A stretch of DNA of 64,000 nucleotides from Bryum argenteum (taxonomy: Eukaryota > Streptophyta > Bryopsida > Bryales > Bryaceae). The notes beneath the pieces are model-generated. The model saw only the letters and a list, made by a program, of their open reading frames with translations, had not been told where the DNA came from and ran no database searches. Within the stretch, counting starts at the first letter, position 1. Each line of letters opens with the position of its first letter. Below, one piece after another: positions 1 to 64,000 of this stretch. The translations under genes and the position numbers were made by a program. The stretch covers positions 37,213,420-37,277,419 of the forward strand of contig CM073321.1 of NCBI GenBank assembly GCA_037043015.1, in the 5' to 3' direction.

Positions 1-599
1 CCTTGAACACGCACAGCGGAACGAAATCAAACTAAGCGCACCTTGAGAGCACGGACGAGAGTGAGAGAAAATGAAAGGAAACATGAGAGAGTGAGTTAGC
101 ACCTCAACCTGACCTCAACGGCTGAATCGCGAGAGTATCCTCGACGCCGGATATCGTGCAAAAAGCCAACACTTTTTGTCCCAACCTGCATTTTGTCTTA
201 ATTGGGCTTCTAAATAGGATTCGACTTTTTAATTCTAAATTTTGAAAATATTCGGCGGCAAAGATGTTTCGGCGGGAAACTGATTTTGGAGGGAAACCCA
301 TTCGTATATATGGATTTTTTATTTTTTACACACAAATGTACCTTCATGTTTTCTCCATAAAATTAAACATTTAGTACATAACTATGAGTTGTGGAAAAAA
401 AATACAAATTCGTACTCATATATTTATTGAATAAAATATAATAATTACAATATTAGAGTAACTAGAGTAATTGAGAACATTCCATTGACAATACTTTACT
501 TAGTAACGCAGAATCAATGGAATCAAATATATGGTACACTACTAATAAAAAATACCATAAAAAACATAGAATACTAACATAGAATAAAACCAGTACAAG
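1..599. other. AT-rich DNA without recognisable gene
   Basis: Bases 1-300 are of mixed composition and the rest is strongly AT-rich. The short open frames here have no recognisable domain, so I call no gene. Confidence 0.5.
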
Positions 600-1450
600 T
601 AAATGGGCTTATGAATACATATAAATATACATCAATGTATACATAATATGTTAAATACATAATATTTTAACTCAATTATATACGAGTACAAATGTATATG
701 AATAGATAAATAAGTACGTATATATACATGGATACAGGTATAGATGTTAAATACATAATATTTCAACTCAATGATAATTGATTATAAGATAAATTTAACT
801 ATGTATTGAGCATTTATTGTGCTATCTTAATATAGAACAAGGAAAGCGCAATTTTATGACCACACGAGTTCAAATGTGTCTGTGTATTAATAAATAAATA
901 AATATATAATATATGTATATATAGATATATACACGAGTAAAAATGAATATTAATATAGATAAATAAAAACGTATATATACATATATACGGCTATAGATGT
1001 TAAATACATAATATCTCAACTCAACTAAAATTGTTTATGAGATAAATTTGAATTTATAATGAGCACTTATTGTGCTATCTTAATATAGAACAAGGAAAGC
1101 GCTATTATATACCCATACGAGTTCAAATATGTATATATAGATATATACATGAGTACAAATGTATATGAATAGATAAATAAGTACATATATATACATAGAT
1201 ACGAGTATAGATGTTTAATACATAATATTTCAACTCAATTATAATTGATTATAAGATAAATTTGAATACTAATTACGTATTCTTTGTGCTATCTTAATTT
1301 AGAATAAAAAAGCGCAAATAAATGACAAATATATGTATGAATTCAAAAATAAGTATGTATATATACATGTATACTAGTAAAGAAGTTAAATTCATAAAAT
1401 CTTAATTTGATTATATTAATGGTAGTATAAAGTTGAATACTAATTAAGAA
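600..1450. repeat. Degenerate AT-rich tandem repeat, about 215-250 bp unit
   Basis: Three clear copies and one or two weaker ones of an AT-rich unit follow one another. A landmark string, TGTGCTATCTTAATATAGAA, recurs near 819, 1070 and (changed) 1285, followed each time by AAAGCGC. Each unit also has a TAAATACATAATAT block and a GTATATATACAT block. The spacing is uneven (about 250 then 215 bp), as in an old non-coding array. Nothing here looks coding. Confidence 0.7.
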
Positions 1451-1850
1451 ACAAGGGTAATTCTCTCTAAATTTACTCTAGTTCGTTTTGTCATGTGTGT
1501 TTTGTTTTTAACAACACATTAATTATAATAATACATTAATAAAATACTATATTAGCTATATTATTAGACATTTTATTGTTACATTCCTAGTATAGAAGTT
1601 ATAACAATTGTCCGTGATCAACATTTACATATGAATTGAGTGTTGATAATTAAGTTTATATTTCATCGTTATATAGGTTCAAAATAACTAAATTGACTCT
1701 CATTCTATTGGTATGTGTGAGGTATGGCCACGGTATGTGTGATGCATGGCCATAACATACATGATATTTGTCAAAGATATCTTCTATCTATATATCTATG
1801 TATATTTGTTTTACTCTGATGATTTGCTTGGAGTTTCTGAGGAGAGCGGC
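1451..1850. other. AT-rich spacer with possible TATA region
   Basis: No gene is seen. A TATATATCTATG stretch near 1788-1800 lies upstream of a more GC-rich transcript-like region and could be a TATA box for a rightward transcript. The flanks are so AT-rich that this is weak. Confidence 0.25.
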
Positions 1851-2802
1851 TTGGACTAATTGCGAGCGGCCAATTTTTCGGTGTTGCTGCGGCGTCGAGG
1901 AGGTTGCTTTGTTGTGGTGGAGGGTTTACTTCTGCGCGGCTCCGGAGCTTCAGCGTGGCGGAGGTCCTGCGAGGTCATACATGCGAGCGGGGAGGTCCTG
2001 CTTGGCGGAGGTCCAGCGAGGTTGCTTTTTCGCGGCATCGCCGGTGCGAATGTTCATTGCGGCATCGCCGGTGCTGCTTGTTCATTGCTGCTGATTTTTC
2101 ATCGCGGCTGCAAGTTTCCGGCGCTACGCTTAGGTATGTCATTGTTCCTTACCTGTTTTGTAGGGTTTCTTTGCACTGAGTCTTCCCCGTAACCCTACTG
2201 ATGTCCTCCGAACAGAAGACATCCAAACAGCTAAGGTTTGTCATTGCTTCCTTACACTGAGTCTTCCCCGTGGTATTATATGGCGCGTCTGGCACCCACG
2301 TTTGTGAATCGATCTGTCTGAGCACAGACACTTCAGGGTTGAGCACTTCTGCGGGCAGTACCTGTTTTTTCATGAGTGTAAAATTTGTCGATCCTAATAG
2401 CGTCTTCTCTTAATTGATTTTCATAGCAATGCCCATTTTGTTCATCTTAAGTGAGGTTTGCTTGGCTGAACACGTTTTTGGGTACACTAGATCCCTCGTT
2501 TCAGTTGGATTGTTTGTTAAAGACCTCTAGCGACCCTATGCGGATTGTTGAACTGAAGTCAACTTGGAATTTGCAGTCGGTGTGTTGAGCTGTGGCTGAG
2601 AAATCAAGATACAGTGCTTTTCGGGGATCGATGTGCACCGACAGTGTGGAACTTGTATTTGAAATGCTTGTAGTTAATTTTTGTGCATTCGTTCGTCGAC
2701 AGTGTGGAAATTCTCAAAGCTAGTTTCAACCCTGAAGTCTAGCAAGTTTATTGTACATGAAATCTATCTAGGTCCTTTGATTTGCTTCTTCACATTCTGT
2801 GT

Positions 2803-2944
2803 ATGAAGTCAAGCTTGCCCTCTAATGCGAATGGTGAATCTGAAGGTGCAGATACAATTGTGGGAGATAGACTTGCTGAAGATCGGGTTCGAGATTCAAT
2901 TGCTTCGAACTTGGAGATAGTCGTATTTGAAGAAGAATATCAAG
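2803..2944 (+). CDS. Orphan first-exon-like fragment, 47 codons
   Basis: An ATG opens a short acidic reading frame (starting MKSSLPSNANGESEGAD, ending VVFEEEYQ) that runs into a good splice donor, AAG|GTAAGC, at 2944/2945. About 900 bases of moderately GC-rich, 5'UTR-like sequence precede it, containing a direct repeat of CACTGAGTCTTCCCCGT near 2175 and 2255. The acidic composition resembles the first exons of the ParB/methylase-like genes downstream, but I cannot connect it to a following exon. It may be a stranded exon cut off by the element that starts near 3.5 kb, or not a gene at all. Confidence 0.3.
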
Positions 2945-3513
2945 GTAAGCTAACACAGAGTTTGTGTTTGAATCAGTCAGCCAGGACTTGTTATGCTTTT
3001 TTGTATTTTATATTCTCGCTTTCATTGTTGTGCATTCTACATAGCACTTCGATTCAAAATTCAGTGCTGATGCTATGCCTTGAAGCTCGTACATGTTTGA
3101 ATTTCACGTGAGGTGCAACATGTTATGCTGGATTGCTTAGTATTGTTGGAAGAAAGCCCACGCTTCCGCTTCCAACAAAGAATTCAGTAGCCTCTGATTC
3201 CAATTACATATGTATTCAATAAGCACCGAATAATACACAACAAATGCTCACAATCAAACTTAGTTCCTCACAGACCTCCCCAATCCATAACCATCACATT
3301 CTTGTGCAGGTAAAGCCCAAGCGAAGTGCATCACAGAAGTCCTTTGCCGAATATACAAGAAAAATGGCCGACAGGTGATCATCATCATCAGCAAAAACCC
3401 AGTACGTCGATTGCAAATGGATTTGAGTCCCCTCTGCAATTAAAAATGTAGTTCAGCTGTAGCAAACTAGAAACTGCCCTTTGCATAGTATGCCGCCTAC
3501 ATAGAAGCGGCTA

Positions 3514-4218
3514 CAGTTTAGCTCAAGTCGAGCTAAACTGTAAATGACAACGACCTCTCTGATTTAGCTCGAGTCGAGCTAAATCAGAATGACAAGACCT
3601 CTCTGATTTAGCTCGACTCGAGCTAAACTGTAGACGTTACGCTAGGTGATATATCTCTGATTAAGACAACCTAAACTGCTGCCCCTGTTATCAACAAATT
3701 TCAAATGACAACGCAAATAAAGGATTACGGTTTAGACTGTACTTAAATGACGTAACAATGTAATTAAAATACAAGTAGAGCTAGAGCCAACTATAAACTG
3801 CCCTTTGAATAAAAAAAAGCCTACACAAAAGCAGCTACAGTTTAGCTCGAGTCGAGCTAAAGCGTAGTTGACATGAGCCTCTCTGATTTAGCTCGACTCG
3901 AGCTAAAATCGTAGTTGACATGAGCCTCTCTGATTTAGCTCGAGTCGAGCTAAAAATTCACATCGACACATGTGTGTATGACTTAGCCTGGACTCGAGCT
4001 AAATCAGAGAGGCATGTGTCAACAACAGTTTAGCTCGACTCGAGCTAAACTGTCGTCAAAGTAAACAACAAAATTCACTCAAGACGCAGTTCAGAAATAA
4101 GAGTAAGGTCTGCAGAAATGACATGACTGGTAGAATGTACCATGGTGTTTAGCTCGAGTCGAGCACAACTTTAGTAGACAAAGTTCTAAACAGTTTGGCT
4201 CGACTCGGGCTAAACTGC
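3514..4218. repeat. Cluster of about ten P1-family palindromes upstream of gene P1
   Basis: Near-perfect odd palindromes with arms TTTAGCTCGA and their complement around one central G or C occur at about 3514, 3561, 3605, 3840, 3888, 3930, 3982 (degenerate), 4027, 4147 (half-decayed) and 4192. The best copies extend the arms to CAG..CTG or GAT..ATC. Both orientations of the central base occur. The cluster ends about 80 bases before the first recognised coding exon of P1, where promoter or replication/partition sites might lie. The same palindrome recurs in P1 introns and not elsewhere in the window, except degenerately at P5. Confidence 0.92.
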
Positions 4219-5790
4219 ATGTACTAGGATGTAAGAATTACGCTTCATGGGTATCCAGACCGATACTATAAACTAACACAACCTTTATATACACAGTCAA
4301 GAGAAGGCACGAGTTCAGGAGGCGCTCCAGCACTTCTTCAAACTTAGGCCGCTGGACTCTGACGAAGACGATGGCGACGACACAAAGCACTTGGACTGCT
4401 GGGAATTCAAGGACCCATTGAAAGTGCTTTCGTGGTCTGCGAGGTGGATCCCATACACAACATTCCTCACCCTTGTCGTCACATACGAAGGAGATGTAGA
4501 AGACCCCATGTGCGTTGACATTGACTCCAAGCTCACTGACTTCGACCACAAAACAGAGATGGAAGTCATAGCGACGTGCACAACCTTCAAGGAGAATGAC
4601 AAAGAGTGTGCCTACAACTACGCCATACTTATCGATATCAAGCAGACTCGTTTCGACTTGGGGCAGTTGGTGGAGAGCTTAGAGGCGTCCAGTTTTGATG
4701 ATATCAAAACAACACTGAAACAGGATATGCTTACTAAAGCATGGCAAACCAAACAGGGGGGAGCTCTCAAGGCCAAGCAGCTCGCAATAAAACTGTGATC
4801 TGTAGTCTCGGCTCTAACTCACGCTGACATTATGGCGAAGACGATACACCTCAAAGGAAGAGCTCCACTAGAGGGATCTGGGCTGACTGCAACTGGAAGC
4901 GGCGTACAGAGCAGGACCCCATCAAGCCCGCAACGTGCGTCAAGGCCGGCCCCTACAACCACGACGACTTCTGACTCGCTGTACAGAGGAGAGAAGCTCC
5001 CGTGAAGAAGTCGGCTGAGGCGAAGAAGAAGAAGAGCATGCTCATCCCGGAAGAGGTTGCTTTAACGGCTTTGAACGATGCTATTCAATGCATTCCAAAG
5101 AACGTTAATACTGTGGAGGAAATTGACTTCAAGAACGTCAACCTCATCTATCAAAAGTTCTTCACGGACTGTCAGGACTGTTTCGTCTTTCCTAAACCTG
5201 ACACGAAGATGGAGATTGACACAATGAAGATGATTGAGTCCCCTCCACAATGGACAATTCGGGCATTCGAGAAGAGGGGCAAGACGGACTTGATGAACTT
5301 TCTCATCAATATGCCCGACAGATCGCAAAAGCAAACGCTCTGCGTGATGCCTAAATTGGATGTCAAGCCGAACGGCATTGAGGATATGCAGGACTGCGAG
5401 TTTTGGATAATCAACGGCCAGCACAGTGTTGCCGCCTCAAAGCAGATGTTTGAGTCCAAAGTCCCAGAAACAATTCGTAAGGACTTCCGGGTGTGGTCTG
5501 CTTTTGTACATTGGACAAAGGACGAAGCCAAGCTCCGCAAAATAGCGGCGTTTTATAACAGAGTGAACCATTTCACTTCGTTTAAGCCGACATGGGCATC
5601 GAATATCCTTGCCGCCCGCACCGTGTGGGAGAACTACGGGCGCCCAGCCAACAGACATGGAGCAGCTGGGGTGGCGGACAAACGAGTGCAAGCCAAGCGA
5701 GTTCTGTCACAATTCGCAAATTTTGACGTAAGTATTACCTCATGCCGCATCGCATTTCTACCTTCTTTAATTGCAAATAATTTCCCGTCG

Positions 5791-5850
5791 CAGTTTAGCT
5801 CGAGTCGAGCTAAACTGTCATTGCAGTTTAGCTCGACTCGAGCTAAACTC
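5791..5850. repeat. Two P1-family palindromes inside intron 1 of P1
   Basis: Two 27-base palindromes (arms CAGTTTAGCTCGA, central G then C) lie side by side in the 215-base intron 5728-5942. The equivalent intron of P2 and of P3 also carries palindromes, each of its own family. Confidence 0.92.
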
Positions 5851-7308
5851 TCACTGCAGTTTCAAGAAGCCCAAAACACCTGCATCTTAATTTCGGACGC
5901 AAATAATAATCTGAAATCTTACATACTCCCGTGGCATTGCAGAAATTCGTTGACTCTATTCGGCATAGGATCGCCATGATTGATGTTGCCAAGGCCCAAG
6001 TAGAGGTGAAGAACAAGGTCTTGTCCCTAACAAATGAGCTAAAGATCATCACCTTCCCCGATGATCTCTGGAACCTATGGGCAAAGTTGATCGGAAGTGT
6101 CGCGCAGGGGACCCTTATCGACCCCTACTCCTTGAGGCAGTTGTGTGACAAGCCAGGGTTCAAACCTGATAACGACCAAACCCTGTCGAGGGAATTTTTC
6201 AAAAACCTCGGTAACCTTTCAGAGTCGGACCACAGAAAACTGTGTACCCATATGCTCAATCAGTCAGGTCCGTCGCGGAAGCTGGAATACCCGAAGGTTA
6301 CTTTGAAACAACCAGTCACCCTTCTTGAAGATTGCTACTCCGTCAAGGAGTACGTTGAGCGGTTGAAGCGGAAGGCGACCGCCCAGCTTCAGATCCACAA
6401 GATCAGACCCCAACTCGGAATCTTCAAGAACAACGAGTTCGACATGGATGCGTGGAAGAAGTTCAAGAAAGACTACCACGTCACGAAGGCTTCCAAGTGC
6501 GCACTTTTGGAATGGGGAATCCCTGACAAATATTATGCGGATCAGAGGCAGACCCAGTACAGGAATACCAGCTGCGAGGATCTCTCTCCCTACGCAAAGA
6601 GATTCTTCGAGGTTTTCCTGGAAAAGCGGGACAAGTTCATAGGCCCTGTGGGTAGTGTTATATTCCGTTCCTTCCACCGCAGAACACCACAGAGGCTCGG
6701 AGAATGGCTTGAAAACTCATGGCCGGAGGTTGCTCCTGAGATGAACGTTGGAATCATCGACTTCAGATTGATTCCGGGTAGTGGTAGCACCTCAGCAGTT
6801 TCCTCGCCTGAACACCCATTCTTCGAAATGTTCATGGCGATCTTATCGTCTCAGAACAAGCCAGCTCTCAAAGATGTACCTTGCTGGTTCTTCATTTGTG
6901 GGGATGACAATGATTACCTGCAAGTCAAGGCGTTTGCGAAAAATCCTGCTTACTTCCAAGGGGCAAATTATAAGCTGATTCCATTGATGTACTATCCATC
7001 CCCGCACAAACGGATTGCTGGATTCAATGCGAAAGCCAAGCAAGCCTCCCAGCCCGTGCGTCTTCTCTTCATGATCAAGGAAGACGTAAAACTTGCGAGA
7101 TTGCCAGAGACCGAGTACCGCGCTCCTAAGTATGCGCTTTACAAGAAGCTGTGGAAGTACAACAAGTCTCGGTATCACATGTACCCGATCGAGTTGAGGA
7201 TGGATTTTTATTTGTAGGTCATCCAGCTATTTTGCCAGGAGCAGGAGAATATTTTTCATGTCTACGCCGGCGGAAAAGCAGTCTGCGCAAGCGTGGTAAG
7301 CTTCCTTA

Positions 7309-7490
7309 CAGTTTAGCTCGACTCGAGCTAAACTGACGTACTCTATTTACGCTTAAATGTTTCCCTACAGTTTAGCTCGAGTCGAGCTAAACTGTATGGC
7401 AATTTAGCTCGACTCGAGCTAAAATGTATGGCACTTTAGCTCGAGTCGAGCTAAACTGCAATACAGTTTAGCTTGAGTCGAGCTAAACTG
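7309..7490. repeat. Five P1-family palindromes inside intron 2 of P1
   Basis: Palindromes at about 7309, 7368, 7400, 7432 and 7464 fill most of the intron 7296-7565, which lies between the exon holding the motif I-like sequence and the coiled-coil exon. Central bases alternate between C and G. The matching introns of P2, P3 and P4 carry three to seven palindromes of their own families. Confidence 0.92.
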
Positions 7491-8515
7491 TCATGCTTGT
7501 TTTCCAACCATATTCGCTCCAGCTTCAACTTTATCTATAGTCTAAGCTGCACTTTTATTTTGTAGATGTTGTCTCTCGATGCCTACTCCATATTCGATGC
7601 CGAAGATAAAGTGGACATCGACCAAGCGTACAGCGATGGGCTTACTATTGATCCTACTGACTTCTCCGTAAATGGCTATTTCGTCGACAAAGTCAAGTTT
7701 CCGGAGGTCGGGGCCATGCTCTTGAAGGGCAAGCGCAAAGCTATTGTATCTTTGGATGACGAGGCCCTCGACGATGAGGCGGACGTCCCCGACCGGGAGG
7801 ACTCTTGGTCAAGCGGAAGGCAACTTCACGGCGAAGGCAGCACTTACAGCCTAGGTTCCGGTGGAGATGACGGAAAGCAAGACATGGAAATTGACACGAC
7901 CCCACGGACAAAGCAGGAGTCGCGTACCGCTCCCGGGCGAGGAGGAGGCAGAGGGAGTGCAAAGCGGAAACATAATCCCATGTCAAAGGACTCACCCTCA
8001 AGTAGATTCAAGGCTGAGGAGAGTGCGGAATTAGCAGCTCTACAACGGAAGTACGAAGAGGAGACGACACACCGGAGGAAGTTGGAAGAGCTCCTTGCGC
8101 AGCAGCAGATTGCGCAGCAGCAACGCGATCATAGGGACTTGGAACGCCATGAGAGTATGATGGAGATGATGCGGAGTTTACTGCCGGGAAGGAATTAACT
8201 TCGGTTCAGAGGATGGCAATCACTACTGCTCAGAGTGGTGATGCTCGTGCTCCACATGCTGGTCCTACTTCGCAACCACTCACGTCCTCGCCGCCTCCAA
8301 CTATCGAGCCTCCCGCGCCTACGCCTTCCTCTCTTATGCTTGAAAGACGACCTGTGGGTGACGAAGAAGAAGAATCTCCAGGTCCTCCTTCAACTTAGAT
8401 TTTGGATCGAGTGTATAGTATTTAAGCTGTAAATGCTGGAAAAAACATATACATGTGAAATTTTGTATCAAACTCAGACATTTTTTTGTAATTAATACAT
8501 GCCTTTACTATTTTG

Positions 8516-8542
8516 CAGTTTAGCTCGACTCGAGCTAAACTG
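8516..8542. repeat. Single P1-family palindrome between P1 and its HAD-like partner
   Basis: A perfect copy (arms CAGTTTAGCTCGA around C) lies about 95 bases before the first exon of the HAD-like reading frame. In P3 two palindromes occupy the corresponding place. Confidence 0.92.
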
Positions 8543-8637
8543 TTGCCCCTTTTTCCTATCTGCTTCTTGATGGCTCCCATATTCTATTTCCTCCATCTTA
8601 TTGTTTCCTGATTCCATAAATTTGTATTGCATGCCAG

Positions 8638-11600
8638 ATGTTAATTTGGATGACGAAGCAATCGATATTCCAGTCATGGATGATGTCACGCTTGAATGTT
8701 ATCACCATGAGCGGGTTCCATCGGTAGGGGACACACTTAAAATGCATGATGTCTCACATACAGAGAATGTTGTTGTTTTCCGTGATGAGATAGATTGCAC
8801 TGAGCAGTCACTCGGGTCAATGGGTGTCCAAGTTGACTTAGAGGAGAGCAATTATGAAATTCAGGTATTTTCTGTTCCACACTCTCTGCTCTCACCCATG
8901 CCATCGTTGCGATGTATTACATGATTCTGACCTTGAATTCATCGCACCAGTGACGAAAGCTCCTCAGTAATTTTGACGTGGTGCGCCGTTTTCATTTCAG
9001 GTCAACGAAGCATCGGTCAATGATTTAATTTCTAGAGAAGGCATAGGTCGGGTTCCAAGGAAATCCTCCGGTACTTGGTTAAATGTTGTTCTCGACCTCA
9101 ATGGTATCCTCTGCAGTTGTACCCCATTTTGGGAAGCTAAAGGATACAGAAATCGTGACTTCCGTATTCACTCAGCCACGTTGCCAACCGAGGTGGGGAA
9201 GAAGCTTGTATGGGTGAGGCCCAAGTGTAAGGACTTCCTCTCTCGGGTGGCATCGTTACCTACCATCACGATTTGGAGTTCGACGATGAGAACAACCACA
9301 AAAGCCCTTTGTGATTTTCTCTTCGGTCCTATAAACCCTATAAGGCCACTACGAATTCTTGGTCAAGAAGACTGTGATATGATTCCCTTGAAATCTGGTG
9401 GGAGCCGACCATTGTTCATGAAGGAACCGGGAACTCAAAAGTCCATCTTCCTTAAGACCTTGTCAGCTCATCTCTTCAATAGCTTTGATCGTTTTTATAC
9501 AGAGGCTGATACGCTCATCATAGATCATAGTCCGGTTAAGCACGTGCTTAATCAGCGGGAAAATGTTCTTTTACTACCATATTGGTCTCACAAGGACAAT
9601 AGGGCACACGAGGATTCTATTTTGTTAGATGAGGTTTTGCCGTATCAGTTAGAGCTCCATGAGTTTGACGGTTCCCTTAGCAAGTTTCCGTCATCGTTTC
9701 CATTTGGACGTGCCATGATATATGATGATCGTGCATCATTAGATCTGTATAATGATATACAAAAAGCATTAATAGAATGAAAAATTAGTTTATATTCTAT
9801 TGTCAAGTAATTTTCGACCCTTTGGTTTAAGTTGAATTTGTATCTTAGGATGTGAAGCTCTTGTAGTAGCATTGTAGGACTTTTCATTGCATGAGCTTTA
9901 TGCACTCTGGATAAGTGATGATTTGTTTGGAAAATTGTTGAAATAGATTACGCAGGGTGATTGTTGTGCTTCTATGGATTCTTTGATGAATGCTGCGGAT
10001 TTCGGGCCTTCACTTCGGAGTAGAGGACGATTATTGCAGTTTGCTGAAACGGCTCAATCTACCATGGATTTTTCGACAATGGCAGTAGAAGATGGAGTAG
10101 TTAACAGCCCTGTCACTAAGTCATCACCTCCAAAGGTGTTGCAATCCGCCTCCCCTGTGTCGCCTCCAACAATTAATGAAAATGGTTCTCCTCCTCAAAA
10201 TACATTTACGCCTACGAAGCCTATGTTATACGACATTGACCTGGATACTTCTGAAGAAGCTTTCGTGAAGGTTTGTACCACAGTGTGCATTTAATGCTTT
10301 GAGTTGAGTGTTTGCAAGAACGAATAACTAATTGTAAATCTACTGCTCTACAGTCTAATACGTTAGACAATTCTTAGACATTGTACTCATATGCTACCTA
10401 TTGCATGTATGTATCTATTCGCTCGTTCACTTATATGAAATGCCGTTGTTTTATTTTATTACACATCTACCCAAAGACATGAAGTTTCTTTTGTTATAAC
10501 AAATACTCTGAGCATTGGAATAGGAGATATATATAATAGGGAAGAAATTATGCTATAAACTTGTAATTTATGTGATAGTTAGCAGAGTTTAAGAAGGTAA
10601 TAGTGAGTTGTGTAGAGTAATTAAGCTAAAAGACGGCTAGAAAAGCTATAACCTATGCTTGGTAGGTGGTCGTATCGTACTCATGCAAAATTTGTGATGT
10701 TTAAGTGTTTTCAAATAGTAGATTCCAATTGCTGGCATACATTTTAAATCAGGGTTGTCAGGACGACCGGACCAGGGGGCGACCGGTCGACCATGGTCCG
10801 GTCGTCCTCAGCCCCTAGGACCTGTCGGTGACATAACGGGTTTTTTATAATTTACCTGGGGTAAATTACCGTCCGACCGGTGGCCGACCGCACCCCCGTC
10901 CGATCCTTTGACCAGCCGACCGCACCCCGGTCCGATCCTTTGATCAGCCGACCGCACCCCCGTCCGACCGTTTGACCGGCCGACCGCACCCCGTTTGACC
11001 GGCCGACATCGCCATCGAGCCGGCTGCTTGGGGTTTTTTTTTTCTTTTTTTTTTAATTCTTAGTTTCCAATGTATTACTGAAATCTTTCAAAATTTCATA
11101 GGATCCTTTTTATATTTTAATCCCTCTCAGATTTTTGTTATTAGATTCTCAGTGATTATTACACAATGAAAAAAGGAATCCTATGTTGATTTGTGAAATG
11201 CTATATATTCTTTATTCACGGATAGGGTTTAGTGGTTTAGGGTTTAGGGTTTAGGATTTAGGTTTATGGTTTACTTGGAGATTTCATAATTGCAATAGCT
11301 TTGTTATATGGATTTTCACTTCAATCTGGAAATGATGAAATTTCGTAAATTCTCTTGTGTACTAACATATTATGATCTCGTAATCTATGAGGCTATATGA
11401 CTCAACTTTGGGCCACATGACCTACAACTATAACTCTATCACAATATTGCATGGTTGAGAATGTAAATTGAGCATCCTCATTTTAATATAGGACCCTTAT
11501 TTTTGAAATGCGACATTTGGTTAAAAATGGGCACTAAGTTTGGGGAGTCTATAATCTTAGATCCCCTATGTTGAATGTTGAAAATACTACCAATATATTC

Positions 11601-14600
11601 CTTGCAATAAACTCGTGATTTATTCCATGTCAATAACCTCTTCAAACAAAAATAAATAAAAAATATATTATTTTGCAAATAATAACAATGCGATGGAGAA
11701 AAGTGGCATTGTAATCGATTTAAAATATAATTCAATACTACACCATACATACACGAATCCATTATTTTCATTCCACACACAATTGAGTTTCCAAATATTT
11801 CCAACACCAATCTTTATAAGTTGATGCCATATGTTAAAAACTTATAGAGTGGGATATTTTCAAAAATTTATTTGTCTCCCTTTTTACTTCTCTTTATTTG
11901 TGATCGCGAAATAGAAAACAATAGAATCGTGTTTCTATTACCTTTGTAAGTGGTAAATAAATAATTATTCAAATAAATACAATAATAAAAATGCTACTAA
12001 TAATTATTTAAAAAGAATATGTGCAAATTAAGTACAATTATATGTCCTACAATATAAATATACTCCTAGCTTAGTTCAAGGGTGTCAAACAAAAATAGCC
12101 AATAATAGAATGAGTTGTTTAAGCACAATGTTTTTTAAGTTAAGAGTATTCTTATGTCTAAATGTGGTCACCTTAAGGCCTAACACGGTAATACCAAAGT
12201 TATGAAACTAAATGGTCACACATGCTCTACAACTCTATTACAATATTACATGGTTGAGAATGTAAATTGTGCATCTTCATTTTAATATAGGACCCTTATT
12301 TGGAAATGCATCATTTGGTTAAAAATAGTCATTTGGTTAAAAATACGTTTGGGGAGTATATAATCTTAGATCCTATTGCAAAAAAAAAAACTTATTTTGT
12401 CATTTTGAAGTATTCTAATTATAATTTGAATAAGAATGATATTAGAAAATATGAGTAATTATTATATACGGTATAAATAAAACCACGTCCATTTACATAA
12501 AATTCAAGTGGGTTAGACTCAACGAATTTGAAAGAAACATATATGATAATAAAATTAAAGAGTATATGATGAAAGTAAATGATGAAATTTTGCTTTAGAA
12601 TTAAAAATTTTCTAAATATAGTACGTAGGTTGTAGAGTTTAATATTCTCAGTATACATATAATGAACGTTTAAACTCAATACTATTGTAAGAATACAAAA
12701 TGCTAGAATGAAATCCAATAAGTACATATAATTCATACATGAAGCCAAAAGAATACAAAGCATGAATGTGAGAAAGATTCATTATAATGTAGGAGTTAGG
12801 AGTAATGATCAAACGCATTTTATATTATTTATATGCATTCTCTATGCTTAAACATTACCTCTACATAAGTTAATTTATATCCATAAGAGTCTTATAGAAA
12901 TATAATATTTTAAACCTACTGTTCACATGGAAGACACAAATTAGGATACAATAGATTCTATCATCCTTGGTTCTAAATTTGGGATGCATGTATGTATAAT
13001 GGAATTTATATGTTATATGTTTTATACCTACACATATTTTCATGAATGCCAATAGCCTTCTATTATAGTTCATGATGAAATTTATTTTTTTGCTAATACA
13101 TGTTCATTGTAAGTTTGTAACCCTTAACCTCAAATGCCCAAGGGGGGTGTAGACTCTAGAGCCTAGAAACACACGTTTTGCAAAGTGCGAGAGATGAAAA
13201 TGAAGGTTAGCTATCTAAATCTCAACCGTACAACATTGTAGAAGACTTGGTTTAGGTCATGTGGAGGAAATTTCGACACATGAAGCCCCATATATTGCGA
13301 GATCATAACATATTGGTACTCAACAAAGATCATAAAATTTCATCATATTCACCTTGAAGTGAGAATGCAATTATTATAGGGATTGGCGTGGATTGAAAAG
13401 TAGGTCCTTTGCTCAAAAGTGAATGGCATATCTTCGTCGCATCTTGGATGGAAGTAAGGTTTCCGGTAGAAAAACGAGTTCCAAATTCAAATACAACCGA
13501 ACTAACAAAATTGAAATCCAACGATGGATGAATGAGAAACTTCTGCTGAAAAACCATGTATTATTTTAATTTTTCCAAGATAGAACATCATTGCAAAATA
13601 ATCCAAGACCTAAACTATTAAAAAAAAATTCCTTTCTTCGTGGGCCATGGGAAAGCATGCCCCATGTTTGAAAAAAATCAAAAACAAGACACAGTTCTCG
13701 CATCGGTGTTCATTTTCTTTCTTGCAATGGAAATCCACCATTTGACAAAAAAAAAAAAAAAAAAAAAAAAAAAGATCTCCCGATCGGGCGGGGGGACGGC
13801 CGACCGCCTTGAGGCCGGCGACCGCATCGGACGGCCCGACCGCCCTCGCGACCCCGTCGGACGGCCGCCGTCGGATCCGTCGGCCGCAGATGAATCGGTC
13901 GGCCGCGATGGACCGCCGGATCCGGCGGCCGCGACGGATCTGTCGGCCGATCGGGCGGCTGGATCGGTCGCCATTGCGGGCATCGGATTGGCCGACCGAT
14001 GGCGGATCGATCGCCCCGCCGACCGAGATCGGACGGCGGGGCGAACGGACGAATGCCGACCGCCCCGATCGGCATAAATAGCCGACCGGGGCTCATTTCC
14101 CTTCACTCGGTGTGCGCCGTCAGTATTTGTGGTTTTCCATGTCGATTGCGCTCCTCGAGTCCCCTCTTGATAACTGACCCCTATTTTTGCAGTTTTTTTT
14201 CTTGTGGCTGAACAATATGCCGAGGGAACGACGTACTAGTGCACCCAAGGGCAAGGCCCCGGAGATGGACTGGGAAGCAACTGATGATCCAAATTGTGTC
14301 GCCGAAGATGGATGGGAAGATGAACCGGCGAGAATTTGGAATTGCACCATGTGCAAGCGATATGTGAAGATGAAACACCTCATGAAGTTATGGCCAAGAA
14401 ATCAAGCGATTATATCGGGGCCACGACGCGAAGGTCTAGCCAGCAGTTGCACAAGTCAACATTTCACGCTTCGATATCATGAAGTGACCATTGCCGTTGG
14501 AGTACGGAATACTAGGCCGGAAATCATGTTATATTCCAACATGGCTATGGTTTGGCGTAAATCGTTCTACATAAGAACGTGAATTGGAGCACCAATGAAT

Positions 14601-17600
14601 GCGAGGTTTGAATGTTGCCGAATTGGATCGGAGCAATGATTTCATACCAACTAGTTGGCTTGGACCCAGTGATTGTATGCCCCTTTGGTCGAATCGGACA
14701 TATACGGAGATGTCGGAAGTTCAAGATGAAGAAAGTACACCTCCAAGGAGATATGGAGGTCAAACTCGAATTTCTCATGATACACCTCCGGGGATACGAG
14801 GTCAAACAGAACATCAACAAGATACACCTCCAAGGGGATACGAGGGTCAAACTGAACATCAACAATATACACCTCCGAGGGGATATGGGGGTCACACAAC
14901 AGATAATTATAATCGCAGCAATAACAGGAGTATGGCACCAATATCTTTTGGCATAGGAAGTGGTGGGTATTATCCCGGTAGCAATATATACGGTCCGGGA
15001 ACCACTACTCCCGAGAAATATAGGGCGAGCATCCAAGGGATACGTACCAATCCAGGAGGCCAACACGATACAAGTCCGAATCTTTGGAGGAAGATATATG
15101 CCAACATATCCTCGGGATACATACGAGTCGAGGCCGATCACGGTGGAAGGAGTGCTCGGAGAGCTATACGCTAACATATCCTCGGGAATCTAACGATGTT
15201 CCCGGCCAATATGGTAGAGGTACAAAAGAGTCAGTACCATATCCCAACACATCCAAGGGACACATACGAGTCTCGAGGCCAGTATGGGAGAGGACCTAAC
15301 ATTCGAGAAAGGTACCCCACAACGTATCCTACTAGATCATACGATGCTCACAACCAATACGGTAGAAGACCTGAGGTTCGAGATAGCTTTAGACCAACGT
15401 ATCCAAGAGATAGGCATGATCATCACGGCGAGTACGGTAGAGCTATTACCAATCCCGAGTACCGTACTCCAAGTCAAGCAAGAGATGAATACGAGCCCAG
15501 TTGGAATTACTCGAACAAGGATCGTGAAGAGCATATCACTCAGTACCCATATCCTGCGTATGGCCAATATGCATATGGGAGTAACGACACTCCCCCGCCA
15601 CCATTCCGAACTCGTGAAGAAGAAGATGCAGAGTTTGAAAGACAACTACGAGAGGCAACAATTCAAAGTCAAGCGGAGTACATCCGCAAGCTTGAAAATG
15701 ATTGTATTTACGACAAGCAGCGCTTGTATGATGCTTATTCGCGAGGGCGGTTCTCCAACCAAGCAGGGCCAAGTGGAACACATGATGATAAGGACTAGGA
15801 TGCAAAGTAATTATACATTTACATATAGGCATGTTGTAATGTACTGTACGTACATGTAGTATTTGGATGAGAACTCTATTCTCCATATGGTAGAGGTCAT
15901 TTTTTAAGACCTTCTTAACCATGTTTTGTTGGTAAACGGACATCATATGAATGATATAAGGAATGTAGGACCATGACCTATATTACACATTTATTTGAGT
16001 AAATATGTTATGATTCCATTTATTAACCACTAAGAATTTTAGTGTTTTTGGAAGCTTGAAAGTTGAAACCTCCTGCTCAAAACTACGATTTCCTACGTCT
16101 ATGTACTCTCGGAGTATGTACGAATTGTTTTTATCTATTTAATACATTCAACTGTAAGATCGTGAACCGAAGCCTATATTAAGTTACTATTTTAAAAAGT
16201 GACCTTAGGATGTTTATCATTTGCGAGATCCTAACATCCAAATTTTGTTTAAAACTTTATTTGGGATTTGCTCCGGAGGCAGTGTCTCCAGGGTGCAAAG
16301 GGGGAGTTGGAGATTGTTACCAACAAAATTTTGGTCATATTTTTTCCCATGTATGTAATCAAGTGTAGTAAATTCATGCAAAATTTGGGAGCCTCATTCC
16401 TCTTGATTGACATTCATGCAAGTTATTTTCTAAAAGTAGGTCCGAAAACAATACTATAGTAAAACATGCACGTCGTTACGTATATTTCGTATTATAAAGA
16501 ACTTAAAGTGGGTTATGTGAGTGTAGGAGTTTGTGATTTTTGAGGTAACGTATTTCTAACAGTTTTCCATAATCTAAAATTTTGACAAATTTTGAAATAT
16601 ATAATTCATAATTTACTAATACATTTTGAGCTTGTGTTGGTAATTTCTGGAGGCTGCCACTGTAAAATTGGTAAATATTATGACTTAAATATTTTTGGAA
16701 TTTTAGTAGTGATTGGCTTATAAACATATGAGAAGAAAAATAGAAGATAAATCGCTAATTTTGAATTACCCAACCAACACTTAAAAATTGAATCAATAGG
16801 TTTTTTTGGGCTTTACCCTAAAGGCCTCATCCAAATGGTGCAAAGGGGCAAAATATTATAATAAACATAAGTGTACTTGGTGGGCCAAAATTTGAAAGGC
16901 ATGCAATGCATTTGAAACAAAGAGTATTGTTGGAGTGAAAATAGAACATGCATACTAATTCATAAACTATAATAAAACCGATATGAGTAAAACAAATTCT
17001 ACGTTTTCCTATTCGTAATTCGTCCGAAAATGATCATGAGGCGTGGGCCAATGAAACATTTCGCTAAAGCGTGAGATGATATGGGACAACCCTCCAGCGC
17101 CGTCACGGCTCTCGTTGCATACTCTATCCATGTAAAGATGGAAAGCTTGTGCAAGGTTTTCATTGGAGAATACCGAAGTATTTCGGTTTCCACGTTGCAA
17201 GCTCTCGTACGCCGTAGACATGGTCATCCCATTAATTCTTTGTGCTATGCGGGCCGTGGCAAACTCCTCCGAAGCAATCGAGTATTTTGGAATAACCTGT
17301 AAATCCTCACCCGCTTTGTACAAGAACGCCACTCGTGGATCTACCCAATAACGTTTTCGCAGGGTCCCCACCATGTCCTAACGTTTTGTGAATGTATAAA
17401 GGGATTGCATTGGTTCCTGAACCGTTGTGGAAAAGCCCCAATCGCATACTCCGATATACACTCGTGATTCATCAGCAGGGAAGTGGAGAAGGATATTATC
17501 TGGAGATATATCGTTATGGAGGTGGTGGCTCTTGTGGACCTCGTTCATGATATGCAACAACGCCCAAGTAAGCTCTGTCCGTTTTTTACGGAATCGAATC

Positions 17601-19950
17601 AGTTGATGAGCCCGAATAACCTCGTCATCAGGGTAATTCTCAAAGTTCAAGTGTACAAAGACATCGTCACCATAATCCATATCGCGGTTCAGCATCTCTC
17701 AAATAGTCCCGCCATTCCACCAGAACGCATAGCCTTGATTCTTCACTGGATGAATGGCCACAAAGCGGATCACACCAGGGTGTCTAATCCTTATCCATAG
17801 ACTCATTCATATGCTCCAATTTTGCCAACTCCGGTCGTGTCAACAAGTGAATGGAAGTTTTTGCAGCAAATTCCCAAAATGGTTCAATGCCTGCAACACC
17901 TTCAAAGCGAACTTTGATAATAGTACCATACCGTCCCTTCAACCTCGTGTTGTCAACTCGTATGATTTGGGCTGTATCCGGAATGGTAACCAAATGAGTC
18001 AATTGCATGGTTTGAGTTGGTCGTCCCTCAATGGATTGCCACCATGCTCCAGAGCCTCGACGGTGTGAATTCTTTGAAAATGCCCTCATTTGGGCAGAAA
18101 AACAATCAGCCCTATTCACCACGTCAACAAAATCCTCATCACCCTCCCCAAAACATCCTTCCATATTTGGCTATTACAACCTTGGGATTCCAGAGTGCAT
18201 CCTTCACCCTATTATCCATTCACCACATGAACCCCCGTTTCTCTGTCTCGGCTACCCACTTTGGATGCTGAAGCACTTCTATCATGAGATCTCTCATTTC
18301 AAGCTTGAACTTCTCGATGCCCTCCTCCTGATATCTCACATATTTGCTTTCCAATGCTCGAAGATCATTGGCCTCATAGAATTTGAAGGTAAATTCTATC
18401 AAGAATGCCTTACAAGCGTCACCCGGGACCTCATGAGCCTCGAACTTCACAAACAAGTTGGCTACACCAGCCTTCCTCTTCTTCTCCTTTGGCATCTTGA
18501 TCCCAGAAAAGGAAATATGTAAAGAAAGTGTAGTAAGTTTTTACAAAAACTTATCAAAAAAAAAACAACAAAAACTCCCCCTGTATAATGAGTCACTTCC
18601 TTCCTCCAAAAGACAAGGAGCCAGTGGACAGGAATTACAAGAATTCCCAGCCAGAGACACTCCGCATCCTCTTTTCGTGAGAAATGGAGAAAAGAAGTGG
18701 AGGAAATGGAGGCCGGTCGGCCTTTTATAGCGGCGGACGGCCGGCCCTGGATCCGACGGCCGATCCGTCGCCTAGCCGACCAATCGGACGGCCCGCCCGG
18801 ATGGCCGACGGCCGATCCGTCTGGCCGACTGATCCGTCGGCCGCGGCCACCTGGCCGACCAATCCGTCGGCCGCGCCCGGATCCGACCGATCGGACGGCC
18901 CGACCGCCTGGCTGACCGATCGGTCGGCCGCGCCGGGATCCAATGGCCGTCGGGCATGCGGACGGCGGGCCGATCCAACGGCTCGCAAGCGCTTACAGAT
19001 GATCCGACGGCCTGGATTTGCTGCGGTCGGCCGCCGTCCAATCCGATGGAGAGACCGGAGGTCGGTCGGCCAGACCAGGGATCAAATTTTGACGGCTGAG
19101 ATGTGGCCAGGTGGATGATCCAACGGCCCCAGAAGTTACCAGGGACCGGGGTAACTCGCATTTACCCCCCCGGACCATGGTCCGGACTATGGTCCCGATC
19201 GACATAGTCCGGACTACGTCCGCGGACTAGGTTTACCCCGAATGTCGACCGATTTGACAACCCTGTTTTAAATTAAGGTCGATACAATATAGATTAGCAA
19301 ATCAAGTGATAAAGATGACGGCCGCCACAAATACTGCAGAGAGCAAAATAGTAGCTCTGCAGTTATAGATTAGAAGGAAGGTCTTCAATAGCTCTCTGAT
19401 GACTTGTTAAGTGACTGCCGTCATATATTTATTACTTGACAAGTTGTTCAATAGCGGGAAATAGTCACAATTTTCACGCTACCAAATATAAGTCATGGTA
19501 GAATAAGATAATCTTGATTATATCTTAGCGCCGACAAATTCAATGTATCATTAGATTGAGTCAACTCTTATAATAAATATCTCGTGATTTAAAAAAGTCT
19601 AGATTGATTTGATATATCTATGGGATTATGAAGATTATGCTAGCTCTAGAATATTCACTCTCTTAGACTTGACTAAGATATTTAGGGTCTGTTCACTTCA
19701 GTTTTTGGTAGAGATGATCACTAGAGTGAGAGCAAGAGCAGATAGTGAAGTGAGGAAGACTATTGCAAAACAAAGGCGCAAAGAAAGGATGCATAGGTTA
19801 GAATCAGGAGAGAACGTCGAGACTCCATATAATTTGGGCAATCAATGGGTAGACAAGGGGGAAATTCTTCTAGAGGAACAAGTAGAGGTTCCAAAGGAAA
19901 GAAGACGTTTGATGTCTCATCGGTTGTTCCCATTGTTCTATTTCCAGTAA
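8638..19950 (+). CDS. FCP1/HAD-phosphatase-like gene of element P1, split by a transposon
   Basis: Exons: 8638-8864 (acidic, DDEAIDIPVMDDV), 9001-about 9780 (HAD domain), 9956-10270 (Ser/Pro-rich, VEDGVVNSP) and 19702-19950 (basic, MITRVRARADSEVRK). Junctions 8864/9001 and 10270/19702 are phase 0 with normal GT..AG. The HAD region shows motif I as WLNVVLDLNGILCS, motif II as TIWSST, a Lys in KEPGTQKS and motif IV as TLIIDHSP. The family norm is DxDx(T/V); here the second Asp is Asn, which may alter or abolish catalysis. P3 carries the same gene, including EDGVVNSP and the basic tail, and that comparison is why I join exon 4 across the hAT insertion. The exon 2 to 3 junction is not resolved: a TGA at 9778 ends exon 2 unless a donor lies before it. 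The first codon of exon 1 is split, so it may be spliced to P1. Confidence 0.6.
10271..10749. other. Left part of the HAD gene intron
   Basis: AT-rich intron-like sequence between exon 3 of the HAD-like gene and the hAT insertion. With 19,274-19,701 it would form an ordinary intron of about 0.9 kb. No other feature is seen. Confidence 0.55.
10780..11030. repeat. GC-rich tandem repeat at the left end of the hAT-like element
   Basis: Three to four copies of a unit of roughly 40 bases built from GCCGACCGCACCCCCGTCCGA and CTTTGACC words. It lies just inside the left terminal repeat and has the CCGACCG vocabulary of the arrays at 13.8 and 18.7 kb. Subterminal repeats of this kind usually bind transposase; that role is inferred. 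Confidence 0.7.
11031..13620. other. Non-coding AT-rich interior of the hAT-like element
   Basis: No gene is supported. It contains a run of TTTAGGG-like units at 11,226-11,275 and a diverged direct repeat: a block near 11,430-11,560 (ATTGCATGGTTGAGAATGTAAATTG, then CCTCATTTTAATATAGGACCC) returns near 12,240-12,370. Short open frames here are AT-rich and have no domain. Confidence 0.5.
11226..11275 (+). repeat. Short interstitial TTTAGGG telomere-type repeat
   Basis: Six or so perfect and near-perfect units of GGTTTAG follow one another. This is the Arabidopsis-type telomere unit found in most land plants and many green algae, here far from an obvious chromosome end and inside a transposon. 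Confidence 0.75.
13785..14090. repeat. GC-rich GGCCGACCG array before the internal rightward promoter
   Basis: About 300 bases made of overlapping words GGCCGACCG, GATCCGTCGGCC and CGATCGG, following a run of about 28 A. It ends at a TATA-like GGCATAAATA. The long open frames in all registers here are by-products of the composition, not genes. Confidence 0.75.
14071..14080 (+). promoter_or_regulatory. TATA box of the rightward transposon gene
   Basis: GGCATAAATA sits at the edge of the GC-rich array about 145 bases before the first ATG of the low-complexity gene. A matching TATAAAAG on the other strand sits at the edge of the array at 18.7 kb, so both genes of this transposon start from array-linked promoters. 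Confidence 0.5.
14219..15798 (+). pseudogene. Low-complexity Tyr/Arg/Gly-rich transposon gene with a zinc-finger-like start
   Basis: The frame from ATG 14,219 (MPRERRTSAPKGKAPEMDWE) contains W-N-C-T-M-C, resembling the start of a BED finger of hAT proteins, but the second half of a BED finger is not clear. After a stop at 14,580 the sequence continues in other frames as tandem repeats rich in TPPRGY, YPRDTYESR and QYGR, about 14.7-15.5 kb. It ends in a charged helical tail (EEEDAEFERQLREATIQ) and TAG at 15,796. At least two frame changes occur within the repeats (near 15.17-15.2 kb), so the product is broken unless introns remove them. I do not recognise the protein. The tail suggests a coiled coil, and the repeats are of the disordered, Tyr-rich type. 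Confidence 0.45.
15799..17008. other. Non-coding interior with a dispersed repeat relic
   Basis: No gene is seen. From about 16,200 to 16,740 the sequence is a diverged copy of the interior of the short TIR element at 55.5-56.5 kb. Shared blocks include TTATCATTTG(C/T)GAGATC, then TTCATGCAAA(T/A)TTT, then ATATAGTAAAAC(A/G)TGCA. Its TTAACCCC ends are not visible here. Confidence 0.55.
17009..18495 (-). pseudogene. Broken protein-kinase-like gene captured in the hAT-like element
   Basis: The frame starts at ATG 18,495 (MPKEKKRKAGVANLF). Kinase features appear in order: a glycine-loop-like KGRYGTIIKV, an invariant-Lys-like WEFAAKTS, a catalytic loop SHHLHNDISPDNILL (HND in place of HRD, Asn kept), and CDWGF in the DFG position. 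A C-lobe follows with the tail ending FRTNYE at the TAA 17,009-17,011. Breaks: TGA at 18,220, a frameshift near 18.15 kb, a frameshift near 17.78 kb before HPGVIRF, TGA near 17,697 where Trp fits, and TAG at 17,378 where Trp fits. A TATA box at 18.72 kb lies about 230 bases upstream, so the gene was probably transcribed from the transposon end. The substrate is unknown. Confidence 0.65.
18700..19200. repeat. GC-rich CGGCCGATCCG array at the right end of the hAT-like element
   Basis: About 450 bases of CGGCCGATCCGTCGGCC-type words in both orientations, ending in a cluster of GGTCCGGAC-type short palindromes near 19,170-19,225. It lies between the right terminal repeat and the leftward TATA box. 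Confidence 0.75.
18721..18730 (-). promoter_or_regulatory. TATA box of the leftward kinase-like gene
   Basis: Read on the minus strand this is CTATAAAAGG, a consensus TATA box, at the border of the GC-rich array and about 230 bases upstream of the kinase-like start codon. Confidence 0.55.
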
Positions 19951-20216
19951 CAGAGGAAGAAACTCCTATTTACGAAGGGGGTCGTGAGGTGTCGTATATT
20001 TTCAATCCTAATGATATTTTCTTTTATTTGCAATCGTAATGTTATGTTTTATGTAGAATAATAAACACGGTTTAGGCCCATAATCATTCTTTGTAATGAC
20101 ATCTATTCGATCTGAGTACTTTGCCATTCATGATAGGTGAAGCTTTTGTTTGCATTCAAATCATATTTATAGGTCAAGTTCTTAGCTCATGATTACTTAC
20201 CCATTATTGTTGCAGA

Positions 20217-20870
20217 CTCAACTTAGGAAGGGAGAATTCGATCGTGTCGATGAAGTTTTAGACAATTGTGAAGACGACATGGATAATGATCTACATAATT
20301 ATGGGTAAGAGGTAAATACTTACAGCCGACTCGATTTGGGCCAATTCTATAAACATACACTCCTTAATAGCAGGCCCAGCAATTCACTCATGTACAGATT
20401 CTACTACAACACCCCACTGGGCCTCTTGCTCATATTTCAAAAATTGATCCAAATTCCGGGCTTGATAATGGGTGAGCATATTCATGTGCTTCATGCCATG
20501 GAGCCAAATGTGAATATGGTTGCTCCCTTTTAAAGCCATGCTGAGATGTAGATTCGAATGCCAAATACGCCTATGAATAAACTACCCATGAATGAACTGC
20601 CGTGTATGAACTGCCAGGTATGAACTGCCGGGAATAACTGCCGATGAGTGAAAGGCCGTGAATGAACTGTCAATGAATGAACTGCCGTGAACTGCTGTAA
20701 GCTGTTATTGCCTCGGTGATGATGGAGGCATTTTGAAGTGGAAAACGTGAGGACATACGCAGGGTCTTTGATCGACACTGCCGACTCATCTAATCGTTGT
20801 CGTTTTGTTGTTGCAGATAAACAAGATGCAGCTAGAGCTCAAGCACACCACACTTTCTGCAATGCGTGAG
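20217..20870 (+). CDS. Two short exon-like pieces upstream of gene PB
   Basis: An acceptor TTGTTGCAG precedes 20,217, and a frame TQLRKGEFDRVDEVLDN runs to a donor ATG|GGTAAG near 20,307. A second acceptor TTGTTGTTGCAG precedes 20,818, and the frame INKMQLELKHTTLSAMRE ends at GAG|GTGCG near 20,871. They could be the first exons of PB or the last exons of the HAD-like gene to the left. No domain is recognisable. Between them lies a run of diverged GAATGAACTGCCG(T/G) repeats (20,570-20,695). Confidence 0.3.
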
Positions 20871-20937
20871 GTGCGATATCATCACAAATTTTTGTGGTTC
20901 AATTTTAGGGTTTGAAGATGTGAATTTCGTAATGTTT

Positions 20938-22396
20938 GTCTTGGTACCAAGACTCACATGGCAGAGTCTGAGAGTTGGAAAGCCGTTGTATCTGTCGGAA
21001 TCCGCCAGTGCTGGCGATGGCGTTGGCGATGGCGCCCTCTTTGCTGGTTGTCACCCCCACACTTGTTGTGGCAGCCGTTTTTCTTGTCTCGGTACCGAGA
21101 CAACCGTGAGTAGTCAATAGTAAATTTTTGGACGGCTGGTCACTCCTTCTGCACGGCTAGACACTCCCTGCTGCTGTTTGAAAGGTCTTTCTGGACAGAG
21201 TACACATGAAATATATGTGATCTTCTGGTTGCTTCATAAGCTCTGGATACAATACAGAATCCGGAAATGATAAAAAAAAATGGAATAGAAAATGTAAGGA
21301 CCGTTCGAAGTGAAAATCAATACATGATAATATTCCTGTCAGAAGTTAGAATGTTCAAGAATGTACCGGTTGTCGGAATGCATATACTACTCGGTGTGAA
21401 CATTCTATCCGCGCGCGCGTGAGGGTTGATTCTTCTGTGGATTTTCTGTCAATTCAACAAACCCCTGCTGCTGTTTATATTCAGCTATTGCATGGGTCGA
21501 TGAGTTACAATGGAAACTACCATGTGGATAGTTTGAGAAGGAAAAGGATCTTTGTATGTGGCGGAGTTGTTCTGTTCGTTGTTTCTCTTGCACAGCCCAC
21601 TGTGTAGCACTTGTTCGTCATCTAGAAAGGCATGTAAACATATAGTACGACACAATAATAGTAGATCTGCACAAGTAGTTTTTAGTGCATCCAATCAAAA
21701 AAGAAGATATAGCAGGATCAGTGTCTCATGCCTATACCTTTAAAGAATGCCGGTTCCTGACGGTACTTGACGGTTCCTGTGATCGTGATGGGAGTCTTAC
21801 TTCATTCATGTGTCCAACTACTACAAATTGTTTTAGCTTTAGATGAATCATGAGGCATTACGTTTCGTGAGGTGGTTGACATCCACATTAGATTGGACAC
21901 TCTTAATAGTCGATGTTGATAGAACCTGAAAGCACTTGATAATTGTAAATTGAGCTTTCTCATAGATATCGATCAGTTGTATGTGTCGAATTGCCCGTCT
22001 CGATACCGAGACAGTAGTGAGCAGTGTTTGAGCTTTCTCACAGATATCGATCAGTTGTATGTGTCATATTGCCCGTCTCGGTACCGAGACAGTAGTGTGC
22101 AGTGTTTGAGAGTTGGCTCGGCAATCTTTAAGTGGGTGCCTCGGTACCGAGATAGTACTCGGTAGTCGATGCGGCAGTCTTAGCGAGGATGCTATATCTC
22201 GTTTTCCACTGAATGAGCTGAAAATGGATGTCGCGCTAGTCTTCTAATTGCCGTGGGTGTAACTTTCTGGTGAGAAATTCATCTTTGATGGGCCTGGAAC
22301 AGCAGAATGGGGAGGTATGTCCCTTTGGCCATTGTATCTCATGTAGAGGATTTCAGCCCTTTCTGGTTTTGGAAATATGTGTCTTGGTACCGAGAC
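20938..22396. repeat. PB-family palindromes GTCTCGGTACCGAGAC upstream of gene PB
   Basis: Six copies, perfect or with one to three changes, lie at about 20,938 (TTGGTACCAA form), 21,086 (perfect), 21,997, 22,075 (perfect), 22,138 and 22,381. All lie upstream of the first sure PB exon. Unlike the other families this is an even palindrome centred on GGTACC, without the TCGA core. Confidence 0.9.
21951..22106 (+). repeat. Two tandem copies of a 78-bp unit, each with a PB palindrome
   Basis: TGAGCTTTCTCA(T/C)AGATATC starts each copy and GTCTCG(A/G)TACCGAGAC lies in the second half. The period is 78 bases. A third copy begins but soon diverges. This shows how the palindrome number can grow by local duplication. 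Confidence 0.85.
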
Positions 22397-22530
22397 GCAT
22401 GCTCGTCACGTACAAAGATTAATCGATTGCCTTCACCTATCTAGAGCCTCATTCAACTTTCTAGAAGTACATGGAACCAGTTAGAATTAGTTAGATAATC
22501 ATTGACCAGTCATTGATTGATTTTTCTCAG

Positions 22531-25500
22531 GTACGTCACATGGACAGTGAGAAAGACTATGATGGTGGAGACGCGGCCTCTTTGAACGATAACCAGGTGA
22601 GTGTGTGAAGTTCAATATCTGAATGGCAGATTCTAATGTTGGCAGTGGATTTTTGTTTTGGCTAATGATTTTCATTTCTGTTTGTAGATGTCGTGTAAAT
22701 TCTAGAGAGGTTAATTTCGTAAAAAGTTCGATTTAGTTAATTATTGTGCAACTCAGGTATACCTACTAGATTTGTTCTTCATCATTTAAATATTGAACTC
22801 TGTTTTGTAGGTAGAGAGCCCCGCCGCCCATGATGTACCCGCTGATTCTTCACCATCAGCGATTCAAGCTTCAAAAGAGTATGAAATTGATTTAGATTCT
22901 GATGAAGGTCAAGATGAGGCTGAAGAGGGGCTTGACGAAAAAGATGCATTTGACGGAGATGAAGATGACATCAGATCTCGTCAGAAATTGAATTCCGTGA
23001 CTACGATCTATCAACTAAGAGTTCAACCTTTTAGTTCATCGAGGTTCGATATTCCCCTATGTAGGATGTTGACCATGCCTATGGTGAGGCCCACACTCTC
23101 AACTGATCTTGCTAAATTAGAGCAAGAATTTGTCCATGGCTATAGAGAATGCTCCTCTGTTTTCTATGTGACAATAACAGATGAAGAAGGCAAAACACCT
23201 GAGGTTACTCAAGCTGATGAAGCATCTTGGGGTCCCATTTGGAGTGCCAAAAATGAAGGATTCAATTCCTTTCTTCAGTCCGTTCCGGAGTTGGCTAGTT
23301 TCAAGAATTTGATGTTCTTTGTATGTGATGGTAACCATAGAGGTCAGGCTTGGTTAAATCATATTCAAAGGCTTCACAGAAAAGAAGAAGCTTGGCATTA
23401 CTGAGTGGACAGCATTCTCCTTGACACAAAAGGAAAAATTGGTGTTGTTATGCAAGTGATGCATGACATCAAAAAGTAAGTTTTATTTCTTGATTTGAAT
23501 TCTTTTCCATGTAAAATACTTTGATTGCACTACTATTATGATATGCTCATGCCCTCTCTTTGATTGATAATTGTAGACATACTGAAGACTCTCACGTTAA
23601 GACCAACCTTGTTCACGCCCTCTTTAGAGTTCAGAAGTACGGTCTCATGCCACTTGAACAGTATCAGGATATATTGACTCCGTCGGAGATTAAGAGGTGC
23701 AAGAAATCTCAAAATGCAAAGAAGATGTGTTATACATTGAATCTGCATGTATTCACGAACTTCATCTTCCAGGTCAGATCTATATGTGAATTGGCTCACT
23801 TGCTTATATTAGAGATGAGGATGTCTCCTTTGCTGATTTGGGTATTTATATGTTTTCACTAAAAGTACAGGTGACGTTTAATATTGATACTTTGTATATC
23901 GATGTATGCAATTTGTTTAGCACAAGATACATTGAAATTTACTTAATTAAAATGACAAACAAAGGTAAATAATAGCATTTTTAGTGACATTTTTAGGTAA
24001 ATAATGACATTTTTAGTCTATTTTTTTGGAGCACAAACTTGGACTCGCAGCATATGAGGGTGTTCGACAACTCGTGGAGCAATCAGACGAAAATCTGTCC
24101 GCTGCTGAAAAAGCAACCGCAATGAAAGTTGCTACCAAAAAGAGAGCCGAGGCACTTCATAAGAAAATGTCAAATTAAGTTGCTGTGGCAAACCCGGAGT
24201 TGACAGAGGGATGGCTTCGAGAGGTATGAACTCTACTTCTAAAATCCATTTTTCATTCTTCAAGTAATACTATAACTCCCTTTATTCTAATAAATCGCTC
24301 TTTTCTTTACAGATTGAGCGTCACTATAGCCTCAACTCGATTAGACCGGAGCTAAACATAGAGTAGTTGCAGTTAATTGTTACTGCAAAAGCCTCTGCTG
24401 CTTCCAAAATCAAATGGTTGGAATATTTCAAATCCTCTGCATCAACACGCGAGGCCCGCAAAATGCCCCTAAAGCCCACCAACGAGGAGAAACAAGGTGT
24501 CTTTATTGCCAAAGCGTGTTTTTGGGCAGAAGTGAGTTCGTTAAATCCAATTGTGTTGATTTCATCAAATGTGTTTTGATTTCCACAATATGAGCTTAAA
24601 TGTATTCTTTTTACGCTCTAACCTGACTTGAGTTCCTTTAAGTACTAAGTCAATGTAAAGGAATGTGATATGATTTGTACAACAATGATATGCTGTGATT
24701 ACAAATAAATATTGATTACGTTTGAAGACTTCCATGCTACTGATTCAAGTAACAATATTCCCTCTTTTCCACAGATATCCGAGCAGGCTTCAATTATCTT
24801 TGAAGAAACCGTGCGTCAAGATAGACTGGTTATCAATTTTGAAGTACCCGGCAAGCTTTTAAGCTTGGTTGCATACATTGAGGACTTTAGGATGAAGTTA
24901 TGGGACAATGCGTTCTATACTTTCTTTCGAGGGCAGGACGCTTTTAACAAAACTTACGAATTTGTGAGTTTTAATGGAACTGACTTGATTGTGCGAAGAG
25001 TGCTCTTTCGGTCAGTTTTTCTTTCAAAGTATTATAGTTCTTATATTTCGCATATTGATTTGGTTTTTTGTGTGCAAAATATTTTGATTGCAAAGTATAT
25101 ATTCATGGCCTTCTTTTTACTCGCAGGTATTTTAAGTACGAACTCTTTTCGAAAGGAGCAATAAGCAAATAAGATCTTTCCATATTTTTCTCCGGATGGC
25201 TTGATAGGTCGAACTCAACGTGCATGTTTTGAGCAAATCAACAGCGCACATGGTCAACCTCGCACCTTACGGGAGGTGGATGGTACCTTGACTGCGCTCC
25301 CAGTTTCACTCCTTCCTTTGAAACTGAACTTAGGAAGTTAAGGGAGGCAGTTGGAGAATCTAGTGTTGAGATGGTTGATTTACAGGGCATAGAAGATGAT
25401 CATGAGAGGGCAAGGGCACTCTCACAACGTCTAGAAGAAGATAGGAAGAAGGCCATGAAGGTAAAGGAAGCAGAGGAGAAAGCGGCCCATAAAGAAAACT

Positions 25501-27454
25501 AGAAACTCTGGAAGTCTTTGGAGAAGACTAACAAGAGAGGGAAAAAGAAGATGAACCCTCCTCGAGAGCCAGAAGATAAAAGCCCATCTGGGCCTAGTCC
25601 CACATACGACTTTGGTTCTCATGCTCCAACTGAATCAAGAGGAACCAAACGTAATTCCTCCTATGAGCAGTTAAGCCAAGGAATCCCTGTTTTCACATCG
25701 ATTGAGGAGTATGATGGCCAAGTTGGAGAGTGGATAAAAAACAACTCACTAGAGCAAGTCCTTGGTGGCGACATATGAAGCTTTAGTCCTTTATTTGACG
25801 ATTTGAAAAGCTTCATTTCCAAGGTACTACTGTGTTTAATTATCTTTTGTATATAATTGTTGAACATGTCGACCCCTGCTTGATAATTCCTTAAGTTATT
25901 CACTAGTTCATTACTACAATGATGTGATAATTATGTTTCATTTCAATTCATGTCTTTCTCTTTCTGTGTTTTATAGCCCCAAGTTAATTAAGTTGTGCAT
26001 ACTCTATAGTTTTGTCTACGCTTTCAGATAATGAGCATTGCTTATTCATGCGCAGCATTCAAGTGTGAAAGCCCGGCACTATAAGGGATCTGCCGCAAAT
26101 TTACCCTGCGTAGACTTGATTCTTGCGGATCTTCCAGAGGTCTTCCTGCTCCAGGAATTTCGAATCTACCTTTGTCTATCCCTTCCTGGAACAGAGAATC
26201 TGAGGATTGGTTACAAACACTCTTTGATTTTGCAGACCATCACCTGCATTAAGATGGAGCAATCATTTTATTTCATCCATTTCAAATGACTACGAAGTCA
26301 AAAATTCTTGGATATTGTTCCACATACTGTTTTGTTGTTCCACGTAGTGTTTTGTTGTTCGCAAGGAGTGGTGGGGTATGAACCGCCTTCACCTGACGTC
26401 CCCAATTAATCAAGCCTTAACGGTAAGATTAAGTTTGTAAAATTAGTTTTGAATTTTACTTCTTGGATTGTAGATACAAATTTTTTTTACTCTGTTGTAA
26501 GTAAACTAAAATACATTTTTTGTAATGTGCAGACCATGAGGTTTGGGATAATCTTAATTGTAAGAAGCAATCTAGGGGCGTCTGCCTCTAAATTTTGCTT
26601 TCAACACATCCCTGCACTAGACCGTCTTGGCGTTGATGTGGCACGAGATGACATTATCCAGAACTTGGTGTCAAGAGAGGATCAGCTGACGGATGGATCC
26701 ATGCCATGGCGTGGTCCTCGTGAAAAATCCATTGTTCTTATGCAAATGTTCATTGTTGCAACTTCTTTACCTGGAGATATTGTTCTGGACCGCTCTGCAC
26801 CTACGGGTATGTTTACAATCTCTTTTTTTTTATATAGGTAATTGTGCACTATTTCATATTAATATATTTCATTCGTGTTTGATAACTGAACTTCATTGGT
26901 ATTTTTTTATTGCAGGAGCTTCTATTCATGTGTGCCGCAATGTGAACCGTCACATTGCAACATTAGAGGTTACTGCGGCAATTTTTGAAGCCTTGATTGC
27001 TCTTCTGATTCGACTTCCTCCTGCTACTGAAGGGATATCAGAAGATGTTATGTCAGAGGATCCCGATAGCAAAGTTGTTGTTGTTGAGAAGATCGTGAAG
27101 AAGTCAAGGTTTAGTAAGTGAGTATAGTTATATTTCTTACTACTAGCGTTATATTTTATGATTTGCTTATGTATGTAACAATTTTATGAACATGTTGTTA
27201 TTTGCATTTGCAGAAGCGGTAATCTCAGATATCCTATTCACCGTCTTTTTTATTGTGACCCTAAGTTCTATCCAAGCCCTCCAAAGTCTTGGCAACTCCC
27301 TTCGTACGCATATGATGCTGCCAATGAATTAGCAAGAGGTGCATATTGTACATTTACACCTAAGAAGTTGGTGCTAAGAGGTATTGAGTATGTTGATTTA
27401 GAAGCTGTTGAGTCTGAGAATGAAGACTTTTTAGAAGCAGAGAGTTCGTCCTGA
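22531..27454 (+). pseudogene. PB: ParB-like plus methyltransferase-like fusion with best-kept motifs, broken
   Basis: Clear exons are 22,531-22,596 and from 22,811; later ones are interrupted. A strongly acidic N-terminal stretch is followed by a ParB-like motif with the canonical residues, MFFVCDGNHRGQAWLNH (near 23,310-23,360). A long helical part follows (24.03-25.8 kb, with a Lys/Glu coiled coil near 25.4 kb). Then come GSAANLPCVDLILADLPEV (about 26,090-26,145), matching methyltransferase motif IV with DLPE for DPPY, and PGDIVLDRSAPT|GASIHV followed by NRHIATLE, matching motif I and the following acidic residue, with a clean intron 26,806-26,915 in between. Motif IV before motif I is the order of beta-class N4-cytosine/N6-adenine methylases. 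Breaks: frameshift near 23.39 kb, TAA near 24,176, stops near 25.16-25.2 and 25.5 kb, frame loss around 26.3-26.4 kb. The end at TGA 27,452 closes an acidic tail. Confidence 0.7.
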
Positions 27455-28580
27455 AGTCTCTTCGGCATTATCTGATAAAGCTATGTGATTTCCATTATAC
27501 GATTTACATGCACTTTTATGTCTTATTGCCTATATGATGTTATCTCTTTTTATTTGACTGTTTTGTGTTCTTTTTGTGTGATGATCTTCATGAATTTTCT
27601 TAGATAGTCTATTTTATTTTAATTTTTGTTCATAAATGTAGCATTTATTTTCTATTATTTAGTAATAGGCATGTATATTTCAGAATATTCACTCAATTGT
27701 TACCTAACATTGATTGTCTCTATTTTTATTATTACTCAGTTTTCTCATTATTTATTAACAACAAATGTTATCAAATGTAAAAGTTTAAGGTATAAATAGG
27801 TATTCTAAAAGTGGATTTTAATTTCATCATTATTCAACACCAAGCCTGGGAATACACAACATGTTTTACAGCAATGAATGTTACATATTTTGTGATAGAA
27901 ATCTAGTCTCGAAGAAGTCACACTCATTTGCAGAGATTAAAAAACTCGTTATGTGTATCCACTTGTCTAACTTTTATTATAACAATGACTCCCTTCAATT
28001 CTCAAAATTCCCCCCCCCCCAGTGCATGTGCTACGGACATAGGCATGATTTTGTCCCTATGATGCTTATTTATATTCAAATATACTACCTAAACTATGGC
28101 CATAGGATATACGTCACTCAACAAAAAATTCCAAAATTTCAGAAAAAGTACCGCTCACCGCTCACTAAATACCTTTTCCCCCCCAACACGACCCCAACTC
28201 CACAGATACGATCTAGCAAGGAATCCGGATTTCTAAGTTCTAACCCCCAACTTACAACTTAGAAACAATAGATACGATTTCTAAGCACTCGACCTCAAAA
28301 GGGAGATAGAGCAAGGATCACACTGGAGATACGCATAAGAGGTTGTTGATTAACAAGTAAGGAATGTTTTAGGTGACAAAACTTCCACCTATAAGTACTT
28401 CTAACTCAGCGACTTAGAAACCTAACTAGATTGCGGCGGCCGACCTACACGGCCTACTCCACGAAAAGCGACTCCCTTCCCCAAAAAGATCCTACCTATT
28501 GTTCTAATCCGACTTCCTAACCTTGGGCCGGATGCTATCTTATGAATCTGTCCTATCTTCTTCTCTTTGAGCTCACTCCA
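27455..28580. other. Spacer without recognisable gene
   Basis: AT-rich DNA to about 28.3 kb with short poly-C runs at 28,011 and 28,180, then a more mixed stretch leading into the P2 palindromes. No coding signal is seen. Confidence 0.45.
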
Positions 28581-28591
28581 TAGTAAGATAA

Positions 28592-28697
28592 GTTCAACTC
28601 GACTCGAGTTGAATCAAACTTTTGTGATTTTAAAGTTCGACATACATACTGTCACACAATCTGATAGCTTTCTAGTTCAACTCCGGTCGAGTTGAAT
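28592..28697. repeat. Two P2-family palindromes upstream of P2
   Basis: Arms TTCAACTCGA with a central C at 28,592 and a decayed copy (CTCCGGTCGAG centre) at 28,675. They lie upstream of the recognisable N-terminal region of P2, as the P1 cluster lies upstream of P1. Confidence 0.85.
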
Positions 28698-28899
28698 ATC
28701 ATGCTAGCAATCATCAACTGAGTTTCGATACTAATCCAGCTTTTGCGTTCAATCAACTGAAAAACAATCCGAAGGAAAGGCTCACACCATTTTTCAAGTC
28801 TTATGTTCCTCAGGAGAACACCGAAGTCGCAGACCCATAAATATTTGGCGACATGTGGGAGCACAAAGAGCCTTACGATGTCAAATGATGGAGTATGCT

Positions 28900-31760
28900 C
28901 CTTACACCCCACACACGCAAGCTCGCTGTCGTCACCAAGTAGAGGGGGATAAAGTGCAACCTTCCTCTAAATATGGAGGAGAACATCATCGATGTAGTCG
29001 TCCATAACACGGACAGGATGTGAGTGACGTGCATCGTGGACGACCCCACTCAAGACACGAATGATGACCAACACTACCGGTTCACTTACATGATCAATAT
29101 GCTAACGCTTGATTTCGACATATGGGCTCATGTCGAAAGCATAAAAAATACTCAATATGATTCCTTGGCCAAGAATGTTGAGGCACACATTCGTGAGTAT
29201 CAATTCAAGACCGCGCTTGGTGACCAGCTGCCCCCAAATGTTCTTGCACCTCGGCTCCGATCGTTCGTCACTGCCATGGTGAATTTCAAGGCAAAGGTGC
29301 AACCGAAAAAGATGCAAATGCAGCTCCTTCGTTCGACGCAGGAAGTGAGCATGCACAGTGGCAGCCACAAATCGATCCTTTATCAGACTCCTAAGACGAA
29401 GGGAAGTGGATCAAGGAGGCGCAAGGTGAATGCGTCCCAAACAGAGCGGGGGCCGGCTCCAAAGAAGCCGAAAACAATCACGACAAAGAAGTTGACCCTG
29501 GCCAAGTCGATGGAGATTGATCACGCGAGCTTAACCTCGGCATTGACAGACATCCCCGTAGACAACGAAAAAAAAGTTGTCAATTACAAAGAATCCATGC
29601 AGGTCTTCAAGAACTACTGGGGTCTGTGCAAGGACTCGTACATCTTTGCCGCAGAGACAACGTTCGAGATACCGATCGTGCGACTCCATACACCCCCTGC
29701 AGACCTGAACATGCAGAACCTCAAGCAGACTAAGGTGATGCACACGATGCATTTCCTGATTGAGATGTCGAATAAGAAAAAGGAGAACACCCTCTGCGTC
29801 TTTCTCAAGGATAAGCTCGTAAAACTAGAATCATAGGAGGAGATACACAACAGGGAGTTTTACATGGTGAACGGACAACACTGTGTCAAGGCCTCCAAGC
29901 AATTGCAGAGGAGGTAAGATGTAGATGTGAAGATCAGGGACTGTTTCAAGATCTGAGAGTGCTTCGTAGTCTGGAATGAAGATAAGTCCATCATTCAAAA
30001 GATCTCCGAGTATTTACAATAGAATTAACCACTTCATGAATACGAATCCAACCTAGGCGACAAACATCATCTGGGTGCGGGAGATGTGGACTAGCCTCGG
30101 TAGACCAGAAAATCTAAAGGAGGTTACTGAGGTTGGCAGGCCCATTACATAGAAGAACTCAAAGGACAAGAAACCATCAAAGGACGCGTTCAATGTATGT
30201 GCAATTCAATTCGTCTCGAATCGAGTTGAATTGTGTCATCAAATACTAAATATGAACAATTTTGATGAATACCTCGTCTAGACTCCATTCCAGCTGTAAC
30301 CCGTTTTTACTCAACTCGAGTTAAATTCCTAACATACTATTGTACTTGGTTGATACAGGAGTTCATGGAAGCCGTAAAGCTTAGATTTGCTCTTATTGAC
30401 GTTAAGAGCGCCCAAAAAGCAGTAACATAAAGCAAGACAACCAGAGATAAACTTAACATCCAGAATGAGCTACAAATCATCTATGCTCCTGATGATGTCT
30501 ATGAGGTCTAGTCTGAGCTCATCTTTGCAGCATTCCTAGGAGAGCTCATCTCTGCAGCATCCCTCGGAGAGCTCATCGACCCCGACTCAAGAAGGAAGAT
30601 GAAAGGAGTTGGGGAAGTGGAAGCGAGAGCTTGGGAATATCTCCAGAGAGTTCTTCAAATGGATCGGCAACTCAAGCTACCCCCAGCTCAAACTGTTAGC
30701 CAAGCATATGCTGAATAAACCAAACTTGAAACGGTCATTTCCATACTCCAAACTCACGTTGAAGCAGATGAAGGGTGTGTTTGTAGATTGCTATAGCTCC
30801 CACGATTGGCTGGAGGGCTGCAAGAGGAAGACCATTGAGAAGCGCGTGATTCACAACATGGGCCCTGACATAATACTGTTCAGCACAAGTGGGGACTTTA
30901 AGAAGGAGAGCTGGAAGAAATTCAAGAGAGATTTCAAGATAACGCCAACTACACTGAACATTCTAATTACAAATTCCGGCGAGACGTTCTTCACGCAGTC
31001 CAAATTCCCCAGCAATAAGAACAAGTCGACAGAAGTACTCCCGCCGTATGCAGCAGAGTTCTTCAGAGTCTTGTTTGCCAACAAGGGGAAGTTTCAGGTT
31101 CCGAAGGGCGAGGCAAACTTCAGAGCCTTCAACCTGGAGGAGGACGTACTAGGGGATTGACACAATGACTCTTGGAGCAAATCATCTTCCAAGAGAATCA
31201 AGGTCGAAATAATGGACTTCCGTAATCTCCCCGAAGTAGAGGAGGTATCAGCGTCATCAAGCACTGCTCCGTACTTCTACAACGCCTCCAGGTTTTAAAG
31301 TCCATCACAGACCCGGTGGTCACTGAAATCCACGTTTGGGTTTAATTCTGCGGATCTAGTGATGCAGAGGCAAGGATAAAAAATCACCTAGATAGTTGCA
31401 AGTTTGGGTAGAACTACAAGATTGAGTATGCGGAATATATTTCTGCAACATACAAGCTACTCGAGGATCAAGTCCACTCGACCAAGAAGGCAAGGGATCA
31501 TGTCCAGATCCTCTTCTTGTTTTGAAAAACGCTGAAGCCGAAGATGTCGAACCTTCCCAAGTTCTTCCAAGCCCCCGACACTACGGAGTTCAACATCGTC
31601 GGGAGGTATGACAAACTCGAGTACCGTATTTATGTTACAGAATTAAGGATAGCGTTCTACCAGAAGCTGCTCGATCTCTTCTGCAAGGAATGGGAAGCGG
31701 AATTGCTCGATCTCTTCTACTAAGGACATGCGGCCTGGGTAAGGACATACTTTATGATTC
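28900..31760 (+). pseudogene. P2: decayed ParB/methylase-like gene copy
   Basis: The N-terminal region is open from about 29,024 (TCIVDDPTQDTNDDQHYRF, with LTLDFDIWAHVESI matching the RFDL motif of P1), followed by a basic linker. The ParB-like motif FYMVNGQHCVKASKQL lies at 29,850-29,905. After an intron at 30,195-30,358 the helical region follows (EFMEAVKLRF; best-kept 30,609-31,160 with REFFKWIGN and WKKFKRDFKI, matching P1 REFFKNLGN and WKKFKKDYHV). The methylase-like end is VEIMDFRNLPEVEEV, then VTELRIAFYQKLLDLFCKE. Stops include TAG 29,834, TAA about 29,917 and TGA about 29,956, with frameshifts around 30.5-30.6 and 31.3-31.7 kb. The coiled-coil last exon and a HAD gene are missing, cut off by the composite element at 31.94 kb. 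Confidence 0.7.
30203..30328. repeat. P2-family palindromes inside intron 1 of P2
   Basis: A decayed copy (CAATTCAATTCG..GAATTG, about 30,203-30,233) and a shortened copy (ACTCAACTCGAGTTAAAT, about 30,309-30,328) lie inside the intron 30,195-30,358, the same intron that carries P1 palindromes in P1. Confidence 0.8.
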
Positions 31761-31893
31761 AACTCGATTCGAGTTGAATATATTGAAATGCGTCTCCTAC
31801 AAATTAATGTCTTTGTGTTTAACTCGAGTCGAGTTGAATGCGCACTTCAATGTACAGACATCATTCTACTCTTGAACTCAACTCGAGTTGAAT
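31757..31893. repeat. Three P2-family palindromes after the methylase-like exon of P2
   Basis: Copies at about 31,757, 31,818 and 31,877 follow the motif I-like exon, where P1, P3 and P4 have intron 2. They end about 40 bases before the terminal repeat of the neighbouring composite element. Confidence 0.88.
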
Positions 31894-32399
31894 GGATTAT
31901 TCTAAGTCTGCTCTGAAACTATGTTTTCATATTTAAGGCCATATTCGTTAAATTGAGACAAAATGCACATTTTGAGATTATTAAATAGTTGTTGAATAAA
32001 AATAGTTGTTGAACCCAACGATAACTATAAAATTAATTGGACATGAATTGAGGTAAATTTAGGAAATATATAACGAGGAGACCATCAATACAATAAAAGA
32101 TGTAGATAAACAGTTAGTACCTAACACTTGCAATGAATGGCACCCATGAGCCATGATGAAGAAGAGTCTTAATAAAAATTACAAGATTATTTAATATTCT
32201 TGTTGTATAGATATATATATATTTATGAATTCTCAACATTGATGAAAATGACATACACATGAATGATTCTATACTATATATAGGCACCATGTGGTGGATA
32301 CATGCCAATGGAATATGAAATGTCTATTTATGATCCTTATTTCTAAAATTATATACCAAGCTAAAACTTATTATAGACAAGAATCTTCTCTTGGAGAGC

Positions 32400-35086
32400 T
32401 CACTTCTTGGATAATCCTTCCTTCCTTGCCTTAGCAGCCTCGTCTCCTTTCAGCTTGGCCATACCTCTCATGATATCGTCCCGGCGAGAAGGATAGGAGG
32501 AGTAACAGACAGTTGCCCCATTATAACATGCACTATCGTATATTCATGTCCCGTATTTTGATTTTTTCCTTCCATTGCTATCTCAAAGCCCTACCCACCT
32601 TGCTCTCCAAAAGTGACCGTGTCCCTAGAGGAGGAAGCGGGGACATTGTGTCATTGAGCTTCTTTCTATACATAACTGGAATACTTGTTGGTTTAGGCGG
32701 TTCAGTGTGAGCAGGTTCGGCAACTATAAGGGTCCTAGGAAGACTTTCCTTGCGTACATACGGAGATCTAGTGATGACGGCCGCTTGCATAGTTGGGTCA
32801 ACAACCGCAACCTTGGGCATTTCTTTCACCTGTTGGGGTTCGAGCGTCTCCGTCAAGGAAAGGTTAAGTTTGCGGTTGGTCCCCTCGCGAGCTGAAGCAT
32901 TCGGCGAAAAGCAATCCTCTCGACTCGATGATACGTGCCTCAGCAGGGACGGCGAACACATGGGAGTTCTGATTGGTCCGCGACTTGGAGGACTATTTAC
33001 TACGCCATCCTCAATATCCGCCCTTGAATGGTCTATAGCCGCAGAGATGGCGTCGGCTGCAGATTGCAACAAGTATGGTTTGGAATATGGAAGTGAGTCG
33101 CAACTCCATCCTCCAGAATCTGATCCCGAGCGAAGACTTCTAGTCAACATTCGAGGACTCCTTGGTTTGGGGATGCTAGTAGATCCATCCTGTTGTTGTA
33201 CAATGCTTAGAATAAACTCCGACACAAACCATTAAGCATATTCAGACAAGCTCAAAAGCAAGAGAAATCCAATAAAAAACAGTAACATTTCATATTTAGT
33301 CAGAGCACCGCTTGAATTAACTACAAAAACATATGTTACACAAAATTGTATCCATGGTAAATTGTTTGTTACCTAAGCTAAATCCAATGCCCGCATCGGA
33401 GACTTAGATCTAACCCTTCCTCCCTCAACAACCATGCCCAACCCAGGAAGATTGAACCGCGTCCCCATATTCTTCGAGGATTCTCTCATCCTAGCGATGA
33501 GGTCATCTACAGCCAAGTCACCCACACTTGACGGGTAGAGACCAATTCGATTGGCTTCAACATATCTCCGTAGATCACCCGCTTGGCACCTAGAGTCTAA
33601 CCCTCAAAGCCATGGTAAGAGTTCTCCCAGAAGGAAGTCGTCCTCTCCAACATGGAGATTCCAAGTACGAAGGAACTCAGCGTTGCCATTCTCATTGCAG
33701 ATGCTCTTTTTTGGAGAGTCATCAATGAGAAGGGTATTGTCAGACGAAAATAATGTGCCCCTATAGGGGTTGGTGAACAAGGTCTCCGAGAGGACCTTCA
33801 TACACATCAATTTCTGACCAACGTGGAAGAAGCGCCCTGGAGAGAGCTCAATCTTCGAACATTGTTCCTAGCTCAAGATGGCGTCTGGAGCCTGCGTACC
33901 GCGGAAGAGACGGCCAACGATGGCATCTGCATTCCGCTTTTGCATTGAGGTCCAGACTAATATATTATCTGCCATCGCGAAGACCTGGCGTAGGAATTCT
34001 CCAAGATTTGGACGGGCGAAAACAACCTTGGGACCGACTACAGTTGGAATTCGGTGGCAGAGAACATTGTCTTCCAACTTGTATGACCTTTGTCCAACAG
34101 CCGTCGACCTTAACGCTGTATGACAAAATATACCGTTCAAGTCGAAGACAATATTCAGCCACTTCCTCTGCGACGGAGGCGGCGGTGTCGGAACGATCAC
34201 CCTCCTACCCTAGAGGCATTCTACCTGATCAATACACAACAACAAAGAAATGAGGTTACCTGATTAAATGAAGAAATAGGGGAGGCCGAGAGTGGATAGG
34301 AGCGATCAGCTCTCCTAATCAACTGCGGTCCCCCATTAGAGATAGCTTCCAAGGTAATTGGATGACGCACGCAAATATTGTTCCGGAGTTGGGCAACATA
34401 GACATTGACAAGCAATGACAATTAGACACATGCGCAAGTCATTGAACAAATCGTCACTCTTTATATATATGTTTGAAATGGATACATCCTCAAAGTCTGT
34501 ATATATTCATTACTACTTTTCACACTATTGTACAATAGGGTACACAAGAAATCGCCACATATGGGGTGGCCGTCCGCGCGCAAGTCAACATGAACCGGTG
34601 TTGACATCCTAGCAAGACGAATGATATCATATTAGAAAACAGAACTAGAATCAGTTTCCTAGAGTGCCGGATAGAAGACTCCATGCAAGATGGAATTACC
34701 CAAAATAATAAGGGTCAGATGTCTGTACTTGGTTGGGCTCGTCATCGGCGGGAGGATGTTTGGCAGGAGGACAGTGGATTTCTTGACTAGTGAAGGCGAT
34801 GTCCTCAGCTCCCAACTCGTAGTCACAAGATCAACATCGGCTACGGATGGTGACTGCGACTCCTTCAAACCTTCGACCACATCGCCACCATTGATTGGCG
34901 CAGCACGAAGGTGAGTTGTATGGTCGGCTTGACGATAATCCTCAGACTGTTGGGCTTCAAAAAGGTCATTCCGTTCAACCTGAACCTGATCCATGGGAAT
35001 TTGAACCTCATCGGATGCACCAACTGCTTCGCTAGCTTCGGTAGCAGCAGCCTCGCTCTCACCATTGATGTGAGACGTATCGTCGG
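32400..35086 (-). pseudogene. FCP1/HAD-phosphatase-like gene of element P3, broken
   Basis: On the minus strand: an acidic exon (SDEVQIPMDQVQVERND, 35.08-34.66 kb); the HAD exon from about 34.2 kb with WLNIVFDLNGIFCHT as motif I, LVWTSM as motif II and TLLIDDSP as motif IV; a Ser/Pro-rich exon from about 33.19 kb with EDGVVNSPPSRGP, matching P1; and a basic tail, IMRGMAKLKGDEAAKARKEG, ending at TGA 32,400. Motif I again has DLNG, so the Asn is a family trait rather than an accident. Breaks: TAG at 33,868, where the P1 copy has Gln, and TGA at 33,604. The frame of the acidic exon continues from the P3 coiled-coil exon once the solo LTR is removed. Confidence 0.65.
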
Positions 35087-37100
35087 TGTGAACCCGCGTA
35101 ACGGTTCACTCTAGCGGGAATACATTCCCCGCAAGGTTTAGCGCGTAATTATCAGGCTTCCATGGTTTAAATTAGACTTTTTAGCTCATTTCGTGGATTC
35201 ACGGAGTACCCGTGGTCTCAAAGGGGGTTTGGCACAAGCGGCCGTTCTTGCTCTAATTTATACCAAATTGGTATTTTTGATGAACGCCAATATATTAAAT
35301 GGCGAGTTTTTAGTATGGTTTAGCGATTACGTATTCCTAAGTAGGGGTCGGGTTGCCCCATTTTGCCCTTACCTTCTACAAAAACCCTAGTATGAAGTTG
35401 GTGCCCGTATCTTGACTAGTTGTTTAGAAAAAACTATGGATGGAAGTCCGCCCACCTGGACGGATGAAATCCGCCCAATTGGACGGATGAAGCTTTTGCT
35501 TCAACCTCCCTGGATCAGCCAGGGAGGAGGAGAGTCAGGAGAGAAGCCGTTAGGCTAGTTTTTTGGGGTGTGCCTGTTTGTTTGTAAGTTTTGTGTAGAG
35601 ATTCAAGCTTTTTGGGTGTGTTGTTGTTTTTGTGGCATTGGATCTAGGATTGGAGGCTAGAAGAGTGGCGATTTTGAGATCTGGAGGCGTGTTGGAATCG
35701 ACGAGCGACACCAGAGCGCGAGCTCGGCCACCAGGGAGCGATCTGGAGAGGAGTTAGGAGGCGCTTTAGAGGAAGACAGGACTGGAGGCAGCAGCGGCGG
35801 AGTGGCGTGCGACGACGAAGGGCGGTGCCAGGATCGGAGGTGCGAGCGGCACCAGAGTGGAGCGCGACAGCGACTTGGAGCCACCGCGGCGAAAGAGGGC
35901 GCGCGGCGAGGCAGGTCGTCACCTCGGGCAGGGGCGAACTCGGCAGGTAGGGCGACGGCGCCGGCGAGCAAGCGAGGGCCGGCCTCCTCGCGGCGACGAC
36001 TCCCGCTCCACGCACCCACCGACGGCCAGATCCGGCACAGCAGGGACCGTTCTTCCCCCATCGATCCCACCAGCAGCACCTCGGCGAGGAGGCGCCGCTG
36101 TACCAGCGGCGAGGGCCGGCGACTCCCTCTGGCGAGGTGACCAACACCGCCACCCTCACGAGGCCAGGGCGCAGCAAGTTGCGCCGCCTCTCCAGCGTGA
36201 CGACCAGCAGCAGCAGCTTGAGCAGGGGAGCTTTTGCTCCTCTTCTTTTTCTCCTTTTTTGCTCTTTTCTCTCTTCCCATCTCATTTCAAAGTTGAAGGT
36301 TAGACAGTAGCTTAACTCATGAATTTGGTGATTGGAATCACCACAAAAAACCAACTTCTTATTTTTGAATGTGTGATTGTTACTTTTGTTGCTTTTGATT
36401 GTAGTGTGTGGTTGTGTTGGATGGTTCATGGTATTTACTTTCTTGCTCGTCTTGCTTGCCTATGCTAGTTGTGGTGATTGTGTGTTAATTTTTACTGGTT
36501 GTAAGGGTAGCGCGGAAGCGCTGCTCGGTTTAAGAATTAGATTTGAGACAATTAGGTTAAAAAATTTGGGGAATTGGAATTGCGTGCGGAAGCGCTGTCC
36601 AACATTCCCCAATTAAACCTAAATTGTGTTGGAAGTGGTGAATTGCATGCTTAGTTGATTGTTAGCACTCATATGTTGATTGGGGTGCTTAGGATTGAGG
36701 TAGAAGGTGTTTAGATGTGATTTGCAACCTCTTTCAACCCTAATTTGTGTGCTGGACCTCTTGGTCCATATGTGTTTTGGAGGCCTTAAGTGTTCATTTT
36801 GGTCGTTTTGTGCCCACAATTGAGCCCTAGGCCCTCGGTGGTCAAATAAGGGCTATTTGAACCTCCTAGGTATGCTTTGGGAGACTCAATTCACTACTGG
36901 AGTTACTTGTTTGGAATTAAATTGAGACTTGATTGAATGGTTGTGCTTCCTTGTTGAATTCAAATTAGAAATTGCATGCATTTATGAAGTTTAGTGTCCA
37001 TTTCTTGGAAGGTTGTTTTGCTTGCACCCACCCCCACGCCCAAACTTGTGGCTTAAAAACCGGGTCACCGGGATTTAGGCTCACAGTCGGGTCGACGATA
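35077..37100. repeat. P3-family palindrome split by the solo LTR
   Basis: GTATCGTCGG at 35,077-35,086 and GTCGACGATA at 37,091-37,100 join, after removing the LTR and one GTCGG, into a palindrome identical in 20 bases to the intact one at 37,189. Confidence 0.85.
35087..37085. mobile_element. Solo LTR, 1,999 bp, with 5-bp target duplication GTCGG
   Basis: It begins TGTGAACCC and ends GGCTCACA, so it has TG..CA ends and a TGTGA/TCACA terminal inverted repeat. GTCGG flanks it on both sides (35,082-35,086 and 37,086-37,090). No primer-binding site, gag/pol or second LTR is present, so internal recombination has left one LTR. The GC-rich centre (35.7-36.2 kb) gives long open frames on both strands with no recognisable domain; I do not call them genes. 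The insertion point is the middle of a P3-family palindrome. Confidence 0.88.
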
Positions 37101-37188
37101 AACCTCATGCTGCTGAACCTCAGCAACAGCATCGAGGACAGGCTGATTCACACCGGAAGAGGTGGCAACCTCAGTATGTGTGCCAGCC

Positions 37189-37209
37189 GTATCGTCGGGT
37201 CGACGATAG
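37189..37209. repeat. Intact P3-family palindrome near the end of the P3 coiled-coil exon
   Basis: Arms GTATCGTCG and complement. It lies within a frame that stays open (reads YRRPDD on the minus strand), either as coding sequence or in a short intron before the HAD part. Confidence 0.85.
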
Positions 37210-38630
37210 ACAGGTACAACATCTCTTGGAGGCTGAGGCGGTGGAGCGCTCCTGGACGGCGACAGAAGAGATGCGCTTGCGGCTCGCGGAGTCGTAAAGG
37301 GTTGGCTTTGAGAAGCGGAAGCCACTGCAGCCAAGGCAGCCATCTGAGCTTGCAAATGTTTGAACATCTCCCTTGACTCATCTTGTAGAGCCTTGATCTT
37401 TGCCGCAGTCTCAGCCTCAACCTGGGCGACCTTCTCGTTGGCAATCGTGATGGCCTCCTTGGCATCAGCAAGCTTCTGCTGCTCCTCAAGCCGCTCCTTC
37501 TCTTTTTGCGCCTTAACCTTCCGCCGCTCCAATTTCCTGGCATACTTCTCCTCGGACCTCTTCCAGTAGTCCTTCTCCACCTTAATCGTCTTCTCCTTAT
37601 GAACAATGGCTTTCATGTCGGGCGGGACCTGATCATCCTCCTCATCATCGCTATCGGAAGAGTGGATGTTGAATTCATCATCACTCAAGTCAATGATGTC
37701 TTTGAGGTCGGGAGGTTGTCTTTCGACTACTGCAGAGATCGTGACATCGTCATCATTAACGACCTCCATCTCTTCCTCCTCGTTCGCCCGTGGAGCATCC
37801 CCAGCCACCAAACCGTCAGCGGCCTGCCCATCTTGGCCAACGGCCTGCCCATCATGACCTTCTTCCATCAAACTGATCTCCCCCGCCTGATTGTCGGAAC
37901 CCAACTGATCCTATAACCACATTTCCGAGAACTTCTGTAATAATGACATCCTCGTCGATAGGAAGACCTGCGGCAGTATGATCCGGCTGTTCTCTGGCAA
38001 TGTTTGGAACGGCTTCGTCAAATTGAACGATTGCATTGAAGTCGTCCGGATCTGTTGTGCCATGAGCAGAAGCGCGCGGTGAAGATGGGTTAAGATCATC
38101 ATGTGCCTCTGATTCAGAGTCCGAATCCGACCTGTTCTCATTCGTCTCTGTCGCATGCGCCACGTCGCTGATGGGAATCTGAGTCTGCGACACGAACACA
38201 TCACCCCCTTCCCCTGTCGGCTTTAACGACATTTTGGGGGAAGATGACAACAGTGACATGATCCGGAATGTGTTTGTCCCGAACTGATCGAGACCTTCAA
38301 TTTCAGGATCGTTAGAGACATGTGGACCCACACACTCAATGTCTCTAACAACAGAAGGCAATATCTCCACGGCTGAATGAAGAGAATTCACTGAAGAAGT
38401 GGGAGAATCGGAGTGCACGACGATAGGCACGCGACTCTTTGGGCGCTCGTAGGTGAGCGAATATGGAGAATTCGCAAACATGAAATCGTTCTTGTCCATC
38501 CTCTTTGCGACTCCAGCAACTTTTAAGGCTCCCTTCACTTTCTTCTGGTCTGTAAAGCCAAAATAGTATGCTCCGAACATCTGATAAACAATCAAGGAGC
38601 CAGATAATTAGTTTAAAACGAGTCCGCATG

Positions 38631-38858
38631 CTATCGTCACGTCGATGATAGCAGTTACCAAACGAGCTCAAACCAAACGTAAACGTCACCTCGCCTAAAC
38701 AATTAGGCATAGGATCTCGACATATGAAAGAATCAAAGACCTATGAAGTATATTGAATGTTATTGTCGACTCGACGATATGGGCTAGATGATACCAAACC
38801 AAACATGCAATCAGAAAGATGTGTAATCCTCCAAAAGTTATCGTCGACCCGACGATAA
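38631..38858. repeat. Three P3-family palindromes inside intron 2 of P3
   Basis: Copies at 38,631-38,651 (decayed), 38,760-38,780 (TCGACTCGA centre) and 38,838-38,858 (TCGACCCGA centre). The arms are TTATCGTCGA. They lie between the motif I-like exon and the coiled-coil exon, as in P1 and P4. Confidence 0.88.
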
Positions 38859-40146
38859 GCGAAGGATGTGTCATTACCTTCGACGCTAGAAGAAACTTTG
38901 CGCCGGCGTACACCCCGATCACGTTTTCGTTCGGCTCGGCACACGCGTGTAGTATCTCCATGTAAAACTCCATGCGGAGTTCAGTTGCGTTATGTCTCCA
39001 TTTTGCCTCTGTATTCTTGGAGATTTCTGTATAATACACACAAGTTGCAGGGGTGGAATATGTATTCTTGATTAAAGCTTTTGCTAAACTTGCAAACTCG
39101 TCGCCCTTCTTGAACTAGAAGAGAAGTGTCACGTCCGGAGAAATTGCCCGGTTTGTGACGTTATCGAGCATTTTTGCTCTAGCGGGAACGTATGTACAGA
39201 CTTTCGCCTCATATCCGGAGAGCTCCCGAGCAGCAAATGATGATGCGACTCGAATGTCGTCTTTACCCAGTAGGATAAAGAGCCAAATCTTGGGTGTATC
39301 GATCGCAGGCTTAAAATTCTCTTGCAAGAAGTTCAGGATTGATGGCTGGACGTGTGTCGGTGCTAGGGGGACTTCTCCCGTACCCCTCCTGTACTCCCCG
39401 GTAATCGGTATTTCAAGGCCATAAACCTTGTGAACATATACAATACCTCGGGATGAGCGTCGTCTATATCTTTTGCTCTGCGATGCCTTGCCTCATTGCG
39501 GAGCCTTTTCTTGAAAACTCTGCAGGCGTAAGTGCAATAAGATGATCCCATGTAGCCGATGTAAACTTGTGCCTAGCTTTCCAGGCAGACCATGTTGCCT
39601 TGATCACATCACCGCCATTGTCCACGAGCTTAAGTGAAGGCTTGATGTCCATGATTTCTTGCATCACAGCCTTCTTGCGCTTATGCCGCTCAACCCAGTC
39701 AGCGCTTGACATGTTGTCGGGTACAAGATATTTCGTTCGGTTGGTGGAAACTTTGGGATACGGTGCAATCCGGCCGGGGTCTAGGTGAGCAAATGCAGAA
39801 CCACGGTTTCGAAGTCCTTGTCCGTGAACCAACCGAATCGTTTGAAGAACTCGCGCTTCAAAACGTAAGTTTTGTACCCCTTCGCAAGCTTATACGGCTC
39901 CATTGTGGTTGGGTCGATAATTTCTCCGTCGTGGTGCAACGTGAGAAATTCCTTCCAGTGATTCCAGATATGATCCGACAAAGTGATCATTTGGAGCTCG
40001 TTCTTCAGATCTTTCAATGAGTGGATCTTAGCTCCCTCACTTTCTGGGTTGATGTTCTGGAACCTCTCCATGACAGCGTCCACGAAGCTCTGAAATAAGA
40101 AAACAATGTAATTAGGGAACAAGAATCGCCCAAACAATAGAGAGCC

Positions 40147-40167
40147 TTATCATCGACCCGACGATAA
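40147..40167. repeat. P3-family palindrome inside intron 1 of P3
   Basis: One copy with a single change in an arm (TTATCATCG), in the intron between the ParB-like exon (donor AAG|GTCAGC) and the FVDAV exon (acceptor TTATTTCAG). Confidence 0.85.
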
Positions 40168-41445
40168 CAAGCAAAATTGCAAGCTGACCTTGTAGTTAGC
40201 CTCGTTGAAGATTGCATTATTACCCCTCTCCTTGGCTTTGAGGGTCGAATCAGCAGGACGTTTGAGCGAGGTCCAGATGTTTCTACAACTCACAATCTGG
40301 TTGCCCCATGTTGGCTTGGCATGGTCCAGATGGTTTGTGATGTTATAGAATTTTGAAATAGCCCTCACTCAGTTGGATCCAAGGACCACACGATAAATGC
40401 ACTCCATGTGCGAAGCTTCTCACGACGATCGGCTCCGCAACCTCTTGTCTGGAGTGCCTTCGATGCGAAGATGCTGTGCTGGCCGTTTATGATCATGAAC
40501 TTGCCGTCCCTGATGTCTTCCCATTTTGAAGGCTTCTTTTTCAAAAGTTGATTATTCTTATCAACCGGAGTCAAGCAGACCTTCTGTCTCTGTCGGACGT
40601 CAATCATATTGACAAAACTAACCTTCACACTCTCCATAATGTCTTTCTGAAGGATTCGAATGATGTACTGATCATTCGCAAGGATGCATTGCTCGATGGT
40701 CACTTGCACATGCTCCATATTGAAGAGAAAGCAACTCGTGTGCTTATCCCAGAATTCCTTTTGATCTGCCACTATCTTCTCAAAATTGGACACTTCATCT
40801 TTGGAAGATGTGCGGCCGGCTGTAACTGTTGTGATAGCTGAAACACCGCTACCAGCAGGAGGATCTTCAGCAGCTACCAAACGAGCCGATGCTGTGCTCT
40901 TCCTCCGCTTTCGGCTTGATCCAGGAGCTGCCGGAACGGAGGCATCTCTCTTCGTCGCCCCCACTCTTGGCTGACTTGGCTTTAGAGCGCGGCTACCAGA
41001 TCCTGCGCCACTGGAGGTAAAGTCCGTCCGCGACTTCACGGGAGCCGCGACCTTCTTCTTTGGTTTGCTCCCAATACTTGGAGTCTTCACGACGGATTCA
41101 GTAGTGTATCGATCAAGGGAAGCAAAGATCCTATTAAGACGATTGGAAATACTATTTACATTATTGTGCACCCAAGGAATATAACTAGATTTCCTAAATT
41201 GCTCATTGAGGGGCTCCCATTTTGTTCCCTCGATGAATGACATAAGGTTCTCTAGATTGAACCTCGCATGCTCCTTTCTACAATCCAAGACGATTGAGTG
41301 CTGGTGATCGAGCTCCTTCCCATCGTCATCTACCGCTCTAAGTACGATTACGATGAAGTGTTCCCGGACATTCTCGATGATTGAGACCATCTTGTTTAAG
41401 TTCCAAACACTAAACATCCCTGAGGTTCCGACCTGAATTCGCAGC

Positions 41446-43835
41446 ATGACGAAATTCTTGAACTCAGTTTCCACTCTTACATGTTGTGAGCAGAATTGCC
41501 TCCAACCATTTCCTCGCGGGCAAATCCACGCTATTCGCTCACAACTACATATTAGTGATAGCGTGTACTCTCGAAAGAAATGTCTTCTTGAGGTGAATAG
41601 ACAAGTCCACAAGGATTGTGCAGGAAACGAGTGGATTACATTGAAAGGAAGGGAAGTTTGTCCCACAGCATGGTGGACCATTCATGGGATTTCGAGAGCT
41701 ACCTTCTACAGATACAAAGATGCGACTAAAGGGGGAAACAAGCTAAGGTGCATGGAAATGTGGGTTTGAAAAAACCTCGACTTCACACAGTCCAAGCTAC
41801 TGCAACGCTTCGATCTCTTATAGTTTCTGATGCCGACCGAATGCCACACAAGACCAAAAGTCTCGTTACTGATGAGAAAGTTCCATCAATGGTTTTACCC
41901 TCAGCATATTGTTGGAGTGACCAAATAAGTCACATCAATGAGATTAATGCAGTATTTGATTTGCCGCCAATTTCTTCAACTGGCTTGAGTAATATTCGAC
42001 GGGCGTCTTTTCCTGAATTTGCTGTGAAGGCTAAAGGAGACAGTTTCTCTCGTTGTGGTTTGTGTGGTAGGTACAAGCAATTACGGAGTGCTTGTACACC
42101 CCTCTCATATGCACAATCAAAGTGGACCGAGGCGTTGGAAGCGCACCTTCAATGTGCAAGGGCCCATAGAGAACTGTACTATTTCAATTGTACAGTTTCT
42201 GAAGGCTTTCTAGATAAGATGCTTACTATCATCCATGACAAAATGGATCATTCAAAGACTGCGTCACCGCACTATTCTCACAAGATTAAAGCTACAGATT
42301 CCTACCTAAGGATGCCGGTTGCAGTAACGGGAATGATTGCTCATGGTCATGGAGATGTTAAGTATGCTCACTATGGCCTTGACACATTTGCAACAGATTC
42401 CAACCATACCATTGGATCTATTGCTAAGTTATTCCGTGATCTAGAGGAGGCACCAGAAAATTCCTCCCGCAAGCTATTTTCGGAGGGAAATACGCACACT
42501 CCATTTACCAAGGCTGTCTTGAAGGGTTCTGAGATGTGTTTGGACTCCCTTCTTCCTCTACCAGAAGTGGTGATTCCTGCTAAACCCTTGCCTCCTACAT
42601 TGATTTTGCAGCTGGATAATGCTTCTGGAGACAATAAAAATAGATACGTTTTTGCATTTTGTTCGCTACTTGTATACAAAGGCATTTTCCGTGAGGTGTA
42701 CATCAACTTTCTCATAGTAGGGCACACACATGAAGACATAGATGCCATGTTTGGGCGATGGAGCTTGAAGTTAAAGGCAAATAACTTTCCAACTATTCCT
42801 AGACTTATGAAATCTTTCATGAATTGTGAGACACACCCTGTGATTCCTCATTTGATAGAAGAAGTTTGCGATTTTAAGGAGTTTGTTGAAGGTTACTTAG
42901 GGAGTGGTGGTGATTTTTTAGAAGGTCATTCAAAATCCCAGCAATTCAAATTCTTTATGGATTCTGATGGATAGCCACTGATGGAGTACAAGATTATGTG
43001 TACGGATAAGAAGTGGTTGCCTGCGCATGGCAACGGGATCCGGTTGTGGTCAGAGACAGAGGACGGGCGACCCATAATTCCAGATGGTGAACCCTTTTCG
43101 GTTGAACCACGTAAGCTGCGTACACTTGATGAGATCAAAAAAGGGTTGAACGGTTTTATTTCTCATTGGACTGGAATGGCAAACGATGATCTCTCCGGAG
43201 AATTTAGACACAAGAATGATCCTTTAAAAGAGTATTGGAAGGATGTTCGATTAGCTCTTGATGCAGAACTTGAGCCTCAAGAAAGGTTACTACACGGATT
43301 TTGGCCGGCCACGAGGGTACTTCGCGACGAGGCGGATCGTAGGATGAGAGATGGGAGGCTCCAAGAAGAGGATGCAGAGGATGAACCCTTTGTTGGACGT
43401 AGACGTGATCGTCCACGCGCTTCATTCTTTGTAAATCGGGATACTTTTGCAGATTATTTTGTTGTAGTTCGCCCTGCGGATGATGACTTGAGGCCGATGT
43501 GGCTGGCTAGGGCGACAACAAACCCCATTCCGGATCCGGGTCATATGCACATGATCGAGATTCAATATTGGAAGCCTGCGTCTTCTGATCGACACATTAA
43601 CATGGAAACATATGAAGGATGGGATACAAAAAAAGGGAACTCTTGGCGCGAAGATCGGTCTATGAATCCAACTTGGTCTAGTACAAGTTGTATCATGACA
43701 GCTTGGAAGCCACGTTTTTGGGTAGGAACTTCAGATCCAAAGGTGGCAATACCTAAGGCTCAAATTGACATCATCAAGGCATCCGTTCAAGCCTTTTCAA
43801 GTGACTCAGAACAAGACTCTTCTGCTGCAGAATGA
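41446..43835 (+). pseudogene. DUF7869-like DDE transposase gene, broken
   Basis: The N-terminal part has a Cys cluster (TCCEQNC, near 41,480-41,500) and a helix-turn-helix-like WWTIHGISRATFYRYK. The body shows CGLCGRYKQL, HDKMDHSKTASPHYSH, LQLDNASGDNKNRYVFAF (42,605-42,660) and FLIVGHTHEDIDAMFG (about 42,709-42,756). Conserved D-N-x(n)-N-K-N and G-H-T-H-x-D-x-D motifs are what I know from plant DUF7869 proteins, whose fold and context suggest a DDE transposase; I have not run a search. Breaks: a one-base frameshift near 41,745 and an in-frame TAG at 42,972 where Trp fits (DSDG-W-PLMEY). The N-terminal end is missing at the junction with P3. The tail is acidic and ends at TGA 43,833. Confidence 0.65.
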
Positions 43836-44443
43836 TGTGTCATTTAAGTATATAGTGGTTTGTTTTTTTGTTGATGAAGGGATAGATTAGACTATGGATT
43901 CCAGTGGTTAGAGATAAATGATTACTTCAAAGATATGTTAGTTGTTGTCCTTATAGAATTTGGCATAGTCTATAATTTGCATATACAAATGTTTTTTGAT
44001 AGCTTGAGAATATTCTCATTATTATTCACATCGACGTACCTAGAAGTGTAAGGATTGGTTGTTACTATTTATAGCATATTCACATTTCATTATTTGTTCC
44101 AGTGTCGTTTATTGATAATTTTTTTTCCTTTTTAGAATAATAGAAAATGTCAGATGTTTCATACTAATGTTTAGGAACGCTATAGGTGTGGTTTGAAGAT
44201 GATGGCCTTAGATAATTTTGATTGGAATGAAGAAATTCAATGGGAGATAGAGCAAGTACATAATATAGAGTCTCGTTTTAATTGCTTGTCTCAATTTAAT
44301 GAATAAATTGAAAGTGTTATTTAAATAGAATTGCAAGTCTCATTTTAATGATATGTCTCAATTTAATGATGTGTCTCAATTTAATGAACGAATTCAATGA
44401 TCTAAAATTAGTGAGATTAATATGAGACTTAAACTTGTCTCAT
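43836..44443. other. 3' flank of the transposase with subterminal repeats
   Basis: AT-rich 3' flank. From about 44,270 to 44,400 units of GTCTCA(A/T)TTTAATGA recur at least four times; these are also part of the terminal repeat, so they are probably transposase-binding subterminal repeats. Confidence 0.6.
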
Positions 44444-44644
44444 TTTAACGAATATGGCCTTTGTGTAAGAAAATATGATTGTATTCCAAACTCTGCGTTA
44501 AAAAATGAGCGTCATTTACAAAAAGTATTTACACGATGAACACCAAGTCCAATCTAATAAAACTGTTCTAGGGGAATATATATACTAGGCTATCAACAAC
44601 TGTCGAAGGCTTCTACAGGCGAACTTCCATTAATCGAAGGAGAA

Positions 44645-44667
44645 GTTCAACTCGAGTCAAGTTAAAT
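44645..44667. repeat. P2-family palindrome downstream of P4
   Basis: TTCAACTCGA-G-TCAAGTTAAAT, a slightly decayed copy, just beyond the stop codon of P4. Confidence 0.82.
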
Positions 44668-44687
44668 GAAAGACTAGATTGTGGAGT

Positions 44688-46396
44688 TCAACCTGATTCG
44701 GTAACGTTCCGATCGAGAGTCTCATCATGTGTCCCTATCTGCTCTTCCTCATCCACGGTCTTCCTTTCCGAATCGACTGGGTCCGATGGTATGGAGCGAC
44801 TTGATCCGCCTTGATCCCTAGAAACAACTTGAACAATGTTGCCCGCAGGTGAGGGAGCTGCAGTCGACTGAGAAGGCGTGCCTTGGAGGGAACGTTGAGG
44901 AGATGCATGTCGAGCTACACTACTGTCGGAAGACTGAGTGGGCCCGTGAGTCAGGAGCAGAGGTTGACTATGACTTGGATCGAGGGAGAGGAGCGGCTTT
45001 GCATTCAGGTTCGTAATTGCTTGGACTACTACCCCAGGTATTCTCGCGAAGGTCTCAGTCATCATAAACTTCCATCGTTGCTCATCCTCATCTCTATGGG
45101 CTCTGCGTTCCTCGCGCTCTCGAGTAAGCATTGCTTCAACTTCCGCCTTTTGTCGCGCATGCGCTTCCTCCTGCATTCTGACGAGCTTCTCCATTAGAGC
45201 GTCAACGGATAGTGACTCCCTTTTCCTCTTTTGAGGCGATGGCGTGGAAGCTGGAAGAGAGCTATCCGAATAGCCTTGTCCTGGGATGAGGAAGATGAGA
45301 AGATGAGCCTCGTCCAGTTTGGGGCGTTATGGGGATTTGGGAACCGTAAGCCTCAACATCCTGGTTAGGATCGTCATCGTCGTCACTTGACCCGATTACT
45401 ATCGGTCTTGGGTCATTCAAGTCAAGTGGTAACTCTACTCCCCTGACCTTCTTCGTCCCCTTCCCCTTCTCCGTCTTCGTGGGGGGTGGTGGTGCTTCCA
45501 GTCTCCCCCTAGATCCAGAAGCCTCATCGATCGGGTACCCACCTTCGAAATCTCGACGATCCAAGTTGAAGACATCCATGGAAAGTCTGACAACTTCGTT
45601 GCTGGAGCGGATCGTGTAATTCATCAGCGAACACATCTGCGAGTAGACACATCAAGAGATGACAACGTTAATCATTTGAAATTTTAACTCGAATCGAGTT
45701 GAAATGGAGGTGGCGTGTGAAAGCACTATAAGACTAATCTGTTGTGTGCATTCAACTCAAGTCGAGTTGAATACCAAATATGAACTCTAAGCGCCTTCAA
45801 ACAACAAATTCAACTCGAGTCGAGTTAAATATAAGAACGCATGTAAGAACAAGACTTCGTAGCATACTTAGTAATCCATTCAACTCGAGTCGAGTTGAAT
45901 TGAATCTAAGTTTGTGTGAAGTGATCCTTGGACACTGAGGTGCGCACTGAACTCGACTCAACTTAAATACAACGAACTTAGAAAGCAACAGAGTCATGAC
46001 AAACTATTCAACTCAAATCAAGTTGAAATACATAGGATGTCCTTACCCAGGCCGCACAGTAGAGCTTCCCGCCTCCAAAAACCCTGAGGATTGCATCCCC
46101 TTCCTTGCAGAAGAGATCAAGCAGCTTCAGGTAGAACTCCATCCTCAATTCCGAATTATAAATACGGTACTCGAGTTTGTTGTATCTCCCGCAGATCTTG
46201 AACTGTGGAGTGTCAACGAGGTTTGATCCTCGAGTCGCTCGTAAGGAGCCGGAACATATTCCGCATACTCTATCTTGTAGTTGGTTCCGAACTCGCAACT
46301 ATCGAGGTGATTCTTGATCTTCGCCTCAGCATTCTTCCATGAATTCCGGGATTTTGGTTTCCTAAATATCGTCGGAGAATATTGGGATTTGCACAT
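44688..46396 (-). pseudogene. P4: 5'-truncated ParB/methylase-like gene copy
   Basis: On the minus strand, 46,396-46,047 encodes the methylase-like end only (IKNHLDSCEFGTNYKIEYAEY, then ELRMEFYLKLLDLFCKEGD and FGGGKLYCAAW), ending at a donor TGG|GTAAGG. After intron 46,046-45,637 the last exon starts at ATG 45,636 (MCSLMNYTI) and holds an acidic region (SSDDDDDPNQD), a Glu/Arg coiled coil (RQKAEVEAMLTREREER) and a Ser/Pro tail to TGA 44,688. Relative to P2 about 30 residues are deleted and a frameshift follows near 46.23 kb; another lies near 45.28 kb. The ParB-like half is absent: to the right of 46,396 lies the C-rich end of a hAT-like element. An ATG (MCKSQYSPTI) and an upstream TATA on the minus strand suggest a chimeric transcript. 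Confidence 0.65.
45682..46029. repeat. Six P2-family palindromes inside intron 2 of P4
   Basis: Copies at about 45,682, 45,751, 45,809, 45,879, 45,949 (decayed) and 46,007 (decayed), spaced 58-70 bases, fill the intron 45,637-46,046. Arms TTCAACTCGA as in P2. The regular spacing suggests growth by local duplication. Confidence 0.9.
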
Positions 46397-47191
46397 GCTA
46401 ATCCGAGGGCCCTTGCTATTTTAATGAAAAATCCAAGTTTACGAAGAAGAAAAGAGAAGAGAACGGAGAGTTTGTGCACTCCTCTCCTCTCCTACCTACC
46501 CCCAAGACACCCGCCCCTTTGCACCCGCCCACCGCTAGGATACCCGCCTTGTGAACCTGGAACCCACCCTTATATTGATCGTTTAAAAAAAAAAAGAAAA
46601 AAGAAAAAAAATTGGTACCCACCCCCCCAAGTTACCCGACCTTCTCCTCGGTAATCCGTCCCTCTCCCCGGTAATCCGCCCCTCCCCCCGATAATCCGCC
46701 CCTCCCCCTAGTAACCCCCCCCCCTCACCCGCCCCGCACCCTAGTCACCCGCCTCGCCCCCCATGTCACCCGCCCCGCCCCCTATGTCACCCGCCCCGCC
46801 CTCCATGTTACCCGCCCCACTCCCCCCCCCTCACCCGCCCCGTCCCCCAATCACCCGCCCCTGCCTCTACCTCTCCCGCGCCGCCCCCCATGTCACTCGC
46901 CCCCTCAAAAGTTCACCCACCCCGCCCTCTATGTCACCCGCCCTTTCAAAAGTTCACCCGCCTTGACAAAAGTTCACTCGCCCCGACACAATTTCATCCG
47001 CCCCGACACCACGATGGACTTACACATCACATCCTACGTGGCTTTTTACTGCAAAGTTTGTTACCTACAAAAAATTACACACCCCCTACAATTACGGTGG
47101 GCAGGCAGGTCGGCCCGTCCGGGACAACTCGTACGCCCATTTTGCCCCCCCCTCCCCCGATCATCTCAACAAGCCCGATTTGACAACCTTG
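46397..47191. mobile_element. Right end of a second hAT-like element, C-rich
   Basis: The end CCCGATTTGACAACCTTG (47,174-47,191) matches the right end of the hAT-like element at 19,265 in all but one base over 16. It is preceded by about 500 bases of tandem CACCCGCC-type words, parallel to the GC-rich array of the first element. No matching left end (CAAGGTTGTCA) was found, so the element is truncated or its left end has decayed. The following bases CCCAAGAG could be a target duplication but no partner was found. Confidence 0.6.
46568..46577 (-). promoter_or_regulatory. Possible TATA box firing into P4
   Basis: On the minus strand this reads CAATATAAGG, about 170 bases upstream of ATG 46,396, with a CT-rich leader (46,440-46,500) between. 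The first hAT-like element has a TATA box in the same position at its right end. Confidence 0.35.
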
Positions 47192-49800
47192 CCCAAGAGT
47201 TATATTGTTTGAGTAAGATTTGTTTTTTCCCACTTTTACGTACGAGGTCTCTCACAAACCAAGTTGTCGGGTTTTTTGTGTTTAGGGTGTTCTAATTTTG
47301 CTGATTCGAGGTAGGAGAGCGGTCGACTCGCACTAACTCACTTGGCTCTGCTTTAAGGTGAGTAGGTCTCTCAATTATCCCTGGCATTCTAGATTGGCAG
47401 CTTATTTTTCTCAGTTGGCCATAAGAGCTCTATCACCACTCACTAAGCGGTTGTTGTAGAGGACTCTAATGTTTTGCTTTCCAATTTCACGCTCACTGAG
47501 CGCTCTAATGTGACTCACACATCGGATCCCTAAATCACCTTGTGTATGGTTATACACTTTTAAAGTGCTATGCACAATTTGGATATATGTTAAAAGCCTT
47601 TGTGTCAGTTACGCAACGATTGTTGATTCAAAACTTCTTGTTCCTCGCTATCCTGGTCTTCGTGTTGGTGGTGCTGGCAGCACGAGTGGCAGGGATTAGA
47701 TTCTCAATGCCACGAGTCTCCTCGTTTATCCTTCAAATTGAGGAGGTAGGATAACGTTATGGGGGAAATGGAAGGGCACTGGACTTGACGACCTTGTGAG
47801 AATCTTTTCAAAATGAGGTATATTCTGGAGAAATCTTCTACCTCGACTTGGATTTGATATGAGATAACCCTTGCTTTAATTTCTCCAGTTTTGATCACTG
47901 GCTCAAGCTAACTCTTGATTAGTTGAGCCCGGATCATTTGTATGGTTGTACACACAGTATTCCTTAGCTAGTCCATATTATTTTCAAACATTCTTTTTGT
48001 TCTTGGAGATGCATTTTATCAAATGTAGAGTAATGGCAATTGCATAGGTGTGTTTATTATCCTCCCAAACATAATGTCAATAAAAAATAACTTCCAAAGT
48101 AAATATTAAGTGGTATCATGAAAATCACTTAGAAAATCAGAATTTCTAAAAGCTTAGAATATTTATTTTTACCTTGTGTAAGTGCATTTTTACTTGTTTC
48201 AATTGTCGTTGAAGATGGATTTATCAATGAAAGAGTGCCGATAGTTCTAGGCGGTTTCATCTATTGATATGCCTACTCTCCTACCAAAATAAAAGAGTTA
48301 AAAAATTAAATACCAAAAAAAAAACAATTGATACTATTTAAACATTGTATTAATAAAGTAGAATACTAAAAGCTTATAACTAATTTTCTTACCTTGTTTT
48401 CATGGGTGTTTACTAACTCATATTGTTGTTGGAGATGCATGAAGAATGCTTCAAGTCCTTAAAGGTTGCATAGCTTTGCCTATTTTCCTTACATACGAGC
48501 TTGACAAGAACTCAATATTGCGAGTAAGTAGAATTAAGCCAACTACATAGAAAAGTAAACTTCCTCTTTATCTTCTTCCAATGCATGTCGCACTGTTGTA
48601 GAAGACGAGAGCACCAATGGAAGAGTGCTGGAAGATGTAGGGGATTGCATGGATGTTTTGATTTACCCTCCAGAATAAAATTGTGAAAAAGAACTCTTAA
48701 TGTAAAAGATGAATACAATCAAGAAAGTCATCAATTGAATAAAAATGCCAGAAGGTTCAAACTTCTTTCCTCACTTCTTTCAAATGTATGTCTATAAGTT
48801 CCACTTGTTGTTGATGATGCATTTGATATATAGATAGAAATTTTGGTCCCTTTGTAAGGGACCAGCGAGAATGAAGTGTCCGTTCGTAATGATCCGATGC
48901 CCACCGGATAAGGGAAAATTGGCACAATACTACTCTCCCCTTTCAAGGATGGACACTATGACTATGCTATTTTGTAGCTAGTTACTAACTCCTTGAAGAT
49001 ATTAGACATGGTATCCCTCCAAAGGGCTGGAATGAGTCTTTGATAAGTATAAAGAATTAAACTATTGAAGCTTGAGAAATCTCATCTACTCTTTCAAGTA
49101 TTTACGTGGGTATAGTATTCTCAATAGGATCACTAAGCCCATGGGGCTCAGCAATGGACATACCTGCCCAACGAAACACACAAAGCAATACATCGTGCAC
49201 GGAGTGCAACATCAACACGAGATTTTTTGTAAGCTTGATGTTCCAATTGAATCTAAACACAAAACTTATAAACTAAACTACGTGAACTTCTCACGTCTTC
49301 GAATAGGGAGAAGGGTTACCCAAACTTGTGCTAAGAATTTGAGTACTATCTATGAAAAAGATGAAGTCAAAAAACTAAACCTTTGAAACCATTCACATCT
49401 GTTAGAACCAATTTTCATTTTTCAACGCACGACGTTTGTTGAAGAAACTAAACTAAACGAGAAGCTATGGCACATTGATTATTTGTCTGAAGGAGTCTTT
49501 GTCCTAAGTATGTTGGGCAATGATGGTTGTGACATAGAAGAAATATGAATCCCACGTTGTGTGACAAGATTTCACAATATTGTGAAAATAATTATATTAG
49601 TATCTATATCCACAAAATTGTTTGACTCATGTCACACTATAAGGGTCTCACAATGTCTTTCAAAAGTTGTTGACGTTTGCCAAATTTCATATTTGTTTCC
49701 CTCATTTCCATGGGTTTGGGTCCCAAATCCACGGTAATAAGTTAGGAATATTCGAATATTCAACACAATATTCTCTATTAAATTAGAAATTTTTTATTTT
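47192..49800. other. Non-coding stretch, no recognised gene
   Basis: Mixed AT-rich DNA. A 104-codon open frame at 49,072-49,386 (+) starts MRNLIYSFKYLRGYS but has no recognisable domain or repeat relation, and I do not call it a gene. Blocks resembling TTGTTGTTGGAGATGCAT recur near 48,190-48,220, 48,420-48,440 and 48,805-48,830, suggesting an old duplicated unit. Confidence 0.4.
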
Positions 49801-50335
49801 AGAAATTTTTTCCAAAAAAATGTTCTCACCACCGCTCTCCAATCTGAATTTCTCCGCTCTACGCTCTATGCTCACGCCCAAGTAACGTCCCTCCCGGCCC
49901 TGCAGGCTGCCTCATGGGCAATTACGCTGTTGCCATCAAGTGGCCTGCCTCCCAGAGGACTTCCAATCCCCAACAGACCTGGCAGCCCATGCAGCAATCT
50001 GGGCCACCTCCAGTTAGGCAGTTCCCTATGTTTTACTCCCTTGTATCTTGTGTTTCTATTAATTTCCCCGAAAAAGGCCTTCAATGCCATCAAGTGGCCT
50101 GATGGATTCAGTCAGATACCTCTTACTATCTGTCGGTATCAGCGACCATGTTCATTTCTCATTTCGTTCGTCTTAATCTTTCATCGTTCTTCTCGAACAA
50201 GCAATCGACATGAGTGACCGTAGAAAATGAAAAGTATCGTTTATCACAGAGTAGACAAAGGAGTTATTATTAGAGAAATTACTTTTATCAATTCATTGGC
50301 ATTTTTAAGGAAGCTTTCATTGATTGCAGATTGCT

Positions 50336-50552
50336 CCATACGATCAATTAGCTTCACTAGAGCAGCTTGTTGATGTCCTAGAGCCGAAGCCTGTTACTGA
50401 AAATGACGAGTATAATGATACCTTCACTTTAAAGACGAAGAGAATCTCTCTCATAGCTGCCATTGTTTTTGGTTACTGCACCTGGAATGTCAGTTTGCTA
50501 CAATCGGGAAGGTACTTGAATGCGACCGAGCTTTCAGACATTTGTGTGCAGA
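50336..50552 (+). CDS. Isolated exon-like fragment of unknown gene
   Basis: An acceptor-like GATTGCAG|ATT precedes an open frame (APYDQLASLEQLVDVLEPKP, later RISLIAAIVFGYCTWN) that reaches a possible donor near 50,553. Codon use is more gene-like than the surroundings. I do not recognise the protein; it could be a captured exon of a host gene. The words TGCCATCAAGTGGCCTG occur twice shortly upstream (49,932 and 50,088). Confidence 0.3.
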
Positions 50553-50599
50553 GGTTATTGTATCAATGTTTCAAGTTTTGTTGAAGATTGTTGTTATGA

Positions 50600-52240
50600 T
50601 TTTTATCATGTTGTTATTTGAATATTTGAAACGGTAGTAGGAAGGTGCCTAGCATGACATCATTGTATGTGGTTTTTAGAGTGTTTGTTTGAGAATATTT
50701 TGTGTATTATGTGCATTATTTTGAACTTAATATGAGGTAATTGATTTGTTCTTCACTTGTATTTCTTCTTCTGTTTGGTATATTTATCAGAAGGTGTCAC
50801 ATGTAATGAAGAGTGCAAATAGAGAAGTTTGTGAGTCCAAATTGAATTTGAAATGTTTGTGACCATATGCTACTAATGAGTCAAATGCGGAACTTTGTTA
50901 GATCATCTATTTTTGATTCTCATATTTGGTTATCAAGCTTTTATCTCTAAGCAATTAAAAATGCTAAATTGAAACAAGGGCTCTATAAATTAGCCTATTA
51001 GATGCTACTAGGTAATTAAACATCAACCAACAAGTGCCTAAAAACATATCGATTATGTAAGGGAGGTAGTTTGTTTTGTGCCTGACATAATGATCTTGGG
51101 CACTACCGATTAGATTGGGGCGCATGTGGTCTTTTTGGAAGCGGAATTTTATGTTGGGGTGCTTGGATCGCACATTGGGTTGACAAGTCCGAAAGACATC
51201 AAATTTCAAAGTATTGGCCCCATAAATGTTGGAAATTATTTTGTATGAGCGAGGCATTGCCGCATGGGTGTACAAGTATTGTATTAGAATTAGAATTTTT
51301 ATGCTTTTATAATAGAAGAGGTTCTCTGATATATACATTTTTTTTTCTTTTTTCTTTTTCTTTTTTTCTTTATGAGTACCTAAAGTAACTTCTAAAACTA
51401 GTATTGATTCGATGCGAATATCATAGCTATATCACTTGTCACTTTCTATAGTAAGAATGGGATGGAAGTGATTAGTTTGTGGATCGTCCTACCATGTTAA
51501 GATCTTGTAAGATTTCATGCAAAGTATCATAGTTAGTGGTAGACTGGTAGTCCAATCCACTTGCTAGAAAGAGATATTACTCCCTTCGTCTAAAAACACC
51601 ATAATTTGCTAAAAATGGTTGATTTTTGTAATGGTATGGATTACTCATTGATATCGTTGTATATGGTTTGGATGGTTTGAATTACTCATTAATATGAAAT
51701 CTTCGTATTATTGTGAGACGAGTGTTTGAACCAAATGATGGTGTTTTTATGAGACACTTATTTAGTTTCTTCTGTAGTAATAAGTTATAACTTGTGTTTG
51801 AAAACATTAAACCAAAGCTCTTTCTCAAATATGCATGCCATATATTTTTACTTCCTTGGACAAATGTGCAATCATATGAGATAGACTAGACTTGATTTGT
51901 TATCCACCGCGATTGTTTTCGGCAAAGTCAGACTTTGAATGAAGTTATGGCATTTCGAAGTTTTAGCTTGTCGCCAAAATGTGTGATTATAAACACAAAG
52001 GCCCTATAGGGATTTCCCCTCAAGTTGACCGAAGCCCAATTTGGGTCATTTAGGGTTTGGTCACCGGTTTAGAATATTTGAATCGCATGGAGTTGAAACA
52101 TTTTACATGTTGTGGAGTGTTACTATAACATTCCGATAATTCTAATTACAAGTAAAGGGATTTTTAAACTTCCTAAAGTAGCAAGCCATGCATATATAAC
52201 CCTCCCCAAAAGCCAAAATATTCCATGCATAATGACCAAT
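50600..52240. other. AT-rich stretch without recognised features
   Basis: A pyrimidine run lies near 51,340-51,370. No gene, RNA or clear repeat is seen. Confidence 0.4.
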
Positions 52241-52245
52241 TCTTC

Positions 52246-52515
52246 TTAACCCCTAAAGATCCACAATGTTTTGGGAGCTTAAAATACCAACACTGACCAT
52301 TATGTACTAATGCGGGTATGTCCAATATTTTTGGAAATTTCTCATAACTTCGACCGTAGGATCTTAAAGTAGACTACCATAGGTAGTAGTGTGGAAATTT
52401 TCAGCCGTTGGATCATCACTGGATGTGAGATCATAACATTTGAAGTTGACTGCAAAATGTTTTTTGGCCTTGACCGTAAAAGCCAAATCGGTGGCCGTGG
52501 TCGTTTAGGGGTTAA
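52246..52515. mobile_element. Short non-autonomous TIR element (MITE-like), 270 bp
   Basis: Starts TTAACCCCTAAAGATCCA and ends TCGTTTAGGGGTTAA, so the outer 12 bases are inverted repeats. The inside has CCGTAGGATCTTAAAG and CGTTGGATCATCACTGGATGTGAGATCATAAC blocks shared with the longer relative at 55.5 kb. No target duplication is obvious. Confidence 0.7.
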
Positions 52516-54600
52516 GACACAACATCTTCAATGAATACTTTCTTCATGTATTCTCTTCACAAGTAAAACATGTCATCCCCAATATTTTTCCATGTTTCTA
52601 CTTAGAATCAGCCTATGACATGATTCTTTTCTTCATATTATAAACTAAGTGGGGTTGGCTAGGGTGTGAAACAAGACCGACCACTATGGTAGAAGCACCT
52701 TTAAATTGACTGTTTTTTAAAGAATTGTTGCGTGGAAGTGGGCGGAATTAATCCATATACGTCATTTGTGTTCAAAATTCACAATTCGGATGACAAGCTT
52801 AATCCAAAAAATTCAAAATCATTTCTTGATTCACAAATTTATTTGCCTATATGAAATTCCCCAAAACTAATCCAATTAATACTACGTGCTATTATTTTAG
52901 CTTATACTATATTTACCACTATGTATAAAACAATGTTGCTTGAGGATGAGCAACATGAAGACATTACTTCTTTTTCCTTTTTTCAATACGATTGTCTTAA
53001 TACAGATGATGTGCCTAAGGAACAACCACATTATTAAAATTGTCTTAGTGATAAGAGTAAGATAGGAGGTTTGATAACCAAACTAAATCCGGGAACCGTG
53101 CACAACAAAGAAGAAGAGGATTCTTGTTTTCATTCACGAACTCCAATGTACCTAGGCATTAGTTGAAGTCTAAACAAATGCACCTATTTCTCTAATACTA
53201 CATTTATTTTTTGTGGTTATCAAAAAGATGTAATGATTGTTAGATACCCATCTTGATATGATACTTTGTCAATCCTTGAAAATCGTCCCTACACTCGACT
53301 TTAGTAAAGATTATCCATAATAAGATTCTAGCCAACGTGAGGACTTGGACACATTATAAATGGGAAAGTGCACACTTTAGGCTCATGGAAAGCACCCATT
53401 GGAACAAGTGGTCATGCATGCAATGCAATGCATTAATAAGGTTATGGAGAATTGTGTCATAGTAAAAGGTGCCTCCAAATAATAATGATAAAGAAAGGAG
53501 GGGAGTAGTGGAGTACTTCCAAGGAGGGAGTTGCTTGTAAAAGAGTGCTTTGGACCATATCAGAGTTTGTTAGCAAATTTTTGGTGTTTTGTCTTGGGAT
53601 GTGGCATTAGTGCTTTGCATTACGCAACCATGGGTTTGTTTGTGGTGGGGGAGCCTTGGTGGCCGCATCTCAGCCAGTCTAACGAAATGAGTTCAAACTA
53701 ACCACTAGTTTGCTTTACCAGGGCTACAAACATAACATGACATCTCCGGTTGCACTTCCAAGAAATAAACAAGGGTGTGATGTTCAAACGCAAGCCAACA
53801 ATATTACAATCAAAATGTAATGTACTTCACGGTCGTGTTGCGGTTGTTAGAGCATCTTTAGTGGGCATGGTGTCGCTCGTGCGGTCCAATCGCTTGTGAA
53901 AACATGGTTAGCGTGCACTCTACAAGCATACATGTTGTAGTGGCACACTACACCCACACCCACACCGCACTTGAGGGGTGCGCGCGGAGCATGCTTTCAC
54001 TTGCAAATGCTTACACTACAAGGTGGATTGGTAAAGTTAAACTCTAATTTTCAAATCCTTTTCACACAATTTGTTTTTTTATCGTAGGCCCAACTAAGGT
54101 AGAAAGACTTTTTGTTAACATTTACTGACATGCTCTTAACCCTCAAACATACTTGATGTTGAAAAACAACATTCTGGACAAAGGGTTGAAACTTTGAAGA
54201 GTCATAACCTCTTCATTGGGAATCGTCTATTGACGAAAGCAATTGGATTGGGTCCCATATCAAGTTTACTTAGTGTGATAAAAAGTGCACACCCCTGCAA
54301 TGAAATATGAATAAAAGACATGCACTTTAGTGAAGGAAACTTTTGATCTTGGGTTACCAAACATTGGGTTTGTTTTACCATTGCAAGCATATTATGTGAA
54401 ATCAAAGTAATTTTTTGGGAAGTGCTTTTGCATATTCATTATCTCAAAATGAAATTTGAAAAATTTCTAATTAGACTTTTTTTGATCTAGATAATTTTAG
54501 TGTTGAATGTACAATAATGAAAAAAAAAACAAATAAATGGATAAGTCTTGAAGAGCTAAATGTCTTTTATCTACTGTTGAATCTCACTTGATTTTCTGAA
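52516..54600. other. AT-rich stretch without recognised gene
   Basis: Nothing coding is seen. Near 53,850-54,000 a stretch beginning AGAGCATCTTTAGTGGGCATGG looks like a MITE end, with no partner found. Confidence 0.4.
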
Positions 54601-54627
54601 ATGAATTCCAATTAAAGTCTAGTCTTA

Positions 54628-54750
54628 GTAGTCGAAGTACCCCCCGGACATCGTTTCTTCAACAAGCAGCTTGCTTCTAACTTCTGCTAGTTGTTTCTTC
54701 CTCACTCTTGCTGAAGTCATCCTGCCTAACCTAGGTCCGACTCTGCTACC
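54628..54750 (-). CDS. Possible last exon of an unknown gene
   Basis: On the minus strand an acceptor TTTCTATCAG is followed by a basic helical frame (GSRVGPRLGRMTSARVRKKQ) ending MSGGYFDY and TAA. The Arg/Lys-rich helix recalls the basic last exon of the HAD-like genes, but the match is too short to trust. Confidence 0.25.
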
Positions 54751-55542
54751 TGATAGAAATAAAACATGTAAGCCCACCTCAAAGTTTACTGCACAAAAAC
54801 TTTGAAAAAATTGCAATAGAGAATGATAACTTGGAATGAGGACCGATTTTGAAGCAACGAAAGTGCAAGAATAGGTGAGGTTTCCTAGAGAGCTAACAGT
54901 GTACACAAGCTAAGCTCGGAAGGTTGCCGTAGTGGCAGACTCGAAGATAACCAACATACGCAGTGGGTGAGAGTTGCTTTGGTTATAGATGGCAGTGAGC
55001 ATGGAAGAATGATCGTATAGGAGACTATCCAGAAATGAGCTCATTGCTAGACTGCGACTTTCAAATTAATTGATCGAGACAGCAATGAAAAAAGGAAATG
55101 AAGGTAGGAGCAAATCAGCAGTTTGCAGCTGCGTCCTGCCCAAAACGTAGACCAGGCACGATGTAGCACAAAAACTAATTCAACGTCCAAACGTTCAATG
55201 ACTCACAGAAATCAATCTACTATATTCAAAATACTATATTCATAATACTAGATATACTTTATCAAGTACTTATGTTAAATAATTTTGCTTAGTTAACATA
55301 ACCCAATACTAAACTTAGAATACTACTTTAAGTATATTTCAGTGTTATAGTTAGAAAAGCAGACCTAATTTAGTATATAATCAAGCTAGAGTACCTTACC
55401 TTATTTACTAGTAAGATACTAAACTTAGAGTATTTCACTCAAAATAATACAATTTTATTCTTAAAATTCCACATTTAATATTCTTGAATACTATAGTCAG
55501 AAAACTAGACATAATGTATCAAGTACTTATGTTATACTCTCT

Positions 55543-56480
55543 TTAACCCCTAAAAATCCAAGCGTTTTTTGGACTTCCAAAACCAAAAACTGTGATTTTT
55601 TACCACCTTGTTCGAATTGAGACATGGTCAAAAATTTTATTGTTTATTTGTACTTTCAACCGTAAGATCTCAAACCTACCTACTATCACCACTACCATGT
55701 GAAATTTCAATCGTTGGATCTTTATCATTTGTGAGATCATAACAATCAAAGTTGGTGCAAAAGTTTTTTTTGGCATTGCTTGTGAGACATTGATTCCATG
55801 GAGCAAAGAGAAAATTGAAGATTGTAACCCCAAACATAACTTTCATATTTTTTTTCATATGGGTAATCAAGTTGGGTATGCTCATGCAAAATTTTGGAAA
55901 CTCATTCCATTTTTGTGACCTTCATGCAAATTATTTCGTAAAAGAAGGTCTAAAAACAACGATATAGTAAAACGTGCATTTCATTTGATATATTTGGCTT
56001 AATTAAAGATCCCATTGGCAAGTAGGTGCCTTTATGAGTTTGTGAAATTTGAAAAAAAAAAATTGGGAAAATTCTAAAACCTTAAATTTTGACAAATTTT
56101 GTAAGAGTTAATTCAGAAATTACTAGAAATTGTGAAGATTGTTTTTGTAATTTTTGAGGGCTGCCCTTGTGAAATTGACAAACTTTTTGACTTGGTTCAC
56201 TTTGGAACTCAAGCAGTGATTTGTTCATGAACATATTTCCAAAAAAAATATTCAAAAAAAGACTAAATTTAAACTGCCCTTTTTGGACTTCAAACCTAAA
56301 ATTTCTAGATGAAGGTTCTAAAATTGGAATTTGGATTTGCAAATTTTACCACATGCACTTTACGGTGTAAGGAGCACCCAGTAAAAAATTTTAGGAAAAA
56401 GTATTACTTTGAACCCCTTCATCTAGGCTGCCCGAAATAAGAAACCTCCACTTTGGTAGCCGTGGATCTTTAAGGGTTAA
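55543..56480. mobile_element. Longer TTAACCCC-type TIR element, about 0.94 kb
   Basis: Starts TTAACCCCTAAAAATCCA and ends GTGGATCTTTAAGGGTTAA. Interior blocks (CCGTAAGATCTC, CGTTGGATCTTTATCATTTGTG) are shared with the 270-bp element at 52.2 kb and with the relic at 16.2-16.7 kb. There is no transposase frame; it is non-autonomous. Confidence 0.65.
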
Positions 56481-57360
56481 TTAATTATTAAAATACTCTT
56501 ACTTATTTGAGATTCGATCTAAAATTTCTTTAAGAAAACTTTGCTCTGTTTGTGTTTGAAGGCTAATTTTGAACAATCTATCAAACCAAATAAAGTACCG
56601 TAAATTGAATGTAGATTCGAACTTACCAAACTCATGGAATGTTACAAAATGAGGAGATTCTAACGCTTCAGGTAGCTAAAAAGGTCGTTATGAAGGTAAT
56701 GGAAGTGCAAAAAGAATCATACGAAAATAGAATCTATGTGTTGGAGTGTTTAGAATTTGTTGTGATGAGCGACCTCGGAATCTTCTAGGAACTTCTAGCA
56801 GATCTTATCCTCCGGTTAGTTCAAGTTAAGTAAAAGTATCTAAAATTACTGCCCTAACTGGGGTATATATATATATATATATATAAACCATATATAGGTT
56901 CTATCAATCTTTTTCAATACCATTTTATTGCTTCCTCTTTCTTCTTGCTCACATTAGTATTTACCAAAATTTTGCAGAATTTAAAGTAAAACATTAGAAA
57001 GCAGCCGTTCGAACGTACAATGGGTCTAAATCAAAAATTCTAGCGATTTTGAAGAAAAATTACCATTGGCTGATGGGGCTCCGAGAAACGTTGGTAGCAC
57101 TCATTTAAGGAATGAGGGTGTCCAGTTTATTGGGACTGCCGCACCTCAACACTTGTAGTTGCTGTAACAAGAAAGGCGCATGATGAATGCAAGGTCTAGA
57201 GCCTGGGCTATCATGCAAAGAGACCCTTGAAAGCGTGCCACTTATGAAAGAAATGTGCAATGCATTTTGCCATGCCTGAATTCCATGGTTTAAAAAGTTG
57301 TTCACAAAACTGCATGCAGCTGCCAAAAGAGTGAGTACGCTTGCCGTGGTCTGTAAGCTG
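56481..57360. other. AT-rich spacer
   Basis: A TA dinucleotide run lies at about 56,866-56,886. No gene is supported. Confidence 0.4.
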
Positions 57361-57909
57361 CAAGAGGCTCTACGGTCGATCGATCCTAGATTCCTGTGTT
57401 GCTTTTCCTTTACGGTTTCCAACTCTGAACAGAGATTACTTTTAATTGTGACAGAGATCACCACTCAGCTCTAGAATTGGCAATCAGTTGAGTTCGACGC
57501 ATGGGCGGTTTGCCTTGCCCTCTTATACTAACATCACGTGCTTGGAACAGCCGGGCAGCGGCCACGCGCAGTCAAATCACTTGAGGGCAGCTCGGGCAGC
57601 GGAGGGCAGCTGCGACATCTCCCGAAGGCTGCAGCTGACATCTCGTCTGTTGCTGTAACAATATCTCCTCTTTCGCCGCTCCGCTCCGCAGCTTCCCCTT
57701 CATGTTCCGCTTCGCTCCGAAGCTTTCCCTTCCTGTTCCGCTTACCTCCGCTTTCCCTTCCTGTTTCGCTTACCTCCCTCCCCCACCTTCACCCCCCCCC
57801 CCTCACCCCACCCTCATCCTCACCCCCCTCACCCCCTCACCATCACTCCCTTCACTCCCCCTTACCTCCTCCGCCCTACCCTAGAGGCTCTACGGTCGAT
57901 CGATCCTAG
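57361..57909. repeat. Direct repeat GAGGCTCTACGGTCGATCGA flanking a C-rich stretch
   Basis: The same word, continuing ATCCTAGAT, occurs at about 57,364-57,391 and 57,884-57,911. Between them lies a leader-like, then C-rich stretch. It may mark an internal duplication of the hAT-like end. Confidence 0.5.
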
Positions 57910-58356
57910 ATCCCCCCTCCCGATCCTAGATCCCCCCTCCCGATACCCGCCTCCGCTCGTCCCCGCTCCGCTCGCGGCGCCCCCCCCCGCCCTAAAACCC
58001 CCCCCGCTTGGCCCCCTTGGCCCCCGCCCTGGCCCTTCCGCCCCCACCCTAGCCCCCTCCGCCCCTGCCCTGGCTCCCCCTCCTCCGCCCTGGCCCCCCC
58101 CCTTTCCCGCCTTGACCCCCCCTCACCCGCTCCTAACCCCTTTCACCCACCTTGTCCTCTGCCTACATGGCGCGTACGTGGCGTGTACGTAGCGGCCAAG
58201 TGGCTTGGTTTTTATCCAAACCCTTGCCACGTCCTCTTTTTTTACCTGAATTAAAAGTCAACAGAGGTTTGACCGTATCGGGCGAGCGAGAGCTCTATCG
58301 GACGGACAAGGCGGACGCACGGGCGGCCGGCGTGCCCGCCCGGTATGACAACCTTG
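57770..58356. mobile_element. Right end of a third hAT-like element, C-rich
   Basis: The end TATGACAACCTTG (58,344-58,356) carries the hAT-like terminus seen at 19,265 and 47,191, preceded by about 400 bases of CCGCCCT/CACCC-type words. No left end was found. The following GTATTTAG could be a target duplication. Confidence 0.5.
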
Positions 58357-58404
58357 GTATTTAGTTACAAACTAAAGCTTGTAGTCCAGCAGTATACTTT
58401 GACA

Positions 58405-58759
58405 ATTAGCTCGATTGGAGCTAAGTCCACTGCAGTGTCATAACCTGCGTAGGGATTTAGCTTGACTCGATCTAAATGCACGGCTGCTTCGTGACAATAC
58501 GAGCTAAGTAGCGCATCTCCATTCTTAAGGCACCGTAGGCACTTACAGTTTTTGCATTGAATTGCAGACATGGCTCGCACTAAGAGGACTGCCAGAATCG
58601 TTTCCGCCAACTCAGGAAGAGCCTTCGGATCTGCGAGTCAGGATGAACTTCGTGATCATGAAATATGTTTACTTCGTGTAAACTCTAGGGGTTGTTTTTA
58701 ATTCTTCAATTGTATTTGATACATTCATAGTTAAGAATCTAGCTTGGTTCGAGCTAATT
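58405..58759. repeat. Three decayed P1-like palindromes upstream of and within P5
   Basis: ATTAGCTCGATTGGAGCTAA at about 58,405, a copy with TTTAGCTTGACTCGATC at 58,455, and TAGCTTGGTTCGAGCTAATT at 58,740. The last lies in the intron between the first two P5 exons. All resemble the P1 family (TTTAGCTCGA arms) with several changes. Confidence 0.65.
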
Positions 58760-59964
58760 CCCCTTCTGTTCTGTTTATCTCAGGTGCAGTTCGACACAAG
58801 TACTATCGAAGGATACCTAGAGCCCCTAAACGTGGAGCACTCGGATGTACTCGCTTCTGCTGCCGAGGACGTCCAGCAATACGGAATGTTGTGGGCTCTG
58901 AAGCCGCATTCGATTTTATCGTGGACCTTCTACCCGAAGGAGAAAAGACTTTTCCACCTTTTCCAACAGTCAAGAACTAATCCCGCGCATCTCCCCATCT
59001 GCAACGACACATTCATAAACTCTGTCAACTATGAGGAGTCGCACCTCTTGATTACGCTTTAGGTGACCTACGTCCCTCGGTTTGTGTTCACTATCGTCTT
59101 TCCTGCGAACAAAGTGCGATACTCGCACAATACTATCAGGGCTTACATGGACGGGAAGATAGAGGCGGGGCTCGTAGACCACATTGTCACAGGGATATTG
59201 AATCTAAGCTCTCTGAAGAAATTTGTTCAGTATTTCCAGCAGTATAGCATAAATATCTGGAGTGCCTTGAAGGCCAACGGTAAAGAACTCGCACGGAAGG
59301 CACTTGTGGCTGCGTTTGATGAGGGTAGCGGGTGACGAATAGCTCGATCGGGTATGTCCTCCACTGAGGCAACTTCTTCGCCTTCAAGGAAACGTCGCAA
59401 CTTGAACCCCTCTCCAGTTAAGAAGGGTAAAAAAAATCCAAGAGTAATTTGGCAAGCGGTACTCTTACTTACCTCAATCTTTCTATTAAGCATGCCACTT
59501 CCGAGAAGGATATCGACTACAATGCAGCAAGTAAGACTATGCAGGATTTCTAGGAGAAGTCCGAACCTTGTTACGTTTTTGGTAAGGACTCGGCTCCAGT
59601 CCATGTATCAATCGATCTCCTCGTGAAAGCCGATGCGCGGTACATCGGCCGAGAGCTGGAGCCTCTTAAAGTTGTGCATTACAATAATATCTTGACGAAT
59701 GCAATCGATTTGAACTCAAGGCAGACCATCATCATCATGCCCATGATTGATGAGGCCCCTGAGATATGGGACTGGTATGAACACCTTGCTTCGAAGTGCA
59801 ACTTCCATGTCATCGATGAGCAGCATCATGTTCAAGCCGCGAAGAAGCTGATCGAGGAGGCTAGAATCGCAGTTGATAAGATTACCGCCTTGAAGACATG
59901 GCGGGCAAAGATTGTTTGGCATTCTGACGCGAAGATGATTATGGACGTGACCATCATGGTGTGA
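58570..59964 (+). pseudogene. P5: N-terminal half of a ParB/methylase-like gene, broken
   Basis: The first exon starts at ATG 58,570 (MARTKRTARIVSANSGRAFG); the next starts at 58,784 after TTTATCTCAG (VQFDTSTIEGYLEPLNVEHS). The N-terminal conserved region follows (FVFTIVFPANKVRYSHNTI, matching P3 HFIVIVLRAVD and HQHSIVLD), then a basic linker (SSPSRKRRNLNPSP) and the ParB-like region with DFxEKSEPCYVF and FHVIDEQHHVQAAKKLIEEA, where EQHH replaces GQHS. Breaks: TAG 59,060, TGA 59,333, a frameshift near 59.45 kb, and TAG 59,551 at a place where P1-P3 have an aromatic residue. Everything after the ParB-like domain is missing: it stops at TGA 59,962. Confidence 0.65.
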
Positions 59965-60957
59965 GAGCTTGATTTGGCTCTCTTGTTTCATTGTAAGTTT
60001 TTTCATTGGTTTTGTGAGTGAATTGTTAATGAACAATACAATCTTGGGGTATATTGACAAAATCAAAATATTTAAGTTGTGAACATAATATGCATGTTAA
60101 AAGATAATTTTTGTAAGGCCTTGTGTAGATTATTTAGCACCAATTTTGAGTTTAGATTAGATTAGGAGTGAATGGTTTGAAAAGGAAGGACTAGAGGAGG
60201 TAAAAGGCCCCTAATGGATCCTTAATGCGATGAGGAAGGTCTAAAGGAGGTAAAAAGCCCCCTAGTGGATCCTTAATTAGCGTAGGATTAGTTGCTAGAC
60301 TTTGGGTTAGATATTTACTGTTGGCCTTGCGTAATTAACTTTTGATATTCATGTTTGTGTTTGTGATTTGATTGTATTGGTTTTATTCATCTAACTTCGT
60401 GGTGGCATTGGTAAGTTACATTCATTCATAGAGCCGGTGGAGTAGTTGGTGTGTTTGAAGTACGGAGGGCCATGGAGTTGGGGCAACATTCATCCACAAG
60501 GACCTTTGATTAGGGCTTTGAGCCTTAGTAGAGTTAGGGTGAGCCGCCTCTCCGGCGGCTCCTTATGTTGTATTTAAGAGCTTGTTTCCAAGCCTCTTAC
60601 AATCACCTCCATCTAGTTAGAGTAGGAGGAGGAGGGCCATGGGCCTCCTCCTCCATCTTCTTCACCTTCTTTGTTTCTTGATCTTCTTGTTCATATTGAT
60701 CTTCCTCTTGAATTGTTTGGAGATAGGAGAAGGAGAGCCCTTCTTCCTTTTGAATCGTTAGTTGATAGGAGAAGGAGAGCCTTTCTCAAGTGATTGTCTT
60801 CTTGATTTTCTTTATTTGGTTAGAGAAAAGGAGGCCGTGGGCCCTTCCTCTCAATTCTCTCAATCCCCATCAAATGTCTCTCGGTCTTTCCCCCATCAGT
60901 CCCTCAATTCTTCTTTAAATTGATTGAGATTTTTGTGGTAGGTAGCTTGTAAGTAGA
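59965..60957 (+). mobile_element. LTR-like stretch without coding capacity
   Basis: There is a TATA-like TGTATTTAAGAGC near 60,570 followed by a leader with repeats of AGGAGAAGGAGAGCC (60,727 and 60,769), and duplicated TGGATCCTTAAT(G/T) blocks at 60,214 and 60,267. This looks like the promoter and R/U5 of a retroelement LTR, but I could not fix the ends or a target duplication. Confidence 0.3.
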
Positions 60958-62441
60958 GAGAGAGAGAGAGAAATACATTTGTTTTGTCACCCCAATTCAG
61001 GGATCTTTCGTTCAATTCGAGGCATGACAATGTCCACACAAATATTCTCATACAGCCAGTACGATCACTTCAGGTAAGAGCCCGTACAGGGTATCATACA
61101 TTTAGAGCATCCACAGTCAAGAAGTTCAAGAACTAAGGGTATGATAGAAATTGCTTAATAACAACGGATCTTTGCTGGTATAAAGTTCGTAGCGGGACAG
61201 GCAAACAAAAATGCCCAGCCAACATACAAATGACAACAGTATAAGCACTATGGAGGTTCATACGGGAGGGAGGGTGGGTACAGTATTGCCAATACACTGG
61301 GAAGTCCATCGCGTACTGTCTACTGTCTGGTGTGGTATATTGACATATAGCCGCTAATTCCTAACAAGGGCTTGGAGTTTGGTTATAGTGGCTGATAGCT
61401 GTAACAAATGCACAGGGCTGCGTGAGGCTTTTCTTGAAGCAAGAAACTAGTTCTTGGACCCTACAGCAGAATGTGTGATCAACAATAGATACACAGCAAC
61501 GAGTTGAATGAGTAAGAAAAAGATCCATCCACAGTTCTAGAGCATAGCTCTATGTTGAGGACGTTCCACCTCACTTGCACCCATGATCAGAAACAAACAT
61601 GTAGTTAGTTTTCAATTGTGTGCGAGGTGTCTGCAGCAGAACGTCACGTTGTTATCCGAGTCGCAATTTAGTGCAATGCACATAAACTCATGAAATATGA
61701 ATCGCTACAGGTCGCTCAGTATCCATTTAGGTAATCTGCAGCCTGCAGGACGAAACATCGGAACGAGGAGGTTACTACAATCAACTCTCGAATGACACAA
61801 TCACGTAAACTACGGAACCTGAGACATGTTGCCGCTTGTAAAACCGGACAGGAATGCGCAAGGCCACGAATCCACAGTACAATGCAGGTAAAATCGTAGC
61901 GGTGGAGGCTATAGTGTTCACCACAGGCGCAGCAAGAAGGAAACGACCCAGTCAAGCATTCACTGAAATGAATGCATGGCAATTCAGGGCGGGACAATAG
62001 GCGGTGTGCTCATGAGTGGACGTCATGCTCCGCTGCCCAGACAGTACGAGAGCAAGGTGGGTTCGCATCGTTGTGTATGGTCAGGGCATCGAGTTGCCCC
62101 AGGTAAGGAGAGACAACCTAGGCTCATATTGCTGTGAGGGGTTCGTGTAGTCCTCAGGACATCAAACCTGGTATTGTACCTGTATATGCATGGGTGTGAG
62201 GGACCGGGCAGTGTGTCATGGTATCAAGCAGGGTACTCCAGAGTTGCTTGAGTCACTCAGGGTACAAGATTCTGAGGGCATCTTTGCACTGTTACCGAAG
62301 ACAGAGATATATTGTATGCTTTGATGCTTATAAGAAATGCTCCTTGCTTGGCGGGACCGTGTAAATCAATCCTTATTTAGATGCTTACAAGGTGTTGCGG
62401 CGTTCTTGGCAAGGCATATTTGACAAAATAAGCACAATTTC

Positions 62442-62496
<55 letters not shown>

Positions 62497-63894
62497 ACTT
62501 GTCTTGTCACCCCAAGTCTGGGCAATTTCTTTCAATTCGAGATATTTGCATTTTACATCACGACAAAGTGTATCAGCCCGACACAGATCCCGTGAGTATG
62601 ACGTCATACAAGGTTCGTCACTACTGCAATATGTATTCAGTAGAGACGGTAGAAGGTGGACCAGAGCAAGGTAATTCATAGGTTAGAGAATCAATGATAA
62701 AATCAAGCCTGAAGCTAGACAGTCATAGGCGAATTCAACACAAAGGACTGAATAGCAATTCAGGTAGAGCAAAGCCCATTCCCGTTCGGGAGGGAGGGCG
62801 GGTGCAATGAGCGACAGTATACAGACAATCGAGGCTCTCTGTAGTCAGGGTAAGGCCACCGTAGTGTGGTCGTGCCAGCAACAGGCGTGACGGCTATGAG
62901 GGTGGTACAGCGTCTGTGACTCTATCATAATGGAGACACGGGACCAGGTTTATAGCAGAGAATATGACGAATCTTGGACCCTAAGGCTATGGTATACAAT
63001 CAAAGATTGCTGGAATACAACGAGTTGAATGGTGAAAAGGGAGAGGAACAGCCACGAGTGACGAGCGAAGCTTTAACTGAAGAGATCCGCCTCACCTGCA
63101 CCCATGCATTCAAACAAACAGGAAGTCAGTTCAGATGCGTGTGCGAGGTGTCTACAGCAAAGATCCCACGTTGTTATCCGAGTCGCAAGTTAAAACGACG
63201 CTGCAAAAATCATGACAGATCAGTCACACATGTATCTCAACAGAAGCTGAGCATCCTGCCTGACAGAAAGCAAGAACGAGCAGGTTAGTCAAAAACTCCC
63301 GAGGGTGAAAACGGGTCCATCACGACACCTGAGACAACTGTAGCTGAGACATGACGAAGTCAGGAGAGTCGCGCGCGGAGGGTGCAGTCAAGAAACTGCA
63401 GGCTCGGCAAGACTTGCGAAACCAAACAGTGCAATACTCAGCCGCCAAGAGAGGGCAGAAAGCCTTCTTGCAGGAGGTGTTAACCCAGATTGGAGGGCCA
63501 TGCTTTGCCATGGTACGTGAGGCAGGCTCATGATCAAACAGTGGGTCATGTGGCCCATGCAGACCATGGGCGGCGCAGTGTAACGAAACATCATAGCGCT
63601 GAGGGTATGTAGAACAGGGTACTGGGCCGCGCGGGTCCCAGGTATCGACAGTCAAGGTACATCGCGAGTCGAGATGGACAGTTGCCATAGGCAGGGTATG
63701 GTAACGGCTGTGGTATGGTATTATCCACTTGCCTGCTGAATGTAGTTCAGTGAGGGGCAAAGTGGGTACCCATAGAGTAGGACGGCACAGCGTCACCCCC
63801 TCGTTGGGTCTGTATGTGGTGCATTGTCAAAGGTATGAGGGATGAACGTTTTTCCCTTAATTTATGGACAGATTCGTATAGAATCGGCCATTTT

Positions 63895-63930
<36 letters not shown>

Positions 63931-64000
63931 CATTTGTTTTGTCACCCCAATTCAGGGATCTTTCGTTCAATTCGAGGCATAACAAGGTCCACACGATTAT
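60950..64000. repeat. Degenerate tandem repeat, about 1.45-1.5 kb unit, with GA microsatellites
   Basis: A GA run followed by AAATA(C/T)A(T/C)TTGT(T/C)TTGTCACCCCAA opens at about 60,957, 62,443 and 63,897. Matching blocks lie about 1.52 kb apart in between, for example TGTGCGAGGTGTCT(G/A)CAGCA at 61,618 and 63,139, CACGTTGTTATCCGAGTCGCAA at 61,646 and 63,168, and CAACGAGTTGAATG near 61,497 and 63,018. It holds two full units and the start of a third. Open frames inside are short and not shared between copies, so I call it non-coding satellite-like DNA. Confidence 0.75.

Follow-up and report, generated by a model that had tools for sequence, protein, structure and literature searches.

The window, by which we mean the whole 64-kb stretch of DNA analysed, holds five loci (P1 to P5) at which short palindromic sites, here called dyads, accompany an accessory gene or its remnants (Table 1). 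The elements are transposons bounded by inverted repeats, with target duplications of 4 bp, and they carry a DUF7869 gene together with the accessory gene, which is divergent from it.

Table 1. Positions of genes, transposon and dyads within the window
Feature	Position	Strand	Details
P1 upstream array, 10 TTTAGC sites	3517..4214	.	centres 3527, 3573, 3617, 3851, 3897, 3944, 3993, 4039, 4158, 4204
P1 accessory gene exon 1, N-terminal and ParB-like domains	4292..5729	+	ParB fold of family model
P1 intron-1 dyads, 2 sites	5794..5847	.	centres 5804, 5837
P1 accessory gene exon 2, helical part and methyltransferase-like domain	5937..7295	+	family model
P1 intron-2 dyads, 5 sites	7312..7487	.	centres 7322, 7381, 7413, 7445, 7477
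P1 accessory gene exon 3, acidic/coiled-coil	7566..8198	+	ORF 7566-8198; matching ORF in L039
P1 dyad past exon 3	8519..8539	.	centre 8529
P1 late exon, NIF/HAD phosphatase-like domain	9181..9780	+	PF03031 E=2.4e-08
P2 upstream dyads, TTCAAC class	28593..28696	.	centres 28603, 28686
P2 accessory gene exons 1-2, decayed	28679..31774	+	tblastn with homologs: best P0080 62.7%, P0149 65.7%
P2 intron-1 dyads	30210..30325	.	centres 30220, 30315
P2 intron-2 dyads	31758..31892	.	centres 31768, 31828, 31882
P3 transposon, both terminal inverted repeats	31935..44461	.	AAGGCCATATTCGTTAAAWTGAGACAA at both ends
P3 accessory gene: ParB-like, methyltransferase-like, acidic exons	37065..41439	-	
P3 dyads, TTATCG	37081..40167	.	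intron 1: 40157; intron 2: 38848, 38770, 38641; last exon: 37199, 37091
P3 DUF7869 gene, two ORFs, candidate transposase	41748..43835	+	PF25273 E=1.1e-46
P4 dyads, TTCAAC class	44646..46027	.	centres 44656, 45693, 45761, 45819, 45889, 46017, weak 45957
P4 accessory gene, exon 2 end and exon 3	44687..46336	-	P0149 82% at 45981-46336
P5 decayed TTTAGC-like dyads	58405..58758	.	centres 58415, 58466, 58748
P5 ParB-like exon remnant	59380..60012	+	best P0047 29.7%

The transposons and their genes

The ends of P3 are flanked by exact 4-bp duplications in all four copies outside the window and in none of 20 mismatched end pairs; the window copy has no such duplication, giving four of five copies overall with one. 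The sequence CCATATTCGTTA after P2 and P4, first taken as theirs, is a pair of P3 ends. Both ORFs of the P3 DUF7869 gene, which is divergent from the accessory gene, have identically arranged relatives in the P1-type element, where they are again divergent from the accessory gene. Between P1 and P3 the accessory proteins are 22-33% identical, the first DUF7869 ORFs 49-58% and the second 31-39%, so that the second ORF is close to the accessory protein in variability. Within the one open-licence library searched, no paper mentions DUF7869, and a search on ParB and transposons in Physcomitrella gave only an unrelated one. Ten other ORFs of the window matched no Pfam family at E 0.01.

Homologs align to the P1 accessory gene over 4292-7403; in the window copy exon 1 is interrupted and exon 2 contains an in-frame stop, and the intron-1 dyads are flanked by a GTAAGT donor and a CAG acceptor. 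An end of P1 at 10456 was rejected: this is where the window copy is truncated, and further copies extend to a sharp end. One complete P1-type element measures 18,490 bp, with target duplication GAAA, and all 23 of its sites fall outside the matched exons. Two of the P3 sites (37199 and 37091) lie within the last coding exon. In the copies read, the stretch of about 7 kb that separates the two upstream arrays in the P1-type element holds ORFs of at most 248 aa, apparently of low complexity, and scraps resembling the accessory gene. The inverted-repeat transposons, the second gene (DUF7869) and the VANC/VANDAL-like layout discussed below were all absent from the preliminary description of this locus.

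Classes, conservation and mutation of the dyads

The dyad is 21 bp long, and so odd, and is located upstream of genes and in introns. The window was scanned with the 10-mer of each class against both arms, allowing at most 5 mismatches in 20 and excluding matches of one class at the sites of another. This gave 18 TTTAGC sites at P1 (centres 3527-8529), 7 TTCAAC sites at P2 (28603-31882) and 6 at P4 (44656-46017, with a seventh at 45957 carrying 5 mismatches), and 7 TTATCG sites (34928-40157), the weak ones being 34928 and 37091 with 4 mismatches and 38641 with 5. In the same scan, 60 palindromes with permuted arms gave a mean of 0.37 matches and a maximum of 4. Likewise, YTCGASTCGAR at up to 2 mismatches has 98 matches against 36.2 expected, a number reached by none of 100 shuffles. 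The observation of class-specific dyads, on which the preliminary description was built, is thereby confirmed, and the decayed P1-like palindromes that it reported at P5 are present as three sites (58415, 58466 and 58748, with 3, 2 and 4 mismatches). The TTATCG sites all lie within P3; three TTCAAC matches with 5 mismatches fall outside any element (1239, 52087 and 63668); a few further TTCAAC matches are one-register overlaps. The invariant TCGA-S-TCGA core then proposed has to be given up: a fourth class has the core CCGG-N-CCGG, and four of the five P3 sites checked depart from TCGA. P1 sites have C or G at the centre, but those of P2, P4 and the P1b subfamily may have any base there.

Counted genome-wide on one strand, there are 4929 exact TTTAGC dyads with an S centre, 875 exact TTCAAC dyads with an N centre and 157 TTATCG dyads at up to 1 mismatch, most of the last being one base short of perfect (6 exact among the matches listed); patterns read backwards gave 0 matches on the same strand. 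In five arrays whose sites were chosen by the inner CTCGA-N-TCGAG, the outer five bases per side are 93-100% conserved, as against 26-89%, mostly 30-65%, at positions 15-22 from the centre; in the arrays profiled the dyads are thus better conserved than the adjoining DNA. Within TTTAGC arms, CpG transitions make up 38 of 100 substitutions while CpG occupies 2 of 10 arm positions, an excess that methylation of the sites in their silenced state would explain.

Many of the sites are intronic and perfect dyads can fold, so one may ask whether they function at the RNA level or as DNA hairpins (in splicing, as cruciforms or as sources of small RNAs), or are a repeat expansion with no protein reader. 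Against this, the same dyad is also found in arrays outside genes, and dyad-like peptides appear in homologs from other genomes: 29 of 153 homologs from other organisms contain dyad-encoded peptides, mostly close to the C terminus of the predicted exon, compared with 0 in reversed controls and a mean of 0.03 (maximum 1) in shuffled ones. Furthermore, four different sequences have kept one symmetry and one spacing of CpG, an outcome not predicted by repeat expansion alone. We therefore consider this family of explanations very unlikely.

The accessory protein and its relation to the dyads

Compared with Pfam, NCBIfam, PHROGs and PDB sequences, the exon 1 and exon 2 proteins gave rows that were below cut-off or weak and unrelated, and 52 pattern matches in viral contigs included 0 relatives. 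Structural models nonetheless show that the accessory protein contains ParB-type and DNA-methyltransferase-type folds, namely a ParB/Srx N-terminal domain and a beta-class methyltransferase domain of about 180 residues, with a long helical stretch in the exon-2 model; no helix-turn-helix was identified in these comparisons and models. The interpretation first offered, which likened the system to ParB and parS or to a methylase and its site, is thus partly supported, in that both folds are predicted but the DPPY motif and the SAM-loop glycine pattern are absent.

The modelled N-terminal fold and the inverted-repeat target sites recall ParB, Noc and KorB. True partition or tethering would have the ParB-like domain load at parS-like dyads and keep element DNA together or on chromosomes, for example as an extrachromosomal circle. 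The CTP motif of ParB is arginine-bearing, of the GxRR type; here, by contrast, the residue after GQH is S, C or N in 48 of 52 rows and arginine (GQHR) in 1, and the elements are integrated, with target duplications. In addition, the setting is a eukaryotic transposon, the dyad is odd and the gene is shared with a methyltransferase-like domain. We give partition very little weight.

The second predicted fold is that of the beta-class amino-methyltransferases (CcrM, M.MboII, M.RsrI; MTA1, METTL3), and an active enzyme could mark its own dyads at TCGA or CCGG, as a modification system does. However, motif IV ([DSN]PP[YFW], DPPY-like) occurs in 0 of 37 homologs, and among the 32 rows covering its place D is found in 31 and DFR in 28. 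Motif I of the class is an F.G.G loop, the second glycine of which is Lys in 22 of 22 rows. With the catalytic and SAM-loop motifs missing, a literal methylase with its site is unlikely; the core, moreover, varies between dyad classes, and we regard self-marking by an active enzyme as highly improbable. The known enzymes also differ in that here a ParB-like domain lies in the same gene and the gene is transposon-borne. The methyltransferase-like domain is constrained (pN 0.33 versus pS 0.84), and so may retain an unusual activity. In the same analysis a ParB row, window versus L039, was discarded as out of frame (18.9% identity).

Dyad classes match accessory-protein clades, both within the window and in those samples of the genome that were tested. 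Specifically, a supported branch separates from the rest the copies with TTTAGC (15 rows, representing 13 distinct copies), and likewise those with TTATCC (4) and those with TTATCG (3). On part of contig C1, with a cluster and a copy at most 12 kb apart and among the copies listed, an own-type copy is near 9 of 18 TTATCG clusters (other types 0 and 1; shift test, P 0.0015), 4 of 7 TTATCC clusters (0 and 0; P 0.0025) and 5 of 12 TTTAGC clusters (0 and 0; P 0.017), leaving 8, 3 and 7 clusters, respectively, without a nearby listed copy. The expectation that flanks track protein subfamilies is borne out in these samples; the gene of P5 is too diverged to be placed among the clades.

Such co-segregation is by itself no proof of binding, because gene and dyads share one transposon and descend together; being linked within one element, they would track each other whatever binds, so that the reader could be the DUF7869 protein or one supplied by the host. 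Internal or subterminal repeats are targets of some transposases, and in the P1-type element 13 of the 23 sites form an array directly upstream of the DUF7869 gene, as might be expected if the DUF7869 transposase used the dyads as transposition enhancers or as subterminal sites and the accessory protein had another job. The sites of that element lie, however, in its interior, with 2.4 to 7.1 kb separating them from the nearer end, and sit between genes and in accessory-gene introns, and we consider this assignment unlikely.

A candidate anti-silencing system in light of known examples

We lean, if only slightly, towards reading the dyads as cognate sites, most likely dimer-bound, of the same transposon's accessory protein, serving anti-silencing. 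The accessory protein would bind the dyads, its methyltransferase-like domain having lost methylation and now reading or shielding DNA instead; loading on the arrays would protect the control regions of the element itself from DNA methylation and silencing by the host, allowing the transposase to be expressed; and protein and dyads would co-diversify, each lineage serving its own copies only. Dyads and protein thus resemble a means of self-recognition, with which the element may more readily escape silencing. A bolder version, plausible rather than probable, is that a ParB-fold/dead-methyltransferase protein loads on lineage-specific CpG dyads and blocks or strips host methylation, making a second, independently evolved and sequence-specific system against silencing, assembled from parts of prokaryotic partition and modification systems, with site and reader diversifying together.

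The known anti-silencing factors encoded by transposons are few, and VANC is the clear case with arrayed cognate motifs; VANC, Spm TnpA and MuDR MURA have been named (PMC10398659). If the proposed reading is correct, an unrelated protein has a VANC-like layout, so that the trick arose more than once, and the ParB-type fold gains a role in eukaryotic transposons. At least four natural reader-site pairs would show how a dyad reader changes specificity, and such pairs could become locus-specific epigenome tools.

It is informative to set the elements beside these known systems. Sola2-type transposons have 4-bp duplications (PMC3627910), and share these and inverted repeats with the present elements; a 4-bp duplication is not diagnostic. 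Maize Spm TnpA is described as element-encoded and as activating its own element in correlation with DNA demethylation (PMC10398659). By analogy, an element-encoded activator is proposed here, in another superfamily. We know of no ParB or methyltransferase fold in Spm TnpA.

VANDALs are Mutator-type elements, and the layout seen here fits their VANC anti-silencing better than it fits a partition system. VANC of the Arabidopsis VANDALs is a second transposon-encoded protein that has DUF1985 and DUF287; its motif has 9 bases and is not palindromic, and such family-specific short motifs are multiplied in non-coding DNA throughout the element, namely in introns, between genes and at the termini (PMC5735166, PMC10398659), and VANC varies more than its transposase (PMC5735166). 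DUF1985 and DUF287 are absent here, no Pfam family being above cut-off in the exon 1 and exon 2 proteins, and the present system differs further in its predicted ParB and methyltransferase folds, its 21-bp odd dyad, its DUF7869 gene and its 4-bp duplications. Nonetheless, a second transposon protein, more variable than the first DUF7869 ORF, is found together with family-specific arrays, the presence of which in introns, intergenic and upstream DNA was tested and found, much as in VANC.

Palindromes and the structure of the sites

The palindromes proposed for the five loci P1 to P5, each with an accessory gene copy or remnant, are real. In the window there are 18 TTTAGC sites at P1 (arm scoring), 7 TTCAAC sites at P2 and 6–7 at P4, and 7 TTATCG sites within the P3 element (that at 34928 being weak and distant from the gene); P5 has 3 that are TTTAGC-like and decayed. 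Control palindromes with permuted arms have a mean of 0.37 matches and a maximum of 4. Across the eukaryotic genome (258.8 Mb, 25 contigs), TTTAGC and TTCAAC have 4929 and 875 exact matches and TTATCG has 157 at ≤1 mismatch, at least 6 of the matches listed being exact; the reversed patterns of all three have no match genome-wide.

In P1-type arrays the dyad reaches about RCAGTTTAGCTCGA-N-TCGAGCTAAACTGY. When sites in five arrays were chosen by inner CTCGA-N-TCGAG, which fixes the inner bases by selection, the five outermost bases of each arm were 93–100% conserved, as against 26 to 89%, mostly 30–65%, at positions 15–22 from the centre. A fourth dyad, TTATCCCCGG-N-CCGGGGATAA (class TTATCC; 693 exact copies genome-wide), lies in the matching intron of four copies from a protein clade ~39% identical to P3. 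All four consensus dyads keep CG-R-N-Y-CG at their centre, and therefore the constant part is the CpG positions rather than the identical TCGA core of the preliminary description. Its C or G centre holds for P1 in the window, but P1b (a P1 subfamily), P2 and P4 have any base there. CpG transitions account for 38 of 100 substitutions in TTTAGC arms, a sign that silencing probably often brings methylation of these sites.

Dyad class and protein clade

In a tree of 32 of the 52 ParB-domain rows, three dyad classes each form one side of a supported branch, in agreement with the predicted tracking of flanks by protein: TTTAGC (98/95; 15 rows, 13 distinct copies), TTATCC (100/99; 4 rows) and TTATCG (96/96; 3 rows). 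The two TTCAAC rows group at 100/100 with a homolog represented by its protein, and a P3 relative at 61% (L059) has a decayed TATCG-type site. P5 does have P1-like decayed sites, but its gene could not be placed in this tree. Elsewhere than in this genome, 29 of 153 homologs show the dyad indirectly, its DNA being read through protein, as peptides of the forms LAR[FLIV]EL. or.SS[NSTI]RA.; the reversed forms occur in 0.

Co-localisation was assessed over part of contig C1 by a shift test, with 150 copies scored out of 854 candidates in one set and 150 out of 708 in the other. Among these copies, clusters near own, other and other-type copies numbered 9, 0 and 1 of 18 for TTATCG (P 0.0015), 4, 0 and 0 of 7 for TTATCC (P 0.0025), and 5, 0 and 0 of 12 for TTTAGC (P 0.017). 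Clusters thus lie near own-type copies and hardly ever near others; 8, 3 and 7 clusters, respectively, have no copy among those listed. Some large TTTAGC arrays lack an accessory gene close by among the copies listed; these are perhaps non-autonomous elements, or belong to copies outside those listed.

Two elements with divergent genes

The P3 end pair also flanks P3-like genes at four other loci. With the end placed at AAGG by inspection of these four copies, an exact 4-bp duplication flanks each of them (GGAC, AATT, ACTA, TTGA), compared with 0 of 20 mismatched end pairs; the window copy has none. It sits between TTCAAC gene pieces on opposite strands (P2 +, P4 −), and because of this and the missing duplication its site is perhaps rearranged.

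A sharp 3′ end is common to the P1-type copies examined (12 loci, two of them with the same flank, and the C3 copy). Between their ends, P3 and the P1-type element have the same two divergent genes, DUF7869 and accessory. In the C3 copy, DUF7869 lies upstream, on the strand opposite to the accessory gene, and from one end of the element to the other DUF7869 is followed by a first palindrome array, a long interval that shows no clear genes, a second array and the accessory gene, which has palindromes after exons 1, 2 and 3. The DNA between the genes is short in window P3; at C1:2.53 Mb a P3 copy has palindromes in this interval, judged by position alone. DUF7869, for which Pfam records no function, is a candidate transposase, since it is the second conserved gene of the element; between C3 copy and P3 its second ORF is 31–39% identical.

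The NIF/HAD phosphatase-like exon of P1-type elements, with no tblastn match at the other window copies, is possibly a captured host gene. Contig C1 (44.1 Mb, 17% of the genome) holds 56 of 75 matches to the P1 3′-end pattern; only 3 of 33 ParB-exon matches listed on other contigs have an internal stop, and stops are frequent among the C1 rows, by inspection rather than by count. C1 may be a non-recombining chromosome, for instance a sex chromosome.

Positions of elements and neighbouring features
Feature	Position	Remarks
Window	C1:37213420-37277419	
P3 transposon, complete	window 31935-44461	AAGGCCATATTCGTTAAAWTGAGACAA at both ends; P2 and P4 gene pieces on either side
P1-type element, C3 copy	C3:15266645-15285134	18,490 bp; duplication GAAA; left end AACCCCGTATTCGTTATATT
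Fourth-dyad copies	L060-L063	
NIF/HAD phosphatase-like exon	window 9181-9780; L041/L042	3′ part in L041/L042
TTTAGC arrays, no listed gene close by	C1:510655-524919	and other arrays
Repeat D8	window 16565-16740, 56072-56247	related to next row
Insert, ~0.9 kb	L040 1742-2676	sits in exon 2 of a different P1 copy
C-rich tandem arrays and repeats	window 10883-10993, 46665-46944, 57772-58164, 60955-64000	away from palindromes; spacing ~1.5 kb at 61-64 kb

A putative dyad reader and the VANC21 comparison

Tracking of class by clade is expected by descent, because gene and dyads share one element. The case for a reader lies in the conservation of the dyad relative to its surroundings, the symmetry and CpG spacing kept in four different sequences, and the recurrent intron and upstream placement. 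A putative dead methyltransferase that still recognises DNA, joined to a ParB-type dimer domain, fits such a role. Most likely the accessory protein is a putative dyad-binding factor: it would bind the dyads of its own element and, so bound, would protect or activate that element. We favour this reading because the layout is VANC21-like and the protein is more variable than DUF7869. As described in the published account (PMC5735166), VANC21 motifs are tandem repeats that differ among families and lie within introns, between genes and in the terminal non-coding DNA, and the VANC21 protein varies more than its transposase. To that extent the layout of the moss elements is that of VANC21 (PMC5735166) and, as with VANC, the accessory protein (22–33% identical between P1 and P3) is more variable than the first ORF of the DUF7869 candidate transposase (49–58%).
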